Source of the DNA: Yinghuangia seranimata
Lineage (GTDB): Bacteria; Actinomycetota; Actinomycetes; Streptomycetales; Streptomycetaceae
Reading direction: 5' to 3'
DNA length: 64,000 nucleotides
Assembly: GCF_029953285.1 (NCBI RefSeq)
Contig: NZ_JASAOI010000019.1
Location: forward strand, 186,001 to 250,000
Part shown: positions 1-64,000 of the stretch, in pieces
Layout: every line of letters starts with the position of its first letter
Position numbering within the stretch: the stretch's first letter is position 1
Notes under the pieces: model-generated
Told to the model about the DNA's origin: nothing
Databases searched by the model: none
What the model saw: only the letters and a program-made list of their open reading frames with translations
Program-made: the position numbers and the translations under genes

Positions 1-2462
1 GCCCCGACGTCTTCGCCGCCGACCTGCCCGCGCTGGCCGCCGCCACCGGCACCGGCCGGTGGCGCAAGGAGCACAACGCCTCCCAGGGCTGGGGCGAACG
101 CCGCCGCCTGGCACGCGACGCCGGCCGGCTGACGCACACCGGGCGGCACGCCAAGCCCGAACTGCACGCCGCGCTGCTCCGGGCCGCCACGCTGCGTGAG
201 GCCTGGGAAGACGCCGGAGGCGGGACGTCCACACCCGCGCCCCCGTCCGACCCCGGCGTCGTCGACCGGTCCGGGTGGGCCGTCGACGCGTTGGAGCACT
301 GCCTGGGCGAGCTCGCGAAGCTGCTGCCCGGTAGCGCCCCGCTGCTCCTGACCTTCGATCAGCTCGGGTCCTGGGCGGACGAGTTGCACCGGGACACGGG
401 GACCCTGCAGCGGCTTCCGCGGCTGTACGAGCTGCGCCGCGCCCTGACCGGATACGGACTCGCGCCATTGCTCAAGGAGTTGGCGGCCAAGCGGGCCGAC
501 GCCACGGCGGCGGTCGCGTCCTTCGACTTCACGTACCACTCCTCGATCCTCGACGCCGCGGCCTTCGAGACGCCCGAGTACGCCGCCTTCGAGGCCGGCG
601 AACTCGACCTGCGCGCGGACGAGTACCGCACGGCCGACCGCGACCACATCGCCGCGGGACCGGACCGGGTGCAGCGCGCGGTCGCGGAGCACCTCTACGA
701 GACCCTGAACGCCCGGCCCGAACAGGCCGCGCTCGTCAAGGCGCAGGCCAACCGCAAACGCGGCATCATGTCGATGCGCAACCTGGTACGGCAGGCCCCG
801 GACGTCCTCACGGCGCTGCACCCGTGCTGGGCGATGAGTCCGCTGCTCGTCAGCGAAGTGCTGCCGCTGCGCCGCATGTTCGACGTCGTGATCTTCGACG
901 AGGCCAGCCAGGTGGTGCCCGCCGAGGCGATGCCGTCGATCATGCGGGCCGACCGGGTCGTCGTCGCGGGCGACCGCAACCAGCTGCCGCCCACCGCGTT
1001 CTTCTCCCGGCTGGTCGACGACGAACCACCCGCCGACGGCAGGCGTGAGGACGACCAGGACGACGACGCCGGGATCGACCTCACCCGCGGGTTCGAGTCG
1101 ATCCTCGACGTCATGTCGAGCATCGTGGCCGCCCGCCGGCTCACCTGGCACTACCGCAGCCGCGACGAACGGCTGATCGCGTTCTCGAACGCCCACATCT
1201 ACGACGGGTCGCTGACCACCTTCCCCGGCACCCTGGTCGACGGCTCGCTGCGCCACGTCCTCGTGCCCGACGCGCCCGCGCTGCCCGGCCGACAGGCGAG
1301 CGGCACGCCCGAGGTCGAGGAGGTCGTCCGGCAGGTGCTCGCCCACGCGCGCACCAGGCCCGACGAGACGCTGGGCGTGATCACCATGGGCATCGAGCAC
1401 GCGAACCGCGTCGACGCGGCGCTCAGGCGCGCACTGTCGGACCGGCCCGACCTCGACGGGTTCTTCTCCGAGGCGCGGGCGGAGCGGTTCTTCGTCAAGA
1501 ACCTCGAACGCGTGCAGGGCGACGAACGCGACGCGATCATCCTGTCGATCGGCTACGGCAAAACGGCCGACGGCCGCATGCTCTACCGTTTCGGCCCGCT
1601 CAACAACGACGGCGGTGAGCGCCGCCTCAACGTCGCCGTGACGCGCGCCCGCCGGCGCATGACCACGGTCAGCGCGTTCAGCGCACACGACATGGATCCG
1701 GCGCGGCTCACCAGGCCGGGGCCGCGGCTGCTGCGGGGATACCTCGAGTTCGCCGCGTCCGGCGGACACGACCTGGGCGCGGTGGCGGCCGAGCGGCCGG
1801 CGCTGAACCCGTTCGAGATCGACGTGCGCGACCGGCTCACCGCGGCCGGGATCCCGCTGCAGCCGCAGTACGGCGTGTCCGGCTACTGGATCGACTTCGC
1901 GGCGAAGCACCCCACCCGGCCCGGGCTCATGGTGCTCGCCATCGAGGCGGACGGCGCGACGTACCACTCGTCGCCGACCGCGCGGGACCGCGACCGCCTG
2001 CGCCAGGAGCAGTTGGAGCGCCAGGGCTGGCGGTTCCACCGGATCTGGTCCACGGCGTGGTTCCGGAACCCCGAGGCCGAGGTCGCGCGGGCGCGGCGGG
2101 CGTACGACAAGGCGGTCGCGGCGGCGGACCTGGCGGAGAAGCGGGCCGCGGTGGCCGCGGCCGGCGCGCCGGTCGTCTCGCCGTCGCTGCCTCCTCCTCT
2201 GCCTCCGGAGTCCCGCCCCGCGTCCGCCACGATCCCGCCGCAGCGCACCGGCCGGTGCCCGCGGCCCGTCCCGGGTCAGGCGATCACCGCGTACCCGCGC
2301 CGCGACCTGGTCGACCTGGTGCGCTGGATCGAGAGCGACACGCTGCTGCGCACGGAGGACGAGGTCGTCCGGCAGGCGTCGGAGTTCCTGGGCTACCGGC
2401 GGCTCGGCGGACGCATACGCGACGTGCTGGGCGACGCGGTGCGGGAGGCCCGGCGCCGCTGA
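1..2462 (+). CDS. SF1 helicase with REase-like and DUF3320 domains (5' truncated)
   Basis: The reading frame is open from base 3 with no start codon, so the gene begins upstream of the window and the Walker A motif is not visible. The visible ~820 residues hold superfamily 1 helicase motifs: II (VVIFDEAS, near nt 885), III (GDRNQLPP, near 970), a WHYRS block (near 1150), V (VQGDERDAI) and VI (LNVAVTRAR, near 1625). A PD-(D/E)xK-like nuclease segment of the MTES_1575/VSR type follows (FEID near 1812, AIEADG at 1938-1955). The last ~55 residues resemble DUF3320. This order (helicase, nuclease, DUF3320) is that of large DUF4011-type helicases often found in defence loci. A role in restricting foreign DNA is inference. 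A trypsin-NACHT system lies 2 kb downstream on the other strand. Confidence 0.85.
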   Translation, partial: PDVFAADLPALAAATGTGRWRKEHNASQGWGERRRLARDAGRLTHTGRHAKPELHAALLRAATLREAWEDAGGGTSTPAPPSDPGVVDRSGWAVDALEHCLGELAKLLPGSAPLLLTFDQLGSWADELHRDTGTLQRLPRLYELRRALTGYGLAPLLKELAAKRADATAAVASFDFTYHSSILDAAAFETPEYAAFEAGELDLRADEYRTADRDHIAAGPDRVQRAVAEHLYETLNARPEQAALVKAQANRKRGIMSMRNLVRQAPDVLTALHPCWAMSPLLVSEVLPLRRMFDVVIFDEASQVVPAEAMPSIMRADRVVVAGDRNQLPPTAFFSRLVDDEPPADGRREDDQDDDAGIDLTRGFESILDVMSSIVAARRLTWHYRSRDERLIAFSNAHIYDGSLTTFPGTLVDGSLRHVLVPDAPALPGRQASGTPEVEEVVRQVLAHARTRPDETLGVITMGIEHANRVDAALRRALSDRPDLDGFFSEARAERFFVKNLERVQGDERDAIILSIGYGKTADGRMLYRFGPLNNDGGERRLNVAVTRARRRMTTVSAFSAHDMDPARLTRPGPRLLRGYLEFAASGGHDLGAVAAERPALNPFEIDVRDRLTAAGIPLQPQYGVSGYWIDFAAKHPTRPGLMVLAIEADGATYHSSPTARDRDRLRQEQLERQGWRFHRIWSTAWFRNPEAEVARARRAYDKAVAAADLAEKRAAVAAAGAPVVSPSLPPPLPPESRPASATIPPQRTGRCPRPVPGQAITAYPRRDLVDLVRWIESDTLLRTEDEVVRQASEFLGYRRLGGRIRDVLGDAVREARRR

Positions 2463-2552
2463 CCCGCGCGAAGCTGTTGAAGCGGGAGGGCTCCGGTTCT
2501 AATGTGACCGCATCATTCGTCGTTCCGCCTGGAAGCTCGGAGCCGTCCGCAC

Positions 2553-4487
2553 ATGAGCCTTTCCAACCCGCACGCGGGCCTGCCCATCACCGATGACGAC
2601 GCGGCGATCGCGGCCGCGCTCGAGGACGTCAGCGTTCCGGCGCTGCTGCTCTCGCTCGTCCACATGACAGGGGACCCGTCGTACATCCGCGGGGCGATCA
2701 AGCCACGCATGCTCGTCCTCAACGAGGTGCAGGGCTTCCTGCCCGAGGAGGAGAAGGCCGAGGCGCGGCGCCTTGCGCTGGAGGCGATCAAGGCCTACCG
2801 GGACGGCGGGTGCGTCCTGCCGCCTCCGCCGTCGCCCGAGCTCGTACGCGAGATGATGAGCTGGGTCGCGTGCGAGGACGTGCCCGAGGAGTACGTCCCG
2901 ATGATCCTCGAGGAGATGGAGCTCGACGGCGTCGACGCCCGACGGGTCGAGGTACGCGCCGACGCCGCGGCACGCGAGGCCTTCCCCGTCGTGGTCATCG
3001 GCTGCGGGCAGTCCGGGCTGCTCGCCGGGATACGGCTCAAGGAGGCCGGCATCCCGTTCACCGTCATCGAGAAGAACCCCGGGGTGGGCGGCACCTGGTG
3101 GGAGAACTCCTATCCCGGCTGCCGGGTGGACGTCGGCAACCACTTCTACTGCTACTCGTTCGAGCCGAGTGACCACTGGAGCGAGTTCTTCGCGCAACAG
3201 CCTGAACTCCAGCGGTACTTCGACGGCGTGATGAACCGCCACGGCGTGACGCCCCACGTCCGGTTCGGGACCGAGGTCGTGTCGGCGGTGTGGCACGAGA
3301 CGACGGCGACCTGGCACGTGACGGTCCGGGGCCCGGACGGGGCCGAGGAGACGTTGGTCGCGCGGGCGGTCATCTCCGCCGTCGGCCTGCTCAACCGCCC
3401 CAAGCTGCCGGACATCCCTGGCGTCGGCGACTTCGAGGGCCCGGCCTTCCACTCGGCCCAGTGGGACCACGGCGTCGACTACCGCGGCAAGCGCGTCGCG
3501 ATGATCGGCGCGGGCGCGTCCGGCTTCCAGATAGCCCCGACGATCGCGCCGGACGTCGCGCACCTGACGGTGTTCCAGCGCACGGCGCAGTGGATGTTCC
3601 CGAACCCGAACTACCACGCGGCCGTCGGCCCCGGCGTGCGGTGGGCGATGCGGCACCTGCCGTTCTACGGACGCTGGTACCGGTTCCTGATCTTCTGGCC
3701 CGGCAGCGACGGCGCCCTGATGAGTGCGCGCATCGACCCGTCCTGGCCGCACCAGGACCGCTCGATCAGCGAACGGAACGACTTCACACGGCAGATCTTC
3801 ACCGACTGGATCACCAGCCAGGTGGGCGACGACTCGGAACTGCTGGCGAAGGTGCTGCCCGACTATCCGGCGACGGGTAAGCGGACCCTTCAGGACAACG
3901 GGAGTTGGCTGCGGGCGCTCAAGCGCGACAACGTGGAGCTGGTGCGGGAGGGCATCGCCCGGATCGAGAAGGACGCCGTCGTCACGGTCTCGGGTGAGCG
4001 GCACGAGGTCGACGTCATCGTGTACGCGACGGGGTTCCAGGCCAACCGCTATTTCTTCCCGATGCACATCGTGGGACGGGACGGGGTCGTGCTGGCCGAC
4101 CAGATGGGCGACGAGCCGACGGCTTATCTGGGCATCACCATGCCCAACTTCCCGAACTTCTTCTGCATGTACGGCCCGGGGACGAACCTGGCGCACGGCG
4201 GGAGTCTGATCTTCCACTCCGAATGCCAAATGCGGTACATCGGCGGGTGCGTCGACACGCTGATCCGGGACGGCGTGCGGTCGATGGAGCCGAAGCCGGA
4301 GGTCGCCGAGGCCTACCACGCGCGGCAGCAGGCGGAGATCAAGAACCTGGTGTGGTCGCACGAGACCATCACGCACTCATGGTTCAAGAACGAGAAGGGC
4401 GACATCCACCTGGTGAGTCCGTGGCGGCTGGTGGACTACTGGGAGTGGACGAAGCGCCCGGATCGCGAGGACTTCGTCATTCGATGA
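2553..4487 (+). CDS. Baeyer-Villiger flavin monooxygenase
   Basis: This 644-residue protein is an FAD/NADPH-dependent monooxygenase that would insert oxygen next to a ketone or aldehyde carbonyl. A ~145-residue N-terminal extension precedes the first Rossmann motif (VVIGCGQSG, residue ~148). The GGTWW segment typical of BVMOs follows, then the fingerprint region FEGPAFHSAQWD near residue 303 (family consensus FxGxxxHxxxW), then a second dinucleotide fold (IGAGASG, ~320). The length and extension match the hydroxyacetophenone-monooxygenase-like subgroup. The substrate is unknown. The gene's last 11 bases overlap the 3' end of the convergent NACHT gene. The ATG at 2553 is the only start giving the full extension, and its ribosome binding site is weak. 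Confidence 0.9.
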   Translation: MSLSNPHAGLPITDDDAAIAAALEDVSVPALLLSLVHMTGDPSYIRGAIKPRMLVLNEVQGFLPEEEKAEARRLALEAIKAYRDGGCVLPPPPSPELVREMMSWVACEDVPEEYVPMILEEMELDGVDARRVEVRADAAAREAFPVVVIGCGQSGLLAGIRLKEAGIPFTVIEKNPGVGGTWWENSYPGCRVDVGNHFYCYSFEPSDHWSEFFAQQPELQRYFDGVMNRHGVTPHVRFGTEVVSAVWHETTATWHVTVRGPDGAEETLVARAVISAVGLLNRPKLPDIPGVGDFEGPAFHSAQWDHGVDYRGKRVAMIGAGASGFQIAPTIAPDVAHLTVFQRTAQWMFPNPNYHAAVGPGVRWAMRHLPFYGRWYRFLIFWPGSDGALMSARIDPSWPHQDRSISERNDFTRQIFTDWITSQVGDDSELLAKVLPDYPATGKRTLQDNGSWLRALKRDNVELVREGIARIEKDAVVTVSGERHEVDVIVYATGFQANRYFFPMHIVGRDGVVLADQMGDEPTAYLGITMPNFPNFFCMYGPGTNLAHGGSLIFHSECQMRYIGGCVDTLIRDGVRSMEPKPEVAEAYHARQQAEIKNLVWSHETITHSWFKNEKGDIHLVSPWRLVDYWEWTKRPDREDFVIR

Positions 4488-7461
4488 ACTCGATGACGCC
4501 GGGAGCGAAGACCTCCTGGCCCGGGATCGACGGCGGGGCGTCTATGCGCAGGCGGACCAGATCAGGAAAGACCGCCGAGATCGGGGCCAGAGTCGTGGGG
4601 TGCATTCCCCTCAGTGTAAGACCGCTGATACCGGCCAACACGGGAGCGTCCGACCACAAGCGTTCGCACGAGGCACTCTGCTCACGCCCAAACCCAATCA
4701 GCGTCAGATGCGAAACGGCCTCGCCGACAAGCGGGGACAGGTCCAAGTCCGGAGGCGGCTCGGCGATCACGATCTGCGAAAGCACCCTTGCCCCGACGAA
4801 GGCGGCGAGCACATCCGCCCGGGGCCTGTCCAAGGCGACATTGCGCAGATGGCGCAGATCAAACCTGCCCGCGATCTCGTTCGCATCCGCCGCCCAGCTC
4901 ACGGTCACACGCTCGTTCTGCTTTAGCCGACGCAGCTCGTCAAGGTGGGCGGGTACGAATGCCGCCACGGGGTGACCCACCCCGATCAGTTGCACGACGA
5001 CCTGGTCCGCGAAGGGGCGGGGTTCGAACTGCGGCCATTGCGCGTTGACGGCCGTGCGCACTTTCAGATCAGGGTGCGTCGCATAGGTCGCCAGGATCGG
5101 CAGCGCCGTGTCACCGCCGATCCGCCCGGCAACCCGCACTTCACGCTCGGCGAGTTCCGGTGCCAGGGAGGGATGGGACGGCAGCTGGTTCAGCACCATC
5201 GGTCCGGCCGCGACCAGGCGCTCGATCGTGTCGTTGTCACGCGGGGGCAGGTGCTGGGCGCTTCGGTCGCTGACGAGTTGCATCGTCTCCGGGTCGACCT
5301 GCGCCGCGTCTCCGAGGCAGGCGAGCGCCAGCAGGTGCAGGCGTACGGCGTAGTCGTCCTCTTGGTCCCCGCGCCCAACCAGGCCGCGGAGGATGTCGCG
5401 GACCTCTTTGGGGCGCCCTTGCGCGACCGCCATGCGCACGACGTCCTCCCACAGGTCGTCGTGCGCGTGCTTCACCAGTTGGCCGATGTCCTCCTCGTCC
5501 AGCACCGCCTTCGCTCCCAGATAGTCCTGGAAGGTGCGGTGCACGAAGTCCACGGTGCCGACGCTCGGCTCGCGCAGCAGGCCGCTGCGGCCCAGCAGGT
5601 GGCGGAGCACCTTGTCGAGGAGTTCGGCATCCTCGCCCGCGCGCCGCAGCGATGGCAGCACCGCGAGCGATTCGCGGATCATCCGGCGCAGCGTCGCTTG
5701 GTCCGCCTCCGACCGGTCGTTGCGGATCAGCCAGTAGGCCAGCCGCTGGAGTATCGCGACCTGGTCGGAGTGGGTGAGTTCGACGCCCTCGGTGGCGCGG
5801 ATGCCCTGCTGTTCGTCGCGCCGGACGAGGAGCATCTGGAGCGCGGCGTCGTACAGTGCACGTCGGCCATGCGGCAGGTGTGCCTGACGGTCACGGTTGA
5901 GGGCGCATACGAGGGCGCACATGAGGGGGTTGGTGACCAGCCGCCGGAGGTCGCTCATGGCCGTGATGCCGGCCATGAGCGTCGCCTCGAAGTCGCGCAG
6001 TTCCGCGGCCTCTTCGTCGTCTCGGCAGGTGTGGCGTGCGGCCTCGTGCCAGCGCTGGACGAAGACGCGGACGTCCTCCTTGCCCATGGGTGCGAGGGCC
6101 AGTTCCACGAACTCGGCACCGGCCAGCCATCCGTCGGGCAGCGCCGACGGCCGCGCGGTGAGTACACAGCGGGTCCCCGGAAAGGCCGCGAGCAGGTCGT
6201 CCAACCAGTCGCGGGTGCGGTCGCGGTAGGACTGGGGGACCTCGTCGAGGCCGTCGATCAGAAGCAGGCCGCGCCCGGCGGCGAGGACGTCGTCGATCCA
6301 GCCGGGCGGCATCGATCCCGCGCGCGGGTGCCCGGTCGCGTGCAGGAATTCGGCGGGCGTGGGGAGGGCCTCCGGATTGCGGCGGGCGAGGGTGCGCAGC
6401 GGGAGCACGAACGGGACGAAACCGTTCAAGGTGTCCAGCGGACCGGTGAATTCCTCGCGCGCGGCGGTGGTCGCGAGCCACTGCACGAGCGTGGTCTTGC
6501 CCGAGCCCGCGACGCCGCGGATGACGACCCGGCTGTGCGGTGCGAGAGCGTCTTCGACGCGCTGCGGCTGGTCGAATCCGCGCCTGCGCAGTTCCTCCAT
6601 GAGCGCGCCCAGGAGGTCGGACGAACCTGAGCCGTACCGGCCGCCCGGGACCACGTCGAGGCTCAGGTAGGCGGTCTCCAGAGGCCACGTCCCGGTCTCG
6701 GCGCGACTCAGATCGATGCCGAAGACCGTGAGCCTGCCGTACCGCTGGACGATGCTCTCCGCGTACAGCTCCTCGAAGTCGAGGTGATCGGCGCCGGATT
6801 GGACGTCCTGGAGCCTGGGACCGCGTCCGGTGTACCGCTCGTACGCCTCCCGAAAGCCCTCGTCCGCGGCGATCACGTGCATCGGCGCGATACCGAAGCG
6901 CGCCTCGCCCCAGTTGTCGGGAACGCTCACGGCCAGGCCGACGAGCCGGCCGTGCACGAACACCGGTGCCCCGGACATGCCCCGCCAGGCCCGTTGCCTG
7001 CCCCGGCCCCAGCGTGGCGGCGCGTGCTTCCCGTCGAGGATGTACATACCGGCGACCATGTGCGATCCGGTCTTGAGGACGCCGACGAACTGCTCGGTGT
7101 CCGGTCGACGCCCGTGGCGGGCGACCAGCGGAAATCCGATGCACTCGGCAGTGGGCGGCTTCCGGATTCCACCCATGCGGCCGAACGGGACGGGGCGTTC
7201 GTCCCACGGCGCATCCGGCCCGACCAAGTCTTGGTCGGCGAGGAGCAGCGCCGCGTCGCTTGTGACCGTCGTATTGAGCCACACCGCCTGGCACGGCACT
7301 TCGCGGGTGCCGCCCGGGACCGCGACCCGCATCGGGCCGATGTCGTCGATCGCGTGCGCAGTGGTCAGCACCAGCCGTTTCGTCAGCAGGTACCCGCTTG
7401 CCTGGTATTGCGTGCCCAGTACCAGCGCGACCCGTTCCTTGACCGGGTGCTCACTTGCCAC
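4477..7461 (-). CDS. Trypsin-NACHT STAND NTPase (conflict/defence effector)
   Basis: This 994-residue protein has three parts. Residues 1-~200 are a trypsin-like serine protease with His36 (TTAHAID), Asp69 (TSDAALL) and Ser163 (RGMSGAPVF), so the triad looks complete. Residues ~305-~560 are a NACHT NTPase with Walker A GVAGSGKT at 316-323 and Walker B LLLIDGLDE near 398. The C-terminal ~400 residues form a helical repeat region that ends in leucine-rich strands (HLTLIGF, GLTLRGM, VRLRID) and probably acts as the sensor. STAND proteins oligomerise on sensing a trigger; here this would activate the protease. The gene starts with GTG and overlaps the upstream Trypco2 gene by 11 bases, so the two are probably co-translated. 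Trypsin-NACHT plus Trypco pairs are described as actinobacterial conflict systems. The trigger and protease substrate are unknown. Confidence 0.88.
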   Translation of the reverse strand: MASEHPVKERVALVLGTQYQASGYLLTKRLVLTTAHAIDDIGPMRVAVPGGTREVPCQAVWLNTTVTSDAALLLADQDLVGPDAPWDERPVPFGRMGGIRKPPTAECIGFPLVARHGRRPDTEQFVGVLKTGSHMVAGMYILDGKHAPPRWGRGRQRAWRGMSGAPVFVHGRLVGLAVSVPDNWGEARFGIAPMHVIAADEGFREAYERYTGRGPRLQDVQSGADHLDFEELYAESIVQRYGRLTVFGIDLSRAETGTWPLETAYLSLDVVPGGRYGSGSSDLLGALMEELRRRGFDQPQRVEDALAPHSRVVIRGVAGSGKTTLVQWLATTAAREEFTGPLDTLNGFVPFVLPLRTLARRNPEALPTPAEFLHATGHPRAGSMPPGWIDDVLAAGRGLLLIDGLDEVPQSYRDRTRDWLDDLLAAFPGTRCVLTARPSALPDGWLAGAEFVELALAPMGKEDVRVFVQRWHEAARHTCRDDEEAAELRDFEATLMAGITAMSDLRRLVTNPLMCALVCALNRDRQAHLPHGRRALYDAALQMLLVRRDEQQGIRATEGVELTHSDQVAILQRLAYWLIRNDRSEADQATLRRMIRESLAVLPSLRRAGEDAELLDKVLRHLLGRSGLLREPSVGTVDFVHRTFQDYLGAKAVLDEEDIGQLVKHAHDDLWEDVVRMAVAQGRPKEVRDILRGLVGRGDQEDDYAVRLHLLALACLGDAAQVDPETMQLVSDRSAQHLPPRDNDTIERLVAAGPMVLNQLPSHPSLAPELAEREVRVAGRIGGDTALPILATYATHPDLKVRTAVNAQWPQFEPRPFADQVVVQLIGVGHPVAAFVPAHLDELRRLKQNERVTVSWAADANEIAGRFDLRHLRNVALDRPRADVLAAFVGARVLSQIVIAEPPPDLDLSPLVGEAVSHLTLIGFGREQSASCERLWSDAPVLAGISGLTLRGMHPTTLAPISAVFPDLVRLRIDAPPSIPGQEVFAPGVIEFIE

Positions 7462-7789
7462 CGAAGAACTCCGAGGTGTCGGCCGGTTCGTCGGCGGCGA
7501 TCAGGTAGCCGTCACCGGTCGTCAGATCCCGTGGTGTCAGGGTGAATTCGATCTGCTGGACGAAGCCTTCGGTCTTCGTCGTCCCCCGCTCGCCCGACAC
7601 GACCCAGGCCTGGGCACCGCCCTTGCCGGTCTTCTCGCGGCGGATCTCGACCGTGAAGGACATCCGGATCGGGCCGACCTCGAAGCCCATGGCCTGGCCT
7701 GCTCCGCGTGCCGCTGCCGCGAGCAGGCCGTCGCGGACGGCCTGTACCGCGTCCGCGAGTTCGACGCTGTCGATGCCTTCGGTGTCCAT
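7451..7789 (-). CDS. Trypco2-family partner of trypsin-NACHT
   Basis: This is a 112-residue soluble protein with an N-terminal amphipathic helix (ADAVQAVRDGLLAAAARG) followed by alternating beta strands (FEVGPIRMSFTVEIRR, QQIEFTLTP). The pattern matches the small trypsin-co-occurring domain 2 family, which sits next to genes fusing trypsin-like peptidases to STAND NTPases. No catalytic residues are apparent. It probably regulates, adapts or serves as a target of the protease, but the mechanism is unknown. Its 3' end overlaps the NACHT gene by 11 bases. The start ATG at 7789 is preceded by a G-rich ribosome binding site (GGGGGACGGG) and by a small hairpin at 7800-7819. Confidence 0.8.
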   Translation of the reverse strand: MDTEGIDSVELADAVQAVRDGLLAAAARGAGQAMGFEVGPIRMSFTVEIRREKTGKGGAQAWVVSGERGTTKTEGFVQQIEFTLTPRDLTTGDGYLIAADEPADTSEFFGGK

Positions 7790-7799
7790 GCCCGTCCCC

Positions 7800-7819
7800 C
7801 GATCCGTGGCCCCGGATCG
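7800..7819 (-). terminator. Hairpin between GNAT and Trypco2 genes
   Basis: A perfect 7-bp stem (CGATCCG/CGGATCG) with a 6-nt loop lies 11 bases upstream of the Trypco2 start and just after the GNAT stop. No T-run follows. It could attenuate read-through from the GNAT promoter into the NACHT pair, or mark an mRNA processing point. Confidence 0.4.
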
Positions 7820-7822
7820 AGG

Positions 7823-8347
7823 TTAGGCGAACGGCAGCTCCATCCGCTGCTCGATCGCGTCGATGCCCCACGTCCGGGTCGGCTCGGAGTGGGTGACGCG
7901 GAATCCGGCGGACTTGTACAGGTGGTGGGCGGCGTCGAGTCCGGCGATCGTCCACAGGTAGACGCCCGCGTATCCGCGGTCACGGGCCTCGGTCATCGCG
8001 CGTTCGAACAGCGCCCGTCCGATGCCGCGCCCACGCGCGTCGGGGTGCAGGATGACCCAGCGCAGCCGGCCCCAGCCGTCGGGTGCGTCGCCGCGGACCA
8101 TTGCGACGGCGCCGACGACGCGTCCGTCGAGTTCGGCGACCCACATCTTGCCGGCGTCGTAGGTACCCTCCGAATGCCAGGTGAGGACGAGTTCGGCGAT
8201 CTGCTGGGCGGCGAGGGCCTCCATCGTGCCGTCCATGCCGTACTCGTCGGTGTACAGCACGCCGTGGAGGGCGACGACCGCGCCCAGGTCTCCCGGGCGG
8301 GTCGCCTCACGGAGGGACGAGGGGGCGGGTCGGGGCGAGGTGTCCAT
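7823..8347 (-). CDS. GNAT N-acetyltransferase
   Basis: This 174-residue protein has the GNAT fold. The beta4-alpha3 acetyl-CoA loop is clear (RGRGIGRALFERA), the preceding strand reads WVILHPDA, and the C-terminal AAHHLYKSAGF segment is typical. The substrate cannot be predicted. The ATG at 8347 was chosen because the GGAGG ribosome binding site at 8356-8360 lies at the correct distance. That site sits inside the left arm of a 42-bp palindrome shared with the divergent TetR gene. The gene is therefore very likely repressed by that TetR protein. It may be co-transcribed with Trypco2 and the NACHT gene, which follow after 33 bases. Confidence 0.88.
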   Translation of the reverse strand: MDTSPRPAPSSLREATRPGDLGAVVALHGVLYTDEYGMDGTMEALAAQQIAELVLTWHSEGTYDAGKMWVAELDGRVVGAVAMVRGDAPDGWGRLRWVILHPDARGRGIGRALFERAMTEARDRGYAGVYLWTIAGLDAAHHLYKSAGFRVTHSEPTRTWGIDAIEQRMELPFA

Positions 8348-8350
8348 AGC

Positions 8351-8392
8351 GGCTATCCTCCACTGAAACACTCGTTTCAGTGGAGGATAGCC
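8351..8392. promoter_or_regulatory. Perfect 19-bp-arm palindrome, probable TetR operator
   Basis: Arms at 8351-8369 and 8374-8392 are exact reverse complements separated by ACTC. The core TGAAAC-N4-GTTTCA is the shape of many TetR-family operators. Each arm contains the GGAGG ribosome binding site of the gene on its side (GNAT to the left, TetR to the right). A bound repressor would therefore cover both gene starts, and either transcript could fold its own ribosome binding site into a hairpin. Confidence 0.8.
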
Positions 8393-8394
8393 CG

Positions 8395-8955
8395 ATGCCG
8401 GAGCCGAGGGAAGACTCACCGCGGCGGCGCGAACTCCTCGCCGCCACGCTCGCGTACGCCGCCGAGAACAACCTGTCGGACCTGTCGCTCCGCCCGCTGT
8501 CCGCCGCGATCGGGTCGAGTCCGCGCGTGCTGCTCTACCTGTTCGGCTCCAAGGAGGGCCTCGTCCGCGAGGTGCTGGCCGCGGGGCGGGCCGAGCAGCT
8601 CGCGTTGATCGAGCGGGCCGCGCGGGAGGGCGACGGGCCGCGCGCCACGCTGGAGCTGCTGTGGGGCTGGTGCGCCGACCCCGGGCACCGCACGATGCTG
8701 CGGCTGTTCTACGAGGGGTACGTCCGTTCCGCGGGCGCGTCCGGCGAGGGCCCGTGGCGCGGGTTCGCGGCCGGTTCGGTCACCGAGTGGATGCCGGTGC
8801 TCGGACCGGTCCTGGAGGGCACCGGGGTCTCCGCGACGCTCGCGCTCGGGACGCTGCGCGGCCTCCTGCTGGACCTGCTGGCCGATGACAATTCACTCAG
8901 CCGGGTGAATCAGGCCTGGTCGGAATTCCTTGACGCGGTACTGCCCGAGGCCTGA
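8395..8955 (+). CDS. TetR-family transcriptional regulator
   Basis: This 186-residue protein has an N-terminal TetR helix-turn-helix (LSLRPLSAAIGSSPRVLLYLF, residues ~28-48) and a helical ligand-binding C-terminus. The HTH includes the usual turn, phenylalanine and KEGL elements. The ATG at 8395 has GGAGG 8 bases upstream inside the palindrome. It is divergent from the GNAT gene and almost certainly controls both itself and that gene through the 8351-8392 palindrome. The inducer is unknown. Confidence 0.88.
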   Translation: MPEPREDSPRRRELLAATLAYAAENNLSDLSLRPLSAAIGSSPRVLLYLFGSKEGLVREVLAAGRAEQLALIERAAREGDGPRATLELLWGWCADPGHRTMLRLFYEGYVRSAGASGEGPWRGFAAGSVTEWMPVLGPVLEGTGVSATLALGTLRGLLLDLLADDNSLSRVNQAWSEFLDAVLPEA

Positions 8956-9016
8956 AAAAGCCCAGCTCAGAGCGGTGTCGTGCGGCAGACCCCGGAGAGG
9001 GCATACGGTCTGCCGC

Positions 9017-9958
9017 ATGTATGGGGACCAGGACCCGCGCAACAACCGGCAGCCGCCGCCTCCGCCGCCCTTCGCGCCGCCCGGCGCCCCGGGGCCCTAC
9101 CAGCAGCCGTACGGCGGGCCGCCCTACGGCCCGCCCCCGCCCGGCCCGCCGCGCGGCCCGTGGATCGCCGTCGGGGTCGCCGCGGTGCTGGCCGTCGTGC
9201 TGATCGTGGTGCTGGTGACCACGTCCGGCGGGAAGGACGGCAAGCCGGTCGCGTTCAAGGACCCGGGCGGGGCGCCGTCGCTGCCGATGCCGACCTTCAC
9301 GATGCCGTCGATCGGGATGCCGACCTTCCCGTCGTTCCCGGGCGGGTCCGGCCTGCCGCCCGGTCCGACGGGCCGCGGGACGGCGCCGGGCGGCGGCGCG
9401 CCGTCGGCCTCGCCCTCGGCCTCGCCGACGTCGAACGACTGGGACCGCGCGGCGGACGACCACCGGCCGTTCACCGCCAAGGAGTGGTTCCCGGACGACC
9501 TCGGCGACTTCAGCATCCAGAAGCGCCCGTACGTACAGCTCGCCCAGGACGAGCGGCCCTGCACCGCCGCCGAGGACGGTCTGCGCCGAATGTTCACCGA
9601 CAACTGCGTCGGCGTCGTGCGCTCGCTGTGGACCGAGCCCACGCACACCTATGTGGGCGCCCTGTCGGTGGTCTCGCTGTCGACCAAGGCCGACGTGGTG
9701 TCGATCGGGAACCGCCTGTCCGCGGGGCAGTCCAACGGGGACTACGTCGCCTTCATCCCGCCGCCGCCCGGGTCCGGCGTGAAGTTCTCCAACCAGTCCC
9801 GCACCTGGGTCGGCACGTCGACCACCGGCCACTACATGATCGTGATCGAGATCGCGCGCAGCGACGGCCGCGACGCGGGCGACGCCGGCACGAAGCAGAT
9901 GTGGGACGACCTCTACCTGGTCGCCGTCGACCACGTGAACGCCCAGATGTGGGGCTGA
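9017..9958 (+). CDS. Membrane-anchored proline-rich protein of unknown function
   Basis: This 313-residue protein starts with a cytoplasmic proline/glycine/tyrosine-rich tail (residues 1-~45). One transmembrane helix follows (WIAVGVAAVLAVVLIVVLV, ~48-66), then an external linker rich in Pro, Ser and Met (~70-140) and a folded domain (~150-313) with two cysteines (PCTAAED, DNCVGV) that could form a disulfide. I do not recognise the outer domain. The layout is common among actinomycete type II membrane proteins of unknown role. Neighbours give no functional clue. Confidence 0.8.
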   Translation: MYGDQDPRNNRQPPPPPPFAPPGAPGPYQQPYGGPPYGPPPPGPPRGPWIAVGVAAVLAVVLIVVLVTTSGGKDGKPVAFKDPGGAPSLPMPTFTMPSIGMPTFPSFPGGSGLPPGPTGRGTAPGGGAPSASPSASPTSNDWDRAADDHRPFTAKEWFPDDLGDFSIQKRPYVQLAQDERPCTAAEDGLRRMFTDNCVGVVRSLWTEPTHTYVGALSVVSLSTKADVVSIGNRLSAGQSNGDYVAFIPPPPGSGVKFSNQSRTWVGTSTTGHYMIVIEIARSDGRDAGDAGTKQMWDDLYLVAVDHVNAQMWG

Positions 9959-10001
9959 CCGGCGCCGCGAAAAGGCGGTCCCGGCGGCGCGCGGCCGACT
10001 G

Positions 10002-10748
10002 GTGGGCCGCCGGGTTCCGTGTTCCAGTAAGACCGTGGTGGTCAAGGACCTGGTCCCCAACGGCGACGAGGGCCTCGCGTCGCGGTTGAACTGGCTGCGC
10101 GCCGCGGTGCTCGGCGCGAACGACGGTGTCGTGTCGACGGCCGGCATCGTGCTCGGCGTCGCGGGCGCCCAGGGGTCGCGGGCGGAGATCCTCACCGCGG
10201 GCCTGGCGGGGCTGATGGCGGGCGCGTTGTCGATGGCGGCGGGCGAGTACGTGTCGGTCAGCACGCAGCGGGACGCCGAGCGCGCCGCGCTGCGCCGGGA
10301 GGCCCGCGAGCTGGCCGACGACCCGGCGGCGGAGCTGACCGAGCTGACCGACGCGTACCGCGCCAAGGGCCTGTCCCCCGAACTGGCTCGGCAGGTCGCG
10401 GTGGAGCTGACCGCGCACGACGCGCTGGCCGCGCACGCGGAGACCGAGCTGCGGCTCGACCCGGAGGAGCTGACGAATCCGTGGCACGCCGCGTTCGCGA
10501 GCTTCGGCGCGTTCGCGGTGGGTGCGGTGCTGCCGCTGGCGGCGATCCTGCTGCCGCCGTCGTCGTGGCGCATCGGTGTGACGGTCGTGGCGGTGCTGCT
10601 GGCGCTGACGCTGTGCGGGTGGGCCAGCGCGCGGCTCGGCGGGTCCGAGCCGCGCGTGTCCGTGCTGCGCAACGTGGTCGGCGGCGGTCTGGCGATGGCC
10701 GTCACGTACGCGACCGGCACGCTGCTGCACGTGTCCGGCGGCGTCTGA
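10002..10748 (+). CDS. CCC1/VIT1-family metal transporter
   Basis: This protein of ~248 residues matches the CCC1/VIT1 family, which moves Fe2+ or Mn2+ across membranes. The first helix has the signature LGANDGVVSTAGIVLGVAGA. The second contains LAGLMAGALSMAAGEYVSVSTQRD, with the conserved AxGEYVS segment. Three more helices follow after a charged middle region with a DPAAELTEL helix. The family has five transmembrane helices, which fits. Start choice is uncertain: the GTG at 10002 gives the longest form, but GTGs at 10035 and 10038 lie nearer the conserved core and none has a good ribosome binding site. Confidence 0.85.
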   Translation: MGRRVPCSSKTVVVKDLVPNGDEGLASRLNWLRAAVLGANDGVVSTAGIVLGVAGAQGSRAEILTAGLAGLMAGALSMAAGEYVSVSTQRDAERAALRREARELADDPAAELTELTDAYRAKGLSPELARQVAVELTAHDALAAHAETELRLDPEELTNPWHAAFASFGAFAVGAVLPLAAILLPPSSWRIGVTVVAVLLALTLCGWASARLGGSEPRVSVLRNVVGGGLAMAVTYATGTLLHVSGGV

Positions 10749-10782
10749 GCGGCGGCCGTGGGGATGCCCGGCGACGCCGCTC
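10747..10782. terminator. Inverted repeat between convergent genes
   Basis: Arms GAGCGGCG (10747-10754) and CGCCGCTC (10775-10782) flank a 20-nt loop in the 43-bp gap between the VIT gene and the convergent DUF4239 gene. A bidirectional terminator is plausible, but the loop is long and there is no T-tract. Confidence 0.35.
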
Positions 10783-10791
10783 CGCACGCCG

Positions 10792-11547
10792 TTACTTCAG
10801 CTGTGAGTACCGCTCCAGCGCGTCCCGGAACGCCGACGGCCCGACGTTCAGCGGCGCCGTGAACGGGTCGCGCAGCTGGAACACCAGCAGGATCCCGAAG
10901 CCGACGATGGCGCCCGCGAAGGCGAGCAGCGCCACGTTGCGCGGGTTGGCCGTCATGCCGACGAGGCACGGGTAGACGACCACGAGGATCCCGGCGGTGA
11001 TCATGGCCGCCAGCAGCACGCGCGGCGAGACGGCGTCGAGGTCCGCCAGGCGGGCGTACCTCTTCACGTAGACGTCGTCGACGGCGGCCGAGGTGGCGTC
11101 GTACGCCGAGCCCCGCCGGTCCTCGGGCACCGCGCCCAACGCCGCCTGGACTCCGTCGAGTTGCCGCCACGCCGCGGAGGACGCGTGGTGGTGGGCGAGG
11201 TCGGGCCACTCGATGTCGACGACGGTGTGCGTGTACTGCGTGATGCGGGCGCGGATCTCCTCGCGGTCGGGCGGCGCGAGGTCGCCGGCGCGGGCGTACG
11301 CCTTGGCCAGCACGCGCGCCTCCTCGTGCGCGTGCGAGCGGGCCAGCGACTGCAACTGCCAGGCGCCGACGATGAGGAAGCCCGTGATCAGGATGAACGA
11401 GGACAGCACCACGCCGCCCGCGAAGGTGAGCGCCTGAGGGTTGAACGAGCCTTCCCGGCTCCGCTCGCTGCGCCCGAGCAGCATCGCCGCGGCGACCGCG
11501 ACACCGGCGCCGAGCACGGCGCACAGGATCCACATCAGCATGATCAT
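10792..11547 (-). CDS. DUF4239 (bestrophin-like) membrane protein 1
   Basis: This protein of 251 residues has two N-terminal transmembrane helices (WILCAVLGAGVAVAAAMLL; VVLSSFILITGFLIVGAWQL), a long helical middle region (~80-180) and two C-terminal helices (LLAAMITAGILVVVYPCLVG; ALLAFAGAIVGFGILLVFQL). The end of the chain, DPFTAPLNVGPSAF, is the most conserved part of DUF4239. The function of the family is unknown; a distant resemblance to bestrophin channels has been proposed. The ATG at 11547 overlaps the stop of the upstream gene (TGATG), so translation is coupled. A related protein lies on the far side of the encapsulin gene. Confidence 0.82.
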   Translation of the reverse strand: MIMLMWILCAVLGAGVAVAAAMLLGRSERSREGSFNPQALTFAGGVVLSSFILITGFLIVGAWQLQSLARSHAHEEARVLAKAYARAGDLAPPDREEIRARITQYTHTVVDIEWPDLAHHHASSAAWRQLDGVQAALGAVPEDRRGSAYDATSAAVDDVYVKRYARLADLDAVSPRVLLAAMITAGILVVVYPCLVGMTANPRNVALLAFAGAIVGFGILLVFQLRDPFTAPLNVGPSAFRDALERYSQLK

Positions 11548-12260
11548 CACGAGGGCCTCCCGGGGCCGCCACGGCTGTTGGCACCGTGACCGACGGCGGC
11601 GAGTGCCGCGGGGACGATGGCGAGCACCAGGGCGCCGCCCAGCCAGGTGATCAGGTCCCAGCCGCCGGAGTCGTCGTCGGGCTCCTCGGCCTTGGCGGCC
11701 GTGGCGGGCATGCGCGGCACGGCCGGCATCGGAGGCGTCGGCGCGGGGCTGGTGGCGGGGGTCTCGGACGGCTCGGGCTCGACGAGCGGCGGCAGGTCGG
11801 GCGCCTGCGCGGCGGGCAGCGCGCGCGGCGGGGGCGTACGGCTGGGAACCGGCCTGTCCGGTACGGGGGTTGGGGGCGGCGGCGCGGGCGGGGCTGGTGG
11901 ACTGCCGCCGATGTTCACGGTGTTGTCCTGGTTGACCGGCCCGCCGCCGGACGTGCTCTCCTGCTGGATGACGGTGACGCCAGGCGCGGGCATCACCTCC
12001 GCCGCGGGCCGCGCGCACGCGCACGGGCAGTGCCGGCCGAGCAGATCGGGGACGAAGAACAGGACGCGGGACAGCAGTTCGGTCATGCCGCAGGACGAGC
12101 CGGCGAGCACCGCGGCCCCCGGCACCGAAACCGCAGGCGTCGCGGCGGGGGCATGCACGGCAGCCGCCGGCGGAACGGCAAGGGCCAACGCGCAGGCCGC
12201 GAGCGGGACCGCGCCGATCCGGATGCGCGGCCGAGCGGGGCGTGCGTACTTCAGGAGCAT
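11547..12260 (-). CDS. Secreted proline-rich protein with C-terminal membrane helix
   Basis: The ATG at 12260 gives 237 residues. They comprise a signal peptide (IRIGAVPLAACALALAVPPAAA), a short domain with four cysteines (GSSCGMTE, HCPCAC), a polar stretch ending PVNQDNTVNIGG, a long Pro-rich linker with acidic patches, and a C-terminal transmembrane helix (LITWLGGALVLAIVPAALAAVG). It looks like a cell-surface protein whose linker spans the wall. I do not recognise the family. It is co-translated with the downstream DUF4239 gene through a TGATG overlap, which suggests joint function at the membrane. Confidence 0.72.
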   Translation of the reverse strand: MLLKYARPARPRIRIGAVPLAACALALAVPPAAAVHAPAATPAVSVPGAAVLAGSSCGMTELLSRVLFFVPDLLGRHCPCACARPAAEVMPAPGVTVIQQESTSGGGPVNQDNTVNIGGSPPAPPAPPPPTPVPDRPVPSRTPPPRALPAAQAPDLPPLVEPEPSETPATSPAPTPPMPAVPRMPATAAKAEEPDDDSGGWDLITWLGGALVLAIVPAALAAVGHGANSRGGPGRPS

Positions 12261-12529
12261 GTGATCAGCGTGGGCACATCCCGCACACGCTGTGAGGGAT
12301 TCGCGACAAGATAGCCCGTTCGGGTAATTCCCGCGGCAGATCCGGCCTTTCCGTCCTCGACAAATCTCCATGGATTTCGTGGAGTTCCTTCGCACATACG
12401 CGCGATGTTGTCGGTTTCCGCCGGTTCGAACCCCACACTTTCGTGTCATTGATCAGCACTTTTCCGGCACCCAGGATGGTTGGCGCAGGCCCGGATCAAC
12501 GGGTCCCGGCATCAGGGGAGGCATGACCA

Positions 12530-13945
12530 ATGACGGTCGAAGCGGGATTCGACATCGAGGCGGACGGCACCGATCCGCAGCAGAGCCTTGGCACCGCCGC
12601 GGCGCGGAATCTGGCGACGACGACCAAGTCCGCGCCTCAGATGCAGGGCATCAGCTCGCGCTGGCTGCTGCGGATGCTCCCGTGGGTCCAGGTCAACGGC
12701 GGTACGTACCGCGTCAACCGGCGCCTCACGTACTCCGTCGGCCGCGGCCGGGTCAGCTTCGCGCAGACCGCGGACCGGGTGCAGGTCGTGCCGCCCACGC
12801 TGTGCGAACTCCCGCTGCTGCGCGGCTTCTCCGACGAGGGCGTGCTCGCCGCGCTCGCGGAGCGGTTCACGCAGCGGGAGTTCGCGCAGGGCGAGCTGCT
12901 GACCGAGGTCGGACGGCCGGCCGACCAGGTGTACCTGGTGGCGCACGGCAAGATCAACAAACTGGGGGACGGCAAGTACGGTGACCAGACGGTGCTCGGC
13001 GTCCTCGCGGACGGCGACCACTTCGGCGACGAGGCGCTGGTCGAGGAGGACGCCGCCTGGGGGTACACGGCGATGGCCGCGACGTCCGGCACGCTCATGG
13101 TGATGCCGCGCCAGGCGTTCCAGGACCTGATCGACCGCTCCCCCGAACTGCTGGTGCAGGTCGCGCAGTTCCTGGCCAGCGCGCAGCAGTCGACGAACAA
13201 CCACGGCGAGGCCGCGATCGAGATGGCGGCGGGCCACGAGGGCGAGATCGACCTGCCCGGCACGTTCGTGGACTACGAGCTGTCGCCGCGCGAGTACGAG
13301 CTGAGCGTCGCGCAGACCGTGCTGCGCGTGCACAGCAGGGTCGCGGACCTCTACAACCAGCCGATGAACCAGATCGAGCAGCAGCTCAAGCTCACCATCG
13401 AGGCGCTGCGCGAGCGGCAGGAGCACGAGCTGGTCAACAACCCGGAGTTCGGGCTGCTGCACAACGCGGACCACGAGCAGCGGATCCACACCCACCACGG
13501 TCCGCCGACCCCGGACGACCTGGACGAGCTGCTGGCCCGGCGCCGCGACACCTCGCTGCTCCTGGCGCATCCGCGCACCATCGCGGCGTTCGGCCGGGAG
13601 TGCAACCGGCTCGGCCTGTACCCCGAGACCGTGGAGCTGCAGGGCAGCCGGGTGCCGGCGTGGCGGGGCGTTCCGGTGCTGCCGTGCAACAAGATCCCGA
13701 TCACGGACGGGCACACGTCCTCGATCCTGGCGATGCGCCTGGGCGAGCACAACCAGGGGGTGATCGGCCTGCAGCAGACGGGTCTGCCCGACGAGGTCGA
13801 GCCGAGCCTGTCGGTGCGGTTCATGGGGATCAACGAGAAGGCGGTGATCTCCTACCTGGTGAGCGCCTACTACTCGGCGGCGGTGCTCGTGCCGGACGCG
13901 CTCGGCGTCCTGGAGAACGTCGAGATCGCGCGGCCGCGCGACTGA
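12530..13945 (+). CDS. Family 2B encapsulin shell protein with cyclic-nucleotide-type domain
   Basis: This 471-residue protein combines an HK97-fold encapsulin shell subunit with an inserted cNMP-binding-like domain (residues ~95-225). That arrangement defines family 2B encapsulins, often misannotated as Crp/Fnr regulators. There is no DNA-binding helix-turn-helix. Shell sequence includes [20 protein letters not shown] and the C-terminal [20 protein letters not shown]. In the nucleotide-binding cassette (FGDEAL), the arginine that normally holds the cyclic phosphate is not seen, so ligand binding is doubtful. GGGGAGG at 12515-12521 sets the ATG at 12530. Known family 2B cargos are mainly terpene cyclases and polyprenyl synthases; none is adjacent. 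Related DUF4239 genes lie on both sides. Confidence 0.88.
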
Positions 13946-13962
13946 CCACGGCATGACCGGAT

Positions 13963-13988
13963 GCGGCCCGGCCGTCGTGCCGGGCCGC
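13963..13988 (+). terminator. Hairpin after encapsulin gene
   Basis: A 9-bp stem, GCGGCCCGG (13963-13971) and CCGGGCCGC (13980-13988), with an 8-nt loop lies 18 bases past the encapsulin stop. The stem is strong and lacks a T-run, as is common in this kind of genome. Confidence 0.6.
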
Positions 13989-14059
13989 GTCCCGCCGCGC
14001 CCTCGTCGGCGCGGCCGTCTTTCCGACCCCGTCCGAGACACGCACACCAAGGGGCCGTC

Positions 14060-14827
14060 ATGAGCTGGTCGGATGTCTTCATCCTGGTCGGGGCGCTGCT
14101 CGGCGTCACCGCCTGCATCTACGTGGTGCAACGTTTCGTCCCCCACCCGCTGCGCGAACGGCACAACGACGTCGCGGGGTTCATCTTCGCCGCGGTCGGC
14201 GTGCTGTACGCCGTGCTGCTCGCCTTCGTCGTGATCGCGGTGTGGGAGAACCACGACGCGGCGCGCCAGAGCACCTTCAAGGAGGCGGACGAACTCGCGG
14301 GCCTGTACTGGGTGTCGCGCGAACTGCCGCTGCCGCTCGGCGCGGAGCTCGAGCACAGGACGCTCGAGTACGCGGAGACGGTCATGCACCAGGAGTGGCC
14401 GCTGATGGCCAAGCACAAGAGCTCGCCGGGCGCGACGCAGCTGGTGTACCAGATGCGCCAGGGGGTGATGTCGTTCACGCCCGGCAGCACGCGCGAACAG
14501 GTGCTCTACCAGAGCGCCGTGACGCACCTGGAGAACATGGCGTCGGCGCGCCGCTCGCGGCTCAACCAGGTCGACGAGGAGGTGCCGACACTGCTGTGGA
14601 TCGCGCTCATCTCGGGCGCGGTCCTGACCGTGGGGTTCACCTTCCTGTTCGGCCTGTCCAACACGTTGTCGCACACGTTGATGGTGCTGATGCTGACCGG
14701 TCTGGTGGTGGTGTCGTTGATTGTGATCAAGGAGATGGACTTCCCGTTCACGGGCATCACGAAGGTCGAGCCGACCGCGTTCGAGGTGTTCCTGAACCGG
14801 CTCCCACCACCGAGGCTGGTGACCTGA
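14060..14827 (+). CDS. DUF4239 (bestrophin-like) membrane protein 2
   Basis: This 255-residue protein has the same plan as the DUF4239 protein at 10792-11547. It has two N-terminal helices (FILVGALLGVTACIYVVQRF; FIFAAVGVLYAVLLAFVVIA), a helical middle with LLxxYxxxVxxxEWP-type spacing, and two C-terminal helices (LLWIALISGAVLTVGFTFLF; LMVLMLTGLVVVSLIVIKEM). It ends in the family signature around DFPFTGITKVEPTAFE. The ATG at 14060 follows a weak GGGG site. Its function is unknown. Its position beside the encapsulin gene, opposite a paralogue on the other side, suggests a shared locus. Confidence 0.82.
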   Translation: MSWSDVFILVGALLGVTACIYVVQRFVPHPLRERHNDVAGFIFAAVGVLYAVLLAFVVIAVWENHDAARQSTFKEADELAGLYWVSRELPLPLGAELEHRTLEYAETVMHQEWPLMAKHKSSPGATQLVYQMRQGVMSFTPGSTREQVLYQSAVTHLENMASARRSRLNQVDEEVPTLLWIALISGAVLTVGFTFLFGLSNTLSHTLMVLMLTGLVVVSLIVIKEMDFPFTGITKVEPTAFEVFLNRLPPPRLVT

Positions 14828-14870
14828 CGATCCGTCACCTAGCCTGCCCAGGCAGGAGCACAGCGCCGAC

Positions 14871-14901
14871 CGGCACCCCGGGCCGACCGCCCGGGGTGCC
14901 G
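14871..14901 (+). terminator. Strong hairpin after DUF4239 gene 2
   Basis: An 11-bp perfect stem (CGGCACCCCGG/CCGGGGTGCCG) with a 9-nt loop lies 43 bases past the stop codon and upstream of the CMD gene. Confidence 0.65.
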
Positions 14902-14935
14902 GAGCGGCACGGCGGAGAAGCTGAGAGGGGCGGGC

Positions 14936-15433
14936 ATGGCGAGGATCGAGATCCCCGAGGACGAGGGCCTGGAGGTGTTCCGCGCGCTGGACCTGGCGCC
15001 GCACTTCAAGGAGCTGGTGGTGGCGTACGAGACGGCGGTGGCCAAGAGCCCGTTGGACCGCCGGCTGCACGAGCTGGTGCGGATGCGGATCGCCCAGATC
15101 AACGCGTGCACGGTGTGCCTCAACTGGCGCAACGCCGACTGGGGCGTCACCGAGGAGGACCTGGCGGCGGTCGGCGAGTACGCCGACAGCCCGCTGTTCT
15201 CGGCCGAGGAGAAGACCGCGCTGGAGTACGCGACGCGGTTCGCGACCGACTCGGCCGGCATCGAGGACGAGCTGCTCGAACGGCTGGTCGGCTTCCTCGG
15301 CCCGGAGGGCGTGGTGGACCTGACGCTGGTGCTCGGCAAGTACCTGGCGATGGGGCGGTTCATGCAGGTGCTGGGCCTCGACCAGGCGTGCAGTCTCACG
15401 TACGCCGACGGCGAGCTCGTGATGAGGAGCTGA
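14936..15433 (+). CDS. Carboxymuconolactone decarboxylase (AhpD-like) family protein
   Basis: This 165-residue all-helical protein carries the AhpD/CMD signature. A CxxC pair sits in ACTVCLNWR, preceded by HELVRMRIAQIN. In AhpD the equivalent cysteines are redox-active and supply reducing equivalents to peroxiredoxins, so a peroxide or thiol-redox role is more likely than true lactone decarboxylation. GAGAGGGG just upstream supports the ATG at 14936. A TetR gene begins 47 bases downstream on the same strand and may regulate it. Confidence 0.85.
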   Translation: MARIEIPEDEGLEVFRALDLAPHFKELVVAYETAVAKSPLDRRLHELVRMRIAQINACTVCLNWRNADWGVTEEDLAAVGEYADSPLFSAEEKTALEYATRFATDSAGIEDELLERLVGFLGPEGVVDLTLVLGKYLAMGRFMQVLGLDQACSLTYADGELVMRS

Positions 15434-15480
15434 ACCGGCTCCGACGCCCACGGGGTGAACAACACCACACGGTTTAGTTT

Positions 15481-16203
15481 ATGCTGGGGGCCATGTCCCC
15501 AGCAGCACGCGGCAGCACCCCGTCGGCCGGCGGCGGGCACGAGGCGGTCGACGAGTTCGGCATCCCGGTGCTCGCCGACCCGGGCAGCAGCTCGCAGCGC
15601 AAGCGCGACGCGATCATCCGCGCCGCGCTCGCGGTGTTCCTCGAGGAGGGCTACACCGCCGCGTCGGTCGACGCGATCGCGACGCGCGCGGGCGTCTCCA
15701 AGCCGACCATTTACAACCACTTCGGCAACAAGGAGCGACTCTTCCTCGCGGTCGTCGCGGGCACGCTGCCCGACGCGTTCGAGCCCCTCGTGGAGCCGGC
15801 CGTCGAACTGCGCGACACCGAGGACCTGCGCGGCGACTTCCTGCGCCTGGGCATGGTGATGACCACGGCGGTCACCAGCGACGAGGTGATGCGGCTGCGC
15901 CGCCTGGTGATCGGCGAGGTGGACCGCTTCCCGCAGCTGGGCCACCTGTGGCTGCGCATCGGGCCGGCGTGGTTCAACAAGGAGATGGTCGTCACCTTCG
16001 AACGCCTGGTCGAGCGCGGACTGTTGGCGATCGACGACGTCGACTTGGCGGCGCAGCAGCTCACCGCGCTGACCGTCGGCGTTCCGCAGCTGCTCCGCAC
16101 CTTCCAGCCCGACCTGGAGCTGCCCGCGGACACCGTGGCGCGCTTCGTCACGTCCGGGATCGACGTGTTCCTCGCGGCGTACGCCGTCAACCGAACGGCG
16201 TAG
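15481..16203 (+). CDS. TetR/AcrR-family regulator
   Basis: This is a TetR-family repressor of 240 residues. The N-terminal HTH covers IIRAALAVFLEEGY and VDAIATRAGVSKPTIYNHFG, followed by KERLF. The C-terminal half (EVMRLRRLVIGEVDRFPQLG) resembles the AefR-like ligand domain. Two ATGs (15481 and 15493) are possible and neither has a well-spaced ribosome binding site. The short A/T-rich tract just before 15481 (GTTTAGTTTATG) may hold the promoter. The likely targets are itself and the upstream CMD gene. Confidence 0.85.
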   Translation: MLGAMSPAARGSTPSAGGGHEAVDEFGIPVLADPGSSSQRKRDAIIRAALAVFLEEGYTAASVDAIATRAGVSKPTIYNHFGNKERLFLAVVAGTLPDAFEPLVEPAVELRDTEDLRGDFLRLGMVMTTAVTSDEVMRLRRLVIGEVDRFPQLGHLWLRIGPAWFNKEMVVTFERLVERGLLAIDDVDLAAQQLTALTVGVPQLLRTFQPDLELPADTVARFVTSGIDVFLAAYAVNRTA

Positions 16204-16316
16204 CACGGGGCGTCCACGCATGCCGGGGGCCACCTCCTCACCTAGGCTCGACCTGCCCTATATGTCGCTTTTGCGGCATCTCGGCGGGGCGGACGCGGCT
16301 GAGGAGGCGGTACGTC

Positions 16317-18926
16317 GTGACGACGGAGCGCGCGGCGGACAAGGGCGGGGAGGCCGGGACCGGCCCGCCCGCCACGCCCGACGCCCCGGTGGCGCCCGTC
16401 GCGCCGTCCCGGCTGCGCCAGGTCGGCGAACGCGTCGGCCGTTTCCTGGGGCACGCGAGGCGGGCCCCGCTCACCCTCGTCACGATCGCGGTGATCTGGG
16501 GCGTCGCGATCGGCACCGGCAGCGTCGGCGGGGGCCCGGACCGCGCGCTGCGGGACCAAGTGGGCGCGGGGCCCGCGCCCCTGGCCGAGGGCCACTGGTG
16601 GTCGCCGCTGTCGTCGGCACTGTGGCACGCGCACCTCGGACCGCTGATCGGCGCGTCCTTACTGGTGCTGGCCGTCCTGGTCCCCGCGGAACGCATGTTC
16701 GGCCGGCGCAGGACCCTTGGGCTGCTGGTGGCCTGCCAGGTGCTCGGCTCGCTGCTCGGCTCGGCGGCCGTCGCGATCGGCTCCGCGCTCGGCGAGGACT
16801 GGCTGGAGGGCCTCTACAACGACCCGGGCGAGCTCGCGCTCGGCTGCGCCACGGGAGTCGCGGGCGTCGGCCTCGCGCTGACCGCGTACCTGTCGACCCT
16901 GTGGCGGCGCCGCTGGCGGCTGCTCGGCCTCGTCGCGCTCATCCTGTTCGCGTTGTACGGCGGCGGCACGCAGGACATCCTGCGGCTCTTCGGCGGCCTG
17001 GTCGGCCTGGTGGCCGGCGAGGCGCTCTGGCGGCGCGCGGGCGGCAGACGCCTGAAGACGCCGCCGTCGCACGCCGAGACGCGCGTCCTCGTCGCCCTGC
17101 TGGTCGCCTCGTCCGCGTTCGGGCCGGCCATCGCGCGGATCACCAAGCCGTTCGGGCCGCTGTCCCTGTACGCGGACCTGTTCGTCGGTGAGGGGCCCTC
17201 CCGGGAGGACATCGCCACCGCGTGCGAGGGCGTGAGCCCGACCAGCAGCGACTGCGTCGCGGTCCGCGTCGAGGACTTTGTGGCGAACAGCCCCTCGGTG
17301 GTGCTGCTCTACGTGGTGTCGATCCTGCTGGTGGTCGTCGCGGGCGGACTGCGCCGCGGGCGGCGCATGGCGTGGTGGTCGGCGGTGGTGCTGGAGATCG
17401 GCATCACGGTCGTCACCATCCGGTACACGCAGGTGACGCTCCACGTGATCGACGTCGACGCGTCGACCACGGACGACTCGCTGCGCGGCGTGGTGCTGCG
17501 CTACTCGGTCCTCGTCGCGGCCGTGCCGGTCGTGGTGCTGCTGATCCTCCTGGTCACCCGCCGGTACTTCGCGCTGCGGACCCCGAAGTGGACGGCGTGG
17601 AAGCTGCTGACGGTCGTGGTCGGGGCGTTCGTGGTGCTCGGCGCGATCTACATCGGGTCCGCCTACCAGGTCCGCGGCGAGTTCGCGCCGGTGCCGACGT
17701 TCGACCAGGTGGCGCAGGACTTCCCCAAGCGGCTCGTGCCGCCGATCTACCTGCTGCTGTTCGACGTCCCGCAGGGCGACTTCGTCCCCGAGGGGGGCAC
17801 CGCGAAGCTGCTGTTCGAGTTGGCCGGGCCGGTGTTCTGGCTGGTCACGATCGGCGGACTGTGGTTCATGCTGTGGCGGGCCATCGAGCACGACAAGTCG
17901 GGCGCGGCGAACAAGGCGCGCGACATCCTGACCCGGTACGGCGGTTCGACGCTGTCGTACATGACGACGTGGCCGGGCAACACCTACTGGCTGGCCACCG
18001 ACGGGAAGACCGCCGTCGCGTACCGGGTGATCTCGAACGTCGCGGTCACCACCGGCGACCCGTTCGGCAAGGCCGACGAACGCGCGGACGCGGTGGGCGG
18101 GTTCGCGGCCTTCTGCGACCGGCAGGGCTGGACCCCGTGCTTCTACAGCGTCACCGAGAACGGCCGTGAGGCCGGCGAGGCGCTCGGCTGGCGCAGCCTC
18201 CAGGTCGCCGAGGACACCGTGGTGCCGCTGCCCGACCTGGAGTTCAAGGGCAAGAAGTGGCAGGACGTGCGCACCGCCCTCAACAAGGCGGGCAAGGCCG
18301 GGCTGACCGCGCAGTGGTGGGTGTTCCCCGACGCGCCGCTCGGCGTCCAGAAGCAGGTCCGCGAGATCTCGGAGGAGTGGGTCGCCGACAAGGGGCTGCC
18401 CGAGATGGGCTTCACGCTCGGCGGCCTCGACGAACTCGACGACCCCCACGTGCGCTGCCTGGTCGCGGTGGACGGCGACGAGCGCGTGCACGGCGTCACC
18501 AGCTGGATGCCGAGCTACCGGGACGGCGAGCCGGTCGGCTGGACGCTCGACTTCATGCGCCGCGGCGACACCGACTTCAAGGGGATCATGGAGTTCCTGA
18601 TCGCGTCGGCGGCGCTCGGCTTCAAGGAGGAGGGCGCCGAGTTCCTCAGCCTGTCCGGCGCGCCGCTGGCCCGCATCGACCGCGGTGGGCAGCCCGAAAT
18701 GCTGCAGGGCGTACTGGACGTCGCGGGACGCGCGCTCGAACCGGTGTACGGGTTCCGGTCGTTGCTGGCGTTCAAGGCCAAGTTCCAGCCGCAGTACCAG
18801 CCGCTGTACATGACCTACCCGGACGCCACCGCGCTGCCCTCCATCGCCAACGCGATCGGCCGCGCGTACCTGCCGCACACCTCGCCCGCGCAGATGCTGC
18901 GGCTCAGCCGCCGGCTGGTGGGCTGA
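16317..18926 (+). CDS. mprF: MprF-like aminoacyl-phosphatidylglycerol synthase with rhomboid-like N-domain
   Basis: This 869-residue membrane enzyme has a C-terminal DUF2156/LPG-synthase domain (residues ~525-860; e.g. GNTYWLATDGKTAVAYRV, EGAEFLSLSGAPLAR). That domain transfers an amino acid from aminoacyl-tRNA to phosphatidylglycerol and lowers the negative surface charge. The N-terminal ~250 residues look like a rhomboid fold (HWWSPLSSALWHAHLGPL), but where a rhomboid protease has GxSG this reads CATGVAG, so it is probably not proteolytic. A middle helical region could serve flipping. GAGGAGG at 16301-16307 fixes the GTG start. A TTA codon at 16659-16661 (codon 115) makes it a possible bldA-dependent gene. 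The esterase gene downstream is probably in the same operon. Confidence 0.82.
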   Translation: MTTERAADKGGEAGTGPPATPDAPVAPVAPSRLRQVGERVGRFLGHARRAPLTLVTIAVIWGVAIGTGSVGGGPDRALRDQVGAGPAPLAEGHWWSPLSSALWHAHLGPLIGASLLVLAVLVPAERMFGRRRTLGLLVACQVLGSLLGSAAVAIGSALGEDWLEGLYNDPGELALGCATGVAGVGLALTAYLSTLWRRRWRLLGLVALILFALYGGGTQDILRLFGGLVGLVAGEALWRRAGGRRLKTPPSHAETRVLVALLVASSAFGPAIARITKPFGPLSLYADLFVGEGPSREDIATACEGVSPTSSDCVAVRVEDFVANSPSVVLLYVVSILLVVVAGGLRRGRRMAWWSAVVLEIGITVVTIRYTQVTLHVIDVDASTTDDSLRGVVLRYSVLVAAVPVVVLLILLVTRRYFALRTPKWTAWKLLTVVVGAFVVLGAIYIGSAYQVRGEFAPVPTFDQVAQDFPKRLVPPIYLLLFDVPQGDFVPEGGTAKLLFELAGPVFWLVTIGGLWFMLWRAIEHDKSGAANKARDILTRYGGSTLSYMTTWPGNTYWLATDGKTAVAYRVISNVAVTTGDPFGKADERADAVGGFAAFCDRQGWTPCFYSVTENGREAGEALGWRSLQVAEDTVVPLPDLEFKGKKWQDVRTALNKAGKAGLTAQWWVFPDAPLGVQKQVREISEEWVADKGLPEMGFTLGGLDELDDPHVRCLVAVDGDERVHGVTSWMPSYRDGEPVGWTLDFMRRGDTDFKGIMEFLIASAALGFKEEGAEFLSLSGAPLARIDRGGQPEMLQGVLDVAGRALEPVYGFRSLLAFKAKFQPQYQPLYMTYPDATALPSIANAIGRAYLPHTSPAQMLRLSRRLVG

Positions 18927-18990
18927 TGGCGGCGATCGGACACGTTCAGCCCTGCGGCCCGCCCGTCGCCGGGCGACAGGAGAGGAGCGC

Positions 18991-20298
18991 ATGAACCCGC
19001 TCGACTGGCGGCTGTACGACGGCCCGGTTCCGGTCCTCCTCCAGATCTTCGGCTGCGCCGCCATCGTGGCGCTGCTCGCCCGCCGCGACCGCCGCTGGTG
19101 GCTGGTCTGGGTCCCGGTCATCGCGCTCGTGGCGATCACCGTCGCCCTGTTCGTCGGCGTCATCGTCGACGACTGGTGGAAGCCGTTCCCCGACCCGCTC
19201 CCCCGCGACGTCCTCAAGTGGACCGCGGTCGCGGCCTTCGGCGTCGGGCTGGCCGCCGCCCGCATGAAGTCGCTCACCTGGCGCCTGCGCGGCGCCGCCG
19301 TCCTCGGGGCGCTGCTCGTCGTCGCCATCAGCGCGAGCCAGGTCAACGCCTTCTACCAGGAGTACCCCACGCTGCGCGCCGCGCTCGGCCCGTGGCTCGG
19401 CAGGTCCGACGACTTCGACAAGGCGCGCGGCGTCGACCGGCAGACCGTCGCCGCGCCGCCGGAGGGCTGGCTCAGCCAGGTCTGGCAGCCGCCACCGGGC
19501 ATGCCCAAGAACGGCACGGTCTCCGAGGTCTCCATCCCGGGCACCGTCTCCAAATTCAAGGCCCAGAACGGATGGGTCTACCTGCCGCCCGCGTACCTGG
19601 CGACGCCCCGCGCGCAGGTACCCGTCCTGATCCTGCTCGCCGGGCAGCCGGGCGAGCCGCGCGACTGGATCGACGCCGGACAGGTCGTCGACATGATGGA
19701 CGGCTATGCCGCCAAGCACGGCGGGCTCGCGCCGATCGTCGTCATGCCGGACGACCTCGGCGGGCCGTTCGACAACCCGCTGTGCCTCGACTCCAAGCTC
19801 GGCAACTCCGAGACCTACCTGACCCGCGACGTGCCCGCCTGGATCAACGCCAACCTCAAGGTCTCGCCCGCGCCGCGCGGCTGGGCCGTCGCGGGGCTGT
19901 CGCACGGCGGCACCTGCTCGCTCCAGATGGCGGTGCGCAAGCCCGACCTGTTCCACAGCTTCGTCGACATCTCGGGGCAGGACGAACCGTCGCTCGGCAG
20001 TCGGAAGGAGACCGTCGACAAGGCGTTCGGCGGCGACGCGGCCGCGTTCGCACGGGTCAACCCGCTCGACGTCCTCAAGGCCACCAGGTACCCGCAGGTG
20101 TCCGGGATCTTCGTGGTCGGCAGCGGCGACGACGAGTTCGGCCCGCAGCAGCGCAACGCGTTCGCCGGCGCCAAGGCGGCCGGAATGGACGTCCAGTACG
20201 AGGAGCTGCCCGGCGGGCACTCGTGGCAGGTCTGGCGGCCCGGCCTCGCGAACAACCTGGCGTGGCTGGCGCGGCAGACCGGGCTGGTCGGGCCCTGA
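18991..20298 (+). CDS. Membrane-anchored esterase-D/antigen-85-type hydrolase
   Basis: This 435-residue protein has four N-terminal transmembrane helices (residues ~15-120) and an external alpha/beta-hydrolase domain of the esterase D family. The nucleophile elbow is VAGLSHGGTCS, an acidic region reads GSGDDEFGP, and the catalytic histidine is probably in GGHSWQVW near the C-terminus. It lies 64 bases downstream of the MprF-like gene, preceded by AGGAGAGG. Hydrolases next to aminoacyl-PG synthases are known to remove the amino acid again (AhyD of Enterococcus faecium). A counter-acting aminoacyl-PG hydrolase is a reasonable inference, unproven here. Confidence 0.8.
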   Translation: MNPLDWRLYDGPVPVLLQIFGCAAIVALLARRDRRWWLVWVPVIALVAITVALFVGVIVDDWWKPFPDPLPRDVLKWTAVAAFGVGLAAARMKSLTWRLRGAAVLGALLVVAISASQVNAFYQEYPTLRAALGPWLGRSDDFDKARGVDRQTVAAPPEGWLSQVWQPPPGMPKNGTVSEVSIPGTVSKFKAQNGWVYLPPAYLATPRAQVPVLILLAGQPGEPRDWIDAGQVVDMMDGYAAKHGGLAPIVVMPDDLGGPFDNPLCLDSKLGNSETYLTRDVPAWINANLKVSPAPRGWAVAGLSHGGTCSLQMAVRKPDLFHSFVDISGQDEPSLGSRKETVDKAFGGDAAAFARVNPLDVLKATRYPQVSGIFVVGSGDDEFGPQQRNAFAGAKAAGMDVQYEELPGGHSWQVWRPGLANNLAWLARQTGLVGP

Positions 20299-20319
20299 GC
20301 CCCGGAGGCGCGGGCGCCG

Positions 20320-21324
20320 TCAGCCGAGCGGGACCGCGAGCGTCGTCCGCGCCTGCGCGGCGTGGTACCGGTGCAGCGCGCCGACCCAGTCGACCGCGGC
20401 CTGTGCCTGGCGCCGCGTCGCCGACGAGACGTCGGGCAGCGCCGAGACCGCCCGCACGCCGTGGTCCAACTGCGTCTTCCAGGCGCCGAACAGCACCATG
20501 CCGCTCTGGAACGCGGTCGGCACCGAATGCCCGTACTCGCGCATCAGCACCGGGATCAGCGTGAGCCGCGTGCCGGCCTCGACGGCCTGGCGGTAGCCGG
20601 TCAGGTCCTCGTCGACGGCCGTCAGCAGCCCCGCGAGCTCGGTGAGCGGCGCGATCCCCTCGGCGGGCGGGCCGCCGAGCGCGCCCAACGCGGGGTCGAG
20701 GCGGTGCAGCGCCGTGAACATGGGCACCGGCGTGCGGTCCACCCGGTTGTCCAGGAACTCCGGCAACGAGGGCGGCAGTTCGGCCGACATGAGGTCCCGG
20801 TCGCGGCGCGCCGCGGCGCAGTACCGCTCCAACGCGTCGGCCAGGTCGGGAAGCACGGCCGCTCCCCCGCCGGCCGTGATGCGCTCGTAGAGGTCCGTCA
20901 AGGCGAAGTGCAGCGCGTCGGCCCCGGTGGTGTAGCCCTCCCGGAGGATGGTCACCAGCGACGCGGCGTACCCCAGGTCCCACCCGACGACCAGCGCGCG
21001 CTCGTTGAGCACTTCGAGCCACGTCGCGTACAACCCCGCGATCCGCAGCGCCCCGATCGGCGCGTCCCGCATCGCCTCGGCCACCGGCCCCACAGGCCGC
21101 CGCCGGTCCACGACGCCGCCCTCCGCCGCCGCGGACAACCCGGTCCGCTGGGCCCAGACCCGGGCCTCGATGGCCACGGTCTCCCCGTCCGGATGCGCGG
21201 GCAGCCGCGGGCAGCGCAGGTCGGCGTGCGCGACGGCCTCTGCGATGAGCATGTCGATGTCGCCCCGGGGCACGGTCACCACCACCTGGGCACGCGGCAA
21301 CTGATCATGCGCATGCCCTGCCAC
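20320..21324 (-). CDS. Terpene-synthase-like protein with degenerate metal motifs
   Basis: This 334-residue all-helical protein follows the order of bacterial class I terpene synthases: an ALTDLYERI helix, LPEFLDNRVDRTPVP (compare LxEYLxxRRxTG), then LAGLLTAVDEDLTGYRQAVEAG where the NSE metal triad should be. The NSE-type site reads EDLTGYRQA instead of NDxxSxxxE, and the first aspartate-rich site is reduced to VVGWDLG. It may therefore be catalytically dead or have another role. The start is a GTG at 21324; a downstream start at the MLIAEAV segment is possible. It is probably transcribed after the DUF952 gene, 55 bases upstream. Similarity to the family is moderate. Confidence 0.55.
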   Translation of the reverse strand: MAGHAHDQLPRAQVVVTVPRGDIDMLIAEAVAHADLRCPRLPAHPDGETVAIEARVWAQRTGLSAAAEGGVVDRRRPVGPVAEAMRDAPIGALRIAGLYATWLEVLNERALVVGWDLGYAASLVTILREGYTTGADALHFALTDLYERITAGGGAAVLPDLADALERYCAAARRDRDLMSAELPPSLPEFLDNRVDRTPVPMFTALHRLDPALGALGGPPAEGIAPLTELAGLLTAVDEDLTGYRQAVEAGTRLTLIPVLMREYGHSVPTAFQSGMVLFGAWKTQLDHGVRAVSALPDVSSATRRQAQAAVDWVGALHRYHAAQARTTLAVPLG

Positions 21325-21379
21325 ACCGCCGGCGGGCCCAAACCCCTGACGGGGCAGGCCCCACCGAGTGGAGTAACGG

Positions 21380-21772
21380 TCAGTGCCCGTCGGCCTCGCG
21401 CAGCGCAGCGGCCACGGCCCGGGCGCAGGCTTCGCCCGGGTCCTCCGCGTCGGACGTGAGGAGTTCGTCGGACAGTTCGGCGGCCCAGGCGACGGCCGTC
21501 GTCGCGAGGTCGCCGTACAGGTGCGGGAACAGGTCGCCGCCCCGGGACGGCTCCCACTTCAACGCGTCCAGGTCGCCCGTCCCGACGGCGAGGAGGGTCA
21601 GGCCGGTCCGCCCGGCGAAGTGGCGGCGGGCGGTCTCCTCGAGCTGCGCCGCCGTCGAGAAGTGGATGAACCCGTCGCGCCGGTCGACCGCGGAGCCGGT
21701 GAACAGGCCGGTGGATTCGGCGGATTCCCACTCCCGGGTCGGGAGCAGCTTGTAGATCGGCGCAGGGTCCAT
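21380..21772 (-). CDS. DUF952 family protein
   Basis: This 130-residue protein matches DUF952, a small family of unknown function. Conserved elements include IYKLLPTREW near the N-terminus, DGFIHFSTAAQLEETARRHF in the first third and WEPSRGGDLFPHLYGDL in the middle. The HFS and FPHLYG histidines are the most conserved polar residues and suggest an active or binding site. It is divergent from the PPOX gene, with only 29 bases between the starts, so the two promoters must overlap. Confidence 0.85.
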   Translation of the reverse strand: MDPAPIYKLLPTREWESAESTGLFTGSAVDRRDGFIHFSTAAQLEETARRHFAGRTGLTLLAVGTGDLDALKWEPSRGGDLFPHLYGDLATTAVAWAAELSDELLTSDAEDPGEACARAVAAALREADGH

Positions 21773-21801
21773 GCGCCGAGCCTACGGCGTATGGTTCCGG
21801 C

Positions 21802-22209
21802 ATGGCTTTGGACCCGGCGGAGGCCGAGCGCGTGTTGGCGCGGCTCGGCGAGGCGAAGTACCTGCTCCTGACCACCTACCGCAAAGACGGCAGTCCGGTC
21901 CCCACGCCCGTGTGGGTGGCGCGGGACGGCGACGCGCTGGTGGTGTGGACGGTGACGACCACCGCCAAGGTGCGGCGGCTGCGCAACGACCCGAGGGTCG
22001 AGCTGGCCGAGTGCACGTTCAAGGGCGCCCCGCTGGGCCCCGGCGTCGCCGGCACCGGACGGGTGCTGGACGACCCCGAGCGCACCGAGCGGGCGCGCAG
22101 CCTCATCAAGAAGAAGTACGGCCTGACGGGCTGGCTCACCGTGCAGGCGAGCGTGATCCGGCGCGGCCGCTCCGGCACGATCGGCCTGGAGCTCACACCG
22201 ACGGGCTGA
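21802..22209 (+). CDS. PPOX-class (F420/FMN split-barrel) oxidoreductase
   Basis: This 135-residue protein has the split beta-barrel of the pyridoxamine-5'-phosphate oxidase superfamily. Typical pieces are YLLLTTYRKDGSPVPTPVWV, TTAKVRRLRNDPRVELAEC and a final strand GTIGLELTPTG. Actinobacterial members of this length usually bind F420, less often FMN or heme. The substrate is unknown. The ATG at 21802 was chosen because it begins the barrel at the usual distance. Confidence 0.85.
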   Translation: MALDPAEAERVLARLGEAKYLLLTTYRKDGSPVPTPVWVARDGDALVVWTVTTTAKVRRLRNDPRVELAECTFKGAPLGPGVAGTGRVLDDPERTERARSLIKKKYGLTGWLTVQASVIRRGRSGTIGLELTPTG

Positions 22210-22230
22210 GCCCCTGGCCGACCGGAGGGC

Positions 22231-22249
22231 CGAGGGCGTAACGCCCTCG
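22231..22249 (+). terminator. Short hairpin after PPOX gene
   Basis: An 8-bp stem (CGAGGGCG/CGCCCTCG) with a TAA loop lies 21 bases past the stop codon. Confidence 0.55.
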
Positions 22250-22288
22250 AACGCCTCATACATAAGGAATACATACGGAGTGAGGGCG

Positions 22289-22319
22289 AGGTGGGCGGGC
22301 CCCGTGCCCCCGCCCACCT
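22289..22319. terminator. Strong bidirectional hairpin between convergent genes
   Basis: An 11-bp perfect stem (AGGTGGGCGGG/CCCGCCCACCT) with a 9-nt loop lies between the PPOX gene and the end of the convergent threonine aldolase gene, 26 bases from the latter's stop. Confidence 0.65.
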
Positions 22320-22344
22320 ACGCCCCCACGTCTCCCTCAGCGGG

Positions 22345-23421
22345 TCAGGCGAGTTCCTCGCGGACCGCCGCGGCGAAGGTGTCGATGTCCGCCTCGGTGG
22401 TGTCGAACGACGTCATCCAGCGGACCTCGCCGGTGCCCTCGTTCCACGTGTAGAAGCGGAAGCGCTTCTGGAGCCGCTCCGTCGCCTCGCGCGGCAGGAT
22501 CGCGAAGACCGCGTTGGACTGCGCGGGGCGCGTCAGTTCGACGCCGGGGATGTCGGCGACGGCGGCGGACAGCCGCGCGGCCATCGCATTGGCGTGCGAG
22601 GCGTTGCGCAGCCACAGGTCGCCGGCGAGCAGCGCCTCGAACTGCACGGACATGAAGCGCATCTTCGAGCCGAGCTGCATCGACATCTTGCGCACGTACT
22701 CGACGCCGCGCACGACGTCCGGGTTGAGGACGACGACGGCCTCGCCGAACATCAGGCCGTTCTTCGTCCCGCCGAACGACATGATGTCGACGCCGACGTC
22801 CGTCGAGAGCGCCCGCATCGGGACGCCCAGCGAGGCCGCCGCGTTGGCCAGCCGCGAGCCGTCGAGGTGCACGAGCATGCCGTGGTCGTGGGCGTGCCGG
22901 CAGATCTCGGCGAGCTCGTCGGCGGTGTAGACGGTGCCCAGTTCGGTGCTCTCGGCGATCGACACGACGCGCGGCTGCGAGCGGTGCTGGTCGCCCCAAC
23001 CCCAGGCCTGACGGTCGATCAGCTCAGGGGTGAGCTTGCCGGCCTCGGTCGGCACGGTGAGCAGCTTGAGGCCGCCCATCTTCTCCGGGGCGCCGCACTC
23101 GTCGACGTGGATGTGCGCGGTCTCGGCGCAGATCACCGCCTCCCAGCGCTCGGTGACCGCCTGCAGGGCGACGACGTTCGCGCCGGTGCCGTTGAACACC
23201 GGGAAGGCCTGGGCGCGCGGGCCGAAGTGCGCCTGGAAGACCTCCTGGAGGTGCTCGGTGTAGACGTCCTCGCCGTAGGAGACCTGGTGTCCGTTGTTCG
23301 CCAGGGCTATCGCGGCGAGCACCTCGGGGTGCACGCCCGCGTAGTTGTCGCTCGCGAAGCCGCGGACGTCCGGGTCGTGGCGGCGGGCCGCCGCGGTCGC
23401 GGAGGTCTCGGCGGGGGTCAC
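22345..23421 (-). CDS. Low-specificity L-threonine aldolase-type PLP enzyme
   Basis: This 358-residue fold-type I PLP enzyme of the beta-eliminating lyase family would cleave L-threonine or related beta-hydroxy amino acids to glycine and an aldehyde. Visible signatures are FASDNYAGVHPEVL at the N-terminus, FNGTGANVVALQ (phosphate-binding region), HLDGSRLANA and the PLP-lysine motif MSFGGTKNGLMFGE. The GTG start at 23421 overlaps the stop of the SDR gene (GTGA), so it is the last gene of a coupled three-gene operon with the SDR and DUF6421 genes. Confidence 0.9.
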   Translation of the reverse strand: MTPAETSATAAARRHDPDVRGFASDNYAGVHPEVLAAIALANNGHQVSYGEDVYTEHLQEVFQAHFGPRAQAFPVFNGTGANVVALQAVTERWEAVICAETAHIHVDECGAPEKMGGLKLLTVPTEAGKLTPELIDRQAWGWGDQHRSQPRVVSIAESTELGTVYTADELAEICRHAHDHGMLVHLDGSRLANAAASLGVPMRALSTDVGVDIMSFGGTKNGLMFGEAVVVLNPDVVRGVEYVRKMSMQLGSKMRFMSVQFEALLAGDLWLRNASHANAMAARLSAAVADIPGVELTRPAQSNAVFAILPREATERLQKRFRFYTWNEGTGEVRWMTSFDTTEADIDTFAAAVREELA

Positions 23422-24194
23422 TGCGTCAGGCACAGGCGGTGTCCGTTCACGTCGTCGGTCGGCATGCCCCACAGGGCGGTGATCTCTTCGGCCAGGTCGG
23501 CCACGTCGGTGTAGCCGGGGAACTTCGCTTCGGGGCGCTCCTCGCGCAGCGCAGGCCACACGAGGGCCTTGACCACGAGGATCGCGGCGGCGGGCCCGTC
23601 CTGCGGCGGGGTCTCCGCGTCGGCCTCGGCGGCCTCGGCGGCCTCCTTGCGGAGCTTGCGGAACGAGTCGGCCATCGCGAGCGTCCACGCCTCGGCGGCG
23701 GACTTCGCCGCGGCGTAGCCGGCGTTGCCCGCGGTGGGCTTGGCGGCGGCGGTCGCCGAGACGAGCACGAAGCGGCCGTGCGGCGACCGGGCGAGCGCGT
23801 CGTGGAACGCCAGCGACGTGCTCTGCACGGTGCGCACCAGCAGCTTGTGCAGGAAGTCCCAGTCCTCGGCGGTGTTGTCGGCGAACACCTTGCCGCCGCG
23901 CCAGCCGCCGACCAGGTGCACGAGGCCGTCGACGCGGCCGTGCCGCCGTTCGACGTCCTCGGCCCAGGCCCGGGTCGCGGCGGGGTCGGTCAGGTCGACG
24001 CGGGTGCCCGTGGCGCGGCCGCCCGGGGCGAGCGCGACGGAGGCGTCCAGGCGTGCCTGGTCGGCGTCGGCGGCCTCGACGAGCGCGCCGGCGGCGGCCA
24101 GCCGTGCGACGACCGCCTGCCCGGCCGGCCCGCCCGCGCCGGCGACGGCGATGACGGAGCCTTCGGGCAGCGGCCGGTGGTTCTCAGGGGTCAT
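23418..24194 (-). CDS. Short-chain dehydrogenase/reductase
   Basis: This 258-residue SDR has an N-terminal nucleotide-binding motif (VAGAGGPAGQAV, a variant of TGxxxGxG), DLTDPAATRAW for the adenine ring, and the catalytic set Ser in VLVSATAAAK with YAAAK (YxxxK). The first glycine motif is atypical but the active-site Tyr and Lys are present. The substrate is unknown. It overlaps both neighbours: its ATG overlaps the DUF6421 stop (ATGA) and its stop overlaps the aldolase start (GTGA). Confidence 0.87.
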   Translation of the reverse strand: MTPENHRPLPEGSVIAVAGAGGPAGQAVVARLAAAGALVEAADADQARLDASVALAPGGRATGTRVDLTDPAATRAWAEDVERRHGRVDGLVHLVGGWRGGKVFADNTAEDWDFLHKLLVRTVQSTSLAFHDALARSPHGRFVLVSATAAAKPTAGNAGYAAAKSAAEAWTLAMADSFRKLRKEAAEAAEADAETPPQDGPAAAILVVKALVWPALREERPEAKFPGYTDVADLAEEITALWGMPTDDVNGHRLCLTQ

Positions 24195-25549
24195 GCTGCG
24201 GAACCTCCCACGATCCCCTTGGTCGAGGCGATCACGTCGGCGAGCCTGCGGCGCAGGCCTTCGTAGAACATGCTGAGCGGGAACTCGTCGGGCAGCACCG
24301 CGTCGACCAGGCCCTTGGGCGGGCCGTCGAGCGGCAGGGCGTCGGGGCCCTTGGCCCAGGTGGAGCCGGGGTTCGCCGGGACGTACGAGGTCACCAGCGC
24401 GTACGCGGCCAGCCAGTGCGCGACCCGCGAGCGGTCCACGCCCTGCCGGTACAGCTCGTCGACCTCGTCGCCGAGGGCTATGACCGCGTCCGGGACCCGG
24501 GCCCAGTCGATCGTGAGGCGGCCGTCGTGCCACTCCAGGACGCCGGCCTTGTGCAGGTAGGCGAACAGCAGCTGGCCGCCGAGACCGTCGTAGTTGCGCA
24601 CCCGGCCGCCGGTGACCGGGAAGCGGAACAGCCGGTCGGCGAGTACCGCGAACTGCACGCCGCGCGCCGCCGGGACGCCCTGCTTCTCCAGCTCGACGGC
24701 CTCGCGGAACGCGGTCAGGTCGCAGCGCAGCTCCTCGAGCGCGTACATCCAGTACGGCATCCGCTGCTTGATCATGAAGGGGTCGAACGGCAGGTGGCCG
24801 CGGCTGTGCGTGCGGTCGTGGATCAGGTCCCACAGCACGAACGCGTCCTGCGTCAGCTCCTGGCTGGCGAGCAGCTCGCGGGCGTGCTCCGGCAGGTCGA
24901 GGCCGAGGCTGTCGGCGGCGGCCTCGGTGACCTTGCGGAAGCGGGCGGCCTCGCGGTCGCAGAAGATGCCGCCCCACGTGAAGCGCGGGACCTCGCGGAC
25001 GGCGACCGTCTCGGGGAAGAGCACCGCGGAGTCGGTGTCGTAGCCCTCGGTGAAGTCGGTGAAGGCGATGGGGACGAACATCGCGTTGTCGTAGCGCGTG
25101 GCCTCCAGCTCGGCGAGCCACTCCGGCCACACGACGCGGATCAGCACGGCCTCGACGTTGCGGCCGGGGTTGCCGTTCTGCGTGTACATGGGGAACACGA
25201 CGAGGTGCTCGAGGCCGTCGCGGCGGGCCCGCTCGGGCCGGAACGCGAGCAGCGCGTCGAGGAAGTCGGGGACGCCGAAGCCGGCGTCCACCCAGCGGCC
25301 GAAGTCGCGCACGACCGCCTGGAGGTAGTCGGCGTCGTGCGGGAGGACGTCGGCCAGCTCGCCGACGGCGGCGGTGATCTCGGCGACGAGCTCGCGGGCC
25401 CGGTCGTGGTCGTGGGCGGTGGCGTCGATCGAGCCGTCGGCGGACTGCATCGGCCGGAGCTCGGCGACGGCCGCCTTGAGGCGCGGCCACGCGGGGTGCG
25501 CGGCCGTCGGCGCCGCGGTGGCGGCACGGACGGGGGTGCTGGTGGCCAT
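24191..25549 (-). CDS. DUF6421 family protein
   Basis: This 452-residue soluble protein belongs to DUF6421, an uncharacterised family of streptomycetes and relatives. The most striking stretch is LWDLIHDRTHSRGHLPFDPF, a cluster of His, Asp and Arg that may bind metal or phosphate. DFTEGYDTDSAVLFPE and PRFTWGGIFCDREAARF are other highly polar, probably conserved blocks. It is the first gene of a tight operon with an SDR and a threonine-aldolase-type enzyme, preceded by a recognisable promoter. The company suggests metabolism of an aldehyde or hydroxy-amino-acid compound, but nothing more specific can be said. Confidence 0.8.
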   Translation of the reverse strand: MATSTPVRAATAAPTAAHPAWPRLKAAVAELRPMQSADGSIDATAHDHDRARELVAEITAAVGELADVLPHDADYLQAVVRDFGRWVDAGFGVPDFLDALLAFRPERARRDGLEHLVVFPMYTQNGNPGRNVEAVLIRVVWPEWLAELEATRYDNAMFVPIAFTDFTEGYDTDSAVLFPETVAVREVPRFTWGGIFCDREAARFRKVTEAAADSLGLDLPEHARELLASQELTQDAFVLWDLIHDRTHSRGHLPFDPFMIKQRMPYWMYALEELRCDLTAFREAVELEKQGVPAARGVQFAVLADRLFRFPVTGGRVRNYDGLGGQLLFAYLHKAGVLEWHDGRLTIDWARVPDAVIALGDEVDELYRQGVDRSRVAHWLAAYALVTSYVPANPGSTWAKGPDALPLDGPPKGLVDAVLPDEFPLSMFYEGLRRRLADVIASTKGIVGGSAA

Positions 25550-25611
25550 GGCCCCTCACTTGTGTCGGGATCGCGTGGGTCTCACGGATCACGGGAGATT
25601 CTCGTTAAGAC

Positions 25612-25641
25612 ATCATAAATATGAAAATTCTTCGGCATCAA
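25612..25641 (-). promoter_or_regulatory. Sigma70-type promoter for the DUF6421 operon
   Basis: On the minus strand TTGATG (25641-25636) and TATGAT (25617-25612) are separated by 18 bases, close to the vegetative consensus. They lie in an unusually A/T-rich tract ~60 bases upstream of the DUF6421 ATG. The 25550-25782 gap contains nothing else recognisable. Confidence 0.55.
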
Positions 25642-25782
25642 GTGATCCAAACGAGGATTCTTCCTGTGAGATGGCCCATCCGCGCGCGCACCTCCACCAC
25701 CGCGCCGGGCTGGAGCGCGGTGCGGGTGTCCTGATGTGGACGTTCTGCGACTACCCGTTGACGCTTCGTTGACGCGGCGCGA

Positions 25783-26577
25783 CTAGGCGAACAGCGCCGA
25801 CGCCGTGACCGGTGTGAGGCCCTTGGCCCGCAGCCCGTCCAGCACGGCGGGCAGCGCGGCGATCGTGCCCTCGTGCCCGCAGTGCATGCTCACGACGTCG
25901 CCGGCCCGGACCCGGTCCAGCACGTTGCGGGTGACGGCGGCGGCCCCCGGGTCGGTGTGGTCGAGCGAGTCCAGGCTGTACGACAGGCAGGTCGGATAGC
26001 CCGCCTTGGCGGCCTGGGCCTTGATGACGGCGTTCGCGTACTGCGTCTGCGACGGCCGGAACCAGCGCCCCTGCGAGCCGGTCAGCGCCTTCAGCCGCTC
26101 GGCGCACTGGGCGATCTCGCGGTACGCCGTCGCCGCGTCCATCGCGGGCATGTCGAGGTGGTTCTCGCTGTGGTTCCCGAGCTCGTGCCCGCCGGCGAGC
26201 ACCCGCCCGGCGAGCGTGGGGTACTGCGCGAGCCAGCCGCCGACCGCGAGCACCGTCACCTGCCCGTGCGCGCGCTCGACCAGCCCGAGCAGGCGTTCGA
26301 CCTGGTCGGGGGTGCCCTGGCCGTGGAACGTGAGGGCCACCTCAGGGCGTGCGCCGCTCGCCTTTCCGACCTCGTCGGGCAGCGCGGGCGGGGCCGGCTT
26401 CGCGGCGGTCACCTCCGACGAGGGCGCGGGGGACGCGGGAGTCGGCGCGGCGGCCCCCGCCGGGTGCGACGGCGGCGTGGCCTTGGACGCGTCCTCTCCC
26501 CCGTCGCACCCGGCCACCACGATCCCCGCGGCGGCCGCGGCCGCCCCCTTGAGCAGACTCCGCCGATCGACACTCAT
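25783..26577 (-). CDS. Polysaccharide-deacetylase-fold lipoprotein with altered active site
   Basis: This 264-residue lipoprotein has a Tat-like signal (RRSLLKG) and a lipobox ending at Cys24 (VVAGC). A Pro/Ala linker precedes a NodB-type carbohydrate esterase domain. The zinc-binding HSxxH is present (GNHSENH), a DSLDHTD motif corresponds to motif 4, and a late histidine (SMHCGHEG) to motif 5. The first motif, normally TFDDG with the catalytic base and a metal-ligand aspartate, reads TFHGQG. Either the enzyme uses different chemistry or it only binds glycans. It is exposed on the outer membrane face. Confidence 0.82.
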   Translation of the reverse strand: MSVDRRSLLKGAAAAAAGIVVAGCDGGEDASKATPPSHPAGAAAPTPASPAPSSEVTAAKPAPPALPDEVGKASGARPEVALTFHGQGTPDQVERLLGLVERAHGQVTVLAVGGWLAQYPTLAGRVLAGGHELGNHSENHLDMPAMDAATAYREIAQCAERLKALTGSQGRWFRPSQTQYANAVIKAQAAKAGYPTCLSYSLDSLDHTDPGAAAVTRNVLDRVRAGDVVSMHCGHEGTIAALPAVLDGLRAKGLTPVTASALFA

Positions 26578-26619
26578 GCCCGCACGCTATGCGCCCCCGA
26601 GTGCGCCCGTGCGCCGGAC

Positions 26620-26639
26620 ACACCCACTCTTGCGGGTGT
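26620..26639 (+). promoter_or_regulatory. Inverted repeat upstream of the AbiEii pair
   Basis: ACACCC (26620-26625) and GGGTGT (26634-26639) flank 8 bases, 33 bases before the ATG of the small partner gene. A -10-like AATACT at 26661-26666 would place transcription start at or next to the ATG, so the mRNA may be leaderless. Autoregulation by the partner protein is a guess. Confidence 0.4.
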
Positions 26640-26672
26640 AGCGGACGGTGGCGATTACTGAATACTGGACGC

Positions 26673-27017
26673 ATGCCGGAGATGGACTACGCGACGCTGC
26701 TTCGCGAGGGATACGCGCAGCGGCTCCCCGACTCGCTTGACGACCTGTGCGGGCCGACGGACGGCGTCGTCGCGCTCCCCCAGCACATCGTGTGGTCGGG
26801 CCTCGACCGCTTCGACCTGGCGAACCCCCGGCTGCGGATGAGCTACTACCGGATCGTGCTGGCCGAGGGACAGGCCGCCGACCTGTGCCAGTACCTCGAC
26901 AAGGCCACGCTGCTGGCACTCTGGCCGATCCTGCGCACCCTGATCCGACCGGCGATCGTCGACGTCTGGGAGCACGCCTTCGCCGACCTGGACACTCGGA
27001 CCCGGACCGCTGCGTGA
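26673..27017 (+). CDS. Small protein, putative partner/antitoxin of AbiEii-like nucleotidyltransferase
   Basis: This 114-residue mostly helical protein begins MPEMDYATLLREGYAQRLPD and ends with a long helix (LWPILRTLIRPAIVDVWEHAF). I do not recognise a family. It lacks the winged-helix pattern of AbiEi antitoxins. Its stop overlaps the GTG of the nucleotidyltransferase gene (GTGA), so the two are translated together at a fixed ratio, as in toxin-antitoxin modules. An antitoxin or adaptor role is inferred from context only. Confidence 0.65.
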   Translation: MPEMDYATLLREGYAQRLPDSLDDLCGPTDGVVALPQHIVWSGLDRFDLANPRLRMSYYRIVLAEGQAADLCQYLDKATLLALWPILRTLIRPAIVDVWEHAFADLDTRTRTAA

Positions 27018-27685
27018 ACCTGCCCGAATTACACCGCCGGCTCCTGCTGGACGTCCTCGAGATCGGTGTCGAGTTCCCGCTCGTCATCGCCGGCGGCTAC
27101 GCCGTCAAAGCACACGGCCTCGTCGACCGCCCGAGCCGGGACCTGGACTTCGCCACCACGACGGCGACCGACACGCACGACATCGCGACACTGCTCCGCA
27201 AGGGCCTCGAGCAACGCGGCTGGTCGGTACGCGAGCTGCAGGTCGCGCCGCTGGCGGTGCGGTTCATGGTGACCGAGCCGGTGACCGGGCAGACGTGCGA
27301 AGTGGACATCCTCAAGGACGTCTTCACCCGACCGCCCGCGGCCACGGAACTCGGTCTCGCGTTGTCGCTCGACGACATCGTCGCGGCCAAGGTCCGCGCA
27401 CTCGGCGGCCGAGGCGTGGCCCGCGACTTCATCGACGTCCACGCGGCGGCCGACGTCTGGTCGTTCACCGGTCTCGAGACGCTGGCGGAGCAGCACGTCT
27501 TCGGCGAGTACGACCTCGCGTCACTGCGCGCCCGGCTGGCCGGCGCCGAGTGGATCGACGACTCCGAGTTCGAGGCGTACGGGCTCGTCGAGGGCGACAT
27601 CGCCGAGATCCGCGCCTGGGCCCAGCGCTGGGCCGACGACATCGACCGCCGCCTGATCCGCGACTCCGAGGAGTACACCGACTGA
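27014..27685 (+). CDS. AbiEii/MenT-type nucleotidyltransferase (putative toxin)
   Basis: This 223-residue protein has the DNA-polymerase-beta-like nucleotidyltransferase core. Gly27-Gly28 sit in VIAGGYAVKAHG, the metal-binding pair Asp43-x-Asp45 in PSRDLDFAT, and a third acidic residue in TCEVDIL. The later KVRALGGRGVARDFIDVHA segment matches AbiEii/AbiGii toxins. Relatives such as mycobacterial MenT block translation by adding nucleotides to tRNA 3' ends. Codon 6 is TTA (27029-27031), so translation may depend on the bldA tRNA. The upstream 114-residue protein is the likely partner. Confidence 0.82.
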   Translation: MNLPELHRRLLLDVLEIGVEFPLVIAGGYAVKAHGLVDRPSRDLDFATTTATDTHDIATLLRKGLEQRGWSVRELQVAPLAVRFMVTEPVTGQTCEVDILKDVFTRPPAATELGLALSLDDIVAAKVRALGGRGVARDFIDVHAAADVWSFTGLETLAEQHVFGEYDLASLRARLAGAEWIDDSEFEAYGLVEGDIAEIRAWAQRWADDIDRRLIRDSEEYTD

Positions 27686-27727
27686 GTCGGGGGCGGCCCG
27701 CTTCGCAGGCCACCCCGGTGTCGTCGG

Positions 27728-28618
27728 TTACCAGGCCGGGGCCTTCACGTTGGCGATGCCGAGCGTGTTGGTGCCCGGGAGCAGGCCGGACAGCAGGGCT
27801 CCGGTCAGCGGCGGGACGTTCAGTTCGACGAGCCGGTCGACGGCCTTCTCGTCGAGGACCCGCCAGGGGCCGGAGGCCAGTTGGTCGGTCTGGCGTTCGA
27901 TGCGGTCGCGCAGCTCGCGGCAGGCCTCGGTGGCCTCGCCCGCCTCGTCGAGGAGGCCGCGGGAGCGGAGGCGTTCGGTGGCCGCGGCCCAGTCCTCGTC
28001 GGACCATTCGCGGCTGGCGAAGGTCTCGGTCGGGGCCGCGCCGATGGCCGCGAAGGTGACCAGCGACTCGCAGCCGTCGAGCTCGTTGGTGAGCAGCGCG
28101 GCGAGGTGGCCGTCGCCGCGGTGTTCGCGGATCAGGGAGATGGCCTGCCACATGACCAGGTGGGACTCGTCCGGCCAGGGAAGGTCGGCGGTGGCGGCGG
28201 CGAGGGGGCGGCCGACGGTGTCGGCGGACTCGGCGACGCGGCGCAACAGGTCCGCGAGCTCCGCGAGTTCGGGGGTGCCGAGGTGGTCCGGCATGAGACG
28301 CCGGTACATCCGGTCGATGCCGTGCAGGCGGGCCTCGAGGACCTGGGCGGGTTCGGCGACGGTCCAGGCGTCCGCGATGTGCTTCGCGACCATGGCGGGG
28401 CTGAAGCTGTAGAACGCCGCGGTCACCCGGTTCGGGCCGGCCGCGCCGAGCGGGGCGGCACGGAAGGGGAAGTACCAGGGCCAGCGGGTCTCGGTGCCGT
28501 AGCCGAGGGCGCCGGCCTCCTCGAAGATCTCGGGCGCGTAGAAGAAGGGCGCGAACACCGGCTCCAGTTGGTGCCACATACGGCGGGCGGCCTGCCAGTA
28601 GTACACGTCGTCGGTCAT
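27728..28618 (-). CDS. SCO6745-like family protein (SalK/EvbL type)
   Basis: This 296-residue protein is mainly helical. It starts with the family's recurrent ARRMWHQLEPVFAPFFYAPE block and the FRAAPLGAAGPNRVTAAFYS segment, and its C-terminal half looks like a winged helix (EWSDEDWAAATERLRSRGLL). The family is widespread in actinomycetes and uncharacterised; a regulatory role is sometimes assumed. It is divergent from the NmrA-like gene (155 bases between starts), with no clear shared operator. Confidence 0.8.
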   Translation of the reverse strand: MTDDVYYWQAARRMWHQLEPVFAPFFYAPEIFEEAGALGYGTETRWPWYFPFRAAPLGAAGPNRVTAAFYSFSPAMVAKHIADAWTVAEPAQVLEARLHGIDRMYRRLMPDHLGTPELAELADLLRRVAESADTVGRPLAAATADLPWPDESHLVMWQAISLIREHRGDGHLAALLTNELDGCESLVTFAAIGAAPTETFASREWSDEDWAAATERLRSRGLLDEAGEATEACRELRDRIERQTDQLASGPWRVLDEKAVDRLVELNVPPLTGALLSGLLPGTNTLGIANVKAPAW

Positions 28619-28773
28619 GCGGGTGCTTCCTCACGGTCGCGGTGTGCAGGGACGGACCCGTGCAACGTACCCGCGGCACGCCCGTTCCGCGTCGGGGCGG
28701 TTATCCGCCGCGTTCGGTGGACAGGGTTGCCGGTGTACAGGCGATCATCACGGTTCCCTCGGGAGGGTGCGGC

Positions 28774-29604
28774 ATGTTCCTGGTGACGGGTGCGACGGGC
28801 AACGTCGGTTCCGAAGTCGTCCGCATATTGGCGCGGTCGGACGAGCCGGTGCGCGCCGTGGCGCGCAAGCCCGACCGGTTGCCGCTGCCGCCCGGTGTGG
28901 AGCCCGTCGCCGCGGACCTGGACCACGCCGAGACGTTCGCGGACGCGCTGGTCGGCGTGCGGGCGATGTTCCTCATGCCCGGATACGCCGACCAGGCCGC
29001 CCTGTTGGCGCTGGCCCGCAAGGCGGGTGTGGAGCACGTCGTGCTGATGTCCGGCGGCTCGGCGGCGGGCGGGGACCGTTCGAACGCCGTCGCCCGGTAC
29101 ATGATCGACGCCGAACAGGCGGTGCGGGACTCGGGGTTGCGCTGGACGGTCGTGCGTCCGCGGGCGTTCTTCTCGAACGCGCTGCGCTGGCTGCCTCAGT
29201 TGGCGCAGGGCGACGAGGTCCGCGTGCCGTTCGGCCGGGTGCGGGTGGCGGCGCTGGACCCGCGGGACATCGCGGAGGTGGTGGCGCGCGTCATCGGCTC
29301 GCCCGCGCAGGCCGGGCGCGTGCACCTGGTGTCGGGGCCGCAGTCGCTGCTGCCGGCCGATCAGGTCGCGACGCTCGGCGAAGTGCTGGGCCGCGAACTG
29401 CGGTGCGTCGAGCTGTCGGACGACGAGGCGCGGGTGGAGATGTCCGCGTCGATGGCCGCCGAGTACGTCGACGCGTTCTTCCGCTTCTATGTGAACGGCG
29501 AGTTGGACGAGTCGCAGGTGATCGACACCGTGGAGACCATCACGGGTCGGCGTCCGCGTACGTTCCGGCGGTGGGCCGAGGACCACGCGGACGCCTTCCG
29601 CTGA
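28774..29604 (+). CDS. NmrA-like NAD(P)-binding protein
   Basis: This 276-residue Rossmann-fold protein of the atypical SDR/NmrA group has the nucleotide motif FLVTGATGNVGSEVV at residues 2-16. A VLMSGGSA strand stands in the usual catalytic Ser position, but there is no YxxxK, as expected for NmrA-like redox sensors and quinone/NADPH-binding proteins. GGGAGG at 28761-28766 supports the ATG at 28774. Its stop lies in a short hairpin shared with the convergent acyl-CoA dehydrogenase gene. Confidence 0.85.
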   Translation: MFLVTGATGNVGSEVVRILARSDEPVRAVARKPDRLPLPPGVEPVAADLDHAETFADALVGVRAMFLMPGYADQAALLALARKAGVEHVVLMSGGSAAGGDRSNAVARYMIDAEQAVRDSGLRWTVVRPRAFFSNALRWLPQLAQGDEVRVPFGRVRVAALDPRDIAEVVARVIGSPAQAGRVHLVSGPQSLLPADQVATLGEVLGRELRCVELSDDEARVEMSASMAAEYVDAFFRFYVNGELDESQVIDTVETITGRRPRTFRRWAEDHADAFR

Positions 29605-29620
29605 GCGCCCGGAGCGCTCA
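29602..29620. terminator. Hairpin spanning both convergent stop codons
   Basis: TGAGCGC (29602-29608) and GCGCTCA (29614-29620) pair around CCGGA. The left arm begins with the TGA of the NmrA-like gene and the right arm ends with the TCA (TGA on the minus strand) of the acyl-CoA dehydrogenase gene. Confidence 0.4.
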
Positions 29621-30760
29621 GAGCCCGTACGTCTTGGCGATGATCTCGCGCTGGATCTCGCTGGTGCCGCCGTAGATCGTGGACACCACGGTCGCGCGGA
29701 CGTGCCGCTCCATCTCGTACTCGGTGGCGTACCCGTACCCGCCCATCATCTGCATGCCCTCCAGCGCGATGCGCTTGGCGGTCTCGGTGACCTTGAGCTT
29801 GACCATCGAAGCCTCGCGCGGCAGCAGCCGGGCCGGGTCGCGGTCGACGCGTTCGGCGACGGAGTAGACGAGGAGTTCGCAGCACTCCAGTTCGGTGGCC
29901 AGGTCGGCGATGCGGTGGGCGAGGGCCTGGAAGCTGCCGATCGGCCGCCCGAACTGCTCGCGTTGGCGGACGTAGTCCAGGGTGTCGTCGAAGGCGCGGC
30001 GCGCGGTGCCGAGCATCATGGCGGCGAGGATGAGGCGTTCGGTGTTGAGCCCGCCCATGAGCTGGCGCCAGGCGTGGTCGACCTCGCCGACGACGGCGTC
30101 GGCGGGCAGTTCGACGTCGGTGAAGAACAGGTCGTTGACGTCGTTGCCGCCCATGGTGGAAATGCCGCGTACGTCGAGGCCCTCGGTAGCGGCGGGCACG
30201 TGGAACATGGTCAGGCCCTCGTGCTTGTCGCCATCGGTATTGGTGCGGGCGATCAGCAGGATCGACTCGGCGAAGTGCGCGTTGGAGCACCAGGTCTTCT
30301 GGCCGTTGATCCGCCAGCCGTGCGAGGTGCGTTCGGCGCGGCAGGTCAGCGCGCCGACGTCGGACCCGGCGCCGGGCTCGGACATTGAGATGGACAGCAC
30401 GGCGCCTTCGCAGAAGCGTTTGACGGCGGAGGTGCGCTGGGCCTCGCTGCCGTAGCGCTGGTAGACGCCGGCGGTGATGCGCGCGGGTCCGTGGCCGCCG
30501 ATCGGCGCCATGCCGTACGCGCTCTCCTCGAGGAAGAGGCAGGCGTCGACCATTCCGCCGCCGGCGCCGCCGAGTTCCTCGGGGAATCCGACGCCGAGCC
30601 AGCCGAGCCCGGCCATCTTCCCGTACAGCTCGCCGTTGTGGTGGCGGGTGCCGCCGTCGGTCAGTTCGAGGCGGCGCTCGCGGGTCCCGCACTCGCGGCG
30701 CACGAAGTCGCGCACCGCGTCGACGAAGGCCTGCTGCTCGCTGCTGATGGTGCGTGCCAT
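29618..30760 (-). CDS. Acyl-CoA dehydrogenase
   Basis: This 380-residue flavoenzyme oxidises an acyl-CoA to its trans-2-enoyl-CoA. It contains the FAD-contact signature SISMSEPGAGSDVGAL and the C-terminal signature QMMGGYGYATEYEMERHVRA. The YGGTSEIQREIIAKTYGL tail is typical of short/medium-chain enzymes. The ATG at 30760 begins at the usual distance before the first helix. The promoter at 30790-30818 overlaps a dyad, and the neighbouring divergent TetR gene probably represses it. Confidence 0.9.
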   Translation of the reverse strand: MARTISSEQQAFVDAVRDFVRRECGTRERRLELTDGGTRHHNGELYGKMAGLGWLGVGFPEELGGAGGGMVDACLFLEESAYGMAPIGGHGPARITAGVYQRYGSEAQRTSAVKRFCEGAVLSISMSEPGAGSDVGALTCRAERTSHGWRINGQKTWCSNAHFAESILLIARTNTDGDKHEGLTMFHVPAATEGLDVRGISTMGGNDVNDLFFTDVELPADAVVGEVDHAWRQLMGGLNTERLILAAMMLGTARRAFDDTLDYVRQREQFGRPIGSFQALAHRIADLATELECCELLVYSVAERVDRDPARLLPREASMVKLKVTETAKRIALEGMQMMGGYGYATEYEMERHVRATVVSTIYGGTSEIQREIIAKTYGL

Positions 30761-30789
30761 GGTTCGCCCCCTGGTCGCCGAGTGGGTCA

Positions 30790-30818
30790 AAGATACATTT
30801 CACGTTGACTTGTGTCAG
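30790..30818 (-). promoter_or_regulatory. Acyl-CoA dehydrogenase promoter overlapping a TetR-type dyad
   Basis: On the minus strand CTGACA (30818-30813) and TATCTT (30795-30790) are spaced by 17 bases. An 18-bp dyad at 30803-30820 (CGTTGAC-TTGT-GTCAGCG, one mismatch) overlaps the -35 box and spacer. This is a likely operator for the divergent TetR protein. Confidence 0.55.
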
Positions 30819-30876
30819 CGTCGAACCGACCATGAAAGTGACTCAGAATCCTTGTGGATCAAGGGAGTTCGTGGGC

Positions 30877-31608
30877 ATGGCGGACGTCGGGACCGCGGGC
30901 CGGGCGCCCGCGCGGGGCAGTGCGTACCATCGGGGTTCGATGAACACGACGCGCACCGCCGTCCTCGCCCGGGCCCTGGCCGCCGACGACTCCGCCGACG
31001 CCGCGGACCCGACGACCGGGCGCATCCTCGACGCGGCGCGGGACCAGTTCTCCACGTTCGGGGTTCGGCGTTCCACGGTCGAGGACGTCGCGCGCCGCGC
31101 GCGGGTGGGCCGCGTGACGGTCTACCGGCGCTTCGACACCAAGAACGCGCTGGTGGAAGCGGTGCTGATCCGCGAGGCGCGGCGCTTCCTCGCGGTGTTC
31201 GACGCCGAGGTCGCCGCGCTGCCCACGATGGAGGAGCGCATCGTCGCGGGATTCGTGGTGGCGCTGCGGGACGCCCGTACGTCGCTGATCGGCCGACTGC
31301 TCGAACTGGAGCCGGAGACCGCGCTGCCGTTCCTGACCACGCGCGGCGGGCCGATCCTGGGGGTGCTGCGCGACTACCTGGCGGCGTCGTTCGTCCGGGC
31401 GCCGGACGCCACCGCGCTGCGCGGGCCCGGCGACCCGGCGGAGTTCCACACCGAGGACGGCGCGCGGGTGGCGGAGATATTCGTGCGTCTGACGGTCTCG
31501 TTCCTGCTGACCCCGCAGAGCATCGTGCCGCTCGACGACGAGCCGCGGGCCCGCGAGTTCGCCCGCCGCTTCCTGGCGCCGATGGTGACGGGGCCGCCCG
31601 CCCAGTGA
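30877..31608 (+). CDS. TetR-family regulator next to acyl-CoA dehydrogenase
   Basis: This TetR-family repressor has ~243 residues. The HTH core is ILDAARDQFSTFG followed by VEDVARRARVGRVTVYRRF and KNALVEAVL. The C-terminal domain contains ARTSLIGRLLELEPETALPF and is the presumed acyl-CoA or fatty-acid sensor. The ATG at 30877 follows AAGGGAG at good spacing, while the ATG at 30940 is nearer the HTH and cannot be excluded. It is divergent from the acyl-CoA dehydrogenase gene and probably regulates it through the 30803-30820 dyad. Confidence 0.85.
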   Translation: MADVGTAGRAPARGSAYHRGSMNTTRTAVLARALAADDSADAADPTTGRILDAARDQFSTFGVRRSTVEDVARRARVGRVTVYRRFDTKNALVEAVLIREARRFLAVFDAEVAALPTMEERIVAGFVVALRDARTSLIGRLLELEPETALPFLTTRGGPILGVLRDYLAASFVRAPDATALRGPGDPAEFHTEDGARVAEIFVRLTVSFLLTPQSIVPLDDEPRAREFARRFLAPMVTGPPAQ

Positions 31609-31724
31609 CGCGCCCTGACGCGTCCGCACGGCCGTTGCCCGGACGGGGAATTTCTCCGGCGGCCATTGGGTTGGTCATCCGCCGCCCAGCGGCAGGGTCC
31701 TGATGATCCGTAGGATCCTCCCCC

Positions 31725-33017
31725 GTGACGACATCCATGAAACGACGCATCGCGGCGGGCCTGGGCGCCCTGCTCGTGGTCGCGGCGCTCGGCGGGGCGA
31801 CGCCCGCCATAGCCGACCCCAACAACGGGGACGCCGCGCCGCCGCCCAAGGTGGACCTGGTCCTCGACCTCAGCGGGTCGATGAACCAGAACGACGCGGG
31901 CGGCCAGACGCGCATCGACGCCGCGAAGAAGGCCTTCAACGAGATCCTGGACGCGCTGCCGACGGAGGCCCTGGTCGGCCTCCGCGTGCTCGGCCAGGGC
32001 AACCCGGGCAACAACAAGGCGGCGGGCTGCCAGGAGACGCAGCAGCTCACGCCGGTCGGAAAGCCGGACAAGGGCGCGATGAAGACCGCCGTCGCGGCGC
32101 AGCGCCCGACCACCGGCTGGACCCCGATCGGCCTGACGCTGCGCAAGGCCGCCGAGGACCTGGGCACCGAAAAGACGTCCCGCCGCATCATCCTCATCAC
32201 CGACGGCGAGGACTCCTGTTCGCCGCCCGACCCGTGCGTGGTCGCGCGCGAACTGGCCGCGCAGGGCCTGAACCTGACGATCGACACGCTGGGCCTGGTG
32301 CCGGACGAGAACACCCGCCGCCAGCTGACCTGCATCGCCTCCGCGACCGGCGGCACGTACACCTCGGCCAACAACGCGCAGGAACTGTCCCAGCGTGTCC
32401 AGCAGTTGGTGCAGCGCGCGGTGACCACCGCCGAAGAGGTCACCACGCCGACCAACGTGCACGGCAGCCCGAACGGGTGCGCAGACGCGCCGCTGCTCGG
32501 CCCGGGCGTCTACAACGACCGCGAGGAGTTCGAGCAGCACCTCTGGTACAAGGTCCCGCAGCTGCCGGGCCAGGAGCTGCGCGCCTCGGCGACGGTCGGG
32601 ATAGACCGCGCGGTGTTCCGCGACTACGACGTGACCATCACGGCGGTCACCGACGACGGCCGCGACCTGGCGCGTTACACGGACGCCGGGGCGGGGCGGA
32701 TGGACGGCCAGTCGGCCGGCCTGCGTTACTCGCTGCCGAAGAAGGGCCACGGCAAGCCGTCCGCCTCGGACGCCAAGGTCACCTGCCTGATGGTGAGCAC
32801 GGCGTTCAACGGCGGTCCTGGCGTGGCGAAGACGCCCGGCATGCCGGTCGAGCTGCTGGTGGACCTGGTCGCCGCGTCGGACGCGCAGGCCTCGGACACG
32901 CACGGGCTCGGGCGCGGCTGGATCTTCCTGGGTGTGCTCGCGGGCGTCGGGCTCGTGAGCGGTGTGCTGTTCGGCTGGATCGTCCGCTTCTTCGCGGGCA
33001 TGCGGAGGGCTGTGTGA
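31725..33017 (+). CDS. Secreted/membrane-anchored vWA domain protein
   Basis: This 430-residue protein has a signal peptide (RRIAAGLGALLVVAALGG). A von Willebrand factor A domain follows, with an intact MIDAS start D48-L-S50-G-S52 and LITDGEDSC as the later aspartate site. An external beta domain (~250-385) comes next, then a C-terminal transmembrane helix (WIFLGVLAGVGLVSGVLFGW). It would bind a metal ion and a protein ligand outside the cell. The GTG at 31725 is used because AGGA lies upstream; the ATG at 31737 is an alternative. Its stop overlaps the next start (TGATG). Confidence 0.87.
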   Translation: MTTSMKRRIAAGLGALLVVAALGGATPAIADPNNGDAAPPPKVDLVLDLSGSMNQNDAGGQTRIDAAKKAFNEILDALPTEALVGLRVLGQGNPGNNKAAGCQETQQLTPVGKPDKGAMKTAVAAQRPTTGWTPIGLTLRKAAEDLGTEKTSRRIILITDGEDSCSPPDPCVVARELAAQGLNLTIDTLGLVPDENTRRQLTCIASATGGTYTSANNAQELSQRVQQLVQRAVTTAEEVTTPTNVHGSPNGCADAPLLGPGVYNDREEFEQHLWYKVPQLPGQELRASATVGIDRAVFRDYDVTITAVTDDGRDLARYTDAGAGRMDGQSAGLRYSLPKKGHGKPSASDAKVTCLMVSTAFNGGPGVAKTPGMPVELLVDLVAASDAQASDTHGLGRGWIFLGVLAGVGLVSGVLFGWIVRFFAGMRRAV

Positions 33018-33856
33018 TGCGTAGCTGGACTCGTACGGTGCGCCGCGCGGCGGTTCTCGCCGCGGCGGTCGCACTCACCGCGACACCCGCGATGGCGGCG
33101 TCGTCGTCGCCCTCCCCTTCCCCGTCCGGCGGTTCGGGTGGCCTGTCGGGCTCCGGTTCCGGGGCCGCGCCGGGCACGTCGTTCCTGACGGCGGGCAAGA
33201 TGGAGTCGGACGCGTCGACCACCGCGACCGCCTCGACCGGCGAGTACATGTACTGGTCGTTCCCCGCGCTCGCCGGCGAGGACGTGTCCGCCAAGGTCAC
33301 GCTCACGCTGCCGGGCGGCCGCACCGCCGCGTCGACGTGGCGCGTGGACGTGTTCGACGGCATACGCCGGCACCAGCCGTGCGCCACCGGGCACCCGCAG
33401 AAGACCGCGCAGCAGAACGAGACCGACGTGACGCTGGACTGCGGTCCGCGCACCATCCGCCCGTGGTCGGAGGCGTGGTCGGCCGACCCGCTGCCGGGCC
33501 TGTACTACGTGCGGGTCGCGGCGACGGACATCGCGGAGAAGGACGTCGGCCTCAAGCTCAACGTCAAGCTGGAGCTGTCCGCCAAGGGCGGCGGCGACAT
33601 CGGCCCCGACGCGGGGCAGGACGACGCGCTCAAGGCTCCGCTGATGCCCATCACCAAGGGCGGCACGGTGCTGCAGCCCGGCCAGGCCGCCGAGACCCGC
33701 AAGGTGAAGCTCGACGGTTTCGACAGCGGCGACGACGCCTGGCTGTCGGGGTCGACGGGCCGCTGGGTGTGGACGACGGCGGGCGGCATCGTCGCGATGC
33801 TGCTCGGCGTCGGCGGCTACATGTTCGCCCGGCACCCGCGCCGCTGGTTCCGCTAG
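33017..33856 (+). CDS. Secreted membrane-anchored partner of the vWA protein
   Basis: This 279-residue protein has a signal peptide (RRAAVLAAAVALTATPAMA) and a Ser/Gly/Pro linker. Its beta-rich extracellular domain is similar in style to the second half of the vWA protein (EYMYWSFPALAGEDVSAKV; GLYYVRVAATDI). It ends in a transmembrane helix (WTTAGGIVAMLLGVGGYMFA) and a short basic tail. I do not recognise the domain. Translational coupling to the vWA gene and the shared topology suggest the two form a surface complex. Confidence 0.75.
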   Translation: MRSWTRTVRRAAVLAAAVALTATPAMAASSSPSPSPSGGSGGLSGSGSGAAPGTSFLTAGKMESDASTTATASTGEYMYWSFPALAGEDVSAKVTLTLPGGRTAASTWRVDVFDGIRRHQPCATGHPQKTAQQNETDVTLDCGPRTIRPWSEAWSADPLPGLYYVRVAATDIAEKDVGLKLNVKLELSAKGGGDIGPDAGQDDALKAPLMPITKGGTVLQPGQAAETRKVKLDGFDSGDDAWLSGSTGRWVWTTAGGIVAMLLGVGGYMFARHPRRWFR

Positions 33857-33906
33857 CCGCTCGGGTGAACCGCCCCCGTCCATGACGGGGCGTCAGTACC
33901 GCGTCC

Positions 33907-33939
33907 AGGGCGCGGAGTCGGTCTCCGGCTCCGCGCCCT
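33907..33939. terminator. Rho-independent-like terminator between convergent genes
   Basis: An 11-bp perfect stem (AGGGCGCGGAG/CTCCGCGCCCT) with an 11-nt loop is followed within 10 bases on the plus strand by TTTT. It serves the vWA operon and probably also the convergent LysR gene. Confidence 0.7.
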
Positions 33940-33949
33940 CGGCGTTTTG

Positions 33950-34837
33950 TCAGGCGTCGCCGGTCTCGCGCAGCCCTCCGCGCTGCGCGAACTCCACGAA
34001 CGCTCGGGCCTGCCGGCTCGTGACGTCCGCCGTATGCACCAGCGCCACGGCGCGCAGCATCGGCGGGTCGAACGAGCGGATGACCGCCGAGTCGCCGAAC
34101 ACGCCGTGGGCGATCTCGCGGTACCAGAGCATGGATCCCTCGCCGTTGAGCACCGAGGCGATCCAGTGCACCCGGTCGTCGGTCTCGACGGCCGCGATCG
34201 GACGCACCCACAGCGTCGCGAACATCGCCTCCATCTCCGAGCGCCGCCCGCTGCCGCGCGTGGGCATCGCCATGCGCAGGCCGTTGAGCTGCGACCACGG
34301 CACCGGGTCCGGCAGGTCCTCGGACGTCGGCGACACCAGGACGACCTCGTGCTCGGCGAGCCGGTGCGAGCGCAGGTCCTCGGGCACCGGGGCGTCGACG
34401 AGGCCGAGCGCGGTCAGGCCGCTGCGTACCGACTCGAAGACGTCCTCGCGGCTGAGGCAGCGCACGACGTCGACGCAGACGCCCGCGTGCTCGGCCTCGA
34501 ACGCCGGCGCGATGCGGCCGGTCAGGTCGACCGCGAGGGTGTGCGTGGTGGCGATGCTCAGGCCGTTGACGCGGGCGGACTCGGCGGCGCGGCCGACGTC
34601 CTCGATCGCGCCGACGGTGTCGAGCACGGTGCGCGCCAGCCGGACGACGCGCTTGCCCTCCGCGGTGAGGCCGACGCTGCGACCTTCGCGGACCAGCAGG
34701 TCGCCGCCGAGCTCGTGTTCGAGCGCCTTGAGCGCGCGCGACAGTGCGGACTGGGCGACATAGAGGGCTTCCGCCGCCGCCGTCATGGTGCCGTGGTCGG
34801 CGACCGCGATGAGGTAGCGCAACTGCTGAAGAGTCAC
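33950..34837 (-). CDS. LysR-family regulator 1 (cluster-proximal)
   Basis: This 295-residue LysR regulator has a winged-helix N-terminus beginning MTLQQLRYLIAVADHGTMTA and containing YVAQSALSRALKALEHELG. A periplasmic-binding-like effector domain covers ~90-295. It starts with GTG at 34837. It is divergent from the lipid-synthase operon across 640 bases, the classical LysR arrangement. A clearly related regulator (55718-56605) lies on the other side of the cluster, with the same first nine residues after the start codon. It probably controls the lipid-synthase operon, but no effector can be named. Confidence 0.9.
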   Translation of the reverse strand: MTLQQLRYLIAVADHGTMTAAAEALYVAQSALSRALKALEHELGGDLLVREGRSVGLTAEGKRVVRLARTVLDTVGAIEDVGRAAESARVNGLSIATTHTLAVDLTGRIAPAFEAEHAGVCVDVVRCLSREDVFESVRSGLTALGLVDAPVPEDLRSHRLAEHEVVLVSPTSEDLPDPVPWSQLNGLRMAMPTRGSGRRSEMEAMFATLWVRPIAAVETDDRVHWIASVLNGEGSMLWYREIAHGVFGDSAVIRSFDPPMLRAVALVHTADVTSRQARAFVEFAQRGGLRETGDA

Positions 34838-35054
34838 GCTCGCAGATTAACGCGAAGCTCCCTCCAGGTAATCGGTTTCGCAAAATTCACCGCAGATTTC
34901 CGTGCGGTACGCTCGGCATCGGCGGGCCGCCCCGGGCGCCGCCGGGTAAACCGGCGGCCTGAAATGGCCAAGCTTTTTGGGCAACGAACCATGCCTGGAA
35001 TGCATAGATCGCGGGGCCGCGGCGGCGGTCGGGGCGGTTCCGCGCGGCGTCGGG

Positions 35055-35092
35055 CTTACCACCGGTAAGGTGTTCACATACGCTGGCGTATG
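35055..35092. promoter_or_regulatory. Paired dyads and shared LysR-type operator
   Basis: CTTACC-ACC-GGTAAG (35055-35069) is followed 7 bases later by CATACG-CTGG-CGTATG (35077-35092). Bases 35072-35086 (GTTCACATACGCTGG) recur exactly on the opposite strand at 56620-56634, 15 bases before the start of LysR 2. The ATAC-N6-GTAY core fits a LysR-type binding site. Confidence 0.6.
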
Positions 35093-35245
35093 GCGGGCGG
35101 CGCGTTTCCCCTGGTCAGAACGTGTTCTACCAAGAACGCGCAGGTGGAGCCCTACACGGGGGTCAAGGGCATGCGAACCCCCTCGATCCGCGGCCCTGTC
35201 GACCGGCGCCGGGTGCGGTCCCGGTCCCGCACCCCGCACCCGCCC

Positions 35246-35278
35246 TTGACAGCCCCCGACGGCGCCCGCACGATACAT
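35246..35278 (+). promoter_or_regulatory. Possible promoter of the lipid-synthase operon
   Basis: A perfect TTGACA lies at 35246-35251, followed by an A/T-containing GATACAT at 35272-35278. The spacing (20 or more bases) is longer than ideal, so only the -35 box is convincing. It lies ~150 bases downstream of the operator dyads, as expected for an activator acting from upstream. Confidence 0.35.
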
Positions 35279-35477
35279 GTCGCCGAACCGGTGAATTGAA
35301 TTCCGCATCACGGGAGCGCGCCACGGATAACTTTCGGCGCCACCCGGGCAATTGCTTTTGCTGTGCTCAGGATGCTTTATTCGACACTGCACTCACTCCG
35401 TCGCGCCGCCGCCGTCCCCAGCGTTTTCCGCGAATGCCGGCGGGGGTTGCCGCGCACGCCCGGGAAGGAGCCGCACC

Positions 35478-38400
35478 ATGGCCTCGCAGACCGTCCGCCG
35501 CGACCCGCCCGCCGTCCGCCCCCTGCCCCGCGACCTCGTGCTCGCGGTCGGTCCGTTCGAGGAGCCGAACGCTCCGCTCGCCGTCGCCGCCCACCGCGCC
35601 GGCGCGCTCGGGGTCGTGGACCTGGGCCGCGACCGGGCGGCCGCGCTGGCCGCCCTCGCGGAGGTCGCGCGCCGCCCGGACCGGTCGTTCGGCGTGCGCG
35701 TGCCGGCCGGCTGCCCGATGAGCGCCGGCGACCTCCCGGACTCCGCCGACATCGTGGTACTGGCCGCCGGATCGCCCTGGCGGATCGACGAAGTCCCGGC
35801 GGGAAGACGCGTGTTGGTCGAGGTGACCACACCCGCCGAGGCGCACGCGGCACAGGCGGACGGGGCACACGGGCTGATCGCCGTCGGCCACGAGTCGGGC
35901 GGCCGGGTCGGCGACCTGACCACGTTCGTCCTGCTCCAACACCTGCTCGCGGACCAGGGACTGCGGCTGCCGGTCTGGGCGAAGGGCGGCATCGGCCCGC
36001 ACACCGCCGCGGCCGCCGTGGCGGGCGGCGCGGCCGGGGTCGTCCTCGACACCCAGCTCGCGCTCCTCGCGGAGTCCGCACCATGCCTGCCGGACCCGGT
36101 GGCCGCGGCACTGCGGTCGATGGACGGCGGGGAGACCGCCGTCCTGGAGGGACACCGGGTGTACTCCCGGCCGGATCTGCCGCTTCGTCGGCTTGCGGAC
36201 GAGGCGGCGGCGTTCGGCGGCGTCGGATCGGCGTTCGGGGCGCGCGGCCTCGACCGGCAGTTGCTCCCCGTGGGACAGGACGGAGCGCTGGCCCGACGTT
36301 TCGCCGAGCGGTACGGCACGACCGGACGGACCGTGCGGGCCGTCCGGTCGGCCGTCACCGACGCACTGGTCGCCGCTGTGGCGGCCACCCCGCTGGCGCC
36401 CCGGGCGGACGGCGAACTGCCGGTCGTGCAGGGCCCGATGACCCGGGTCAGCGACCGTGCGGCGTTCGCCGACGAGGTGTCCGCAGCGGGCGGGCTGCCG
36501 TTCCTGGCGCTCGCGCTGATGGACGGCGCCGCGACCCGGGCGCTCCTCGAGGAGACCGCGGCCCGGCTCGCGGGCCGGCGCTGGGGCGTGGGGCTGCTCG
36601 GCTTCGCGCCGCCCGAACTGCGCGACGAACAGCTGGCCGCGGTCGCCGCGGTGCGCCCGCCGTACGCGCTGATCGCGGGCGGACGCCCGGACCAGGCCGC
36701 GCCGTTGGAGGCCGCCGGGACCCGCACCTACCTGCACGTGCCGTCGCCAGGGCTGCTGGAGCAGTTCCTGCGCGCCGGCGCGCGGCGCTTCGTCTTCGAG
36801 GGCCTGGAGTGCGGAGGGCACGTGGGCCCGCGTGCGAGCTTCCCGCTCTGGGAGGCGCAGCTGGACCTGCTGGCCGCCCACGCCCGGCGGCACGGCGGCG
36901 CCGACCTGGACGTGCTGTTCGCGGGCGGCGTGCACGACGCCCGGTCCGCCGCGATGGTCGCCGCGGCCGCCGCGCCGCTGGCCGAACTCGGTGCGCGGGT
37001 AGGCGTGTTGATGGGCACCGCGTACCTGTTCACCGACGAGGCGGTGGCCGCGAGCGCCATCCTCCCCGGCTTCCAGCGCACCGCGCTGGCCTGTACGTCC
37101 ACCGAACTGCTGCAGACCGCCCCGGGACACGCGACGCGCTGCGCGGGGACGCCGTTCGTGGCGGCCTTCGCCGAGGCCCGCGCCGGCCTGGAGGCGCAGG
37201 GGGTGCCGGCCCGCGAGATGTGGGCGCACCTGGAGGAACTCAACCTGGGGCGGCTGCGGATCGCCAGCAAGGGCGTGGTGCGCGACGGCGCCGAGCTGCG
37301 GTCCGTCGACGAACCGGACCAGCTGCGCGAGGGCATGTTCATGCTCGGCCAGGTCGCCGCCCTGCACGACGCCCCGACCACGGTCGCCGCGCTGCACGCG
37401 GACGTGACCGAGGGCGCCACCGCGTTCCTCGCCGCGCGCGCCGCCGAACTCGGGCTCACCGAAGCCGAGTCGGCGACCGTCGCGGAACCGGTCGACGTCG
37501 CGATCGTCGGCATGGCCTGCGTGCTGCCGGGCGCCGCCGACCTGGACGCGTTCTGGCGGAACGTGCTGACCGGCGTCGACGCGGTGACCGAGGTGCCGCG
37601 CGAACGCTGGGACCACGACACCTACTTCGACCCGGCGGCCACCCGCGACCCGAACGGCAAGACACCGTCCAAGTGGGGCGGCTTCGTGCCGCCGATCCCG
37701 TTCGACGCACCCGCGTTCGGGATCCCGCCCGCGTCGCTCGCCTCCATCGAGCCCGCGCAGCTGCTCGCGCTGCACGTCGCCGCGCGCGCCCTGGACGACG
37801 CCGGCTACGGGAGCGGCCGGGAGTTCGACCGCGCGCGCACGTCGGTCATCTTCGGCGCGGAGGCGGGCACCGACCTCGCCGGCGCGTACGGCTTCCGGTC
37901 GCTGTACCCCGCCTACTTCGGGGCGCTGCCCGCCGAGCTGGACGCGCGGCTGCCCAAGCCGACCGAGGACTCCTTCCCCGGCGTCCTCGCGAACGTGATC
38001 GCCGGCCGCATCGCCAACCGGCTCGACCTCGGCGGCGTCAACTACACGGTGGACGCGGCGTGCGCGGCCTCGCTCGCCGCGCTCGACCTGGCCTGCAAGG
38101 AGCTCGTGCAGGGCGGCAGCGACGTCGTGCTGTGCGGCGGTGTGGACACCCACAACGGCGTCAACGACTACCTGATGTTCTCGTCGGTGCACGCGCTTTC
38201 GCCGTCCGGGCGGTGCGCGACCTTCGACTCCGCCGCCGACGGCATCGCGCTCGGCGAGGGCGCCGCGTGCCTGGTGCTCAAGCGGCTCACGGACGCCGAG
38301 CGCGACGGCGACCGGGTCTACGCCGTGGTCAAAGCGGTCGGCGGCTCCAGCGACGGCCGGTCGCTCGGGCTGACCGCGCCGCGCCCCGAGGGGCAGCGGC

Positions 38401-41400
38401 GCGCGCTGGAGCGGGCGTACGCGCGGGCCGGCGTGTCCCCGGCCGAGATCGGCCTCGTCGAGGCGCACGGCACCGGCACGGTCGTCGGCGACCGCGCCGA
38501 ACTGGAGACGCTGACCGAGGTGTTCACCGCGCACGGCGCCGCGCCGGGCGGGTGCGCGCTCGGCTCGGTGAAGTCGCAGATCGGGCACACCAAGTGCGCC
38601 GCGGGCCTGGCCGGGCTGATCAAGGCGACGCTGGCGCTGCACCACGGCGTGCGCCCGCCCACGCTGCACGTGCGCGAGCCCAACGCGGGCTGGGACCCGG
38701 AGCGCAGCCCGTTCTTCTTCGACGGGCAGGCCCGCCCGTGGGCCGAGCACGACCCGGCCCGGCGCCGCGCCGGGGTGAGCGCGTTCGGGTTCGGCGGCAC
38801 GAACTTCCACGCCGTGCTCGCCGGCCACACGCCCGGCGAACACGAGTGCCGCACCGACGTGTTCGGCAGCGCGGCGCTCACCGCGTGGCCGGTCGAGCTG
38901 TTCTGCTTCGCCGGGGCCACGCACGCCGACGCGGTCGCCGCCGTCGACCGGCTCGCCGCGCTGCTGGACGACGGCACGCCGCGCACGCTGCGCGGGCTTG
39001 CGGCCCTCGCCGCCGACGAGGCCTCCGCCGCGACGGCGGCCGGGGCGCCCGTGCAGGTCGCCCTGGTCGCCGCCGACCCCGACGACCTGCGGGTCAAGCT
39101 GGCCAGGGCCCGGGACGGCGCCGACGACCCGGCCGGCGAGGTGTTCCTGCGCCGGGCCGGCCACGAGCCGGGCACGGTCGCGTTCCTCTACCCGGGGCAG
39201 GGCAGCCAGCGGCCCGGCATGCTCGCCGACGTGTTCGTCGCGTTCCCCGGGCTGCGCGACGTGTTCGGCCAGGCGCCGCCCGGCTGCGTCGACGCGATGT
39301 TCCCGCCCGCGGCGTTCACCGCCGAGGCCCGGGAGGCCGCGCACCGGCGCATCACCGACACCCGCACCGCGCAGCCCGCGCTCGGCGTCGCCGAGGTGGC
39401 GCTCACGCGCCTGCTGGACCGGCTCGGTGTCCGCCCCGATCTGGCCGCCGGGCACAGTTACGGCGAGCTCGCGGCGCTGTGGGCCGCCGGCGCCTACGAC
39501 AGCGCGGACCTGCTGCGGCTCAGCGCCGCCCGTGCCGAGGCCATCCTCGGCGCGGCGGGCGACGACCCCGGCGCGATGGCCGCGGTGGCCGCGCCGCTGG
39601 AGCGGATCGCGCCGGTGCTGTCGCTGCTGAACCTCAACCAGAACCTGGCGCACGGCGTCACAGGGCAGCAGGTGGGCGTCGTCCCGGCGAACCTCAACAC
39701 GCCGACCCAGACCGTGGTCTCGGGTCCGACGGCCGCGATGGAGGCGGCCGTCGAGGCCCTGGAGGCCGAAGGGCTGCAGGTCAGGCGGCTGCCGGTGGCG
39801 TGCGCCTTCCACAGCCCGGTCGTCGCGGCCGCGTCGGTGCGGCTGGCGAACGTGCTGGCCGACATCCCGGTGGCGGCACCGCGGTTCCCGGTCTGGTCGA
39901 ACGGCGCGGCGGCCACCTATCCCGCCGACCCCGACGGCGTGCGCCGGCTGCTCGCCCGCCAGGTCGCCGAACCGGTGCGGTTCGTCGAGCAGATCGAGGC
40001 GATGTACGCCGCCGGGGCGCGTACGTTCGTCGAGGTCGGCCCGGGGCGCGCCCTGACCGGCATGGTCAGGGCGATCCTCGGGGACCGCCCCCACACCGCC
40101 GTCGCGTGCGACGTGCCCGGCGAGCCCGGGCTGCGTCGGCTCCTCGCGGCGCTGGCCGAACTCGCCGTGTGCGGGCTGCCGGTCGCGGTGCGGGAGCTCA
40201 CCCGGGGCCGTGCGCGAGACGCCGACACGCGCCCGGCCCCGCTCCCGGCGTGGCAGGTGGACGGCCACCTGGTGCGCACCGCCGACGGCGCCCCCGTCGC
40301 GGGCGGGCTGCGGCCCGCGGAGCCGGTCCGGCCCCAGGCGGTCCTGCCGGCCGCCGGGGCCGCGACCGGGGTGAACGGGTCGCCGACCGGTCTCGCGGCG
40401 GCCGAGGATCCGCGGCAGCGGGCCGTCCTGGAGTACCTGGCGGCGGCACGCGAGTCGGTGGCGGCGCAGCGGGACGTGCTGCTCGGATTCCTGGGCGCGA
40501 GCCCGCAGCCGTGGACGCCCGCGGCGCCGACGGGTGCTGCTCTTGCCCAGCCGGTGGCGGGTCCTGTGGCGGCGACGCCGGTGCCCTCGTCCGTACCGAC
40601 ACCTGCGCCTGCGCCCGCGCCTGTCGCGGTGCTGGACACGGCACGGGCGCTGGACGCCGTGCTGGAGGTCATCGGCGCGCGGACCGGCTATCCGCGCGAC
40701 ATGCTCGACACGGGCCTGGACCTGGAGGCCGACCTGTCGGTCGACTCCATCAAGCGCACCGAGATCATCGGCGAACTCGCCGTCCGCCTCGACATGCTCG
40801 ACGAAGCCCTGGTCGAACGCCTCGCCCGCGTGAAGACCATCACGGCGATCGTGGAGGGACTCGTCGAGCACGCAGCGTCGCGTCCCGGCGCCGACGCGGG
40901 AGGCCAGGCTCCCGCGCCGGCCGTCCAGCCCGCCGCCGCGCTGCTGGACGCCGGTCGCGCCCTCGACACCGTGCTCGAGGTCATCAGCGCCCGCACCGGC
41001 TACCCCCGGGAGATGCTCGACACCGGCCTGGACCTGGAGGCCGACCTGTCGGTCGACTCCATCAAACGCACCGAGATCATCGGCGAACTCGCCGTCCGCC
41101 TCGACATGCTCGACGAAGCCCTCGTCGAACGCCTCGCGCAGGTGAAGACGATCGACGCGATCGTCGACGGGCTGCTGGCACACGCGGGCGCGGCGCAGGG
41201 CGCGCCGGAGCCGGCCGCGGCGGTCGCCTCCGCGGCGGCGCCGTTCGGCGGAGCTCCGGTGCGGTCCGGTGCCGACGCCGAAGCCGCCGACATCGGCCGC
41301 CCCGTGCGGCACACCGTCGACCTGGTCGAGTTCCCGGCGGCCGCACCCGATCCGACGGACGCCGAACGCGCCGTCGGGGGCCGCTCGGTGGTCCTGGTCG

Positions 41401-42818
41401 CGGACGCGCACGGCATCGCCCTCGCGCTGGCCGAGCTGCTGGAGCGGTTCGGCGCGAGCGTGCGCATCGTCGAACCGGGGCAGCCCCTGCCCGGGCCCGA
41501 CGTGGACGCGGTCGTCCACCTCGGCGCCCTGCGTCCCGACGAGGTGCCGGTCATCCTGGACGACTTCACGCTGCTGCGGGACGCGCTCGAAGCCGGTGTC
41601 GGCCACCTGCTGACGGCCACCGGCAACGGCGGCGCGTTCGGCCGCGACACCGACCACGTTGAGCGGCGCGCCACCGACCGCTCCCCCGGCATCGGGCTGC
41701 CCGGCTTCGCCAGGACCGCCGCGCACGAGTACCCGGACACGGTCGTCCGCGTCGTCGACGTCGACCCGAAGGACGAACCCGCGGCCATCGCCACGCGGTT
41801 GCTGGCACTGCTCGGCGCGGGCCCGGACCCGCATGCGCCCGTCGCGGTCGGGCTCGGCGCGGGCGTGCACCGCACGCTGGTCGTCAACGAACGGCCGCTC
41901 GCCCCTGGTTCCGGCGGGTCCGCGGCCGTGCTGGGGCCGGACTCGGTGGTGCTGCTGACCGGCGGGGCACGCGGCATCACCGCGCGCGTCGCGGTGGGCC
42001 TGGCCAGGGCGTACGGCTGCCACATCGAACTGATCGGGCGCACCGCCGACACCGGCCCGGAAAGCCCCGCCACAGCGCACGCCGCCGACCGGGCCGCGGT
42101 GCGGGCCGCGCTCGTCGCGGGCGGGCTGCGGGCGCCGGCCGAGGTCGAGGCCGAGGCGTCGCGGCTGCTGGCCGCCCGCGAGGTGCGGGCGACCGTGGCG
42201 GCCTTGGCCGGACCCGCCGCGTCTGTGCGGGTGCACGCCGCGGACGTGCGCGATCCCGCGTCCGTGGGTGCCGTCGTCGCCGACGTGTACGCCCGGCACG
42301 GCCGGCTCGACGCGATCGTGCACGGCGCGGGCGTCCTCGACGACCGGCTGCTGAAGGACAAGACCGAGGAGGCCTTCGCCCGCGTCTTCACCACCAAGGT
42401 GGTCGGCGCACGGGCTCTCGCCGACGCGGTGCGCGCCCGGCCCGTCGCCGAACGGCCCCGGTTCCTGGCGCTGTTCGGCAGTGTCGCGGGTGTCTTCGGC
42501 AACCGCGGGCAGGCCGACTACGCCGCCGCCAACGACGCCCTGGACACCCTCGCGTACGCCTGGGGGCCGGCCGCCAACGGCGACGCGGTCGCCGACCGCG
42601 TCGTGTCGTTCGACTGGGGTCCGTGGGCGGCCGCCGGCGGCGGCATGGTCACGGCCGAACTCGAACGGCACTACCGGCGGCTCGGCATGCCGCTCATCGA
42701 CCCCGACGCCGGCGTCGACGCGCTGCTCGCCGAACTCGACGCCCCGGACGGGCCCGCGCAGGTCGTGTACCTGTGCCCGCCGCGCACCGCCCAGGAGCCG
42801 ACGGAGGAGGCCCGATGA
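35478..42818 (+). CDS. PUFA-synthase-like megasynthase: NMO-NMO-KS-AT-ACP-ACP-KR
   Basis: This 2446-residue multidomain lipid synthase starts at ATG 35478 (GGGAAGGAG upstream). Residues ~10-290 and ~310-640 are two nitronate-monooxygenase/PfaD-type TIM barrels; the second keeps the family histidine (EGLECGGHVG), the first has GGRVG instead. PfaD acts as the enoyl reductase of PUFA synthases. KS: Cys862, His997, His1037. AT: Ser1327 in GHSYGE. Two ACPs carry pantetheine serines Ser1757 and Ser1861 in LSVDSIKRTE, the PUFA-synthase hallmark. KR: TGGARGI near 2160, Ser2335 and Tyr2348. The order resembles PfaA with PfaD fused in front. It should elongate and reduce malonyl units together with the next gene, whose ATG overlaps its stop (ATGA). 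Confidence 0.9.
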   Translation: MASQTVRRDPPAVRPLPRDLVLAVGPFEEPNAPLAVAAHRAGALGVVDLGRDRAAALAALAEVARRPDRSFGVRVPAGCPMSAGDLPDSADIVVLAAGSPWRIDEVPAGRRVLVEVTTPAEAHAAQADGAHGLIAVGHESGGRVGDLTTFVLLQHLLADQGLRLPVWAKGGIGPHTAAAAVAGGAAGVVLDTQLALLAESAPCLPDPVAAALRSMDGGETAVLEGHRVYSRPDLPLRRLADEAAAFGGVGSAFGARGLDRQLLPVGQDGALARRFAERYGTTGRTVRAVRSAVTDALVAAVAATPLAPRADGELPVVQGPMTRVSDRAAFADEVSAAGGLPFLALALMDGAATRALLEETAARLAGRRWGVGLLGFAPPELRDEQLAAVAAVRPPYALIAGGRPDQAAPLEAAGTRTYLHVPSPGLLEQFLRAGARRFVFEGLECGGHVGPRASFPLWEAQLDLLAAHARRHGGADLDVLFAGGVHDARSAAMVAAAAAPLAELGARVGVLMGTAYLFTDEAVAASAILPGFQRTALACTSTELLQTAPGHATRCAGTPFVAAFAEARAGLEAQGVPAREMWAHLEELNLGRLRIASKGVVRDGAELRSVDEPDQLREGMFMLGQVAALHDAPTTVAALHADVTEGATAFLAARAAELGLTEAESATVAEPVDVAIVGMACVLPGAADLDAFWRNVLTGVDAVTEVPRERWDHDTYFDPAATRDPNGKTPSKWGGFVPPIPFDAPAFGIPPASLASIEPAQLLALHVAARALDDAGYGSGREFDRARTSVIFGAEAGTDLAGAYGFRSLYPAYFGALPAELDARLPKPTEDSFPGVLANVIAGRIANRLDLGGVNYTVDAACAASLAALDLACKELVQGGSDVVLCGGVDTHNGVNDYLMFSSVHALSPSGRCATFDSAADGIALGEGAACLVLKRLTDAERDGDRVYAVVKAVGGSSDGRSLGLTAPRPEGQRRALERAYARAGVSPAEIGLVEAHGTGTVVGDRAELETLTEVFTAHGAAPGGCALGSVKSQIGHTKCAAGLAGLIKATLALHHGVRPPTLHVREPNAGWDPERSPFFFDGQARPWAEHDPARRRAGVSAFGFGGTNFHAVLAGHTPGEHECRTDVFGSAALTAWPVELFCFAGATHADAVAAVDRLAALLDDGTPRTLRGLAALAADEASAATAAGAPVQVALVAADPDDLRVKLARARDGADDPAGEVFLRRAGHEPGTVAFLYPGQGSQRPGMLADVFVAFPGLRDVFGQAPPGCVDAMFPPAAFTAEAREAAHRRITDTRTAQPALGVAEVALTRLLDRLGVRPDLAAGHSYGELAALWAAGAYDSADLLRLSAARAEAILGAAGDDPGAMAAVAAPLERIAPVLSLLNLNQNLAHGVTGQQVGVVPANLNTPTQTVVSGPTAAMEAAVEALEAEGLQVRRLPVACAFHSPVVAAASVRLANVLADIPVAAPRFPVWSNGAAATYPADPDGVRRLLARQVAEPVRFVEQIEAMYAAGARTFVEVGPGRALTGMVRAILGDRPHTAVACDVPGEPGLRRLLAALAELAVCGLPVAVRELTRGRARDADTRPAPLPAWQVDGHLVRTADGAPVAGGLRPAEPVRPQAVLPAAGAATGVNGSPTGLAAAEDPRQRAVLEYLAAARESVAAQRDVLLGFLGASPQPWTPAAPTGAALAQPVAGPVAATPVPSSVPTPAPAPAPVAVLDTARALDAVLEVIGARTGYPRDMLDTGLDLEADLSVDSIKRTEIIGELAVRLDMLDEALVERLARVKTITAIVEGLVEHAASRPGADAGGQAPAPAVQPAAALLDAGRALDTVLEVISARTGYPREMLDTGLDLEADLSVDSIKRTEIIGELAVRLDMLDEALVERLAQVKTIDAIVDGLLAHAGAAQGAPEPAAAVASAAAPFGGAPVRSGADAEAADIGRPVRHTVDLVEFPAAAPDPTDAERAVGGRSVVLVADAHGIALALAELLERFGASVRIVEPGQPLPGPDVDAVVHLGALRPDEVPVILDDFTLLRDALEAGVGHLLTATGNGGAFGRDTDHVERRATDRSPGIGLPGFARTAAHEYPDTVVRVVDVDPKDEPAAIATRLLALLGAGPDPHAPVAVGLGAGVHRTLVVNERPLAPGSGGSAAVLGPDSVVLLTGGARGITARVAVGLARAYGCHIELIGRTADTGPESPATAHAADRAAVRAALVAGGLRAPAEVEAEASRLLAAREVRATVAALAGPAASVRVHAADVRDPASVGAVVADVYARHGRLDAIVHGAGVLDDRLLKDKTEEAFARVFTTKVVGARALADAVRARPVAERPRFLALFGSVAGVFGNRGQADYAAANDALDTLAYAWGPAANGDAVADRVVSFDWGPWAAAGGGMVTAELERHYRRLGMPLIDPDAGVDALLAELDAPDGPAQVVYLCPPRTAQEPTEEAR
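40701..41149 (+). repeat. Nearly identical tandem ACP segments
   Basis: Bases 40701-40837 and 41013-41149 (offset 312, 104 codons) differ at about six positions, including at silent sites. They encode the pantetheine-attachment region of the two ACPs. Identity at wobble positions implies recent duplication or gene conversion. Confidence 0.8.
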
Positions 42819-45800
42819 CCGGACGCGACCCCGGGCCCCGGCCCACCGACGCGGCGATCGTCGGCATCGGCGCGGTGTTCCCGTCCGCGCCGGACGGCCC
42901 CGCGTTCTGGACGAACATCGAGAAGGGCGTGGACGCGATCACCGACGTCCCGCCGCACCGCTGGGACCCGGACGTGTACTTCGCGCCCGACGCCGCCACC
43001 GGGCCGGTCCGCGCCGACCGGTTCTACTGCCGGCGCGGCGGATTCGTCGACGAGTACGCGACGTTCGACCCGACCCGCTTCGGGATCATGCCGGCCGCCG
43101 TCGACGGCGCCGAACCCGACCAGCTGCTCGCGCTGCGCACCACCGCCGAGGCGATCGCCGACGCGGGCGGCGAGGACCGGCTCCCCGACCGGTCGCGCAT
43201 GGGCGTGGTGTTCGGCCGCGGCGGCTACATGGGCGTCGCGACCGCGCGGCTCGACCAGCGGGTCCGCACCGCGCACCAACTGGTCTCCGTGCTGCGGCAG
43301 ATCGCCCCCGAGTTCGACGAGGGCCGGCTGACCGCGATCCGCGACGCGTTCCAGGCCGCGCTGGGACCGGAGCGCCCCGACGCGTCCATCGGCCTGGTGC
43401 CGAGTTTCACCGCGTCGCGGATCGCCAACCGGCTCGACCTGGGCGGGCCCGCGTACACCGTGGACGCGGCGTGCGCGACCGGGCTGCTGGCGATCGACCA
43501 CGCGGTGGCGGAGCTGGCTTCGGGGCGCTGCGACGCGGTCATCGCGGGCTCCGTGCACCACTGCCACATCGCCACGCTGTGGAGCGTCTTCACCCAACTG
43601 CGGGCGCTGAGCCCGGCGATGCGGATCCGCCCCTTCGACCGGGCCGCCGACGGGACGCTGATCTCGGAGGGCACGGGGGCGGTCGTCCTCAAACGGCTCG
43701 CCGACGCGCAGCGGGACGGCGACCGGGTGTACGCCGTGGTGCGCGGGGTCGGCGTGTCCAGCGACGGCCGCGCGGCCAGCCTGATGAGCCCCCTCGCCGA
43801 CGGCCAGATCCGCGCCCTCGACCGCGCGTGGCAGGCCGCCGGCCTGGACCCGCAGGCCTCGGACGCACTGGGCCTGCTGGAGGCCCACGGCACCGGCACC
43901 CCGGTCGGCGACGCGGTCGAACTCGACACCCTCGCAAGGTTCTTCGGCCACCGCGCCGAGCCGGACACGGTCATCGGCTCGGTCAAGTCGATGATCGGCC
44001 ACACGATGCAGGCCAGCGGCATGGCCGGCCTGCTGAAGGCCGTCTACGCCGTCCACCACGCCGCCCTCCCCCCGACGCTGCACGTCGAGGACCCGCACGA
44101 GGCCCTGTCCCGCACCCGCATGAGGCTCCTCTCGGAATCCGAACCCTGGCCCACCACTCCGGGCACGGTCCGCCGCGCCGGAGTGAACGCCTTCGGCTTC
44201 GGCGGGGTGAACACCCACGTGATCGTGGAGGAACCCCCGACGGGACGTGCGGAGGCCCTACCGGTCCCGGCACCGGGAACGCGGATGCCCGACGAGCGGG
44301 CCCAGACGACGGATGGGCATGCGGTGGCGTCGAAGCCCGACGCGATCAGCACCGCAACCGCGCCGCCCGCCGAAGGCGTGGCGAGGGCGGCCCACGAGGG
44401 TGCAGGCGAACTCCCACCGGGCACTCTGAGCGCCCGCCCCCGCACCCTGCACGCCACGACTGCGGCCGACGCGCGCATGGCCACACAGGCGCACTCGGGC
44501 ACCACCGCACGGCCCGACGAAAGCGTGGCAGACCAAGCCGACGCAGACAGGCGCACGACCGCGTCGGGGACTGACCACGTCGCGTCGGAGACGACGACCG
44601 CTGCCACCGCGCCGGCCGCCGAAGGCGTGGCGAGGGCGGCCCACGAGGGTGCAGGCGAAGTCCCGGCCCCCGGGGGCGCGCAGGGCACCGCAAGCGTCGG
44701 CCCCGACAGTCTGCATGCCACGACTGCGACCAACGCGCACGCGGCCACGCAGGCGCACTCTGCCTCAACCACACCGCCCGTCAACGGCGCGGCGCAGCCC
44801 GCGGGGCGCATCAGCGCGGCCGCAGCGTCGGGTGCGAGTGCGAACGGCATCGCGCAGGTCGCGGGCTTTGTCGGAGGCATCGGGGCGGGCGGGGCTTCGC
44901 GGGAGGGGCGTTCGGCTGCCACGGCGCGGGTTCTGGATTCGCGGGTTCTGGTGCTCTCGGCCGGGAGCGTCGCGGAGTTGGCGACCTTGTTGGCCAAGGG
45001 GGTCACGTCGTCCGCGAGCGACGGGCCGTGCCGGCTTGCCGTTGTCGATCCCAATCCTCGTCGGCTCGAGCTTGCGGGCCGGGTGGTTGCGCGCGGGGAA
45101 CCCTGGCGTGGGCGTAGCGACATCTGGTTCACGCCTCGGCCGTTGCTCGGGGCGCATGCGCGGCAGCCGGGGAAGGTGGCGTTCCTGTTTCCCGGGTTGG
45201 AGCCCGAGACGCAGCCGCCCCTCGACGATGTCGCGGACGCGTTCGCGTTGCCGCGGCTCGTCGCCAACGACGCCGGCGAGATCGTGGGGCGGGCGCTCGA
45301 CGCGCTCGGGAGCGGGCGGTTGCTCGCGGCGGCGCTCGGCGGGCTCGGGGTCCGTCCCGACGTCGTCGCCGGGCACAGTCTCGGTGAGTGGACGGCCATG
45401 GTCGTCGCCGGGATGTACCCGACCAGTGCCGTGGACGTGTTCCTCGACTCGCTGCGGCCCGGGTCGCTCGCCGTGCCGGATCTCGTCTATGCCGCCGTCG
45501 CGTGCGGTGCCGAGCGTGCCGCGGCCGCGTGTGCGGTCGTCGGCGGGGTGGTGGTATCGCACGAGAACTGCCCGCACCAGTGCGTGGTGTGCGGTCCCGC
45601 CGACGCGGTGCGTCGGGTGTTGGAACGGCTGCGCACGGACGGCGTCCTCGGTCAGGAGCTGCCGTTCCGGTCGGGGTTCCACACGCCGATGTGGGAGCCG
45701 TACCTGGACCAGGTGCGCGGCGCGTTCGCGCGGCTGCCGTTGCGCGACGCGCGGGTCCCGGTCTGGTCGGCGACCAGCGTCGCGCCGTATCCGCGGCGGT

Positions 45801-48001
45801 CGGACGAGGTGCGCGACCTGACGATCCGGCACCTGTTGGAGCCGGTCCGCTTCGGCGCCCTCGTCGAGCGCCTGCACGGGTCGGGGGTGCGGGCGTTCGT
45901 CCAGGTCGGCGCCGGCAGCCTCGGCGGGTTCGTCGACGACACGCTGCGCGGCGCGGAGGCGTTGACGGTGGCCGCGCACAGTGCCCGGCATCCGGGGCTC
46001 GCCGGGTTGGTGCGGGTGCGGGCCGCGTTGTGGGCCGAGGGCCTGGTGACCGGGCCCGGCGCGGAGCCGCGGGAGAGCGCCGCGCCACGCTCGGCGGCCG
46101 CCGCCTCACCGGGCGGCCCGTCGGCGCGCCGTACCGGGCCCCCCGTACGCCTCGACCTCGGTTCCCCCATCGTGCGCCTGGATCCGGACCGGCTGCCCGC
46201 CCCGCCGCCGCGCGCGGTCGCCGCGCCGCCGCTGAACGGGCATCAGGCCGGGAACCCGGTGCTCACCGCGTTCGCCGCGATCCTGAACGAGGCGGGCGAC
46301 GCCGCGACCCGGACGATGGAGGCCTGGCAGCGGCACGGGCCCGCCGCCCCGGAGTCCGCCGCCCCGGCCGTCGAGGCCCGGCCCGTCGAGCCCGAACGGC
46401 TGTCCCAGCGCCGTGAGTTCTCGCTGCGCAACCTGCCGTACGTCGCCGACCACTGCATCTACGAGCAGCACGACCAGTGGGCGGACGACTCGGACCGCTT
46501 CCCGGTCGTCCCCATGACGACGCTGCTCGACCTGACGGGCGAGGCGGCGCGGGCGCTGGTGCCCGGCACGATCGTCGCGGGCTACGACGAGGTCCGCGCG
46601 CTGCGCTGGCTGCCGGTCGCGCCGCCGACGGACGCCGAGGTGACCGCGACGCGCCTGGACGCCGTGCGCGTGCGGGTCGAGATCGCCGGGTTCACCTCGA
46701 CCGTGGTGCGCCTGGCGCAGGCCCCCGAGGCGCCGCCGGAGCCGGACCGTACGCCGCTCGTCAACGAGGGCCCGGCCCCCGTGCGCGCCGCGGCGCTGTA
46801 CGCGGACCGGTGGATGTTCCACGGCCCGGGGTTCGCCGGCATCGACGAGGTGACCGCGGTCGCCGACGACGGGATCCGCGGGGTGCTGCGCACGCTGCCC
46901 GCGCCCGGCGCGCTGCTCGACGCCGCCGGCCAGTTGTTCGGGCACTGGATGCAGCTGCGGCTGCCGACCGACCGGCTCGTGTTCCCGGTCTCCGTCGACC
47001 AGGTGCGGTTGTACGGGCCGCCGCCGCGCACCGGCGACCGGCTGCTGGCCACCGCGCGCATCCTGCACACCACCGCGACGACGGTGCGCGGCGACGTCGA
47101 GCTGTGCGACGCCCGCGACGGCCTGGTCCGGGCCCGGCTGCTGGGCTGGACGTACCGCCGGTTCGCCGCCGACGAGCGGGTGTGGCCGATGAAGTTCACG
47201 CCGCACACCACCGGGGTCGGGGAGCCGCAGGCGGAGGGCTGGTGCCTGGTGCGCACCCGCTGGCCGGACGCCGCGTCGCAGGAGCTGGTCATGCGCCGCT
47301 ACCTCGGGGCGCGGGAGCGCGCCGAGTTCGCGACCCGTCCGCCGCGGTCGCGTTCCGGCTGGCTGCTCGGCCGGATCGCCGTCAAGGACGCCGTGCGCCG
47401 CTACCTGTGGTCGCGCGGCGAGGGACCCATCTATCCGGCCGAAGTCCAGGTGTCCAACGACGAGTTCGGCCGCCCGGAGATCGAGCACGTGGTGCCGGGC
47501 GACGAGTTTCCGCGCGGCCGCCCGCGGCTGCACGTCTCGCTCGCGCACAAGCACCGGCTGGCCGTCGCGATCGCGGACCGGGTCCCCGTCGGCATCGACA
47601 TCGAGTCGTTGGACGAACGGTCCGACGCGTTCGAGCGGGTCGCGCTCGCCCCGGCCGAGCGCGACCTGCTCGACCGGCTCTCCGACGGCGACCCGGACCG
47701 GCGCCGCGAATGGCTGGTGCGGTTCTGGTGCGCCAAGGAGGCCGCGGGCAAGGCGGACGGCATCGGCCTCGCCGGGCGGCCGACCGACCGGCGGGTCGTC
47801 TCCGCCGCCGAGGACCTGCTGACCGTCGCCGGCCCGGGTCGCGCCGCGGCCCGCCCGCACCAGGCACCCGCCCCACCGGTACGCGCGGTTCGCACCCGCG
47901 TCGTGGCGGACGTGGCCGAGCGCTACGTCGTCGCGTGGACCGTCCCACCGTCCGGAGACGGCTCTCACCCTGTCCCCCCTCGTCCCGTGGAGTCATCGTG
48001 A
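42815..48001 (+). CDS. Second lipid megasynthase: KS-AT-DH-PPTase
   Basis: This 1728-residue synthase has a KS with Cys220 (DAACATG), His358 (EAHGTGTP) and His396 (IGHTMQ). An Ala/Thr-rich linker of ~220 residues follows (~490-700), then an AT with Ser855 in AGHSLGEW. A double-hotdog dehydratase covers ~1190-1470; its first histidine is in VADHCIYEQ and the aspartate in LLDAAGQLFGHW. A C-terminal phosphopantetheinyl transferase shows GIDIE at 1593-1597 and WCAKEAAGK from 1638. The fused PPTase probably activates the ACPs of the cluster. Resemblance is to PfaC/PfaB-like and HglE-type secondary lipid synthases. Its start overlaps the previous stop and its stop overlaps the ACP start (GTGA). Confidence 0.88.
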   Translation: MTGRDPGPRPTDAAIVGIGAVFPSAPDGPAFWTNIEKGVDAITDVPPHRWDPDVYFAPDAATGPVRADRFYCRRGGFVDEYATFDPTRFGIMPAAVDGAEPDQLLALRTTAEAIADAGGEDRLPDRSRMGVVFGRGGYMGVATARLDQRVRTAHQLVSVLRQIAPEFDEGRLTAIRDAFQAALGPERPDASIGLVPSFTASRIANRLDLGGPAYTVDAACATGLLAIDHAVAELASGRCDAVIAGSVHHCHIATLWSVFTQLRALSPAMRIRPFDRAADGTLISEGTGAVVLKRLADAQRDGDRVYAVVRGVGVSSDGRAASLMSPLADGQIRALDRAWQAAGLDPQASDALGLLEAHGTGTPVGDAVELDTLARFFGHRAEPDTVIGSVKSMIGHTMQASGMAGLLKAVYAVHHAALPPTLHVEDPHEALSRTRMRLLSESEPWPTTPGTVRRAGVNAFGFGGVNTHVIVEEPPTGRAEALPVPAPGTRMPDERAQTTDGHAVASKPDAISTATAPPAEGVARAAHEGAGELPPGTLSARPRTLHATTAADARMATQAHSGTTARPDESVADQADADRRTTASGTDHVASETTTAATAPAAEGVARAAHEGAGEVPAPGGAQGTASVGPDSLHATTATNAHAATQAHSASTTPPVNGAAQPAGRISAAAASGASANGIAQVAGFVGGIGAGGASREGRSAATARVLDSRVLVLSAGSVAELATLLAKGVTSSASDGPCRLAVVDPNPRRLELAGRVVARGEPWRGRSDIWFTPRPLLGAHARQPGKVAFLFPGLEPETQPPLDDVADAFALPRLVANDAGEIVGRALDALGSGRLLAAALGGLGVRPDVVAGHSLGEWTAMVVAGMYPTSAVDVFLDSLRPGSLAVPDLVYAAVACGAERAAAACAVVGGVVVSHENCPHQCVVCGPADAVRRVLERLRTDGVLGQELPFRSGFHTPMWEPYLDQVRGAFARLPLRDARVPVWSATSVAPYPRRSDEVRDLTIRHLLEPVRFGALVERLHGSGVRAFVQVGAGSLGGFVDDTLRGAEALTVAAHSARHPGLAGLVRVRAALWAEGLVTGPGAEPRESAAPRSAAAASPGGPSARRTGPPVRLDLGSPIVRLDPDRLPAPPPRAVAAPPLNGHQAGNPVLTAFAAILNEAGDAATRTMEAWQRHGPAAPESAAPAVEARPVEPERLSQRREFSLRNLPYVADHCIYEQHDQWADDSDRFPVVPMTTLLDLTGEAARALVPGTIVAGYDEVRALRWLPVAPPTDAEVTATRLDAVRVRVEIAGFTSTVVRLAQAPEAPPEPDRTPLVNEGPAPVRAAALYADRWMFHGPGFAGIDEVTAVADDGIRGVLRTLPAPGALLDAAGQLFGHWMQLRLPTDRLVFPVSVDQVRLYGPPPRTGDRLLATARILHTTATTVRGDVELCDARDGLVRARLLGWTYRRFAADERVWPMKFTPHTTGVGEPQAEGWCLVRTRWPDAASQELVMRRYLGARERAEFATRPPRSRSGWLLGRIAVKDAVRRYLWSRGEGPIYPAEVQVSNDEFGRPEIEHVVPGDEFPRGRPRLHVSLAHKHRLAVAIADRVPVGIDIESLDERSDAFERVALAPAERDLLDRLSDGDPDRRREWLVRFWCAKEAAGKADGIGLAGRPTDRRVVSAAEDLLTVAGPGRAAARPHQAPAPPVRAVRTRVVADVAERYVVAWTVPPSGDGSHPVPPRPVESS
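44357..44659 (+). repeat. Direct repeat in the linker of the second synthase
   Basis: Bases 44357-44410 and 44606-44659 match at 53 of 54 positions with an offset of 249 bases (83 codons). The repeated peptide includes EGVARAAHEGAGE. The following residues (LHATT, ATQAHS) also recur at the same offset, so a whole ~83-residue unit was duplicated. Confidence 0.8.
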
Positions 48002-48348
48002 CCGCCGAAACCACCACCGTGCCCTTCACGCCCGTGCAACCGCGCCACGTCGCGGTGTCCGCCGACGCGATCCTCGCCGAGCTGGTCGCCATGCTGGTCG
48101 AGGTCGTGGGCGAGGAGCTGCTGATCGCCACGACGGTCGACCGGGACAGCTCGTTCAACGCCGACCTGGCCATCGAGAGCATCGAGTTCGTGGCGCTCGC
48201 CGAGAAGCTGGAGAACCGCTACGGCTCGCGCGTGGACTTCATGGCGTTCCTCGCCGAGCTGGAGATGGACGAGATCCTGGAGATGACCGTCGGGACGCTC
48301 GTCGACTACATCGCCGCCCAGCTGGGCGGCGCCGGCGGGGAGGGCTGA
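47998..48348 (+). CDS. Discrete acyl carrier protein
   Basis: This 116-residue ACP has its phosphopantetheine serine at Ser61 in DLAIESIEFVALAEKLE. The ~25-residue N-terminal extension is unstructured. The sequence is more like free ACPs of secondary metabolism than the LSVDSIKR ACPs of the first synthase, so it may load a starter, accept a product or work with the hydrolase. The GTG start overlaps the stop of the second synthase (GTGA). The hydrolase gene starts 5 bases after its stop. Confidence 0.9.
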   Translation: MTAETTTVPFTPVQPRHVAVSADAILAELVAMLVEVVGEELLIATTVDRDSSFNADLAIESIEFVALAEKLENRYGSRVDFMAFLAELEMDEILEMTVGTLVDYIAAQLGGAGGEG

Positions 48349-48352
48349 GCCC

Positions 48353-49324
48353 ATGGCGGAGGTCCAGGCGAACGGGCTGCGGTTCCACGTCCAGCACCTG
48401 CGCGGCGGGCGCGCCACCACCGACCGGCCGACGGTCGTGCTGCTGCACGGCCTGGTGCTCGACAACCTGTCCAGCCTCTACTACACGCTCGCGCCGCCGA
48501 TCGCGCGCGCCGGGTTCGACGTGCTGATGTACGACCAGCGCGGGCACGGCCTGTCCGACCGCACGCCGACCGGGTACGACGTGGACACGGCCGTCGACGA
48601 CCTGACCGCGGTGCTCAAGGCGTGCGGCGTCACCAGCCCGGTGCACCTGCTGGGCAACAGCTACGGCGGGCTGACCGCGCTGCACACCGCCTACCTGCAC
48701 CCCGAGCTGGTGGCGAGCCTGATCCTCGTCGAGGGCCAGTGCCTCGACCCCGAGCACAGCGGGGCCGCGCCCGGCGCGGGCGGGTACGCGGGCGGCTGGG
48801 TCGAGGACATCTCCAACACCCTCAACCTCATCGCCATCGGCCTGGAGTGCAACCCGCTCGGCACCGACCTGGTCTCGCGCACCGCGCGCAAGGCCGCGCG
48901 CATGCGGGCGACGGCGGACGCGCTGCTGAACCGGACCACCCTCATCGAGGACGTCACCACCGTGCGGCTGCTCACCTCGGAGCAACTGGCCGCCGTGCCG
49001 TGCCCCGTGCTGGCACTGTTCGGGGCCGGGTCCAACCTGGTCGACTCCGGGCCGCTGCTCGCCGAGCACCTGCCCGACTGCACCGTCGAGGTGTTCCCCG
49101 ACGCCGCGCACGCGCTGCTGCGGGACGCGCCCGAGCGGCTGTTGGCCTCGGTGCTGACGTGGCTCGACACCCGCTCCCCCGCCTCCACCGCGTTCACCCG
49201 GCGCGGCACGGACTACGCGGCCCGCAGCTCCGGCTACGAGGCCGGGGCGGCCGGGCACGACGCGAGCATCGCGGCGTTCGACGAGGCCGACGACGCGGAC
49301 GCGGTCGACGAGGGCGCCGCATGA
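48353..49324 (+). CDS. Alpha/beta hydrolase, probable product-release or editing esterase
   Basis: This 323-residue hydrolase has an oxyanion-hole strand VVLLHGLVLD, MYDQRGHGLSDRT after strand 4, and the nucleophile Ser103 in LLGNSYGGLTAL. The late acid/base pair is probably the aspartate in LFGAGSNLVDSG and the histidine in FPDAAHALLRDAPERLL. The last ~50 residues are polar and Asp/Ala-rich. Between an ACP and a glycosyltransferase, it may release the acyl chain from the synthase or trim the product. Its stop overlaps the glycosyltransferase start (ATGA). Confidence 0.88.
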   Translation: MAEVQANGLRFHVQHLRGGRATTDRPTVVLLHGLVLDNLSSLYYTLAPPIARAGFDVLMYDQRGHGLSDRTPTGYDVDTAVDDLTAVLKACGVTSPVHLLGNSYGGLTALHTAYLHPELVASLILVEGQCLDPEHSGAAPGAGGYAGGWVEDISNTLNLIAIGLECNPLGTDLVSRTARKAARMRATADALLNRTTLIEDVTTVRLLTSEQLAAVPCPVLALFGAGSNLVDSGPLLAEHLPDCTVEVFPDAAHALLRDAPERLLASVLTWLDTRSPASTAFTRRGTDYAARSSGYEAGAAGHDASIAAFDEADDADAVDEGAA

Positions 49325-50496
49325 AGTGCCTGTTCGTCGTGCCGCCGTTCGCGGGGCACGTCAATCCGACCGTCGCGGTCGCGGCCGAACTCGCCGCGCG
49401 CGGCCACACCGTGGCGTGGTGCGGGCCGCCGGAGGTCCGCGAGCTGCTGCCGCCCGACGCCGAACTGCACGCGTGCGCGACCACGCCCGACGGCGGATTC
49501 GGCGCCCTGCACGCCCGTTGGCGGAACCTGCGCGGCGTGCAGGCGCTCAGGTTCCTCGTCGAGGACGTACTGGTGCCGTTGGCCGCGACCATGCGGCCCG
49601 GGGTCGACGCGGCCCTGGCGGCGGCCCGGCCCGACGTGGTGGTCGCCGACCAACAGGCCTTCGCCGGCGCGCTGGGCGCGACCCTCGCGGGGCTGCCGTG
49701 GGCGACGTCGGCGACCACGTCCGCCGAGTTCACCCGGCCGTTCGAGGGCTTCCCGAAAGTGCACCAGTGGGTGCGGGACCGGGTCCGGGCGCTCGGGGTG
49801 GAGGCGGGGCTCGGGGCGGGCTGGGACCCGCGGTTCTCGCCGCACCTCGTGCTGATCTTCTCCACGCCGGAACTGGCCGGCGGCGCCGACGAGGCGCCGC
49901 CGCACCACCGTTACGTGGGGCCGGCGTTCGGCGCGCGGCCCGCTCCTGTCGACTTCCCCTGGGAGCGGCTCGCCGCCGACCGACGCCGCGTCCTGGTCTC
50001 CCTGGGGACGCTGAACCGGGAGGCCGGGACGCGGTTCTATCCAGCGGTCGCCGAGGCCACGCGGGCGCTGGCCGACCGGGTGCAGGTCGTCATGGCGGTG
50101 CCGGACACGTTGCTGTCCGACGTGCCGGGCGGGTGCGAGCACGTGATCACCCGCGAGTTCGTCCCGCAGCTCGACCTCCTGCCGCACCTGGACGCGGTCG
50201 TCACACACGGGGGCCACAACACGGTCTGCGAGGCCCTGGCGTTCGGCCTGCCGCTGGTCGTCGCCCCGATCCGCGACGACCAGCCGCTCGTGGCCCAACA
50301 GGTGGTGGCCGCGGGCGCGGGCGTACGGGTCAGGTTCGGCCGGGCGCACGTCCCGGAGATCCGCCAGGCGATCACGGACGTCCTGGAACGCCCCGAGTTC
50401 CGCGAGGGCGCCCGACGCGTCCGCGACTCCTTCGCCGCGGCCGGCGGAGCCTCGTCGGCGGCGGACGCCCTGGAGCACCTGGCGGCGACCCCATGA
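49321..50496 (+). CDS. MGT-type (GT1) glycosyltransferase
   Basis: This 391-residue GT-B glycosyltransferase is of the macrolide/UGT type. The N-terminal acceptor domain starts CLFVVPPFAGHVNPTVAVA, which includes the catalytic His of the GHVNP motif. The C-terminal domain has the nucleotide-sugar signature VTHGGHNTVCEALAFGLP near residue 295-312 and IRDDQPLVAQQV after it. It should attach one sugar to a hydroxyl of a hydrophobic acceptor. Being translated from an ATGA overlap inside the operon, its likely acceptor is the lipid made by the synthases. No sugar-biosynthesis genes are nearby, so it probably uses a common UDP-sugar. Confidence 0.9.
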   Translation: MKCLFVVPPFAGHVNPTVAVAAELAARGHTVAWCGPPEVRELLPPDAELHACATTPDGGFGALHARWRNLRGVQALRFLVEDVLVPLAATMRPGVDAALAAARPDVVVADQQAFAGALGATLAGLPWATSATTSAEFTRPFEGFPKVHQWVRDRVRALGVEAGLGAGWDPRFSPHLVLIFSTPELAGGADEAPPHHRYVGPAFGARPAPVDFPWERLAADRRRVLVSLGTLNREAGTRFYPAVAEATRALADRVQVVMAVPDTLLSDVPGGCEHVITREFVPQLDLLPHLDAVVTHGGHNTVCEALAFGLPLVVAPIRDDQPLVAQQVVAAGAGVRVRFGRAHVPEIRQAITDVLERPEFREGARRVRDSFAAAGGASSAADALEHLAATP

Positions 50497-50542
50497 CCGC
50501 CGCAACCCCCGCCCCATTCCTGCTCATTGGACGGGAGCCAGC

Positions 50543-53029
50543 ATGAACATCGGTTTCACCCCTTTCCCCTGGCTCGCCCTGCTGCTGCTCCTCGGCATCG
50601 CCTTCGGCGCACTGAGGGCCCGCGCGCGAGTACGGAAACTCGACGTGCTGGAGACCCCCGACGAGACGGCTCGCGCGGCGGACAATGTGCCTGCCGACGC
50701 CCTGGCCGGCACGGCCGACGCCGCAAGCGGCTCGGGCGCGGCAAGGGGTGTCGGCGCAAGCGACGCAGCTGCCGACATCTCAGCGAACGGCCCGGCGGCC
50801 ACAGGCCTCACGGCCGGTGCCGCAGGCGCGACGGCGACGAGCGGCCTGAGCGCGGCACAAGGGGGCCGGGCGGGCGTGGTCAGCGCAAGCATTGGCACGG
50901 CCGCAGGGCTCGTGCCCAGTCCCTCGGACACCACGACCACGGCGGCGAAGACCAGCCCCAACGCGGCAAGCAAGGACCCGGCGGGCGGCCTGTTCGGCGG
51001 AGACGAGGACGGCGCGAAGAACACCTCCGCGGAGAGCCGGTCCCCGACCGCTGCGGTCGCGCCCCCGGCCGTTCCGGCGACCTCGGCACCGCCGGGCACC
51101 AGCGCCCTGGTCAGCGCACCCGTCGGCGCGGCTGCGGACGGCGTGACGGGCACAGGCGATGACGCGGGTAACGCCGCCGCGATCGGGCACGGTGACTCGG
51201 CTGAGGGCAGGTCCGTGGCCGGGACGCCCGACGTCGTGGGCGGCTCGGGCGGGGCGGTGCCTGGCGTCGGCGTTGCGGGGGGCGGGGCGTCCGTCGATGA
51301 ACTGCCTGACGGGTATCGCTGGGTCACCGCTGTCGGGGTGCAGCCTGACGAAGGGCTGCTGCGGGCCGCGTCGGAGTATGCGCGGGTGCGGGGGATCCTG
51401 GTGCTCGACCTCGTTCCGGCGGATCTGCCCGTCGAGGCGTTGCTCGACCTGGTGCGGGAGGTGGACCCTCAGGCCTTCCGGGGCGATGCGGTCGCGGCGG
51501 GGCGGGGCGCGGCTCATGCCCTGCTCGTGCACGACAGCGTGCTCCAGCGGGCCGACGTCGATCGGACGCGGGGGCTGTCGCAGGTCGAGATGGCCGCGTT
51601 GACCGCCAGGCTCAAGCGGTACGCGCCGCGCGAGACCGGGCATGTCGTGACGTCGGCGATTCCCGCGCGCACGCCGGATCCGGCGGAGGTCAAGGCGCGT
51701 GCCAGGGCGCTCGGGGCGCCGCCCGCCGCCGTGCTCGGGGGCTGGTTGGGCGAGTTCGGGGCGTTCCTCGGCGCGGCCTATGTCACGCCGTTCTGGGGCC
51801 TGGTGGCGCTCGGCGCGTGGTGGCTCCAGCCGTACGCCGTCCTGGCCGGGCGCACGCCGGTGCGGCCGCGCGGCCGGCACGCGGCGGTGCTGCTGCGGCC
51901 GCTGCACGCGGCCGTGTTCTGGCTGCGCGCGGCGGCCGGTCCGCGCGCGCCGAAGGCCGTCTCGGCCGACGAACTCGCCGAGAAACGCGCCCGGTACGCC
52001 GCCGACCTGGCCCTCGGCGTCGACCGGTTCCTGGAGCCGCGCCGGGACACCTGCCCGTGGTGCGGCTCGCCGCACCTGGAGGTGCGGCTGCGTACGCGCG
52101 ACCGGCTGCAGGGCAAGCCAGGGCGGTTCACCCTGGAGCGCTGCCGCGACTGCGCGCACGTCTTCCAGAACCCGCGCCTCACGCTCGCGGGCCTGGACTT
52201 CTACTACCGCGACTTCTACGACGGACTCGGCGAGCACGGCGCGGAGGCCATGTTCGCGACGATGTCGCGGCACTACGTCGGCCGGGCACGCCTGGTGAAG
52301 CGGCATGCCGAGCCGGTGCGCTGGCTCGACGTCGGGACGGGGCACGCGCACATGTGCCTGGCCGCGAAGGCCGAGCTGCCGAGCACCGCCTTCGACGGTC
52401 TCGACCTGGGCGCGGGGGTCGAGGAGGCCGCGCGCCGCGGCTGGATAGAAAGAGCTTACGTCGGGCAGTTCCCGGACCACGCCGATCAGTTGTCAGGTTC
52501 ATACGACGTGGTGAGCATGCACCACTACCTCGAACACACGCGCGATCCGCAGGCCGAGCTCGACGCCGCCGCCAAGGTCATCCAGCCCGGCGGCCACCTC
52601 CTCATCGAACTGCCGGACCCCGAGTGCCGCTACCGGCTGGTGCTGCGGAGCTTCTGGCACCCGTGGTTCCAGCCCCAGCACCAGCACTTCATGCCGCTCG
52701 GCAACCTGACCGTCGCCCTTGAGGCGCGCGGATTCCGCGTCGTCGAGGTCGAACGCGGGCCGGCGCACCAGAGCGGACTGCTCGTCGCGGCCCTGACCCA
52801 GGTCATGACGGCGGTGGCGCCGAGCCCCGCCCGGCCCTGGGCACGTGAACGCGGCCGTGTCGCCACGGCCGCCGTACAGGCGTGGCGGACGGCGGTGTTC
52901 GTCGCCCTCGTCCCCGCATACGTACTCGGCGCGGTCGGCGACGTGCTCGGCGCCGTCGTCGCCCGCCGGTTCGGACCCACCGGCGGAAGCGACGCCTTCC
53001 GCCTGCTCGCCCGCAAGGAGCCCGGTTGA
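50543..53029 (+). CDS. Membrane-anchored zinc-ribbon SAM methyltransferase
   Basis: This 828-residue protein begins with a transmembrane helix (FPWLALLLLLGIAFGALRA). About 190 residues of low-complexity Ala/Gly/Thr/Ser sequence follow, then an uncharacterised domain (~250-400) and a hydrophobic stretch (~395-435). A zinc ribbon has Cys504, Cys507, Cys534 and Cys537. A class I methyltransferase shows motif I LDVGTGHAH near 595 and a later VSMHHYLEH. A C-terminal hydrophobic segment (VFVALVPAYVLGAVGDVLGA) may be a second anchor. Codons 52441-52460 include ATA and AGA, rare in this genome. It probably methylates the glycolipid or its sugar at the membrane. It starts 46 bases after the glycosyltransferase gene. 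Confidence 0.82.
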   Translation: MNIGFTPFPWLALLLLLGIAFGALRARARVRKLDVLETPDETARAADNVPADALAGTADAASGSGAARGVGASDAAADISANGPAATGLTAGAAGATATSGLSAAQGGRAGVVSASIGTAAGLVPSPSDTTTTAAKTSPNAASKDPAGGLFGGDEDGAKNTSAESRSPTAAVAPPAVPATSAPPGTSALVSAPVGAAADGVTGTGDDAGNAAAIGHGDSAEGRSVAGTPDVVGGSGGAVPGVGVAGGGASVDELPDGYRWVTAVGVQPDEGLLRAASEYARVRGILVLDLVPADLPVEALLDLVREVDPQAFRGDAVAAGRGAAHALLVHDSVLQRADVDRTRGLSQVEMAALTARLKRYAPRETGHVVTSAIPARTPDPAEVKARARALGAPPAAVLGGWLGEFGAFLGAAYVTPFWGLVALGAWWLQPYAVLAGRTPVRPRGRHAAVLLRPLHAAVFWLRAAAGPRAPKAVSADELAEKRARYAADLALGVDRFLEPRRDTCPWCGSPHLEVRLRTRDRLQGKPGRFTLERCRDCAHVFQNPRLTLAGLDFYYRDFYDGLGEHGAEAMFATMSRHYVGRARLVKRHAEPVRWLDVGTGHAHMCLAAKAELPSTAFDGLDLGAGVEEAARRGWIERAYVGQFPDHADQLSGSYDVVSMHHYLEHTRDPQAELDAAAKVIQPGGHLLIELPDPECRYRLVLRSFWHPWFQPQHQHFMPLGNLTVALEARGFRVVEVERGPAHQSGLLVAALTQVMTAVAPSPARPWARERGRVATAAVQAWRTAVFVALVPAYVLGAVGDVLGAVVARRFGPTGGSDAFRLLARKEPG

Positions 53030-53337
53030 TCGACAGCAGCCAGCCCGTCCCCGTGAACCCGGTCGCCCCCTGGTTCACCCGGCCCACGCGGCGCCCCGCG
53101 CCGCCGCCGGAGGCGCGGCCCGCAGCGCACACCACGCACACCACGCACGCCGCGCACCCGTCGCCCCCGTCGCACGCACCGCACGGCCCCGGCCGGACCC
53201 GGCCGCCGCGCGCCTCCGGGCCCTCGGCGCGCCGGGCGTCGGCGGCGACGCGGGCGCCGGCGGTGGAAACCGGCGTGCCCGGCGCCGCATCGGGTGCCGG
53301 CGGCGCGAAGCACGCCGCAGACAGAGAGGACCAGCCC
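53030..53337. other. Gap or N-terminal extension before the GHMP-kinase-like gene
   Basis: The frame of the next gene is open through this stretch and could begin at the TTG at 53026 (overlapping the methyltransferase stop) or the GTG at 53053. The encoded sequence would be low-complexity and His/Pro/Ala-rich (e.g. HTTHTTHAAHPSPPSHAPHG), unlike a kinase domain. No other gene is seen. Confidence 0.5.
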
Positions 53338-54393
53338 GTGTCACTCATGGAGCAACGCGACGCGGCGCCCGTACTGCGCGTGGTGCCGTACTCGTTCGCG
53401 CAGGCGTACGGCTATGCGCCCGCCGGTGTGTGGAGGGCGCCCTACGCGTTCCGCCTCGCCGGGATCCCGGGGCGGAGCGGCATCGTCACGGCGGCGGGCT
53501 GGCAGGTCGTCACGGCGGCCGCGCCGCGCGCCGACGGGATGCTGCGGGTCGGGTCGCTGAACCGGCCGGGGGACGCCGTCGAGGTGCCGGTCGGGCGGCC
53601 GGGGAACGTCCCGGCCTGGGCCGAGCCGATCGCCGCCGTCGCGCACGCGCTCGGCCGTACGGCGGGCCCGGGCGCGGGACTCGACCTGCTGCTGCACGCG
53701 GACCTGCCGGAGGCCGCGGGGCTCGCGCCGTCCGTGCCGATGGCGTGCGCGGCGGCGCTCGCCTGGACCACGTTCCACGGCCCGGAGGTGCCGACCGCCG
53801 CGCTCGACGCCCTGCTGCGCAACGTCGTGCCGCCGCCCGGCGACACGGCCGACGCGGACGCGCTGCGCACGGCGTCGCTGTACGGCGGCGAGGAGCGCGC
53901 GCTGATCATGGGCCCGTCCGGACCAACCGGCGAACTCCCGTTCGAGCTGGCCGCCGAGGGGCTCCGCCTCATGCTGGTCATCCCACGCGATCGCGGCACC
54001 ACGCACACGCCGATGGCCTCGGTCGTCGAGTCGCTGCGCGGCGCACGCGACGAGGCGGAGCGGGCGCAGCGCATGGAGATGTTCCTCCGCGAACGCGAAC
54101 TCCCCCGCGCGCTCAGCCTGCTGACCGCCTCGCAGCTGTCCCGCGTGCCGGGGTACGGCACGGGCTGGGCCGAGGCGGACACCACCGTCGACGCCGCCAA
54201 ACGCGGCGGCGCCCTCGGCGCCCGCCTGGCCGGCGGCACGACGGGCTCGGCGGTCGTCGCGTTCGTACCGGGCCCGCTGCTGGCCGAGGTCAGGTCGAAC
54301 GTCGTCGCGGCGTTCCGCCAACGCGGCCGGCTCACCCCGAGGTTCCTGACCGGCACCGGCGGCGCAGCGGCAGGGCCGGCCGAGGAAGACTGA
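53338..54393 (+). CDS. GHMP-kinase/galactokinase-like protein, possibly degenerate
   Basis: The GTG at 53338 follows AGAGAGGA and gives 351 residues. The sequence is laid out like a GHMP kinase. A glycine-rich stretch, LPEAAGLAPSVPMACAAAL, stands where galactokinases have PxGxGLSSSAA, and a C-terminal ARLAGGTTGSAVVAFVP corresponds to the GGxGG motif. The serine-rich phosphate loop is reduced (APSVP) and the N-terminal GRVNLIGEH motif is absent (IPGRSGIV). It may be a sugar-binding protein rather than an active kinase. As the last gene of the cluster it could supply or sense the sugar used by the glycosyltransferase. The assignment is moderate. Confidence 0.6.
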   Translation: MSLMEQRDAAPVLRVVPYSFAQAYGYAPAGVWRAPYAFRLAGIPGRSGIVTAAGWQVVTAAAPRADGMLRVGSLNRPGDAVEVPVGRPGNVPAWAEPIAAVAHALGRTAGPGAGLDLLLHADLPEAAGLAPSVPMACAAALAWTTFHGPEVPTAALDALLRNVVPPPGDTADADALRTASLYGGEERALIMGPSGPTGELPFELAAEGLRLMLVIPRDRGTTHTPMASVVESLRGARDEAERAQRMEMFLRERELPRALSLLTASQLSRVPGYGTGWAEADTTVDAAKRGGALGARLAGGTTGSAVVAFVPGPLLAEVRSNVVAAFRQRGRLTPRFLTGTGGAAAGPAEED

Positions 54394-54421
54394 CCCGGGA
54401 CGCGGCAGGCCTGACCCGGTA

Positions 54422-54454
54422 GCACGTGGGCGCCGACGGAGGGCGCCCACGTGC
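54422..54454 (+). terminator. Terminator of the lipid-synthase operon
   Basis: A 13-bp perfect stem (GCACGTGGGCGCC at 54422-54434, GGCGCCCACGTGC at 54442-54454) with a 7-nt loop lies 28 bases past the last stop codon. This is the longest terminator-like stem I found in the window. Confidence 0.75.
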
Positions 54455-54490
54455 AGGACGCCAGACGGAGCCGTGGACCAGGTCGGCCTG

Positions 54491-54684
54491 TCGCCGTCCC
54501 GATCGGGCCTGCCGGGTCCGGCGGGTCTGTCGCCGTCCCGATCGGGCCTGCCGGGTCCGGCGGGTCTGTCGCCGTCCCGGTCAGGCCTGCCGGGTCCGGC
54601 GGGTCTGTCGCCGTCCCGATCGGCCTACCGGGTCCGGCGCGTCTGGCGCCGTCCCGGTCAGGCCTGCCGGGTCCGGCGCGTCTG
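54491..54684 (+). repeat. 39-bp tandem repeat, five units
   Basis: Units begin at 54491, 54530, 54569, 54608 and 54646. The first three are 39 bp, and the fourth lacks one G (38 bp). Each contains GCCGG-GT-CCGGC or a close variant, able to form a small hairpin. The last two units diverge. A related inverted segment lies before the terminator (54403-54419). Confidence 0.85.
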
Positions 54685-54921
54685 GCGGGTCACTTCGGAC
54701 GTGGCACGAGCGCTCACCCCACGACACGGGACGACCCGAAGCGATCCACCAGCCACGTCCGGTCGGCGCACGCCCTGCGCGCATCGATGCCGCCCGCAGC
54801 GCGCCGTGCACACCGTCGCCGCGCGCGGGGCTCGCCGCGCGCGGGGCTCCTCGCGACATTCCTTGCGCGTACGGTCCGCGGTGTTGGCTGCGCTCGCCCC
54901 ATCTGCGCGAGGATGCGGCTT

Positions 54922-55707
54922 ATGTCGCACCGTTTCCGCTCGTCAGCCGTCAGCCGCCTCGGGGTCGCGGGGCTCGCCGCCGGGGCGCTCGTGCTTGCCC
55001 TGGCCGGTCCTGCGTATGCGCACAACGAGGTGTCGGCCTCGGACTCGCACGCCCTTGCGACCGACGTCACGCTGACGTTCGGGGCGGAGGCCGAGTCGAC
55101 GAGCACGGGCATCGTGGCGTTGCGCGTCGAGTTGCCGCAGGGCATCGCGCCGTCGGACGTCACCTATCTGACCGGCCCTGAGGGCTGGGCACTCGCGCCG
55201 AGCACCGGCGGGTACACGGTCGGCGGGCCCGCGCTCAAGGTCGGCACGGACGCGTCGTACCAGGTGAAGGTGCGGCAGCTGCCGGACGCTTCGTCGCTCA
55301 CGTTCAAGACGCTGCAGGCGTACGCGGACGGCCGTGTCGACCGGTGGATCGACGCACCCGGCGCCGGGGCGGACCACGGCGACACGACCGGAAAGCCCGC
55401 GCCGACGCTGCGGCTCCAGCCGGCCCTGCCGGGCGCGACCCCGATGCCGCCGGCCGCGCCGTCCGCCGCCCCGGCCCCGACGCCGCCGACCGCAGCGGTG
55501 ACACCGCCGGGTCCGGCTCCGGGATCGCCCGCGTCGGCGCAGACGCCCACCGCGACCGCGACCTCGGAGACGAAGTCCAGGCACACCGCCAACAATTCGG
55601 CCGCGCTCGTGGTCACCGTGGCCGTCGTGGCGGTGGTCGTGACCGGGGCGGTCCTGTGGTGGTGGCGCAAGCGCGCACCGGGGCGGGGGTCGGGCCCGGA
55701 GGCGTAG
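54922..55707 (+). CDS. YcnI-like (DUF1775) secreted copper-type protein
   Basis: This 261-residue protein has a signal peptide ending GPAYA, so cleavage would leave His34 as the mature N-terminus (HNEVS). In YcnI of Bacillus subtilis the equivalent N-terminal His helps bind copper. The DUF1775 beta-sandwich covers ~34-155 with a conserved Trp (GPEGWALAP). A Pro/Ala/Thr linker, a transmembrane helix (ALVVTVAVVAVVVTGAVLWW) and a basic tail follow. The ATG at 54922 was preferred to 54913 because GAGG is well spaced. No copper gene (copC, copD, ycnJ) is adjacent. It ends 10 bases before the convergent LysR gene. Confidence 0.85.
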   Translation: MSHRFRSSAVSRLGVAGLAAGALVLALAGPAYAHNEVSASDSHALATDVTLTFGAEAESTSTGIVALRVELPQGIAPSDVTYLTGPEGWALAPSTGGYTVGGPALKVGTDASYQVKVRQLPDASSLTFKTLQAYADGRVDRWIDAPGAGADHGDTTGKPAPTLRLQPALPGATPMPPAAPSAAPAPTPPTAAVTPPGPAPGSPASAQTPTATATSETKSRHTANNSAALVVTVAVVAVVVTGAVLWWWRKRAPGRGSGPEA

Positions 55708-55717
55708 GCCCGTCGCC

Positions 55718-56605
55718 TCACGTGTACTCCGTCTCCTCCACCCCCGACTTCGCCCGCGCGAACGCGCACAGCGCGCCCACCTGCGGGCTGATCGGCTTGC
55801 GCAGCCACGCGAAGCCGATGGTGCGCTCCATCGGCGGCGTGAACGACCGTACGGTGACGGCCGACGAGAACCGCGTGGCCAGTTCGGCGTACCACAGCAC
55901 CGATCCGATGCCGGCCGCCACGCAGGCGAGCCACGCGCCGCGTTCGTCGGTCTCCATGGCGACCTCGGGGCGGATGCCGCGGGTGGCGAAAAGCATTTCG
56001 AAGTCGCGGCGGCGGGCCGCGTGGGAGCTCGGCAGGATCATCGGCAGGCCGTCGAGCGCGGCCCACGGCACCGGGTCGGGCAGGTGGACGTCCTGCGGCG
56101 AGACCAGCACGACCTCGTGGTGCCGGACGGCGTGGACGCGCAGGTCGCCCGGCACGGGGAGGTCGGCGAGGACGAGGTCGGCCTGGCCCTTGCGGAGCCC
56201 CGCGAACAGGCTGTCGCGGCTGTCGTAGCACTCGACGGACACGTTGATGTCCGGGCGCTGCCGGTTGAAGGCCGGCAGCAGGTTGCTGATGAACTCGATC
56301 GCGAGCGTCTGGGTCGAGCCGAGCCGCAGCAGGACGGGCTCGGCGGTGCCCTGGGTGCGGACGGTGTCCTCGATGGTGCGGATTCCGGCCAGCACCTTCT
56401 TGGCCAGGTGGACGACGCGCACGCCCTCGGGGGTGAGCACCATGCCGCGTCCCGAGCGGACGAACAGCTCGATCTTCAGCTCGCGTTCCAGGGACTGGAG
56501 CGACCGCGACAGCGCAGGCTGCACCACATATAACGCGTGCGCCGCCGCGGTCATGCTCCCGTGCTCGACAACGGCGATCAGGTAACGCAGTTGTTGGAGA
56601 GTCAC
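55718..56605 (-). CDS. LysR-family regulator 2 (cluster-distal, TTA codon)
   Basis: This 295-residue LysR regulator has the same length as LysR 1 and a similar HTH (MTLQQLRYLIAVVEHGSMTA, QPALSRSLQSLERELK). The effector domain also keeps VVLVSPQDVHLPDPVPWAALDG, which matches LysR 1 closely. The start is GTG at 56605. Codon 25, inside the HTH, is TTA (plus-strand TAA at 56531-56533), so expression may wait for the bldA leucyl-tRNA. An exact 15-bp copy of the sequence in the lipid-synthase promoter region lies 15 bases upstream of the start. Confidence 0.9.
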   Translation of the reverse strand: MTLQQLRYLIAVVEHGSMTAAAHALYVVQPALSRSLQSLERELKIELFVRSGRGMVLTPEGVRVVHLAKKVLAGIRTIEDTVRTQGTAEPVLLRLGSTQTLAIEFISNLLPAFNRQRPDINVSVECYDSRDSLFAGLRKGQADLVLADLPVPGDLRVHAVRHHEVVLVSPQDVHLPDPVPWAALDGLPMILPSSHAARRRDFEMLFATRGIRPEVAMETDERGAWLACVAAGIGSVLWYAELATRFSSAVTVRSFTPPMERTIGFAWLRKPISPQVGALCAFARAKSGVEETEYT

Positions 56606-56619
56606 GTTCGCACCGTACT

Positions 56620-56634
56620 CCAGCGTATGTGAAC
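56620..56634 (-). promoter_or_regulatory. 15-bp sequence shared with the lipid-synthase control region
   Basis: Read on the minus strand, GTTCACATACGCTGG here is identical to 35072-35086. It is followed by AGTAC, giving ATAC-N6-GTAC, an imperfect version of the dyad at 35077-35092. It lies directly in front of LysR 2, which suggests autoregulation and control of the synthases by the same protein. Confidence 0.6.
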
Positions 56635-56725
56635 GGTCATCACATCTGCACGGTTGTCATGTCCCGTTCCGTGTGCCGACACACGGTCGGCCCTACAGGT
56701 TCAGGAGGCCGGTGCCGTCGAGGGC

Positions 56726-58168
56726 TCAGAACCAGGTCACGGCCCATGTGAACGACGCCGTGCCCGACTTGCCCGCGCTGTCCGTCACGGTGACGGTCAC
56801 CTGCGCCGTCCCCACACCCCACGCGGTGCCGGTGATCTGCCCCGTCGAGGAGTTGAGGGACAGCCCGAACGGCAGCCCGCTCGCCGCGTACGTCAGCGTC
56901 GCGCCCGACTGGCTCGGCGTCGCGCTGATCTTCAGGCTCACCTTCTGGTTGAACCTGCTGCTCTGGTTGCCCGGGTTGACGACCGAGACCTGGCCGCCGC
57001 CCGGACCGCCCTGCCCGATCGTCCACGTGAACGACGAACTGGCGCTGCCCGCGGAGTTGGTCGCCGTCACCATGACGGTCGACGTCCCGGCGGTCGTCGG
57101 CGTCCCCGACACCAGGCACCCCGGACTGACCGACAACCCGGCCGGCAGCCCGCTCGCGGTACAGGTCGGCGCCGGACTGCCGGTCACCTGGAGCTGCAGA
57201 CTCACCGGCTGCCCGACCGGCGACGTCTGCGCGCCGGGGTTGGCCACCGTCGGCGCGCCACCACCACCGGGTGGGATCGCCTCGGGGGGCAGCGGGACCT
57301 TCCACAGCGGGCTGTTGGCGCCTTCCGAGCCGACGAGCAGCGCCTTGCCGTCCGCCGTGTAGGTCAGCGACTCGCCCTGCGACACGCTCGGCAGCGCGAA
57401 CTGCGTGAGCAGCGTGCCGGGCGCGGTGTAGACGTACGCGTTGTTGTAGTCGCGGACGGTGAACGACCTGCCGTCGGGCGCGAACGCGCCGTCCGTGCCG
57501 GTCAGCGCCGACGCGCCGACGCGGGTGAACGTGTTGGTGCCGGACGTCGAGAGCGCCGCCGGGCCCTGGTACACCGAGCTGCTGCCGGTGCCGAACAGGA
57601 TCTTCGACGCGATGTAGACCCGGTTGTCGCGCGGGTCGATCATCATCGTCTCAGCGTCGTGCTTGCCGTCGGCGTAGGCGACCGAGTACACGGTCGGCGT
57701 CACGTTCCCGTCGGCGAGCGTGTCGGGTTCGACGAAGCGGTAGATCTTCAGGTCGCCGCGCGAGGAGAGGTTGTCGCCGATGTCGCCGACGTAGAGGGCC
57801 GGGCGGCCCTGCTCGTCCTTGCCCATCGCGATGGCTTCCCAGTCGGTGTTGGTGGCGCCCGCGACGCGCAGCACCGCGCGCGTCTGACACGTCGCCGCGT
57901 CGACGGCGAAGATGTCGGGCGTATTGCCGCTGTCGTTCTGCGTGTACAGGACCCCGGGGTGCTTGACGCTCACCGCGAGGCCGCTCGACTCGCCGATGCG
58001 CGAGTCTCCGATGTTGCAGACGGTTGAGGGCGGGTCGGCGGCGTGCGCCGTGCCCGCCCCCAGGGTCGCGGCGCACAGCGCGGCGACGACCATGGCGGGG
58101 ATGATCCGGACGGCGGTCCGGCCGGCCCGGCCGCCGTGCCCGGGTCGGAGTCTTCCGTGTCGGTCCAT
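56726..58168 (-). CDS. Secreted beta-propeller-like protein with two Ig-like (He_PIG) domains
   Basis: This 480-residue protein has a signal peptide (RIIPAMVVAALCAATLGAGTAHA). A ~270-residue repeat domain of propeller type follows (e.g. VLYTQNDSGNTPDIFAVD, ALYVGDIGDNLSSRGDLKIY, DNRVYIASK). Two putative Ig domains begin VANPGAQTSPVGQPVSL and VVNPGNQSSRFNQKVSL. The chain ends WAVTWF. The first domain may bind or hydrolyse a phosphate-containing or polymeric ligand, but I see no clear active site. The C-terminal domain is almost the same as that of the divergent phosphoesterase, so the two may attach to the same surface. Confidence 0.8.
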   Translation of the reverse strand: MDRHGRLRPGHGGRAGRTAVRIIPAMVVAALCAATLGAGTAHAADPPSTVCNIGDSRIGESSGLAVSVKHPGVLYTQNDSGNTPDIFAVDAATCQTRAVLRVAGATNTDWEAIAMGKDEQGRPALYVGDIGDNLSSRGDLKIYRFVEPDTLADGNVTPTVYSVAYADGKHDAETMMIDPRDNRVYIASKILFGTGSSSVYQGPAALSTSGTNTFTRVGASALTGTDGAFAPDGRSFTVRDYNNAYVYTAPGTLLTQFALPSVSQGESLTYTADGKALLVGSEGANSPLWKVPLPPEAIPPGGGGAPTVANPGAQTSPVGQPVSLQLQVTGSPAPTCTASGLPAGLSVSPGCLVSGTPTTAGTSTVMVTATNSAGSASSSFTWTIGQGGPGGGQVSVVNPGNQSSRFNQKVSLKISATPSQSGATLTYAASGLPFGLSLNSSTGQITGTAWGVGTAQVTVTVTDSAGKSGTASFTWAVTWF

Positions 58169-58546
58169 GCGTCCAAGGAGATGAGCGGGCGCTCCGCCCG
58201 GTCCAATACCGGTCGCTCATCGATCCATGACGGCAGTACATCGGCCCAGGCCCGACCGCTTCCGGTCCGAATCCGCCCACGACCCGGACCGATTCGGCAT
58301 CGGTGCATGACGTCTGGGTCGGAATGCGGTGTTCCCCTCCGCGAACCCGCAGGTCAGAGCGGTGTGTTCGGTGCCTCGCGGCGGCACCCCGGATTCCGGT
58401 CGTTGACCGGTCCGGACGGCTGCCGCACCATGCCCCCGGTGCTGGCCATCCCTCCGCCACGCCCCGGCGCAGCCTCCGTCCGGCGCGCGCGAGCAACGAA
58501 CCAATGCCCGTTCGCAGTGCACCCGCTCACTCCAAGGAGGCATCCC
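58169..58546. other. 378-bp divergent gap with nested inverted repeats
   Basis: No gene is apparent. GATGAGCG (58180-58187) and CGCTCATC (58214-58221) enclose a second dyad, CCGGT-CCAAT-ACCGG (58198-58212), just upstream of the propeller gene start. This is a possible operator or transcript structure. The rest is GC-rich without a clear promoter. Confidence 0.5.
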
Positions 58547-60232
58547 GTGCTCACACGCGCACGCCGGTCGTGGTCCGCGAAGGTGGCGGCACTCTGTGCC
58601 GGTACCGCCGCGGTCGCCACGGCCGGCATCGTGGCGATGACGGCCAGTCCGGCCGCCGCCGCCACCATCCCGACGTTCGACCACGTGGTCATCGTCGTGC
58701 ACGAGAACACCAACTACGAGGACGTGGTCGGGAGTTCCTCGCTCCCGTACATCAACACGCTCATCAACGGCGGTGCCTCGTTCACCAACTTCCACGGCGA
58801 GTCGCACCCGAGCCAGGGCAACTACTTCGCGATGTTCTCGGGCGCCACCCAGGGCGCCACGTCGGACTCGTGCCCCGAACCCGGCCAGCCGTTCAGCGCC
58901 GACAACCTCGGCAAGCAGCTGCTCGACGCCGGCAAGACGTTCGGCAGTTACAACGAGGACTGGGACGGCAACCAGGCCACCTGCACCACGGCGAAGTACG
59001 CGCGCAAGCACAACCCGTGGATGGCGTTCAGCAACGTGCCGATCAGCACGGCGCACAAGATGTCCGCCTTCCCCACCGACTACACCCAGCTGCCCACCGT
59101 GTCCTTCGTCGTGCCGAACCTGTGCGACGACATGCACGACCCCGGGTGCACCACCACGGGTGACACCTGGACCAAGAACAACCTCGACGGCTACGCGCAG
59201 TGGGCCAAGACGCACAACAGCCTGCTGATCGTCACCTGGGACGAGGACGCGTTCCGCTCGCAGAACCAGATCGCCACGGTCTTCTACGGCGCGAACGTCA
59301 AGCCGGGCACGTACGGCACCAACTACAACCACTACAACACGATGCGCACCCTCGAGGACATGTACGGCCTGCGCACCGCGGGGCAGTCGTCCAGCGTCCC
59401 GGCGATCACCGAGGTGTGGAACACCTCGACGCCGACGACGCCGGTCATCGCCAACCCGGGACCGCAGGCGTCCGTCGTCGGCCAGGCGGTCAACGTGCCG
59501 CTGTCGGTCAGCGGCGGCACCGCGCCGTACACGTGCACGTTCAGCGGCCTGCCGGCCGGGCTGTCCAACCCGTCGAACGGCTGCACGGTGCAGGGCACGC
59601 CGACCACGCAGGGCACGTCGAACGTCACGGTGACCGCCAAGGACGCCGCGAACCAGACGTCCGCCGCGGTCGGCTTCTCCTGGACGGTCAACCCCAGCGG
59701 CGGCAACACCGCGCCGACCGTGACCAACCCGGGCAACCAGACCACCGCCAAGGGCGCGTCGGTGAACCTGCAGGTGCAGACCACCGGCAACCCCGCGCCC
59801 ACCTGCTCGGCGAGCGGCCTGCCCGCCGGGCTGTCGATCAGCTCCGGGTGCCTGGTCACCGGTAGCCCGACGACCGCCGGGACGTCGAACGTGACGGTCA
59901 CGGCGACGAACGCGGCCGGCAGCGCCAACGCCGCGTTCACCTGGACGGTCACCGACGTGACTCCGCCCGGCGGCGTCAAGGTGGCCAACCCCGGCAACCA
60001 GAGCAGCAAGTTCAACCAGAAGGTGAGCCTGCAGATCAACGCGTCCGGCGGCACCGCGCCGTACACGTGCTCGGCGACGGGGCTGCCCTCCGGGCTGTTC
60101 CTCAACCCGTTCAACTGCCAGATCACCGGCAACGCGTGGGGCGTCGGGACCGCCTCCGTGACGGTCACCGCGAAGGACAGCGCGGGCGCGACCGGAAGCA
60201 CGTCGTTCACCTGGACGGTGACGTGGTTCTGA
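58547..60232 (+). CDS. Secreted phosphoesterase with three Ig-like (He_PIG) domains
   Basis: This 561-residue protein has a GTG start preceded by AAGGAGG at 58534-58540. After the signal peptide (ending SPAAAA) comes a phosphoesterase of the phospholipase C/acid phosphatase superfamily. The N-terminal FDHVVIVVHENTNYEDVVGS carries the HENxxY metal site, then FHGESHPSQGNYFAMFSG and LLIVTWDEDAF. A Thr/Pro hinge leads to three Ig-like domains, the last being VANPGNQSSKFNQKVSL, and the end is WTVTWF. It probably releases phosphate or cleaves phospholipids outside the cell. A strong hairpin follows the stop. Confidence 0.87.
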   Translation: MLTRARRSWSAKVAALCAGTAAVATAGIVAMTASPAAAATIPTFDHVVIVVHENTNYEDVVGSSSLPYINTLINGGASFTNFHGESHPSQGNYFAMFSGATQGATSDSCPEPGQPFSADNLGKQLLDAGKTFGSYNEDWDGNQATCTTAKYARKHNPWMAFSNVPISTAHKMSAFPTDYTQLPTVSFVVPNLCDDMHDPGCTTTGDTWTKNNLDGYAQWAKTHNSLLIVTWDEDAFRSQNQIATVFYGANVKPGTYGTNYNHYNTMRTLEDMYGLRTAGQSSSVPAITEVWNTSTPTTPVIANPGPQASVVGQAVNVPLSVSGGTAPYTCTFSGLPAGLSNPSNGCTVQGTPTTQGTSNVTVTAKDAANQTSAAVGFSWTVNPSGGNTAPTVTNPGNQTTAKGASVNLQVQTTGNPAPTCSASGLPAGLSISSGCLVTGSPTTAGTSNVTVTATNAAGSANAAFTWTVTDVTPPGGVKVANPGNQSSKFNQKVSLQINASGGTAPYTCSATGLPSGLFLNPFNCQITGNAWGVGTASVTVTAKDSAGATGSTSFTWTVTWF

Positions 60233-60238
60233 CCGTGA

Positions 60239-60256
60239 CCGGGCCCTCGGGCCCGG
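60239..60256 (+). terminator. GC-rich hairpin after phosphoesterase gene
   Basis: CCGGGCCC and GGGCCCGG flank TC directly after the stop codon. Steric limits would open it to a 7-bp stem with a 4-nt loop. Confidence 0.5.
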
Positions 60257-60296
60257 CCCCGGCCGAACCCCGCCACCCCCGGCACTGACACCGGCC

Positions 60297-60315
60297 GGGG
60301 GGGGGGGGGGGGGGG
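60297..60315 (+). repeat. Poly-G tract of about 19 bases
   Basis: An uninterrupted run of about 19 G residues follows CCGGCC and precedes CGCGCCCCGCGCC. Together with the surrounding C/G-only sequence up to ~60420 it is the lowest-complexity stretch in the window. It lies between the phosphoesterase and MFS genes, and its exact length in the genome is doubtful. Confidence 0.8.
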
Positions 60316-60442
60316 CGCGCCCCGCGCCGCGCGCCCGGGACGCCCGCCCCCGCCTCGCCCGCCGGCCGGGGTCGCGGCCGGCTGCCCCCCCCGGGGCCGG
60401 GCCCGCCGGTCCGGCCCGCCACGGACGGTCCAGGAGCGCACC

Positions 60443-61756
60443 GTGTACCTGTCCTCCAGCCGCAGCGGCGACGTGACGACCGGCGTACGCCCGGCACGCG
60501 ACGGGCGTGTGCCGCAGGCCGCCACGCCGCCCGCCCGCGCCTCCCGCGTCGCGCGCGTCGTCGCGCCCAACGTCATCGCCCTCGGGCTCGTCTCCCTGGT
60601 GACCGACATCTCGTCGGAGATGGTCACCGCGATCCTGCCCGTGTACCTCGTCCTCGGCCTCGGCCTGTCGCCGCTCGCCTTCGGCATGCTCGACGGCCTC
60701 TACAACGGCGCCACCGCGTTCCTGCGCGTCGCCGGCGGCCACATCGCCGACCGCACCCGCCGCCACAAACCCGTCGCGGGACTCGGCTACGGGCTGTCCG
60801 CGGCGTGCAAACTCGCGCTGCCGGCCGTCAGTTCGGTGCCCGGCATCGGCGCCGTCATCACCGCCGACCGGATGGGCAAGGGCATCCGGACCGCGCCGCG
60901 CGACGCGCTGATCTCGCTCTCCAGCCCGGCCGACCAGCAGGGCCGGGCCTTCGGCGTGCACCGGGCGTTCGACACCACCGGGGCGCTGCTCGGGCCGTTC
61001 GCGGCGATGGCCGTGCTGTGGTTCACGGCGCAGGCGTACGACGCGGTGTTCGTGGTCAGCTTCTGCTTCGCCGCTTTCGCGGTGCTGCTGCTGGTGCTGT
61101 ACGTCCGCGAAGCCCCGGCCGCGCCCGAGGCCAAGGCCGCGACGGGCCGCCCGCGGCTGCGCGAGGCCGTCGCCGTACTGCGCGTGCCCGGCTTCGCGCG
61201 GGTGTGCGCCTACGCGCTCGTCCTCGGCGCCGCGACCATCGGCGACGGCATGGTCTACCTGCTCCTCCAGCGGCGCGTCGACCTGCGGCCGCACCTGTTC
61301 CCCCTGCTGCCGTTCGGCACCGCGCTCGGGTTCCTCCTGCTCGCCGTGCCCGTCGGGCTGCTCGCCGACCGCGTCGGACGGCTCCGCGTCTTCCTCCTCG
61401 GCCACGGCGTGCTCCTCGCCTGCTACCTCACCCTGCTCACCCCGCTCCCGCGCGCCGCCGCCGTCGCCCTCCCCCTGCTCCTCCTCGGCGTGTTCTACGC
61501 CGCCACCGACGGCGTCCTCATGGCCGTCGCGGCACCGCTCGCCCCGGCGCGGCTGCGCGGCGGATCACTCGCCCTCGTCCAGACCGGCCAAGCCGCCGGA
61601 CGCGCCCTCGGCGCGGTCGCCTTCGGCGCCGCCTGGACCGCCTGGGGCCCCCACCAAGCCCTCGTCGCCGCCGCCGTCACCCTCGCCGCGGCCGGCGCCG
61701 CGGCGGCCCTCACCGCCCACCGCTACGACACGTCCCCCCGGGAGCCCGCACGATGA
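60443..61756 (+). CDS. MFS transporter
   Basis: This 437-residue major facilitator protein has about twelve hydrophobic helices. The first begins VIALGLVSLVTDISSEMVTAILPVY. The loop 2-3 motif is present as GGHIADRTRRHK, and DRMGKGIRTAPRDALIS matches the segment conserved in a group of uncharacterised bacterial MFS efflux proteins. A related loop, GLLADRVGRLR, occurs in the second half. The GTG at 60443 follows CAGGAG. Its stop overlaps the start of the next gene (ATGA), so the two form an operon. The substrate is unknown. Confidence 0.88.
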   Translation: MYLSSSRSGDVTTGVRPARDGRVPQAATPPARASRVARVVAPNVIALGLVSLVTDISSEMVTAILPVYLVLGLGLSPLAFGMLDGLYNGATAFLRVAGGHIADRTRRHKPVAGLGYGLSAACKLALPAVSSVPGIGAVITADRMGKGIRTAPRDALISLSSPADQQGRAFGVHRAFDTTGALLGPFAAMAVLWFTAQAYDAVFVVSFCFAAFAVLLLVLYVREAPAAPEAKAATGRPRLREAVAVLRVPGFARVCAYALVLGAATIGDGMVYLLLQRRVDLRPHLFPLLPFGTALGFLLLAVPVGLLADRVGRLRVFLLGHGVLLACYLTLLTPLPRAAAVALPLLLLGVFYAATDGVLMAVAAPLAPARLRGGSLALVQTGQAAGRALGAVAFGAAWTAWGPHQALVAAAVTLAAAGAAAALTAHRYDTSPREPAR

Positions 61757-62766
61757 CCCGCACCACCCGAACCCTCGTCCTCGTCATCGTCACCGCACTC
61801 CTCGCGGCGGTCGCCGTCGTCTACACGATCCGCGCCGCGGGGCGCTCCGACGGGGGGCCCAGCCAGGACATCACCGAGGTCACGCTCGACCAGCCCGGGC
61901 GCATCCTGTTCCGCACCACCGCCGCGGGCACCGGACGCGACCACCTCGCGGCCGTCGACCTCGCCCGCACCGGCAAGGACGACGGGGCCGACGACCGGCG
62001 GATCTCCCCGACGTCCTGCCTCGTCTTCCACGCGGCCCACGGCACCGGCGTGTGCCTCAAGCTGGCCAACGCCGCCCTGCACACCTACAACGCGGTCGTC
62101 CTCGACAACCGGCTCCTGCCCGTCGACTCGCACGAGACCGCGGGCACGCCGTCCCGCGCCCGCGTCTCCCCCGGCGGCAACCTCGTCGCCTGGACCGTGT
62201 TCGTCGGCGGCGAGTCCTACGCGGGCCTCGACTTCTCGACCCGCACCTCGATCCTCGACCGGCGCAGCGGCACGCTGTACGACAACCTCGAGACCTTCAC
62301 CGTCATCCGGGACGGCAAGCCGTACACCGCCGCGGACATCAACGTGTGGGGCGTGACCTTCGCCGCCGACGAGAACCGCTTCTACGCGACCGTCTCCACC
62401 GACGGCCACCGCTACCTCGCCGAAGGCGACCTCGCCGCGAAGACCCTGCGCACGATCCACGACAACGTGGAATGCCCCTCCCTCTCCCCGGACGGCACCC
62501 ACATCGCCTACAAGAAACGCATCGCCGGCACGGACCCGTCCCGCCCGTGGAAGCTCTTCACCCTCGACCTCCGCACCGGCACCGAAACCCCGACCTCGGA
62601 AACCCGCACCCTCGACGACCAGGCCGAATGGCTCGACAACACCACCGTCCTCTACACCCTCCCCGGCGACCTCCGCGCCGACGTCTGGGCGGTAAACGCC
62701 GACGGCACGGGGCAGCCGAAGATGATGGTGCGGTACGCCCTCTCCCCGACGGTCTTGCGGCCTTGA
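61753..62766 (+). CDS. Membrane-anchored TolB-like beta-propeller protein
   Basis: This 337-residue protein has an N-terminal signal anchor (LVLVIVTALLAAVAVVYTI) and an external repeat domain. SPGGNLVAWTVF, LYDNLETFTV, CPSLSPDGTHIAYKKR and AEWLDNTTVLYTLP are TolB/WD40-like blades with the common SPDG turn. No catalytic motif is seen. Being translated from an ATGA overlap with the MFS gene, it may act as an external binding partner for the transporter. Confidence 0.8.
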   Translation: MTRTTRTLVLVIVTALLAAVAVVYTIRAAGRSDGGPSQDITEVTLDQPGRILFRTTAAGTGRDHLAAVDLARTGKDDGADDRRISPTSCLVFHAAHGTGVCLKLANAALHTYNAVVLDNRLLPVDSHETAGTPSRARVSPGGNLVAWTVFVGGESYAGLDFSTRTSILDRRSGTLYDNLETFTVIRDGKPYTAADINVWGVTFAADENRFYATVSTDGHRYLAEGDLAAKTLRTIHDNVECPSLSPDGTHIAYKKRIAGTDPSRPWKLFTLDLRTGTETPTSETRTLDDQAEWLDNTTVLYTLPGDLRADVWAVNADGTGQPKMMVRYALSPTVLRP

Positions 62767-62769
62767 GTC

Positions 62770-62798
62770 TGCTAGCAAATCGCTAGCAACGCTACTAT
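62770..62798 (+). promoter_or_regulatory. VapBC promoter with palindromic operator
   Basis: TGCTAGC (62770-62776) and GCTAGCA (62782-62788) are perfect inverted repeats around AAATC. A -10-like TACTAT (62793-62798) follows, placing transcription start within ~3 bases of the vapB ATG, so the mRNA would be nearly leaderless. Autoregulation by the VapBC complex is likely. Confidence 0.65.
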
Positions 62799-62807
62799 CA
62801 TGCTTGC

Positions 62808-63053
62808 ATGACAACCGTTTACATCCGCGACGTCTCCGAGGAGACGCTGACGGTCCTCAAAGTCCGGGCCGCCCAGGCCCGCCAGTCGCTGCAGGCGTAC
62901 ATGCGCGACTTGATAGAGCGCGAGGCCGCGCTCCCGACGCTCGAAGAAGCCGCTGCACGCGCTGCGGATATCGCCAGGCTGAACGCCTCGAGCGGCCCGA
63001 TCACGAACGACGACGTTCTCGCCGCCATCGACGAGGGGCGGAGGGGCCGATGA
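62808..63053 (+). CDS. vapB: VapB/FitA-like antitoxin
   Basis: This 81-residue antitoxin has a ribbon-helix-helix N-terminus ([20 protein letters not shown], then [14 protein letters not shown]) typical of FitA/VapB antitoxins of PIN toxins. The C-terminal tail ([18 protein letters not shown]) should thread into the toxin's active site, with an arginine near the acidic pocket. Its stop overlaps the toxin start (ATGA). The palindrome at 62770-62788 is its probable binding site. Confidence 0.87.
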
Positions 63054-63472
63054 TCGTCATCGACTGCAGCGCGCTCGTCCAGATGTACACCGACGCAGGT
63101 GCGGTAGGGGCTTCGGTTCGCAGCCGGTTGGCCAAGGCCGACATGCTCCTCGCGCCTCATTTATTGGATGTCGAGGTGATGTCGGCCTTACTCGGCATGG
63201 CCCGCGGAGTCCGGGGCGGGGTGCCCAAACTGACGCAGCCGGCCCTGGAAGCGGCACTCCAGGCATACGCGGCTCTCCCGATCCGGCGCATGGAGCACAT
63301 GCCGTTTGTGGGCCGGGTCCGCGAACTGTCCGCGAACCTGTCGACCTACGACGCGGTGTACGTCGCATTGGCCGAGGCGTACAACGTGCCCCTCGTCACG
63401 ACGGACGCGCGTATCGAGCGCGCCGGCGTCGCGCGCTGCGACATCGAGACGATCATCGCGCCGGAGCAATAA
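63050..63472 (+). CDS. vapC: PIN-domain ribonuclease toxin VapC
   Basis: This 140-residue PIN-domain protein has the four acidic residues of the active site in place: Asp5 (VIDCSAL), Glu42 ([10 protein letters not shown]), Asp101 ([12 protein letters not shown]) and Asp119 (TTDARIE). VapC toxins are Mg2+-dependent RNases that often cut tRNA or rRNA. Codons 38 (63161-63163) and 47 (63188-63190) are both TTA, a high density for a short gene in this genome, so production may depend on bldA. Confidence 0.9.
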
Positions 63473-63516
63473 CCGGTGGCTCGGTGCGGCGTGCCCATGC
63501 CTATCCTGGTGACCGT

Positions 63517-64000
63517 ATGGATACGCCGCCTGCCTCCGCTCCGCTCGCTGATCTGCGGGCTCGTCTGACCGGTGTGACCCTGCGTGACGAGCGTCGGTTG
63601 GCGCGGCGGATCGACGGGGCACGCCGGGTTCGCGACCCCGAAGCACGGGCCGCCATCGCCGTCGAGCTGGCCGGGGAGGTGGAGAGCGCCGAGCTGAAGG
63701 CGCAGCTGCGGGTCGAGGCCCGGCCGGCGATCACGTATCCCGAGCAGTTGCCGGTGTCGCAGAAGAAGGACGACATCCTGGCCGCGATCCGCGACCACCA
63801 GGTGGTGATCGTCGCGGGTGAGACCGGGTCGGGGAAGACGACGCAGCTGCCGAAGATCTGCCTCGAGCTGGGCCGGGGGGTGCGCGGCCTCGTCGGGCAC
63901 ACGCAGCCGCGCAGGCTGGCCGCGCGGACGGTCGCGGACCGGATCGCCGAGGAGCTGAAGACGCCGCTCGGGTCGACGGTCGGGTACAAGGTGCGGTTCA
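63517..64000 (+). CDS. hrpA: HrpA-type ATP-dependent RNA helicase (3' truncated)
   Basis: Only the first 161 codons lie in the window. After a basic helical N-terminus ([20 protein letters not shown]), the DEAH helicase core begins: [20 protein letters not shown], Walker A GETGSGKT at residues 101-108, and motif Ia [19 protein letters not shown]. This matches HrpA of the DEAH/DExH RNA helicase group. HrpA in Escherichia coli resolves stalled ribosomes. No strong ribosome binding site is visible before the ATG at 63517. Confidence 0.88.

Follow-up and report, generated by a model that had tools for sequence, protein, structure and literature searches.

A Family 2B encapsulin gene flanked by two bestrophin-like DUF4239 genes in Yinghuangia, and the recurrence of this linkage in part of the Streptomycetaceae

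An encapsulin is usually seen as a free shell in the cytosol that is defined by its enzyme cargo. In the 64,000-nucleotide stretch of Yinghuangia seranimata DNA analysed here (the window), a Family 2B shell gene lies between two genes for DUF4239 membrane proteins that are predicted to have the bestrophin fold. The association of shell and DUF4239 genes is real and recurrent, is without an earlier report found in the open-access literature, and fits best among the Family 2B loci, as a variant of these. In that literature we found no paper joining encapsulins and bestrophins, and the papers naming DUF4239 were not among the encapsulin papers, while an accessory-gene table elsewhere may list DUF4239. 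We hold it to be about an even call that such a locus encodes a shell and one or two bestrophin-fold channels serving one process, probably an isoprenoid-related one. The recurrent pairing suggests that some nanocompartments work together with the cell membrane. If the tie is true, some encapsulins would act at, or together with, the membrane. Family 2B shells lacking an obvious cargo would then gain in DUF4239 a partner that can be tested, and DUF4239 and its Pro-rich companion would be placed in a functional context.

The shell protein P0003 (471 aa; 12530-13945, + strand) is a Family 2B encapsulin by sequence and is predicted to self-assemble into a closed shell. It matches the NCBIfam family 2B encapsulin model NF041163 at 780 bits (cut-off 400) and the HK97-type SrpI-like shell domain PF19307 at 470.5 bits, and residues 116-203 form an internal cNMP-binding-like domain (PF00027, 58.6 bits). 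This bears out the shell protein with a cNMP-like domain that the first-pass annotation had described. The internal domain is what sets Family 2B apart from 2A (PMC8346489), and the solved Family 2B shells PDB 9bhu and 9bix are close to P0003. The nearest named genome is that of Yinghuangia soli, with a shell 89% identical to P0003. The motif RRRD of P0003 resembles that of the self-assembling Sl-Enc2 (RRRK) and is unlike that of Sl-Enc1 (TVWK) (PMC12407261). A reading of the locus as a defence system was rejected, as the PADLOC matches are confined to the cNMP domain of the shell. It had also been proposed that a missing phosphate-binding arginine questions ligand control at this locus. The arginine is absent in P0003, but this is not specific to the locus, as Trp occupies what we take to be the canonical phosphate-binding position of cNMP domains in 176 of the 185 aligned Family 2B shells. 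Judged from this alignment, absence of the arginine is a family-wide trait of Family 2B shells, and their cNMP-like domains are reported not to bind cyclic nucleotides (PMC12407261).

P0004 (255 aa; 14060-14827, + strand) starts 114 bases to the right of P0003 and is co-directional with it. To the left, and divergent from the shell gene, are P0002 and then P0001 (251 aa from the given start; 10792-11547, - strand). P0004 and P0001 match PF14023 at 222 and 109 bits (curated cut-off 32 bits), which confirms that related DUF4239 proteins sit on either side of the shell, and they are 23% identical to each other. A search of the 9.8 Mb genome found no other PF14023 match. PF14023, formerly DUF4239, now carries the Pfam name 'Bestrophin-like', and the models agree with this name. 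The AlphaFold models of P0004 (pLDDT 91.7) and P0001 (pLDDT 87.7) align to KpBest with Z 17.5 (rmsd 3.2, 243/255 residues) and Z 16.9 (rmsd 3.3, 231/251 residues), respectively, while unrelated structures reach a Z of about 11 in the same comparisons. Both proteins are therefore predicted to be bestrophin-like membrane proteins, and the modelled fold is common to KpBest over nearly the whole chain. KpBest differs in sequence, with about 10% identity to the DUF4239 proteins; a DUF4239 sequence search against the PDB gave nothing convincing, whereas the fold comparison did match bestrophins. Bestrophins of known structure are described as C5 homopentamers, and KpBest as a sodium channel (PMC8496536).

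The DUF4239 proteins at shell loci belong mostly to three subfamilies with about 20-27% identity between types, namely R (P0004-like), K (found in our genus g6 and in Kitasatospora) and L (P0001-like). The C-terminal tail of the R type is equally conserved in five members unlinked to shells, and it is therefore not an obvious shell-binding signal.

The linkage recurs beyond chance. We searched 101 Streptomycetaceae genomes for PF14023 and for the shell and compared 150 listed matches of each. At least 54 PF14023 genes lie within 5 kb of a Family 2B shell gene (54/150 among the matches listed, from 50 genomes), while random placement would give 0.34 among the matches listed. None of the listed PF14023 genes lies at 5-10 kb from a shell gene, and the remaining 96 of the 150 have no listed shell gene within 5 kb. 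The survey proposed by the first-pass annotation thus returned a strongly recurrent linkage in part of the family, and one that extends over three DUF4239 subfamilies; the lack of recurrence that the annotation had named as a refutation is not what is seen. Among the matches listed, linked genomes make up 3/3 in g1 (Yinghuangia), 13/14 in g2, 1/1 in g3, 17/21 in g6, 1/2 in g7 and 15/20 in g14, which holds Kitasatospora; g2 is probably Streptacidiphilus, judging from shared gene order. The 11 other genera have no linked genome among these matches, including g9 with 0/21. In g2, g3 and g14, DUF4239 follows the shell gene on the same strand; the two genes converge in g6 and diverge in g7, and g1 has one co-directional and one divergent copy, the latter of the L type. 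Each of the three Yinghuangia genomes has exactly two PF14023 matches, which flank one shell gene (among the matches listed).

Outside these genera the picture is different. In a class-wide sample, consisting of one locus each from 28 of the 42 shell-bearing genomes outside the family and 12 loci from g9, DUF4239 linkage was seen at 0/28 and 0/12 loci; g9 had already been unlinked among the matches listed in the 101-genome comparison before its loci were sampled. Strong as the linkage is, it therefore has a limited range. Such patchiness, together with clustering on the shell tree, is what passive linkage would give, i.e., shared ancestry keeping the genes together without a functional tie. 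We find this reading barely credible, because three DUF4239 subfamilies take part, in differing orientations and with differing flanks, and at several separate places in the shell tree. That tree comprises 185 shells, was built by a quick method with SH-aLRT only and includes 20 loci chosen for linkage, and its linkage labels predate the six-frame DUF4239 search described below. In it, the Yinghuangia shells cluster with R-linked Streptacidiphilus and Kitasatospora shells and with the second shell that the host genome carries on contig C20 (26 rows, 98%). Shells linked to the K type appear at separate places, and the starred branches require the K-linked label to change 7 times or more.

How the linkage relates to cargo was examined in named genomes. 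The sample holds the best 80 of 355 shell relatives minus one duplicate, i.e., 79 loci, and leans towards P0003-like shells; all were searched in six frames for DUF4239, and the 20 loci chosen with their linkage known were left out. DUF4239 lies within 5 kb at 28 of the 79 loci, and Pfam confirms it at L012, L039, L048, L057, L064 and L070. Where a terpene cyclase or 2-MIB synthase is present, DUF4239 is found at 3 of 33 loci (L048, L057 and L064, from Pseudonocardiales and Streptosporangiales bins). The corresponding count is 10 of 22 for loci with a prenyltransferase (PT) only, one of them (L019) a fragment, and 15 of 24 for loci without a known cargo, or 14 of 16 if only loci with 2.5 kb or more of sequence on each side are counted. 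Cyclase loci thus differ from the rest (3/33 vs 25/46, Fisher p 3.3e-5), with the loci being related to each other; on 10 independent tree pairs (well-supported branches, 2-3 informative) the effect of the cyclase is not significant (median p 0.5). The idea of a different type of encapsulin locus is therefore upheld as far as the recurrent linkage goes, but DUF4239 is not a clean mark of cargo-less loci, given the linked cyclase and PT-only loci. Additionally, L100 is a 2-MIB locus with DUF4239.

Family 2B encapsulins are reported to carry terpene cyclase (TC), PT, XK or CD cargos (PMC8346489, PMC12407261). Models for TC, PT, methyltransferase and 2-MIB synthase gave no match to the 48 genes called in the window, and none of the 20 Aminotran_5 matches is on this contig. 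The P0003 locus thus shares the HK97-type shell with an internal cNMP-like domain with other Family 2B encapsulins, among which single-shell operons are common, and differs from those described in that canonical cargo is not adjacent and bestrophin-like genes stand on both sides (PMC8346489, PMC12407261). With one shell gene in the window, the two shell genes within 10 kb that define two-component Family 2B loci were not found here; the two-component 'Other' operons are likewise described as having no obvious cargo, but differ from the single shell gene of the P0003 locus (PMC12407261).

The first-pass annotation was right that no terpene cyclase or polyprenyl synthase is adjacent. Its term 'cargo-less' is unproven, however, because a divergent terpene-synthase-like gene (20320-21324, - strand) lies near the block, 6.4 kb from the shell. 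Its product is a candidate cargo or enzyme, and scores 39.7 bits against PF19086 (cut-off 23.7), with the alignment covering the middle and end of the profile only. Homologues near the block are 69% (Y. soli) and 60% (genome G001) identical, PF19086 is matched over its cut-off in three species, and in each of the three Yinghuangia genomes the gene is found 4-8.5 kb from the shell. If this protein were the real cargo, the locus would be of the usual Family 2B kind, except that its cargo is divergent. We consider this improbable. The gene is on the opposite strand from the shell with five genes between them, and its nearness could be explained by synteny alone, as the neighbouring DUF952 gene is kept too. 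The protein has no cargo motif, and its catalytic motifs, together with those that we take to be metal-binding, look degenerate. Among the gene-called loci classed as PT-only or without cargo, it was found at the Yinghuangia loci only. A CMD/AhpD-like gene (14936-15433) was also rejected as cargo: it lies next to the block in the window and likewise in Y. soli, whereas G001 does not have it there, and it is therefore not part of the unit.

A cargo could also come from another locus. If a terpene cyclase encoded elsewhere loads the shell, DUF4239 would be unrelated to cargo, and we regard this as a serious though rather unlikely alternative. It is favoured by two further Family 2B shells in the host genome, on contigs C20 (73% identical) and C7 (64%). 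The C20 shell adjoins a terpene cyclase with the published cargo motif (PMC8346489), and the C7 shell adjoins a motif-bearing cyclase and a methyltransferase, which we read as 2-MIB genes. Motif-bearing proteins away from the shell also occur in other linked genomes, as a cyclase-like frame (L172) in G019, a g2 genome with one shell gene, and as geosmin-synthase-like proteins in three g6 genomes (L162, L176 and L182). Against it, the Y. soli genome (96% complete) has the entire block and just one Family 2B shell, and its sole motif match is an unrelated membrane protein. The geosmin-synthase-like protein of the host genome itself is without the motif. As a genome-wide finder of cargo the motif was discarded, since the 30 match loci of a longer list comprise 24 sedolisin-protease-like and 3 geosmin-synthase-like proteins (presumed likenesses, from sequence features), one membrane protein and two loci without a called gene, one of them L172. 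An Enc-type PT acting in trans was rejected as well: neither the genome's own PT, presumably part of a hopanoid-type cluster, nor two more distant homologues have the long N-terminal extension. Collectively, the cargo of P0003 may come from elsewhere, be the divergent terpene-synthase-like protein, be of an unfamiliar kind, or there may be none.

The PT-bearing loci raise a further alternative. Five loci, mostly from Kitasatospora, have a PT between shell and DUF4239, and the Yinghuangia locus could be a relic of this order from which the PT cargo gene was lost, leaving shell and DUF4239 behind. This would agree with the distribution of the Kitasatospora-locus PT, which has matches of 75-79% in three g14 genomes and only homologues of 39-51% in the 20 g1, g2 and g6 genomes tested. 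However, the shell, R-type and L-type genes have terminal stops only and dN/dS values of 0.17-0.30 among the three Yinghuangia genomes, i.e., the shell and both DUF4239 genes are under purifying selection. The shell-DUF4239 pair is also kept in 13 of the 14 g2 genomes (among the matches listed), and we consider decay after cargo loss highly unlikely. Conservation of the block is seen in G001 as well, which keeps all four genes in the order DUF4239, Pro-rich gene, shell, DUF4239, while of the 13 other genes in its stretch two clearly match the window flanks (the terpene-synthase-like gene and its DUF952 neighbour) and one does so weakly.

The Pro-rich gene of the block encodes P0002 (11547-12260, - strand), which has hydrophobic stretches at both termini and 39% Pro over residues 116-190; its Y. 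soli homologue is 39% identical. DUF4239 genes of the K and L types have a Pro-rich frame directly upstream, with a hydrophobic C-terminus and a 'VPA'-like core. Counting at linked loci the DUF4239 genes found by the gene caller, such a frame precedes 26 of 26 testable shell-linked K and L genes (24 distinct, as two genomes were fetched twice) and 0 of 21 R and weak-R genes, compared with 25 of 1854 control genes. The frames have too low a complexity for firm alignment, but their position, their composition and the shared C-terminal core suggest one family. All 20 DUF4239 genes fetched from places away from shells, each of them K- or L-like, have the frame as well. We therefore assign P0002 to the channel, as its partner, and not to the encapsulin; since DUF4239 of the K and L types also occurs with the Pro-rich protein far from encapsulins, the two have a role without the shell. 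The coupling of a secreted protein to DUF4239, as first annotated, is supported by the overlap of P0002 with the start of P0001, but the protein belongs with the channel rather than with the shell.

In the account that we put at about even, the shell gene is accompanied by one or two DUF4239 genes and, for the L and K subfamilies, by the Pro-rich partner. P0003 would form a cytosolic shell, and P0004 and P0001 would form channels in the cytoplasmic membrane, probably pentameric. P0002 would be an accessory subunit of P0001 that extends to the outside of the membrane. Shell and channel would take part in one process, where the channel may provide ion balance or membrane contact for the shell, and the cargo may come from another locus. 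The process is probably isoprenoid-related because of the PT between shell and DUF4239, the nearby terpene-synthase-like gene, and L241, where a 2-MIB synthase and methyltransferase pair is followed by an R-type DUF4239 and the shell gene is absent in the 11 kb fetched. A more specific idea is that the five-fold channel docks via its cytosolic vestibule on one of the five-fold vertices of the icosahedral shell. Ions or small charged products would then pass between the lumen and the outside. We see this symmetry match as an idea and a long shot; pyrophosphate from isoprenoid reactions may be an example of such a product. A related arrangement is BST4 of the Chlamydomonas pyrenoid, a bestrophin-like protein that is likewise located at membranes of a compartment rich in protein, although that compartment is a eukaryotic Rubisco condensate and not a closed shell; BST4 was concluded to be an ion channel and not a tether (PMC10680556).

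A promoter and terminator scan found none. Between the divergent genes P0002 and P0003 lies an intergenic region (12261-12529). It contains a 12-base inverted repeat at 12435-12446, which is conserved in the three Yinghuangia genomes. The repeat was rejected as a regulon marker, as its sole other match in each of three genomes is inside a coding gene.

DUF4239 genes (PF14023, encoding bestrophin-like membrane proteins) also occur in other gene settings. The two-gene unit of a proline-rich gene and a DUF4239 gene is likewise found far from encapsulins, as seen in all 20 loci examined (L217-L236). A DUF4239 gene of the R type, the subfamily of P0004, follows two other genes at locus L241 (3001-5826): one is cyclase-like and carries the cargo motif, the other encodes a methyltransferase. 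We read these two as 2-methylisoborneol (2-MIB) genes, and a shell gene was absent from the 11 kb fetched. At L023 and L025, the shell gene occurs with a 2-MIB-type methyltransferase and is preceded by a DUF4239 gene of the L type, the subfamily of P0001; a 2-MIB synthase was searched for within 5 kb of the shell gene and not found. L019 is possibly a decaying locus, where a DUF4239 fragment of 108 aa (13405-13728) lies downstream of the shell gene, a short terpene cyclase-like frame and a prenyltransferase gene.

DedA proteins are polyprenyl-phosphate transporters. In the linked genus g6, a gene related to those for DedA-like membrane proteins (VTT domain) lies upstream of the shell gene and in the same direction at 9/9 fetched loci (L095, 7067-7753; L092-L094, L096-L099 and L111).

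The N-terminal arm of the window's shell protein (12530-13945) contains SLGTAAAR, which resembles GPTGLGTAAAR, the cargo motif of the terpene cyclase on contig C20 of the same genome (L005, 9725-10954). This likeness in sequence may reflect mimicry of the N-arm by cargo. Two Yinghuangia genomes encode a small membrane protein (L089, L175) with the sequence GPSGLGT, which is similar to the cargo motif. In the single-shell genome G019, a terpene cyclase-like frame with the cargo motif (L172) is located on a different contig from the shell gene.

The Rfam search gave a match to RF02735 (Sernc350; 163 bits) at 12565-13074 on the minus strand, which is antisense to the shell gene in its 5' portion. 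Sernc350 is an antisense sRNA of Saccharopolyspora (Rfam RF02735). The match may merely reflect the coding sequence on the opposite strand, or it may hint at antisense control of encapsulins.

Follow-up and report, generated by a model that had tools for sequence, protein, structure and literature searches.

Secondary lipid synthases fall into several described types. For Type P (Ars) synthases the product has been verified: they make the C22-C26 chains found in phenolic lipids (PMC4824345; PMC3098273). In Azotobacter vinelandii the ars operon is switched on by the LysR regulator ArpR (PMC4824345). According to the survey by Shulse & Allen (2011; PMC3098273), Type M synthases occur in S. avermitilis, Frankia, Actinosynnema mirum and Renibacterium, have no known product and are reported in association with a PPTase; the S. 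coelicolor cluster is filed there as Type L, with a separate pfaD and a fused pfaBC carrying two dehydratase (DH) domains. Actinomycetes also make fattiviracins and cycloviracins, which are glucosylated macrodilactones with long trihydroxy-acyl chains, cycloviracin being O-methylated on glucose (PMC4365757). Streptomyces microflavus No. 2445 produces fattiviracin and Kibdelosporangium albatum ATCC 55061 cycloviracin.

The window analysed here is a stretch of 64,000 nucleotides from the soil actinomycete Yinghuangia seranimata (contig NZ_JASAOI010000019.1, positions 186,001 to 250,000). Seven genes with the same direction occupy its positions 35478-54393, and their domains were matched with Pfam and NCBIfam:

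35478..42818, + strand: synthase 1 (ArsA-like), ER1-ER2-KS-AT-ACP-ACP-KR, 2446 aa
42815..48001, + strand: synthase 2, KS-AT-PKS-type DH-Sfp-type PPTase, 1728 aa, C-terminal half ArsD-like
47998..48348, + strand: free acyl carrier protein (ACP), PF00550, 116 aa
48353..49324, + strand: alpha/beta hydrolase, PF00561, nucleophile motif GNSYGG
49321..50496, + strand: GT1 glycosyltransferase (GT) of the YjiC/OleD/EryCIII kind, PF06722 and PF00201, 391 aa
50543..53029, + strand: methyltransferase (MT) with TM helix, CPWC...CRDC zinc ribbon and class I SAM-MTase domain PF13489
53347..54393, + strand: galactokinase-fold protein, upstream start TTG 53026 possible

These borders and domains agree with the seven-gene operon proposed in an initial annotation of the locus. 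Synthase 1 starts with ATG, preceded by the ribosome-binding site GGAAGGAG. Neighbouring genes overlap by four bases between the two synthases (ATGA), between synthase 2 and the free ACP (GTGA) and between the hydrolase and the GT (ATGA), and the GT reading frame 49321-50496 is backed by homologues. A start at TTG 53026 would give the galactokinase-like gene a TTGA overlap as well, but homologues favour a start at 53338 or 53347. Such overlaps were said to be present at most junctions, which is generous for three, perhaps four, of six. The phosphopantetheine serine of the free ACP lies within DLAIESIEF, and the hydrolase is a candidate for releasing the chain or transferring it as an acyl group. 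The catalytic residues of the KS, AT, ACP and DH domains are intact and are invariant or nearly so among 67-70 relatives; the genes therefore look functional and under selection rather than placed together by chance.

The conservation of the cassette was assessed in 66 named loci having enough flanking DNA. The ACP was present in 65 of these, the hydrolase in 64, the GT in 63 and the MT in 48, and synthase 1 through GT was fully colinear in 56. The first six genes keep their order amid unrelated surroundings in several actinomycete orders and in Myxococcota, so the synthases, ACP, hydrolase and GT are co-conserved across phyla; the cassette was found in many Streptomyces, in myxobacteria and also in an acidobacterium. 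The same cassette genes recurred in 22-25 of 25 family or phylum neighbourhoods with differing flanks, and two giant linear plasmids carry exactly the six genes, set among IS elements. A 15 kb version lies at 19977-34951 of the Streptomyces sp. NBC_01243 plasmid. The synthase family was detected in 51 of 200 sampled Streptomycetaceae genomes, or roughly one in four. The tailoring genes are a constant part of homologous clusters, and their absence from such clusters, which the initial annotation had named as a refutation, was not observed. Co-occurrence of all seven genes had been suggested as a check; the first six do recur across actinomycetes, whereas the galactokinase-like gene is nearly limited to one clade. 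The recurring six-gene order, GT included, gives good support to a glycosylated secondary lipid.

The GT is a two-domain GT-B protein with an HGGxN..E donor motif, and its PDB relatives YjiC, OleD and CalG match over the whole length. GT1 enzymes glycosylate non-lipid acceptors too, a counterpoint to the glycolipid reading. The MT consists of a TM helix, an orphan alpha/beta domain, a TM segment, the zinc ribbon and the PF13489 domain, with a low-complexity insert at about residues 54-250. Its fold neighbours include, as weak matches, the zinc-ribbon sugar methyltransferases MtmC, KijD1 and TcaB9; fold and profile searches found no relative of the long N-terminal domain. Because of this orphan domain, and because 18 of the 66 loci lack the MT, have it out of reach or carry a replacement, methylation of the lipid itself is the weakest step of the pathway considered below.

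The flanks of the operon contain the following genes and candidate control elements:

33950..34837, - strand: LysR-type regulator, divergent from the operon, PF00126 and PF03466
35077..35092, no strand: palindrome CATACGC-TG-GCGTATG, candidate operator, conserved with Yinghuangia soli in the intergenic alignment
35117..35128, no strand: palindrome AGAACGTGTTCT, candidate operator, conserved with Y. soli in the intergenic alignment
35246..35251, + strand: TTGACA, candidate -35 element of the operon promoter, in a conserved block of the intergenic alignment
55718..56605, - strand: second LysR-type regulator of the first one's family, PF00126/PF03466; Embleya clusters also have a LysR gene here
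56726..58093, - strand: secreted propeller-like protein with putative Ig domains, PF05345, recurs in subtype-1 clusters
58583..60232, + strand: secreted phosphoesterase with PKD/putative Ig domains, PF04185, recurs in subtype-1 clusters
60443..61756, + strand: MFS transporter, candidate exporter, PF07690, recurs in subtype-1 clusters

Subtype-1 clusters have a LysR gene at one border or both. The LysR border genes, the phosphoesterase, the propeller-like protein and the MFS transporter had been omitted from the initial annotation; all are conserved in the window's clade. Exporters are of the MFS type in this clade and of the ABC_membrane/ABC_tran type in Actinosynnema, and Pseudonocardiales clusters carry lipid-type tailoring with a WS/DGAT acyltransferase. 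Other neighbours were rejected as members. The acyl-CoA dehydrogenase, TetR and VWA genes (29618-33856) are shared with Y. soli only and not with Embleya or Streptomyces, and the YcnI/DUF1775 gene (54922-55707) adjoins the cluster in none of the other genomes compared. Equating the propeller-like protein with the Streptomyces gene behind GHMP was an artefact of shared Ig domains; that Streptomyces gene is the phosphoesterase.

We favour, with fair though not high confidence, the view that the cluster is a glycolipid pathway whose core is an iterative fatty acid synthase of the Ars type, and we infer its chain type, tailoring order, sugar, methylation site and export as follows. The PPTase domain of synthase 2 would activate the ACPs. 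Both synthases would then jointly and iteratively add malonyl units, with condensation by KS/AT, reduction by KR and dehydration by DH; the FabK-like ER2 would saturate the chain, ER1 being probably a structural partner. The product would be a long chain (about C20 or more), largely saturated, in which hydroxyls may remain where dehydration is skipped. It could leave the synthase via the free ACP, the alpha/beta hydrolase or both, and the GT1 enzyme would transfer the hexose of a UDP-sugar onto a hydroxyl. As there are no sugar-making genes in the cluster, the sugar donor is likely to come from primary metabolism. The membrane-bound MT may methylate the glycolipid at the membrane, and in the window's clade the two LysR regulators would round off the unit together with an exporter, which is of the MFS type here and of the ABC type in other clades.

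A possible, though rather unlikely, product is a polyhydroxylated or polyene polyketide glycoside, secreted as a secondary metabolite rather than retained as a membrane lipid. In that case DH and ER steps would be skipped in a programmed manner, the hydrolase would release, cyclize or dimerize the chain, the GT and MT would decorate it and MFS or ABC proteins would export it. The relatives of the GT among macrolide and polyketide GTs, the exporter genes of several clades and the carriage of the cassette on plasmids, as for antibiotic clusters, are consistent with such a product, for which the actinomycete fattiviracins and cycloviracins offer a chemical precedent (PMC4365757). The initial annotation had proposed a glycosylated, perhaps methylated, membrane lipid; the co-conserved glycosyl and methyl tailoring beside a type I iterative synthase supports the decoration, but sequence cannot separate a membrane lipid from this secreted glycoside.

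A specific assignment of the cassette to the fattiviracin/cycloviracin/macroviracin macrodiolides appears distinctly unlikely. Their structure class is what the enzyme set could make: the synthase would leave set hydroxyls, GT1 would glucosylate them, the hydrolase would close the dimeric macrolactone and the MT would O-methylate the sugar. The link is, however, one of chemical logic alone, and the open literature yielded no gene cluster for these compounds. Were it true, related compounds would be expected from the myxobacterial branch, which has tandem hydrolases.

The initial annotation had described the synthases as PUFA-type, and a pathway in which they give a polyunsaturated, EPA-like fatty acid that is later glycosylated was considered. 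TIGR02813 (PfaA) is indeed the top NCBIfam match for synthase 1, and its ACP motifs (residues 1756 and 1860) fit LxxDSIKR. The score of 975.6 bits nevertheless fell below the curated cut-off of 1010.1. The window's synthase 1 has two ACPs, and 57 of 67 relatives have a single one. No Pfam match to a FabA-type dehydratase/isomerase was obtained in either synthase, and the sole DH across both is PKS-type, with His and Asp kept. In 69 of 70 rows the second KS retains its Cys; the exception is an Ars outgroup protein that has no KS. This KS is therefore no Pfa-type chain-length factor. The N-terminal pair of synthase 1, previously labelled NMO-NMO, does comprise two domains, better named FabK-like enoyl reductases (GGR in place of GGH in ER1, GGH in ER2). 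Sequence does not reveal how far the chain is reduced; if DH/ER steps are skipped, a polyhydroxy chain or a polyene could result. Synthase 1 is colinear with a Beijerinckia ArsA-like protein (44% identity in ER-ER, 46% in KS-AT, 36% in KR), and synthase 2 matches the ArsD-like protein in DH (30%) and PPTase (31%). In plasmid records, Ars-type clusters of Methylosinus and Beijerinckia were the closest KS-AT relatives outside the own family at this length. By these comparisons the Ars phenolic-lipid synthase is the nearest relative belonging to a type whose product is verified, and a polyunsaturated product is very improbable. With a single PKS-type DH and no FabA-type domain, the chain should be long and mostly saturated, and it may bear hydroxyl groups.

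The GHMP-kinase-like gene of the initial annotation is degenerate. An AlphaFold model of its product (mean pLDDT 77.6) matches galactokinases (6tep, E 2.5e-21; profile match 2e-28). Throughout the family, GEHTDY (sugar-binding), the GLSSSA loop, the catalytic Asp and GGGxGG are all changed or lost: GRVNLIGEHTDY is substituted and its loop deleted, GLSSSA has become GLAPSV or GLATAE, the Asp of the GGLDQ segment is substituted and about 100 central residues are gone. Its motifs thus mark it as a galactokinase fold with lost catalytic motifs; this loss and its clade limit mean that it is no evidence for sugar activation. Despite the fold, activity as a sugar or lipid kinase that supplies the GT's donor is extremely improbable, given these changes and its absence from most clusters that retain the GT.

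In the open literature, names such as hglE-KS, PUFA synthase and PfaD and those of the fattiviracin type led to no product for the cluster, in line with the earlier statement that none was described. The pathway appears to be among the commoner unread lipid pathways in heavily studied bacteria, and at six genes and 15-17 kb the cassette would be easy to clone and test.

Among known systems, pfaABCDE/TIGR02813 shares the KS-MAT-ACP-KR core and an FMN enoyl reductase, but the cluster is without a FabA-like DH2/isomerase and a CLF, its ER is fused and duplicated and its ACP is mostly single. The heterocyst-glycolipid (hgl, Type F) system also glycosylates the long hydroxylated chain made by a secondary lipid synthase; set beside the cluster by description, it differs in gene order and domain split. 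The S. coelicolor cluster, named in the initial annotation as of similar type, has an unlike layout according to the published description of Type L. Actinosynnema pretiosum carries the cluster and a second Actinosynnema genome the synthase; this overlap with the Type M taxa named by Shulse & Allen suggests that the synthase family is probably their Type M. The ars operon of A. vinelandii (ArsA/ArsD) and Beijerinckia indica plasmid pBIND02 shares the ER-ER-KS-AT-ACP-KR fusion and a DH-PPTase partner protein, matched by the C-terminal half of synthase 2 (30-31%). The A. vinelandii operon has a LysR activator, and LysR genes stand at the borders here. The window's cluster differs in that its synthase 2 has an intact KS-AT ahead of DH-PPTase; three relatives (L065, L066, L193) have a synthase 2 without KS. 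The ars operon also carries type III PKS genes for the phenolic head; none was found in the window's operon, which has the ACP, hydrolase, GT and MT instead, as do its relatives. Evolution thus seems to use the fused ER-ER Ars-type synthase as a general engine for long chains, joined to one or another head-group module, a type III PKS or a glycosyltransferase.

Gene calling and domain searches in the window, part of a 9.8 Mb actinomycete genome, resolved a cluster of seven co-directional genes. These methods, together with reading of the gene junctions, bore out the gene and domain list of the initial annotation:

35478-42818, synthase 1: two NMO-fold enoyl reductases (ER1 and ER2), KS, AT, two ACPs, KR
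42815-48001, synthase 2: KS, AT, DH, PPTase
47998-48348, free ACP
48353-49324, alpha/beta hydrolase
49321-50496, GT1 glycosyltransferase
50543-53029, membrane/zinc-ribbon methyltransferase
ending at 54393, galactokinase-like gene, with alternative choices of start codon

Synthase 1 and synthase 2 overlap in ATGA, synthase 2 and the free ACP in GTGA, and the hydrolase and glycosyltransferase in ATGA. At two further junctions the genes are spaced 4 and 46 bases apart, while that between the methyltransferase and the galactokinase-like gene varies with the start codon chosen. Among named genomes, Yinghuangia soli comes closest, with mostly 68-90% identity over the cluster domains, which makes the host a Yinghuangia-like member of the Streptomycetaceae.

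Among genomes of the host's family, 51 of 200 carried a member of this synthase family, against 10 of 397 in a phylum-wide sample. In 25 neighbourhoods drawn from these two samples, the genes from synthase 1 to the glycosyltransferase were kept together in 22 to 25 cases, with variable flanks. A separate scan of named genomes yielded 80 loci (L-numbers below), and gene content was counted in the 66 whose sequence runs on for 5.5 kb or more past the DH domain. In these counts, which are biased towards relatives of the query, the ACP was found in 65 loci, the hydrolase in 64, the glycosyltransferase in 63, the methyltransferase in 48 (its long N-terminal domain in 30) and the galactokinase-like gene in 23; the order from synthase 1 to the glycosyltransferase was fully colinear in 56. 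The arrangement is thus more than chance. Actinobacterial loci cover Streptomyces, Embleya, Kitasatospora, Catenulispora, Actinomadura, Actinosynnema, Amycolatopsis and Pseudonocardiales MAGs; elsewhere, loci occur in Myxococcota MAGs and Sulfidibacter. Two Streptomyces giant linear plasmids (NBC_01243, L127; NBC_00984, L128) carry a cassette of exactly six genes, from synthase 1 to the methyltransferase. The nearby IS3/IS6-type transposases, and ACP and hydrolase protein accessions identical between the two plasmids, suggest recent mobility of this cassette.

Active sites were surveyed in 67 synthase-1 and 70 synthase-2 rows. The KS Cys-His-His of both synthases, AT GHS, ACP DSIKR, DH His and Asp, and PPTase GIDxE and KEA were invariant or nearly so. 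ER2 retained GGH in 67/67 rows. ER1 had GGR in 57/67, a conserved substitution of the FabK histidine, which suggests that ER1 is a structural or regulatory partner. We conclude that the cluster is real, conserved and, to judge from its sequence, apparently functional. The DH is PKS-like, and domain searches found no FabA-type domain in either synthase, leaving the cis-isomerising step of PUFA synthesis without a visible enzyme.

The glycosyltransferase resembles YjiC/OleD among its structural relatives and has Asp-Gln at the end of its donor loop (RDDQP). In characterized GT1 enzymes this ending usually accompanies UDP-hexose. No deoxysugar genes were found near the glycosyltransferase gene. 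The methyltransferase has a TM helix at its N-terminus, then an orphan alpha/beta domain and a TM segment, and finally a CPWC/CRDC zinc ribbon ahead of a class I methyltransferase domain. Its fold neighbours include the zinc-ribbon sugar methyltransferases MtmC, KijD1 and TcaB9, a weak hint that it may act on a sugar. After the TM helix comes a long insert of low complexity, rich in Ala, Gly, Thr and Ser (residues about 54-250; 50702-51292), which Y. soli and other homologues lack.

The kinase label on the seventh gene did not hold. The structure model of its product retains the galactokinase fold, but the sugar-binding motif, phosphate loop and catalytic Asp are lost, as are about 100 residues from the middle of the protein. 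A pseudokinase is its most likely identity. Yeast Gal3 is also a profile match, and by analogy one might guess at a sensor or scaffold.

In the synthase-1 tree, the window, Y. soli and Embleya fall inside one clade (22 rows, SH-aLRT 99), which contains all tree rows having the galactokinase-like gene; its sole row without the gene, L143, stops at a contig edge. Outside the clade, a 30% identical copy occurs only at two loci of a distant family (L065, L066). Clade members have a long methyltransferase (~620 aa) and a LysR gene bordering one or both sides, and often add an MFS pump and two secreted proteins, a phosphoesterase and a propeller-like one. At 56726-60232 a propeller-like protein and a PF04185 phosphoesterase, both secreted, are encoded on opposite strands and share a C-terminal putative Ig repeat; the pair recurs near clusters of this clade. 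In a second large Streptomyces clade the methyltransferase is short (~370 aa), the galactokinase-like gene is absent and the DH is only ~38% identical. The long methyltransferase is also found in Myxococcota (L161-L163, L177, L188), often with a tandem hydrolase pair, so this form is probably ancestral or was moved between phyla. Tandem hydrolase genes lie behind the ACP in L161-L163, L177, L185, L188 and L189 (Myxococcota and related MAGs); actinomycetes have one.

The methyltransferase next to the glycosyltransferase is replaced by an ABC exporter in some actinobacterial branches (L155, L159, L208), and by WS/DGAT acyltransferase and PMT-like glycosyltransferase genes in L145, L146 and L148; L153 has the latter genes together with the methyltransferase. 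In these last four loci, all from Pseudonocardiales, the acyltransferase and PMT-like genes suggest an acylated, further glycosylated variant. In S. griseocarneus, noursei, olivoreticuli and klenkii (L164, L166, L169, L178), a conserved four-gene block stands in for the methyltransferase; its products include a papain-like (C70/C39) peptidase-like protein and two proteins of ~493-565 aa that matched nothing in Pfam. Synthase 2 lacks its KS in L065, L066 and L193, and the second KS is therefore dispensable for the system.

Elsewhere in the window, a Family 2 encapsulin shell protein (12530-13945, + strand; PF19307 SrpI-like, 470 bits) has an N-terminal cyclic-nucleotide-binding domain. Antisense to it lies a full-length match (12565-13074, - strand; 163 bits) to RF02735 (Sernc350), which Rfam describes as an antisense sRNA family from Saccharopolyspora; the match may only mirror coding-strand conservation of the encapsulin gene.

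The sequence shows the parts, their order, the intact active sites and the co-conservation, and the glycosylated-lipid reading of the initial annotation is likely. The synthases would build a long, mostly saturated, possibly hydroxylated chain, to be hexosylated, methylated at the membrane and exported. The open-access literature yielded no compound linked to the cluster; subscription journals lay outside the search, so a published product is possible. The actinomycete fattiviracins and cycloviracins (PMC4365757) fit the enzyme set, purely as a matter of chemical logic. Shulse and Allen distinguished 20 secondary lipid synthase types, assigning S. coelicolor to Type L and placing S. avermitilis, Frankia, A. 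mirum and Renibacterium in Type M; neither type had a known product (PMC3098273). Because the cluster occurs in A. pretiosum and the synthase in an 8.2 Mb Actinosynnema genome, Type M is its likely home.

The PUFA label did not hold, given the PKS-like DH and the lack of a FabA-type domain; the nearest system compared was Type P (Ars), the source of the C22-C26 chain in Azotobacter phenolic lipids (PMC3098273; PMC4824345). Identity to Beijerinckia indica Ars was 44% for ER-ER, 46% for KS-AT, 36% for KR, 30% for DH and 31% for PPTase. The arsABCD operon is activated by the LysR protein ArpR (PMC4824345). LysR genes flank the window's cluster too, a likeness of regulator family. Within the 640 bases that separate LysR from synthase 1 lie two palindromes (35077-35092 and 35117-35128), both conserved in Y. 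soli. In Beijerinckia and Methylosinus, type III PKS-like genes (KAS III C-terminal domain) sit between two Ars-type proteins, whereas the window's cluster has the ACP, hydrolase, glycosyltransferase and methyltransferase in their place.
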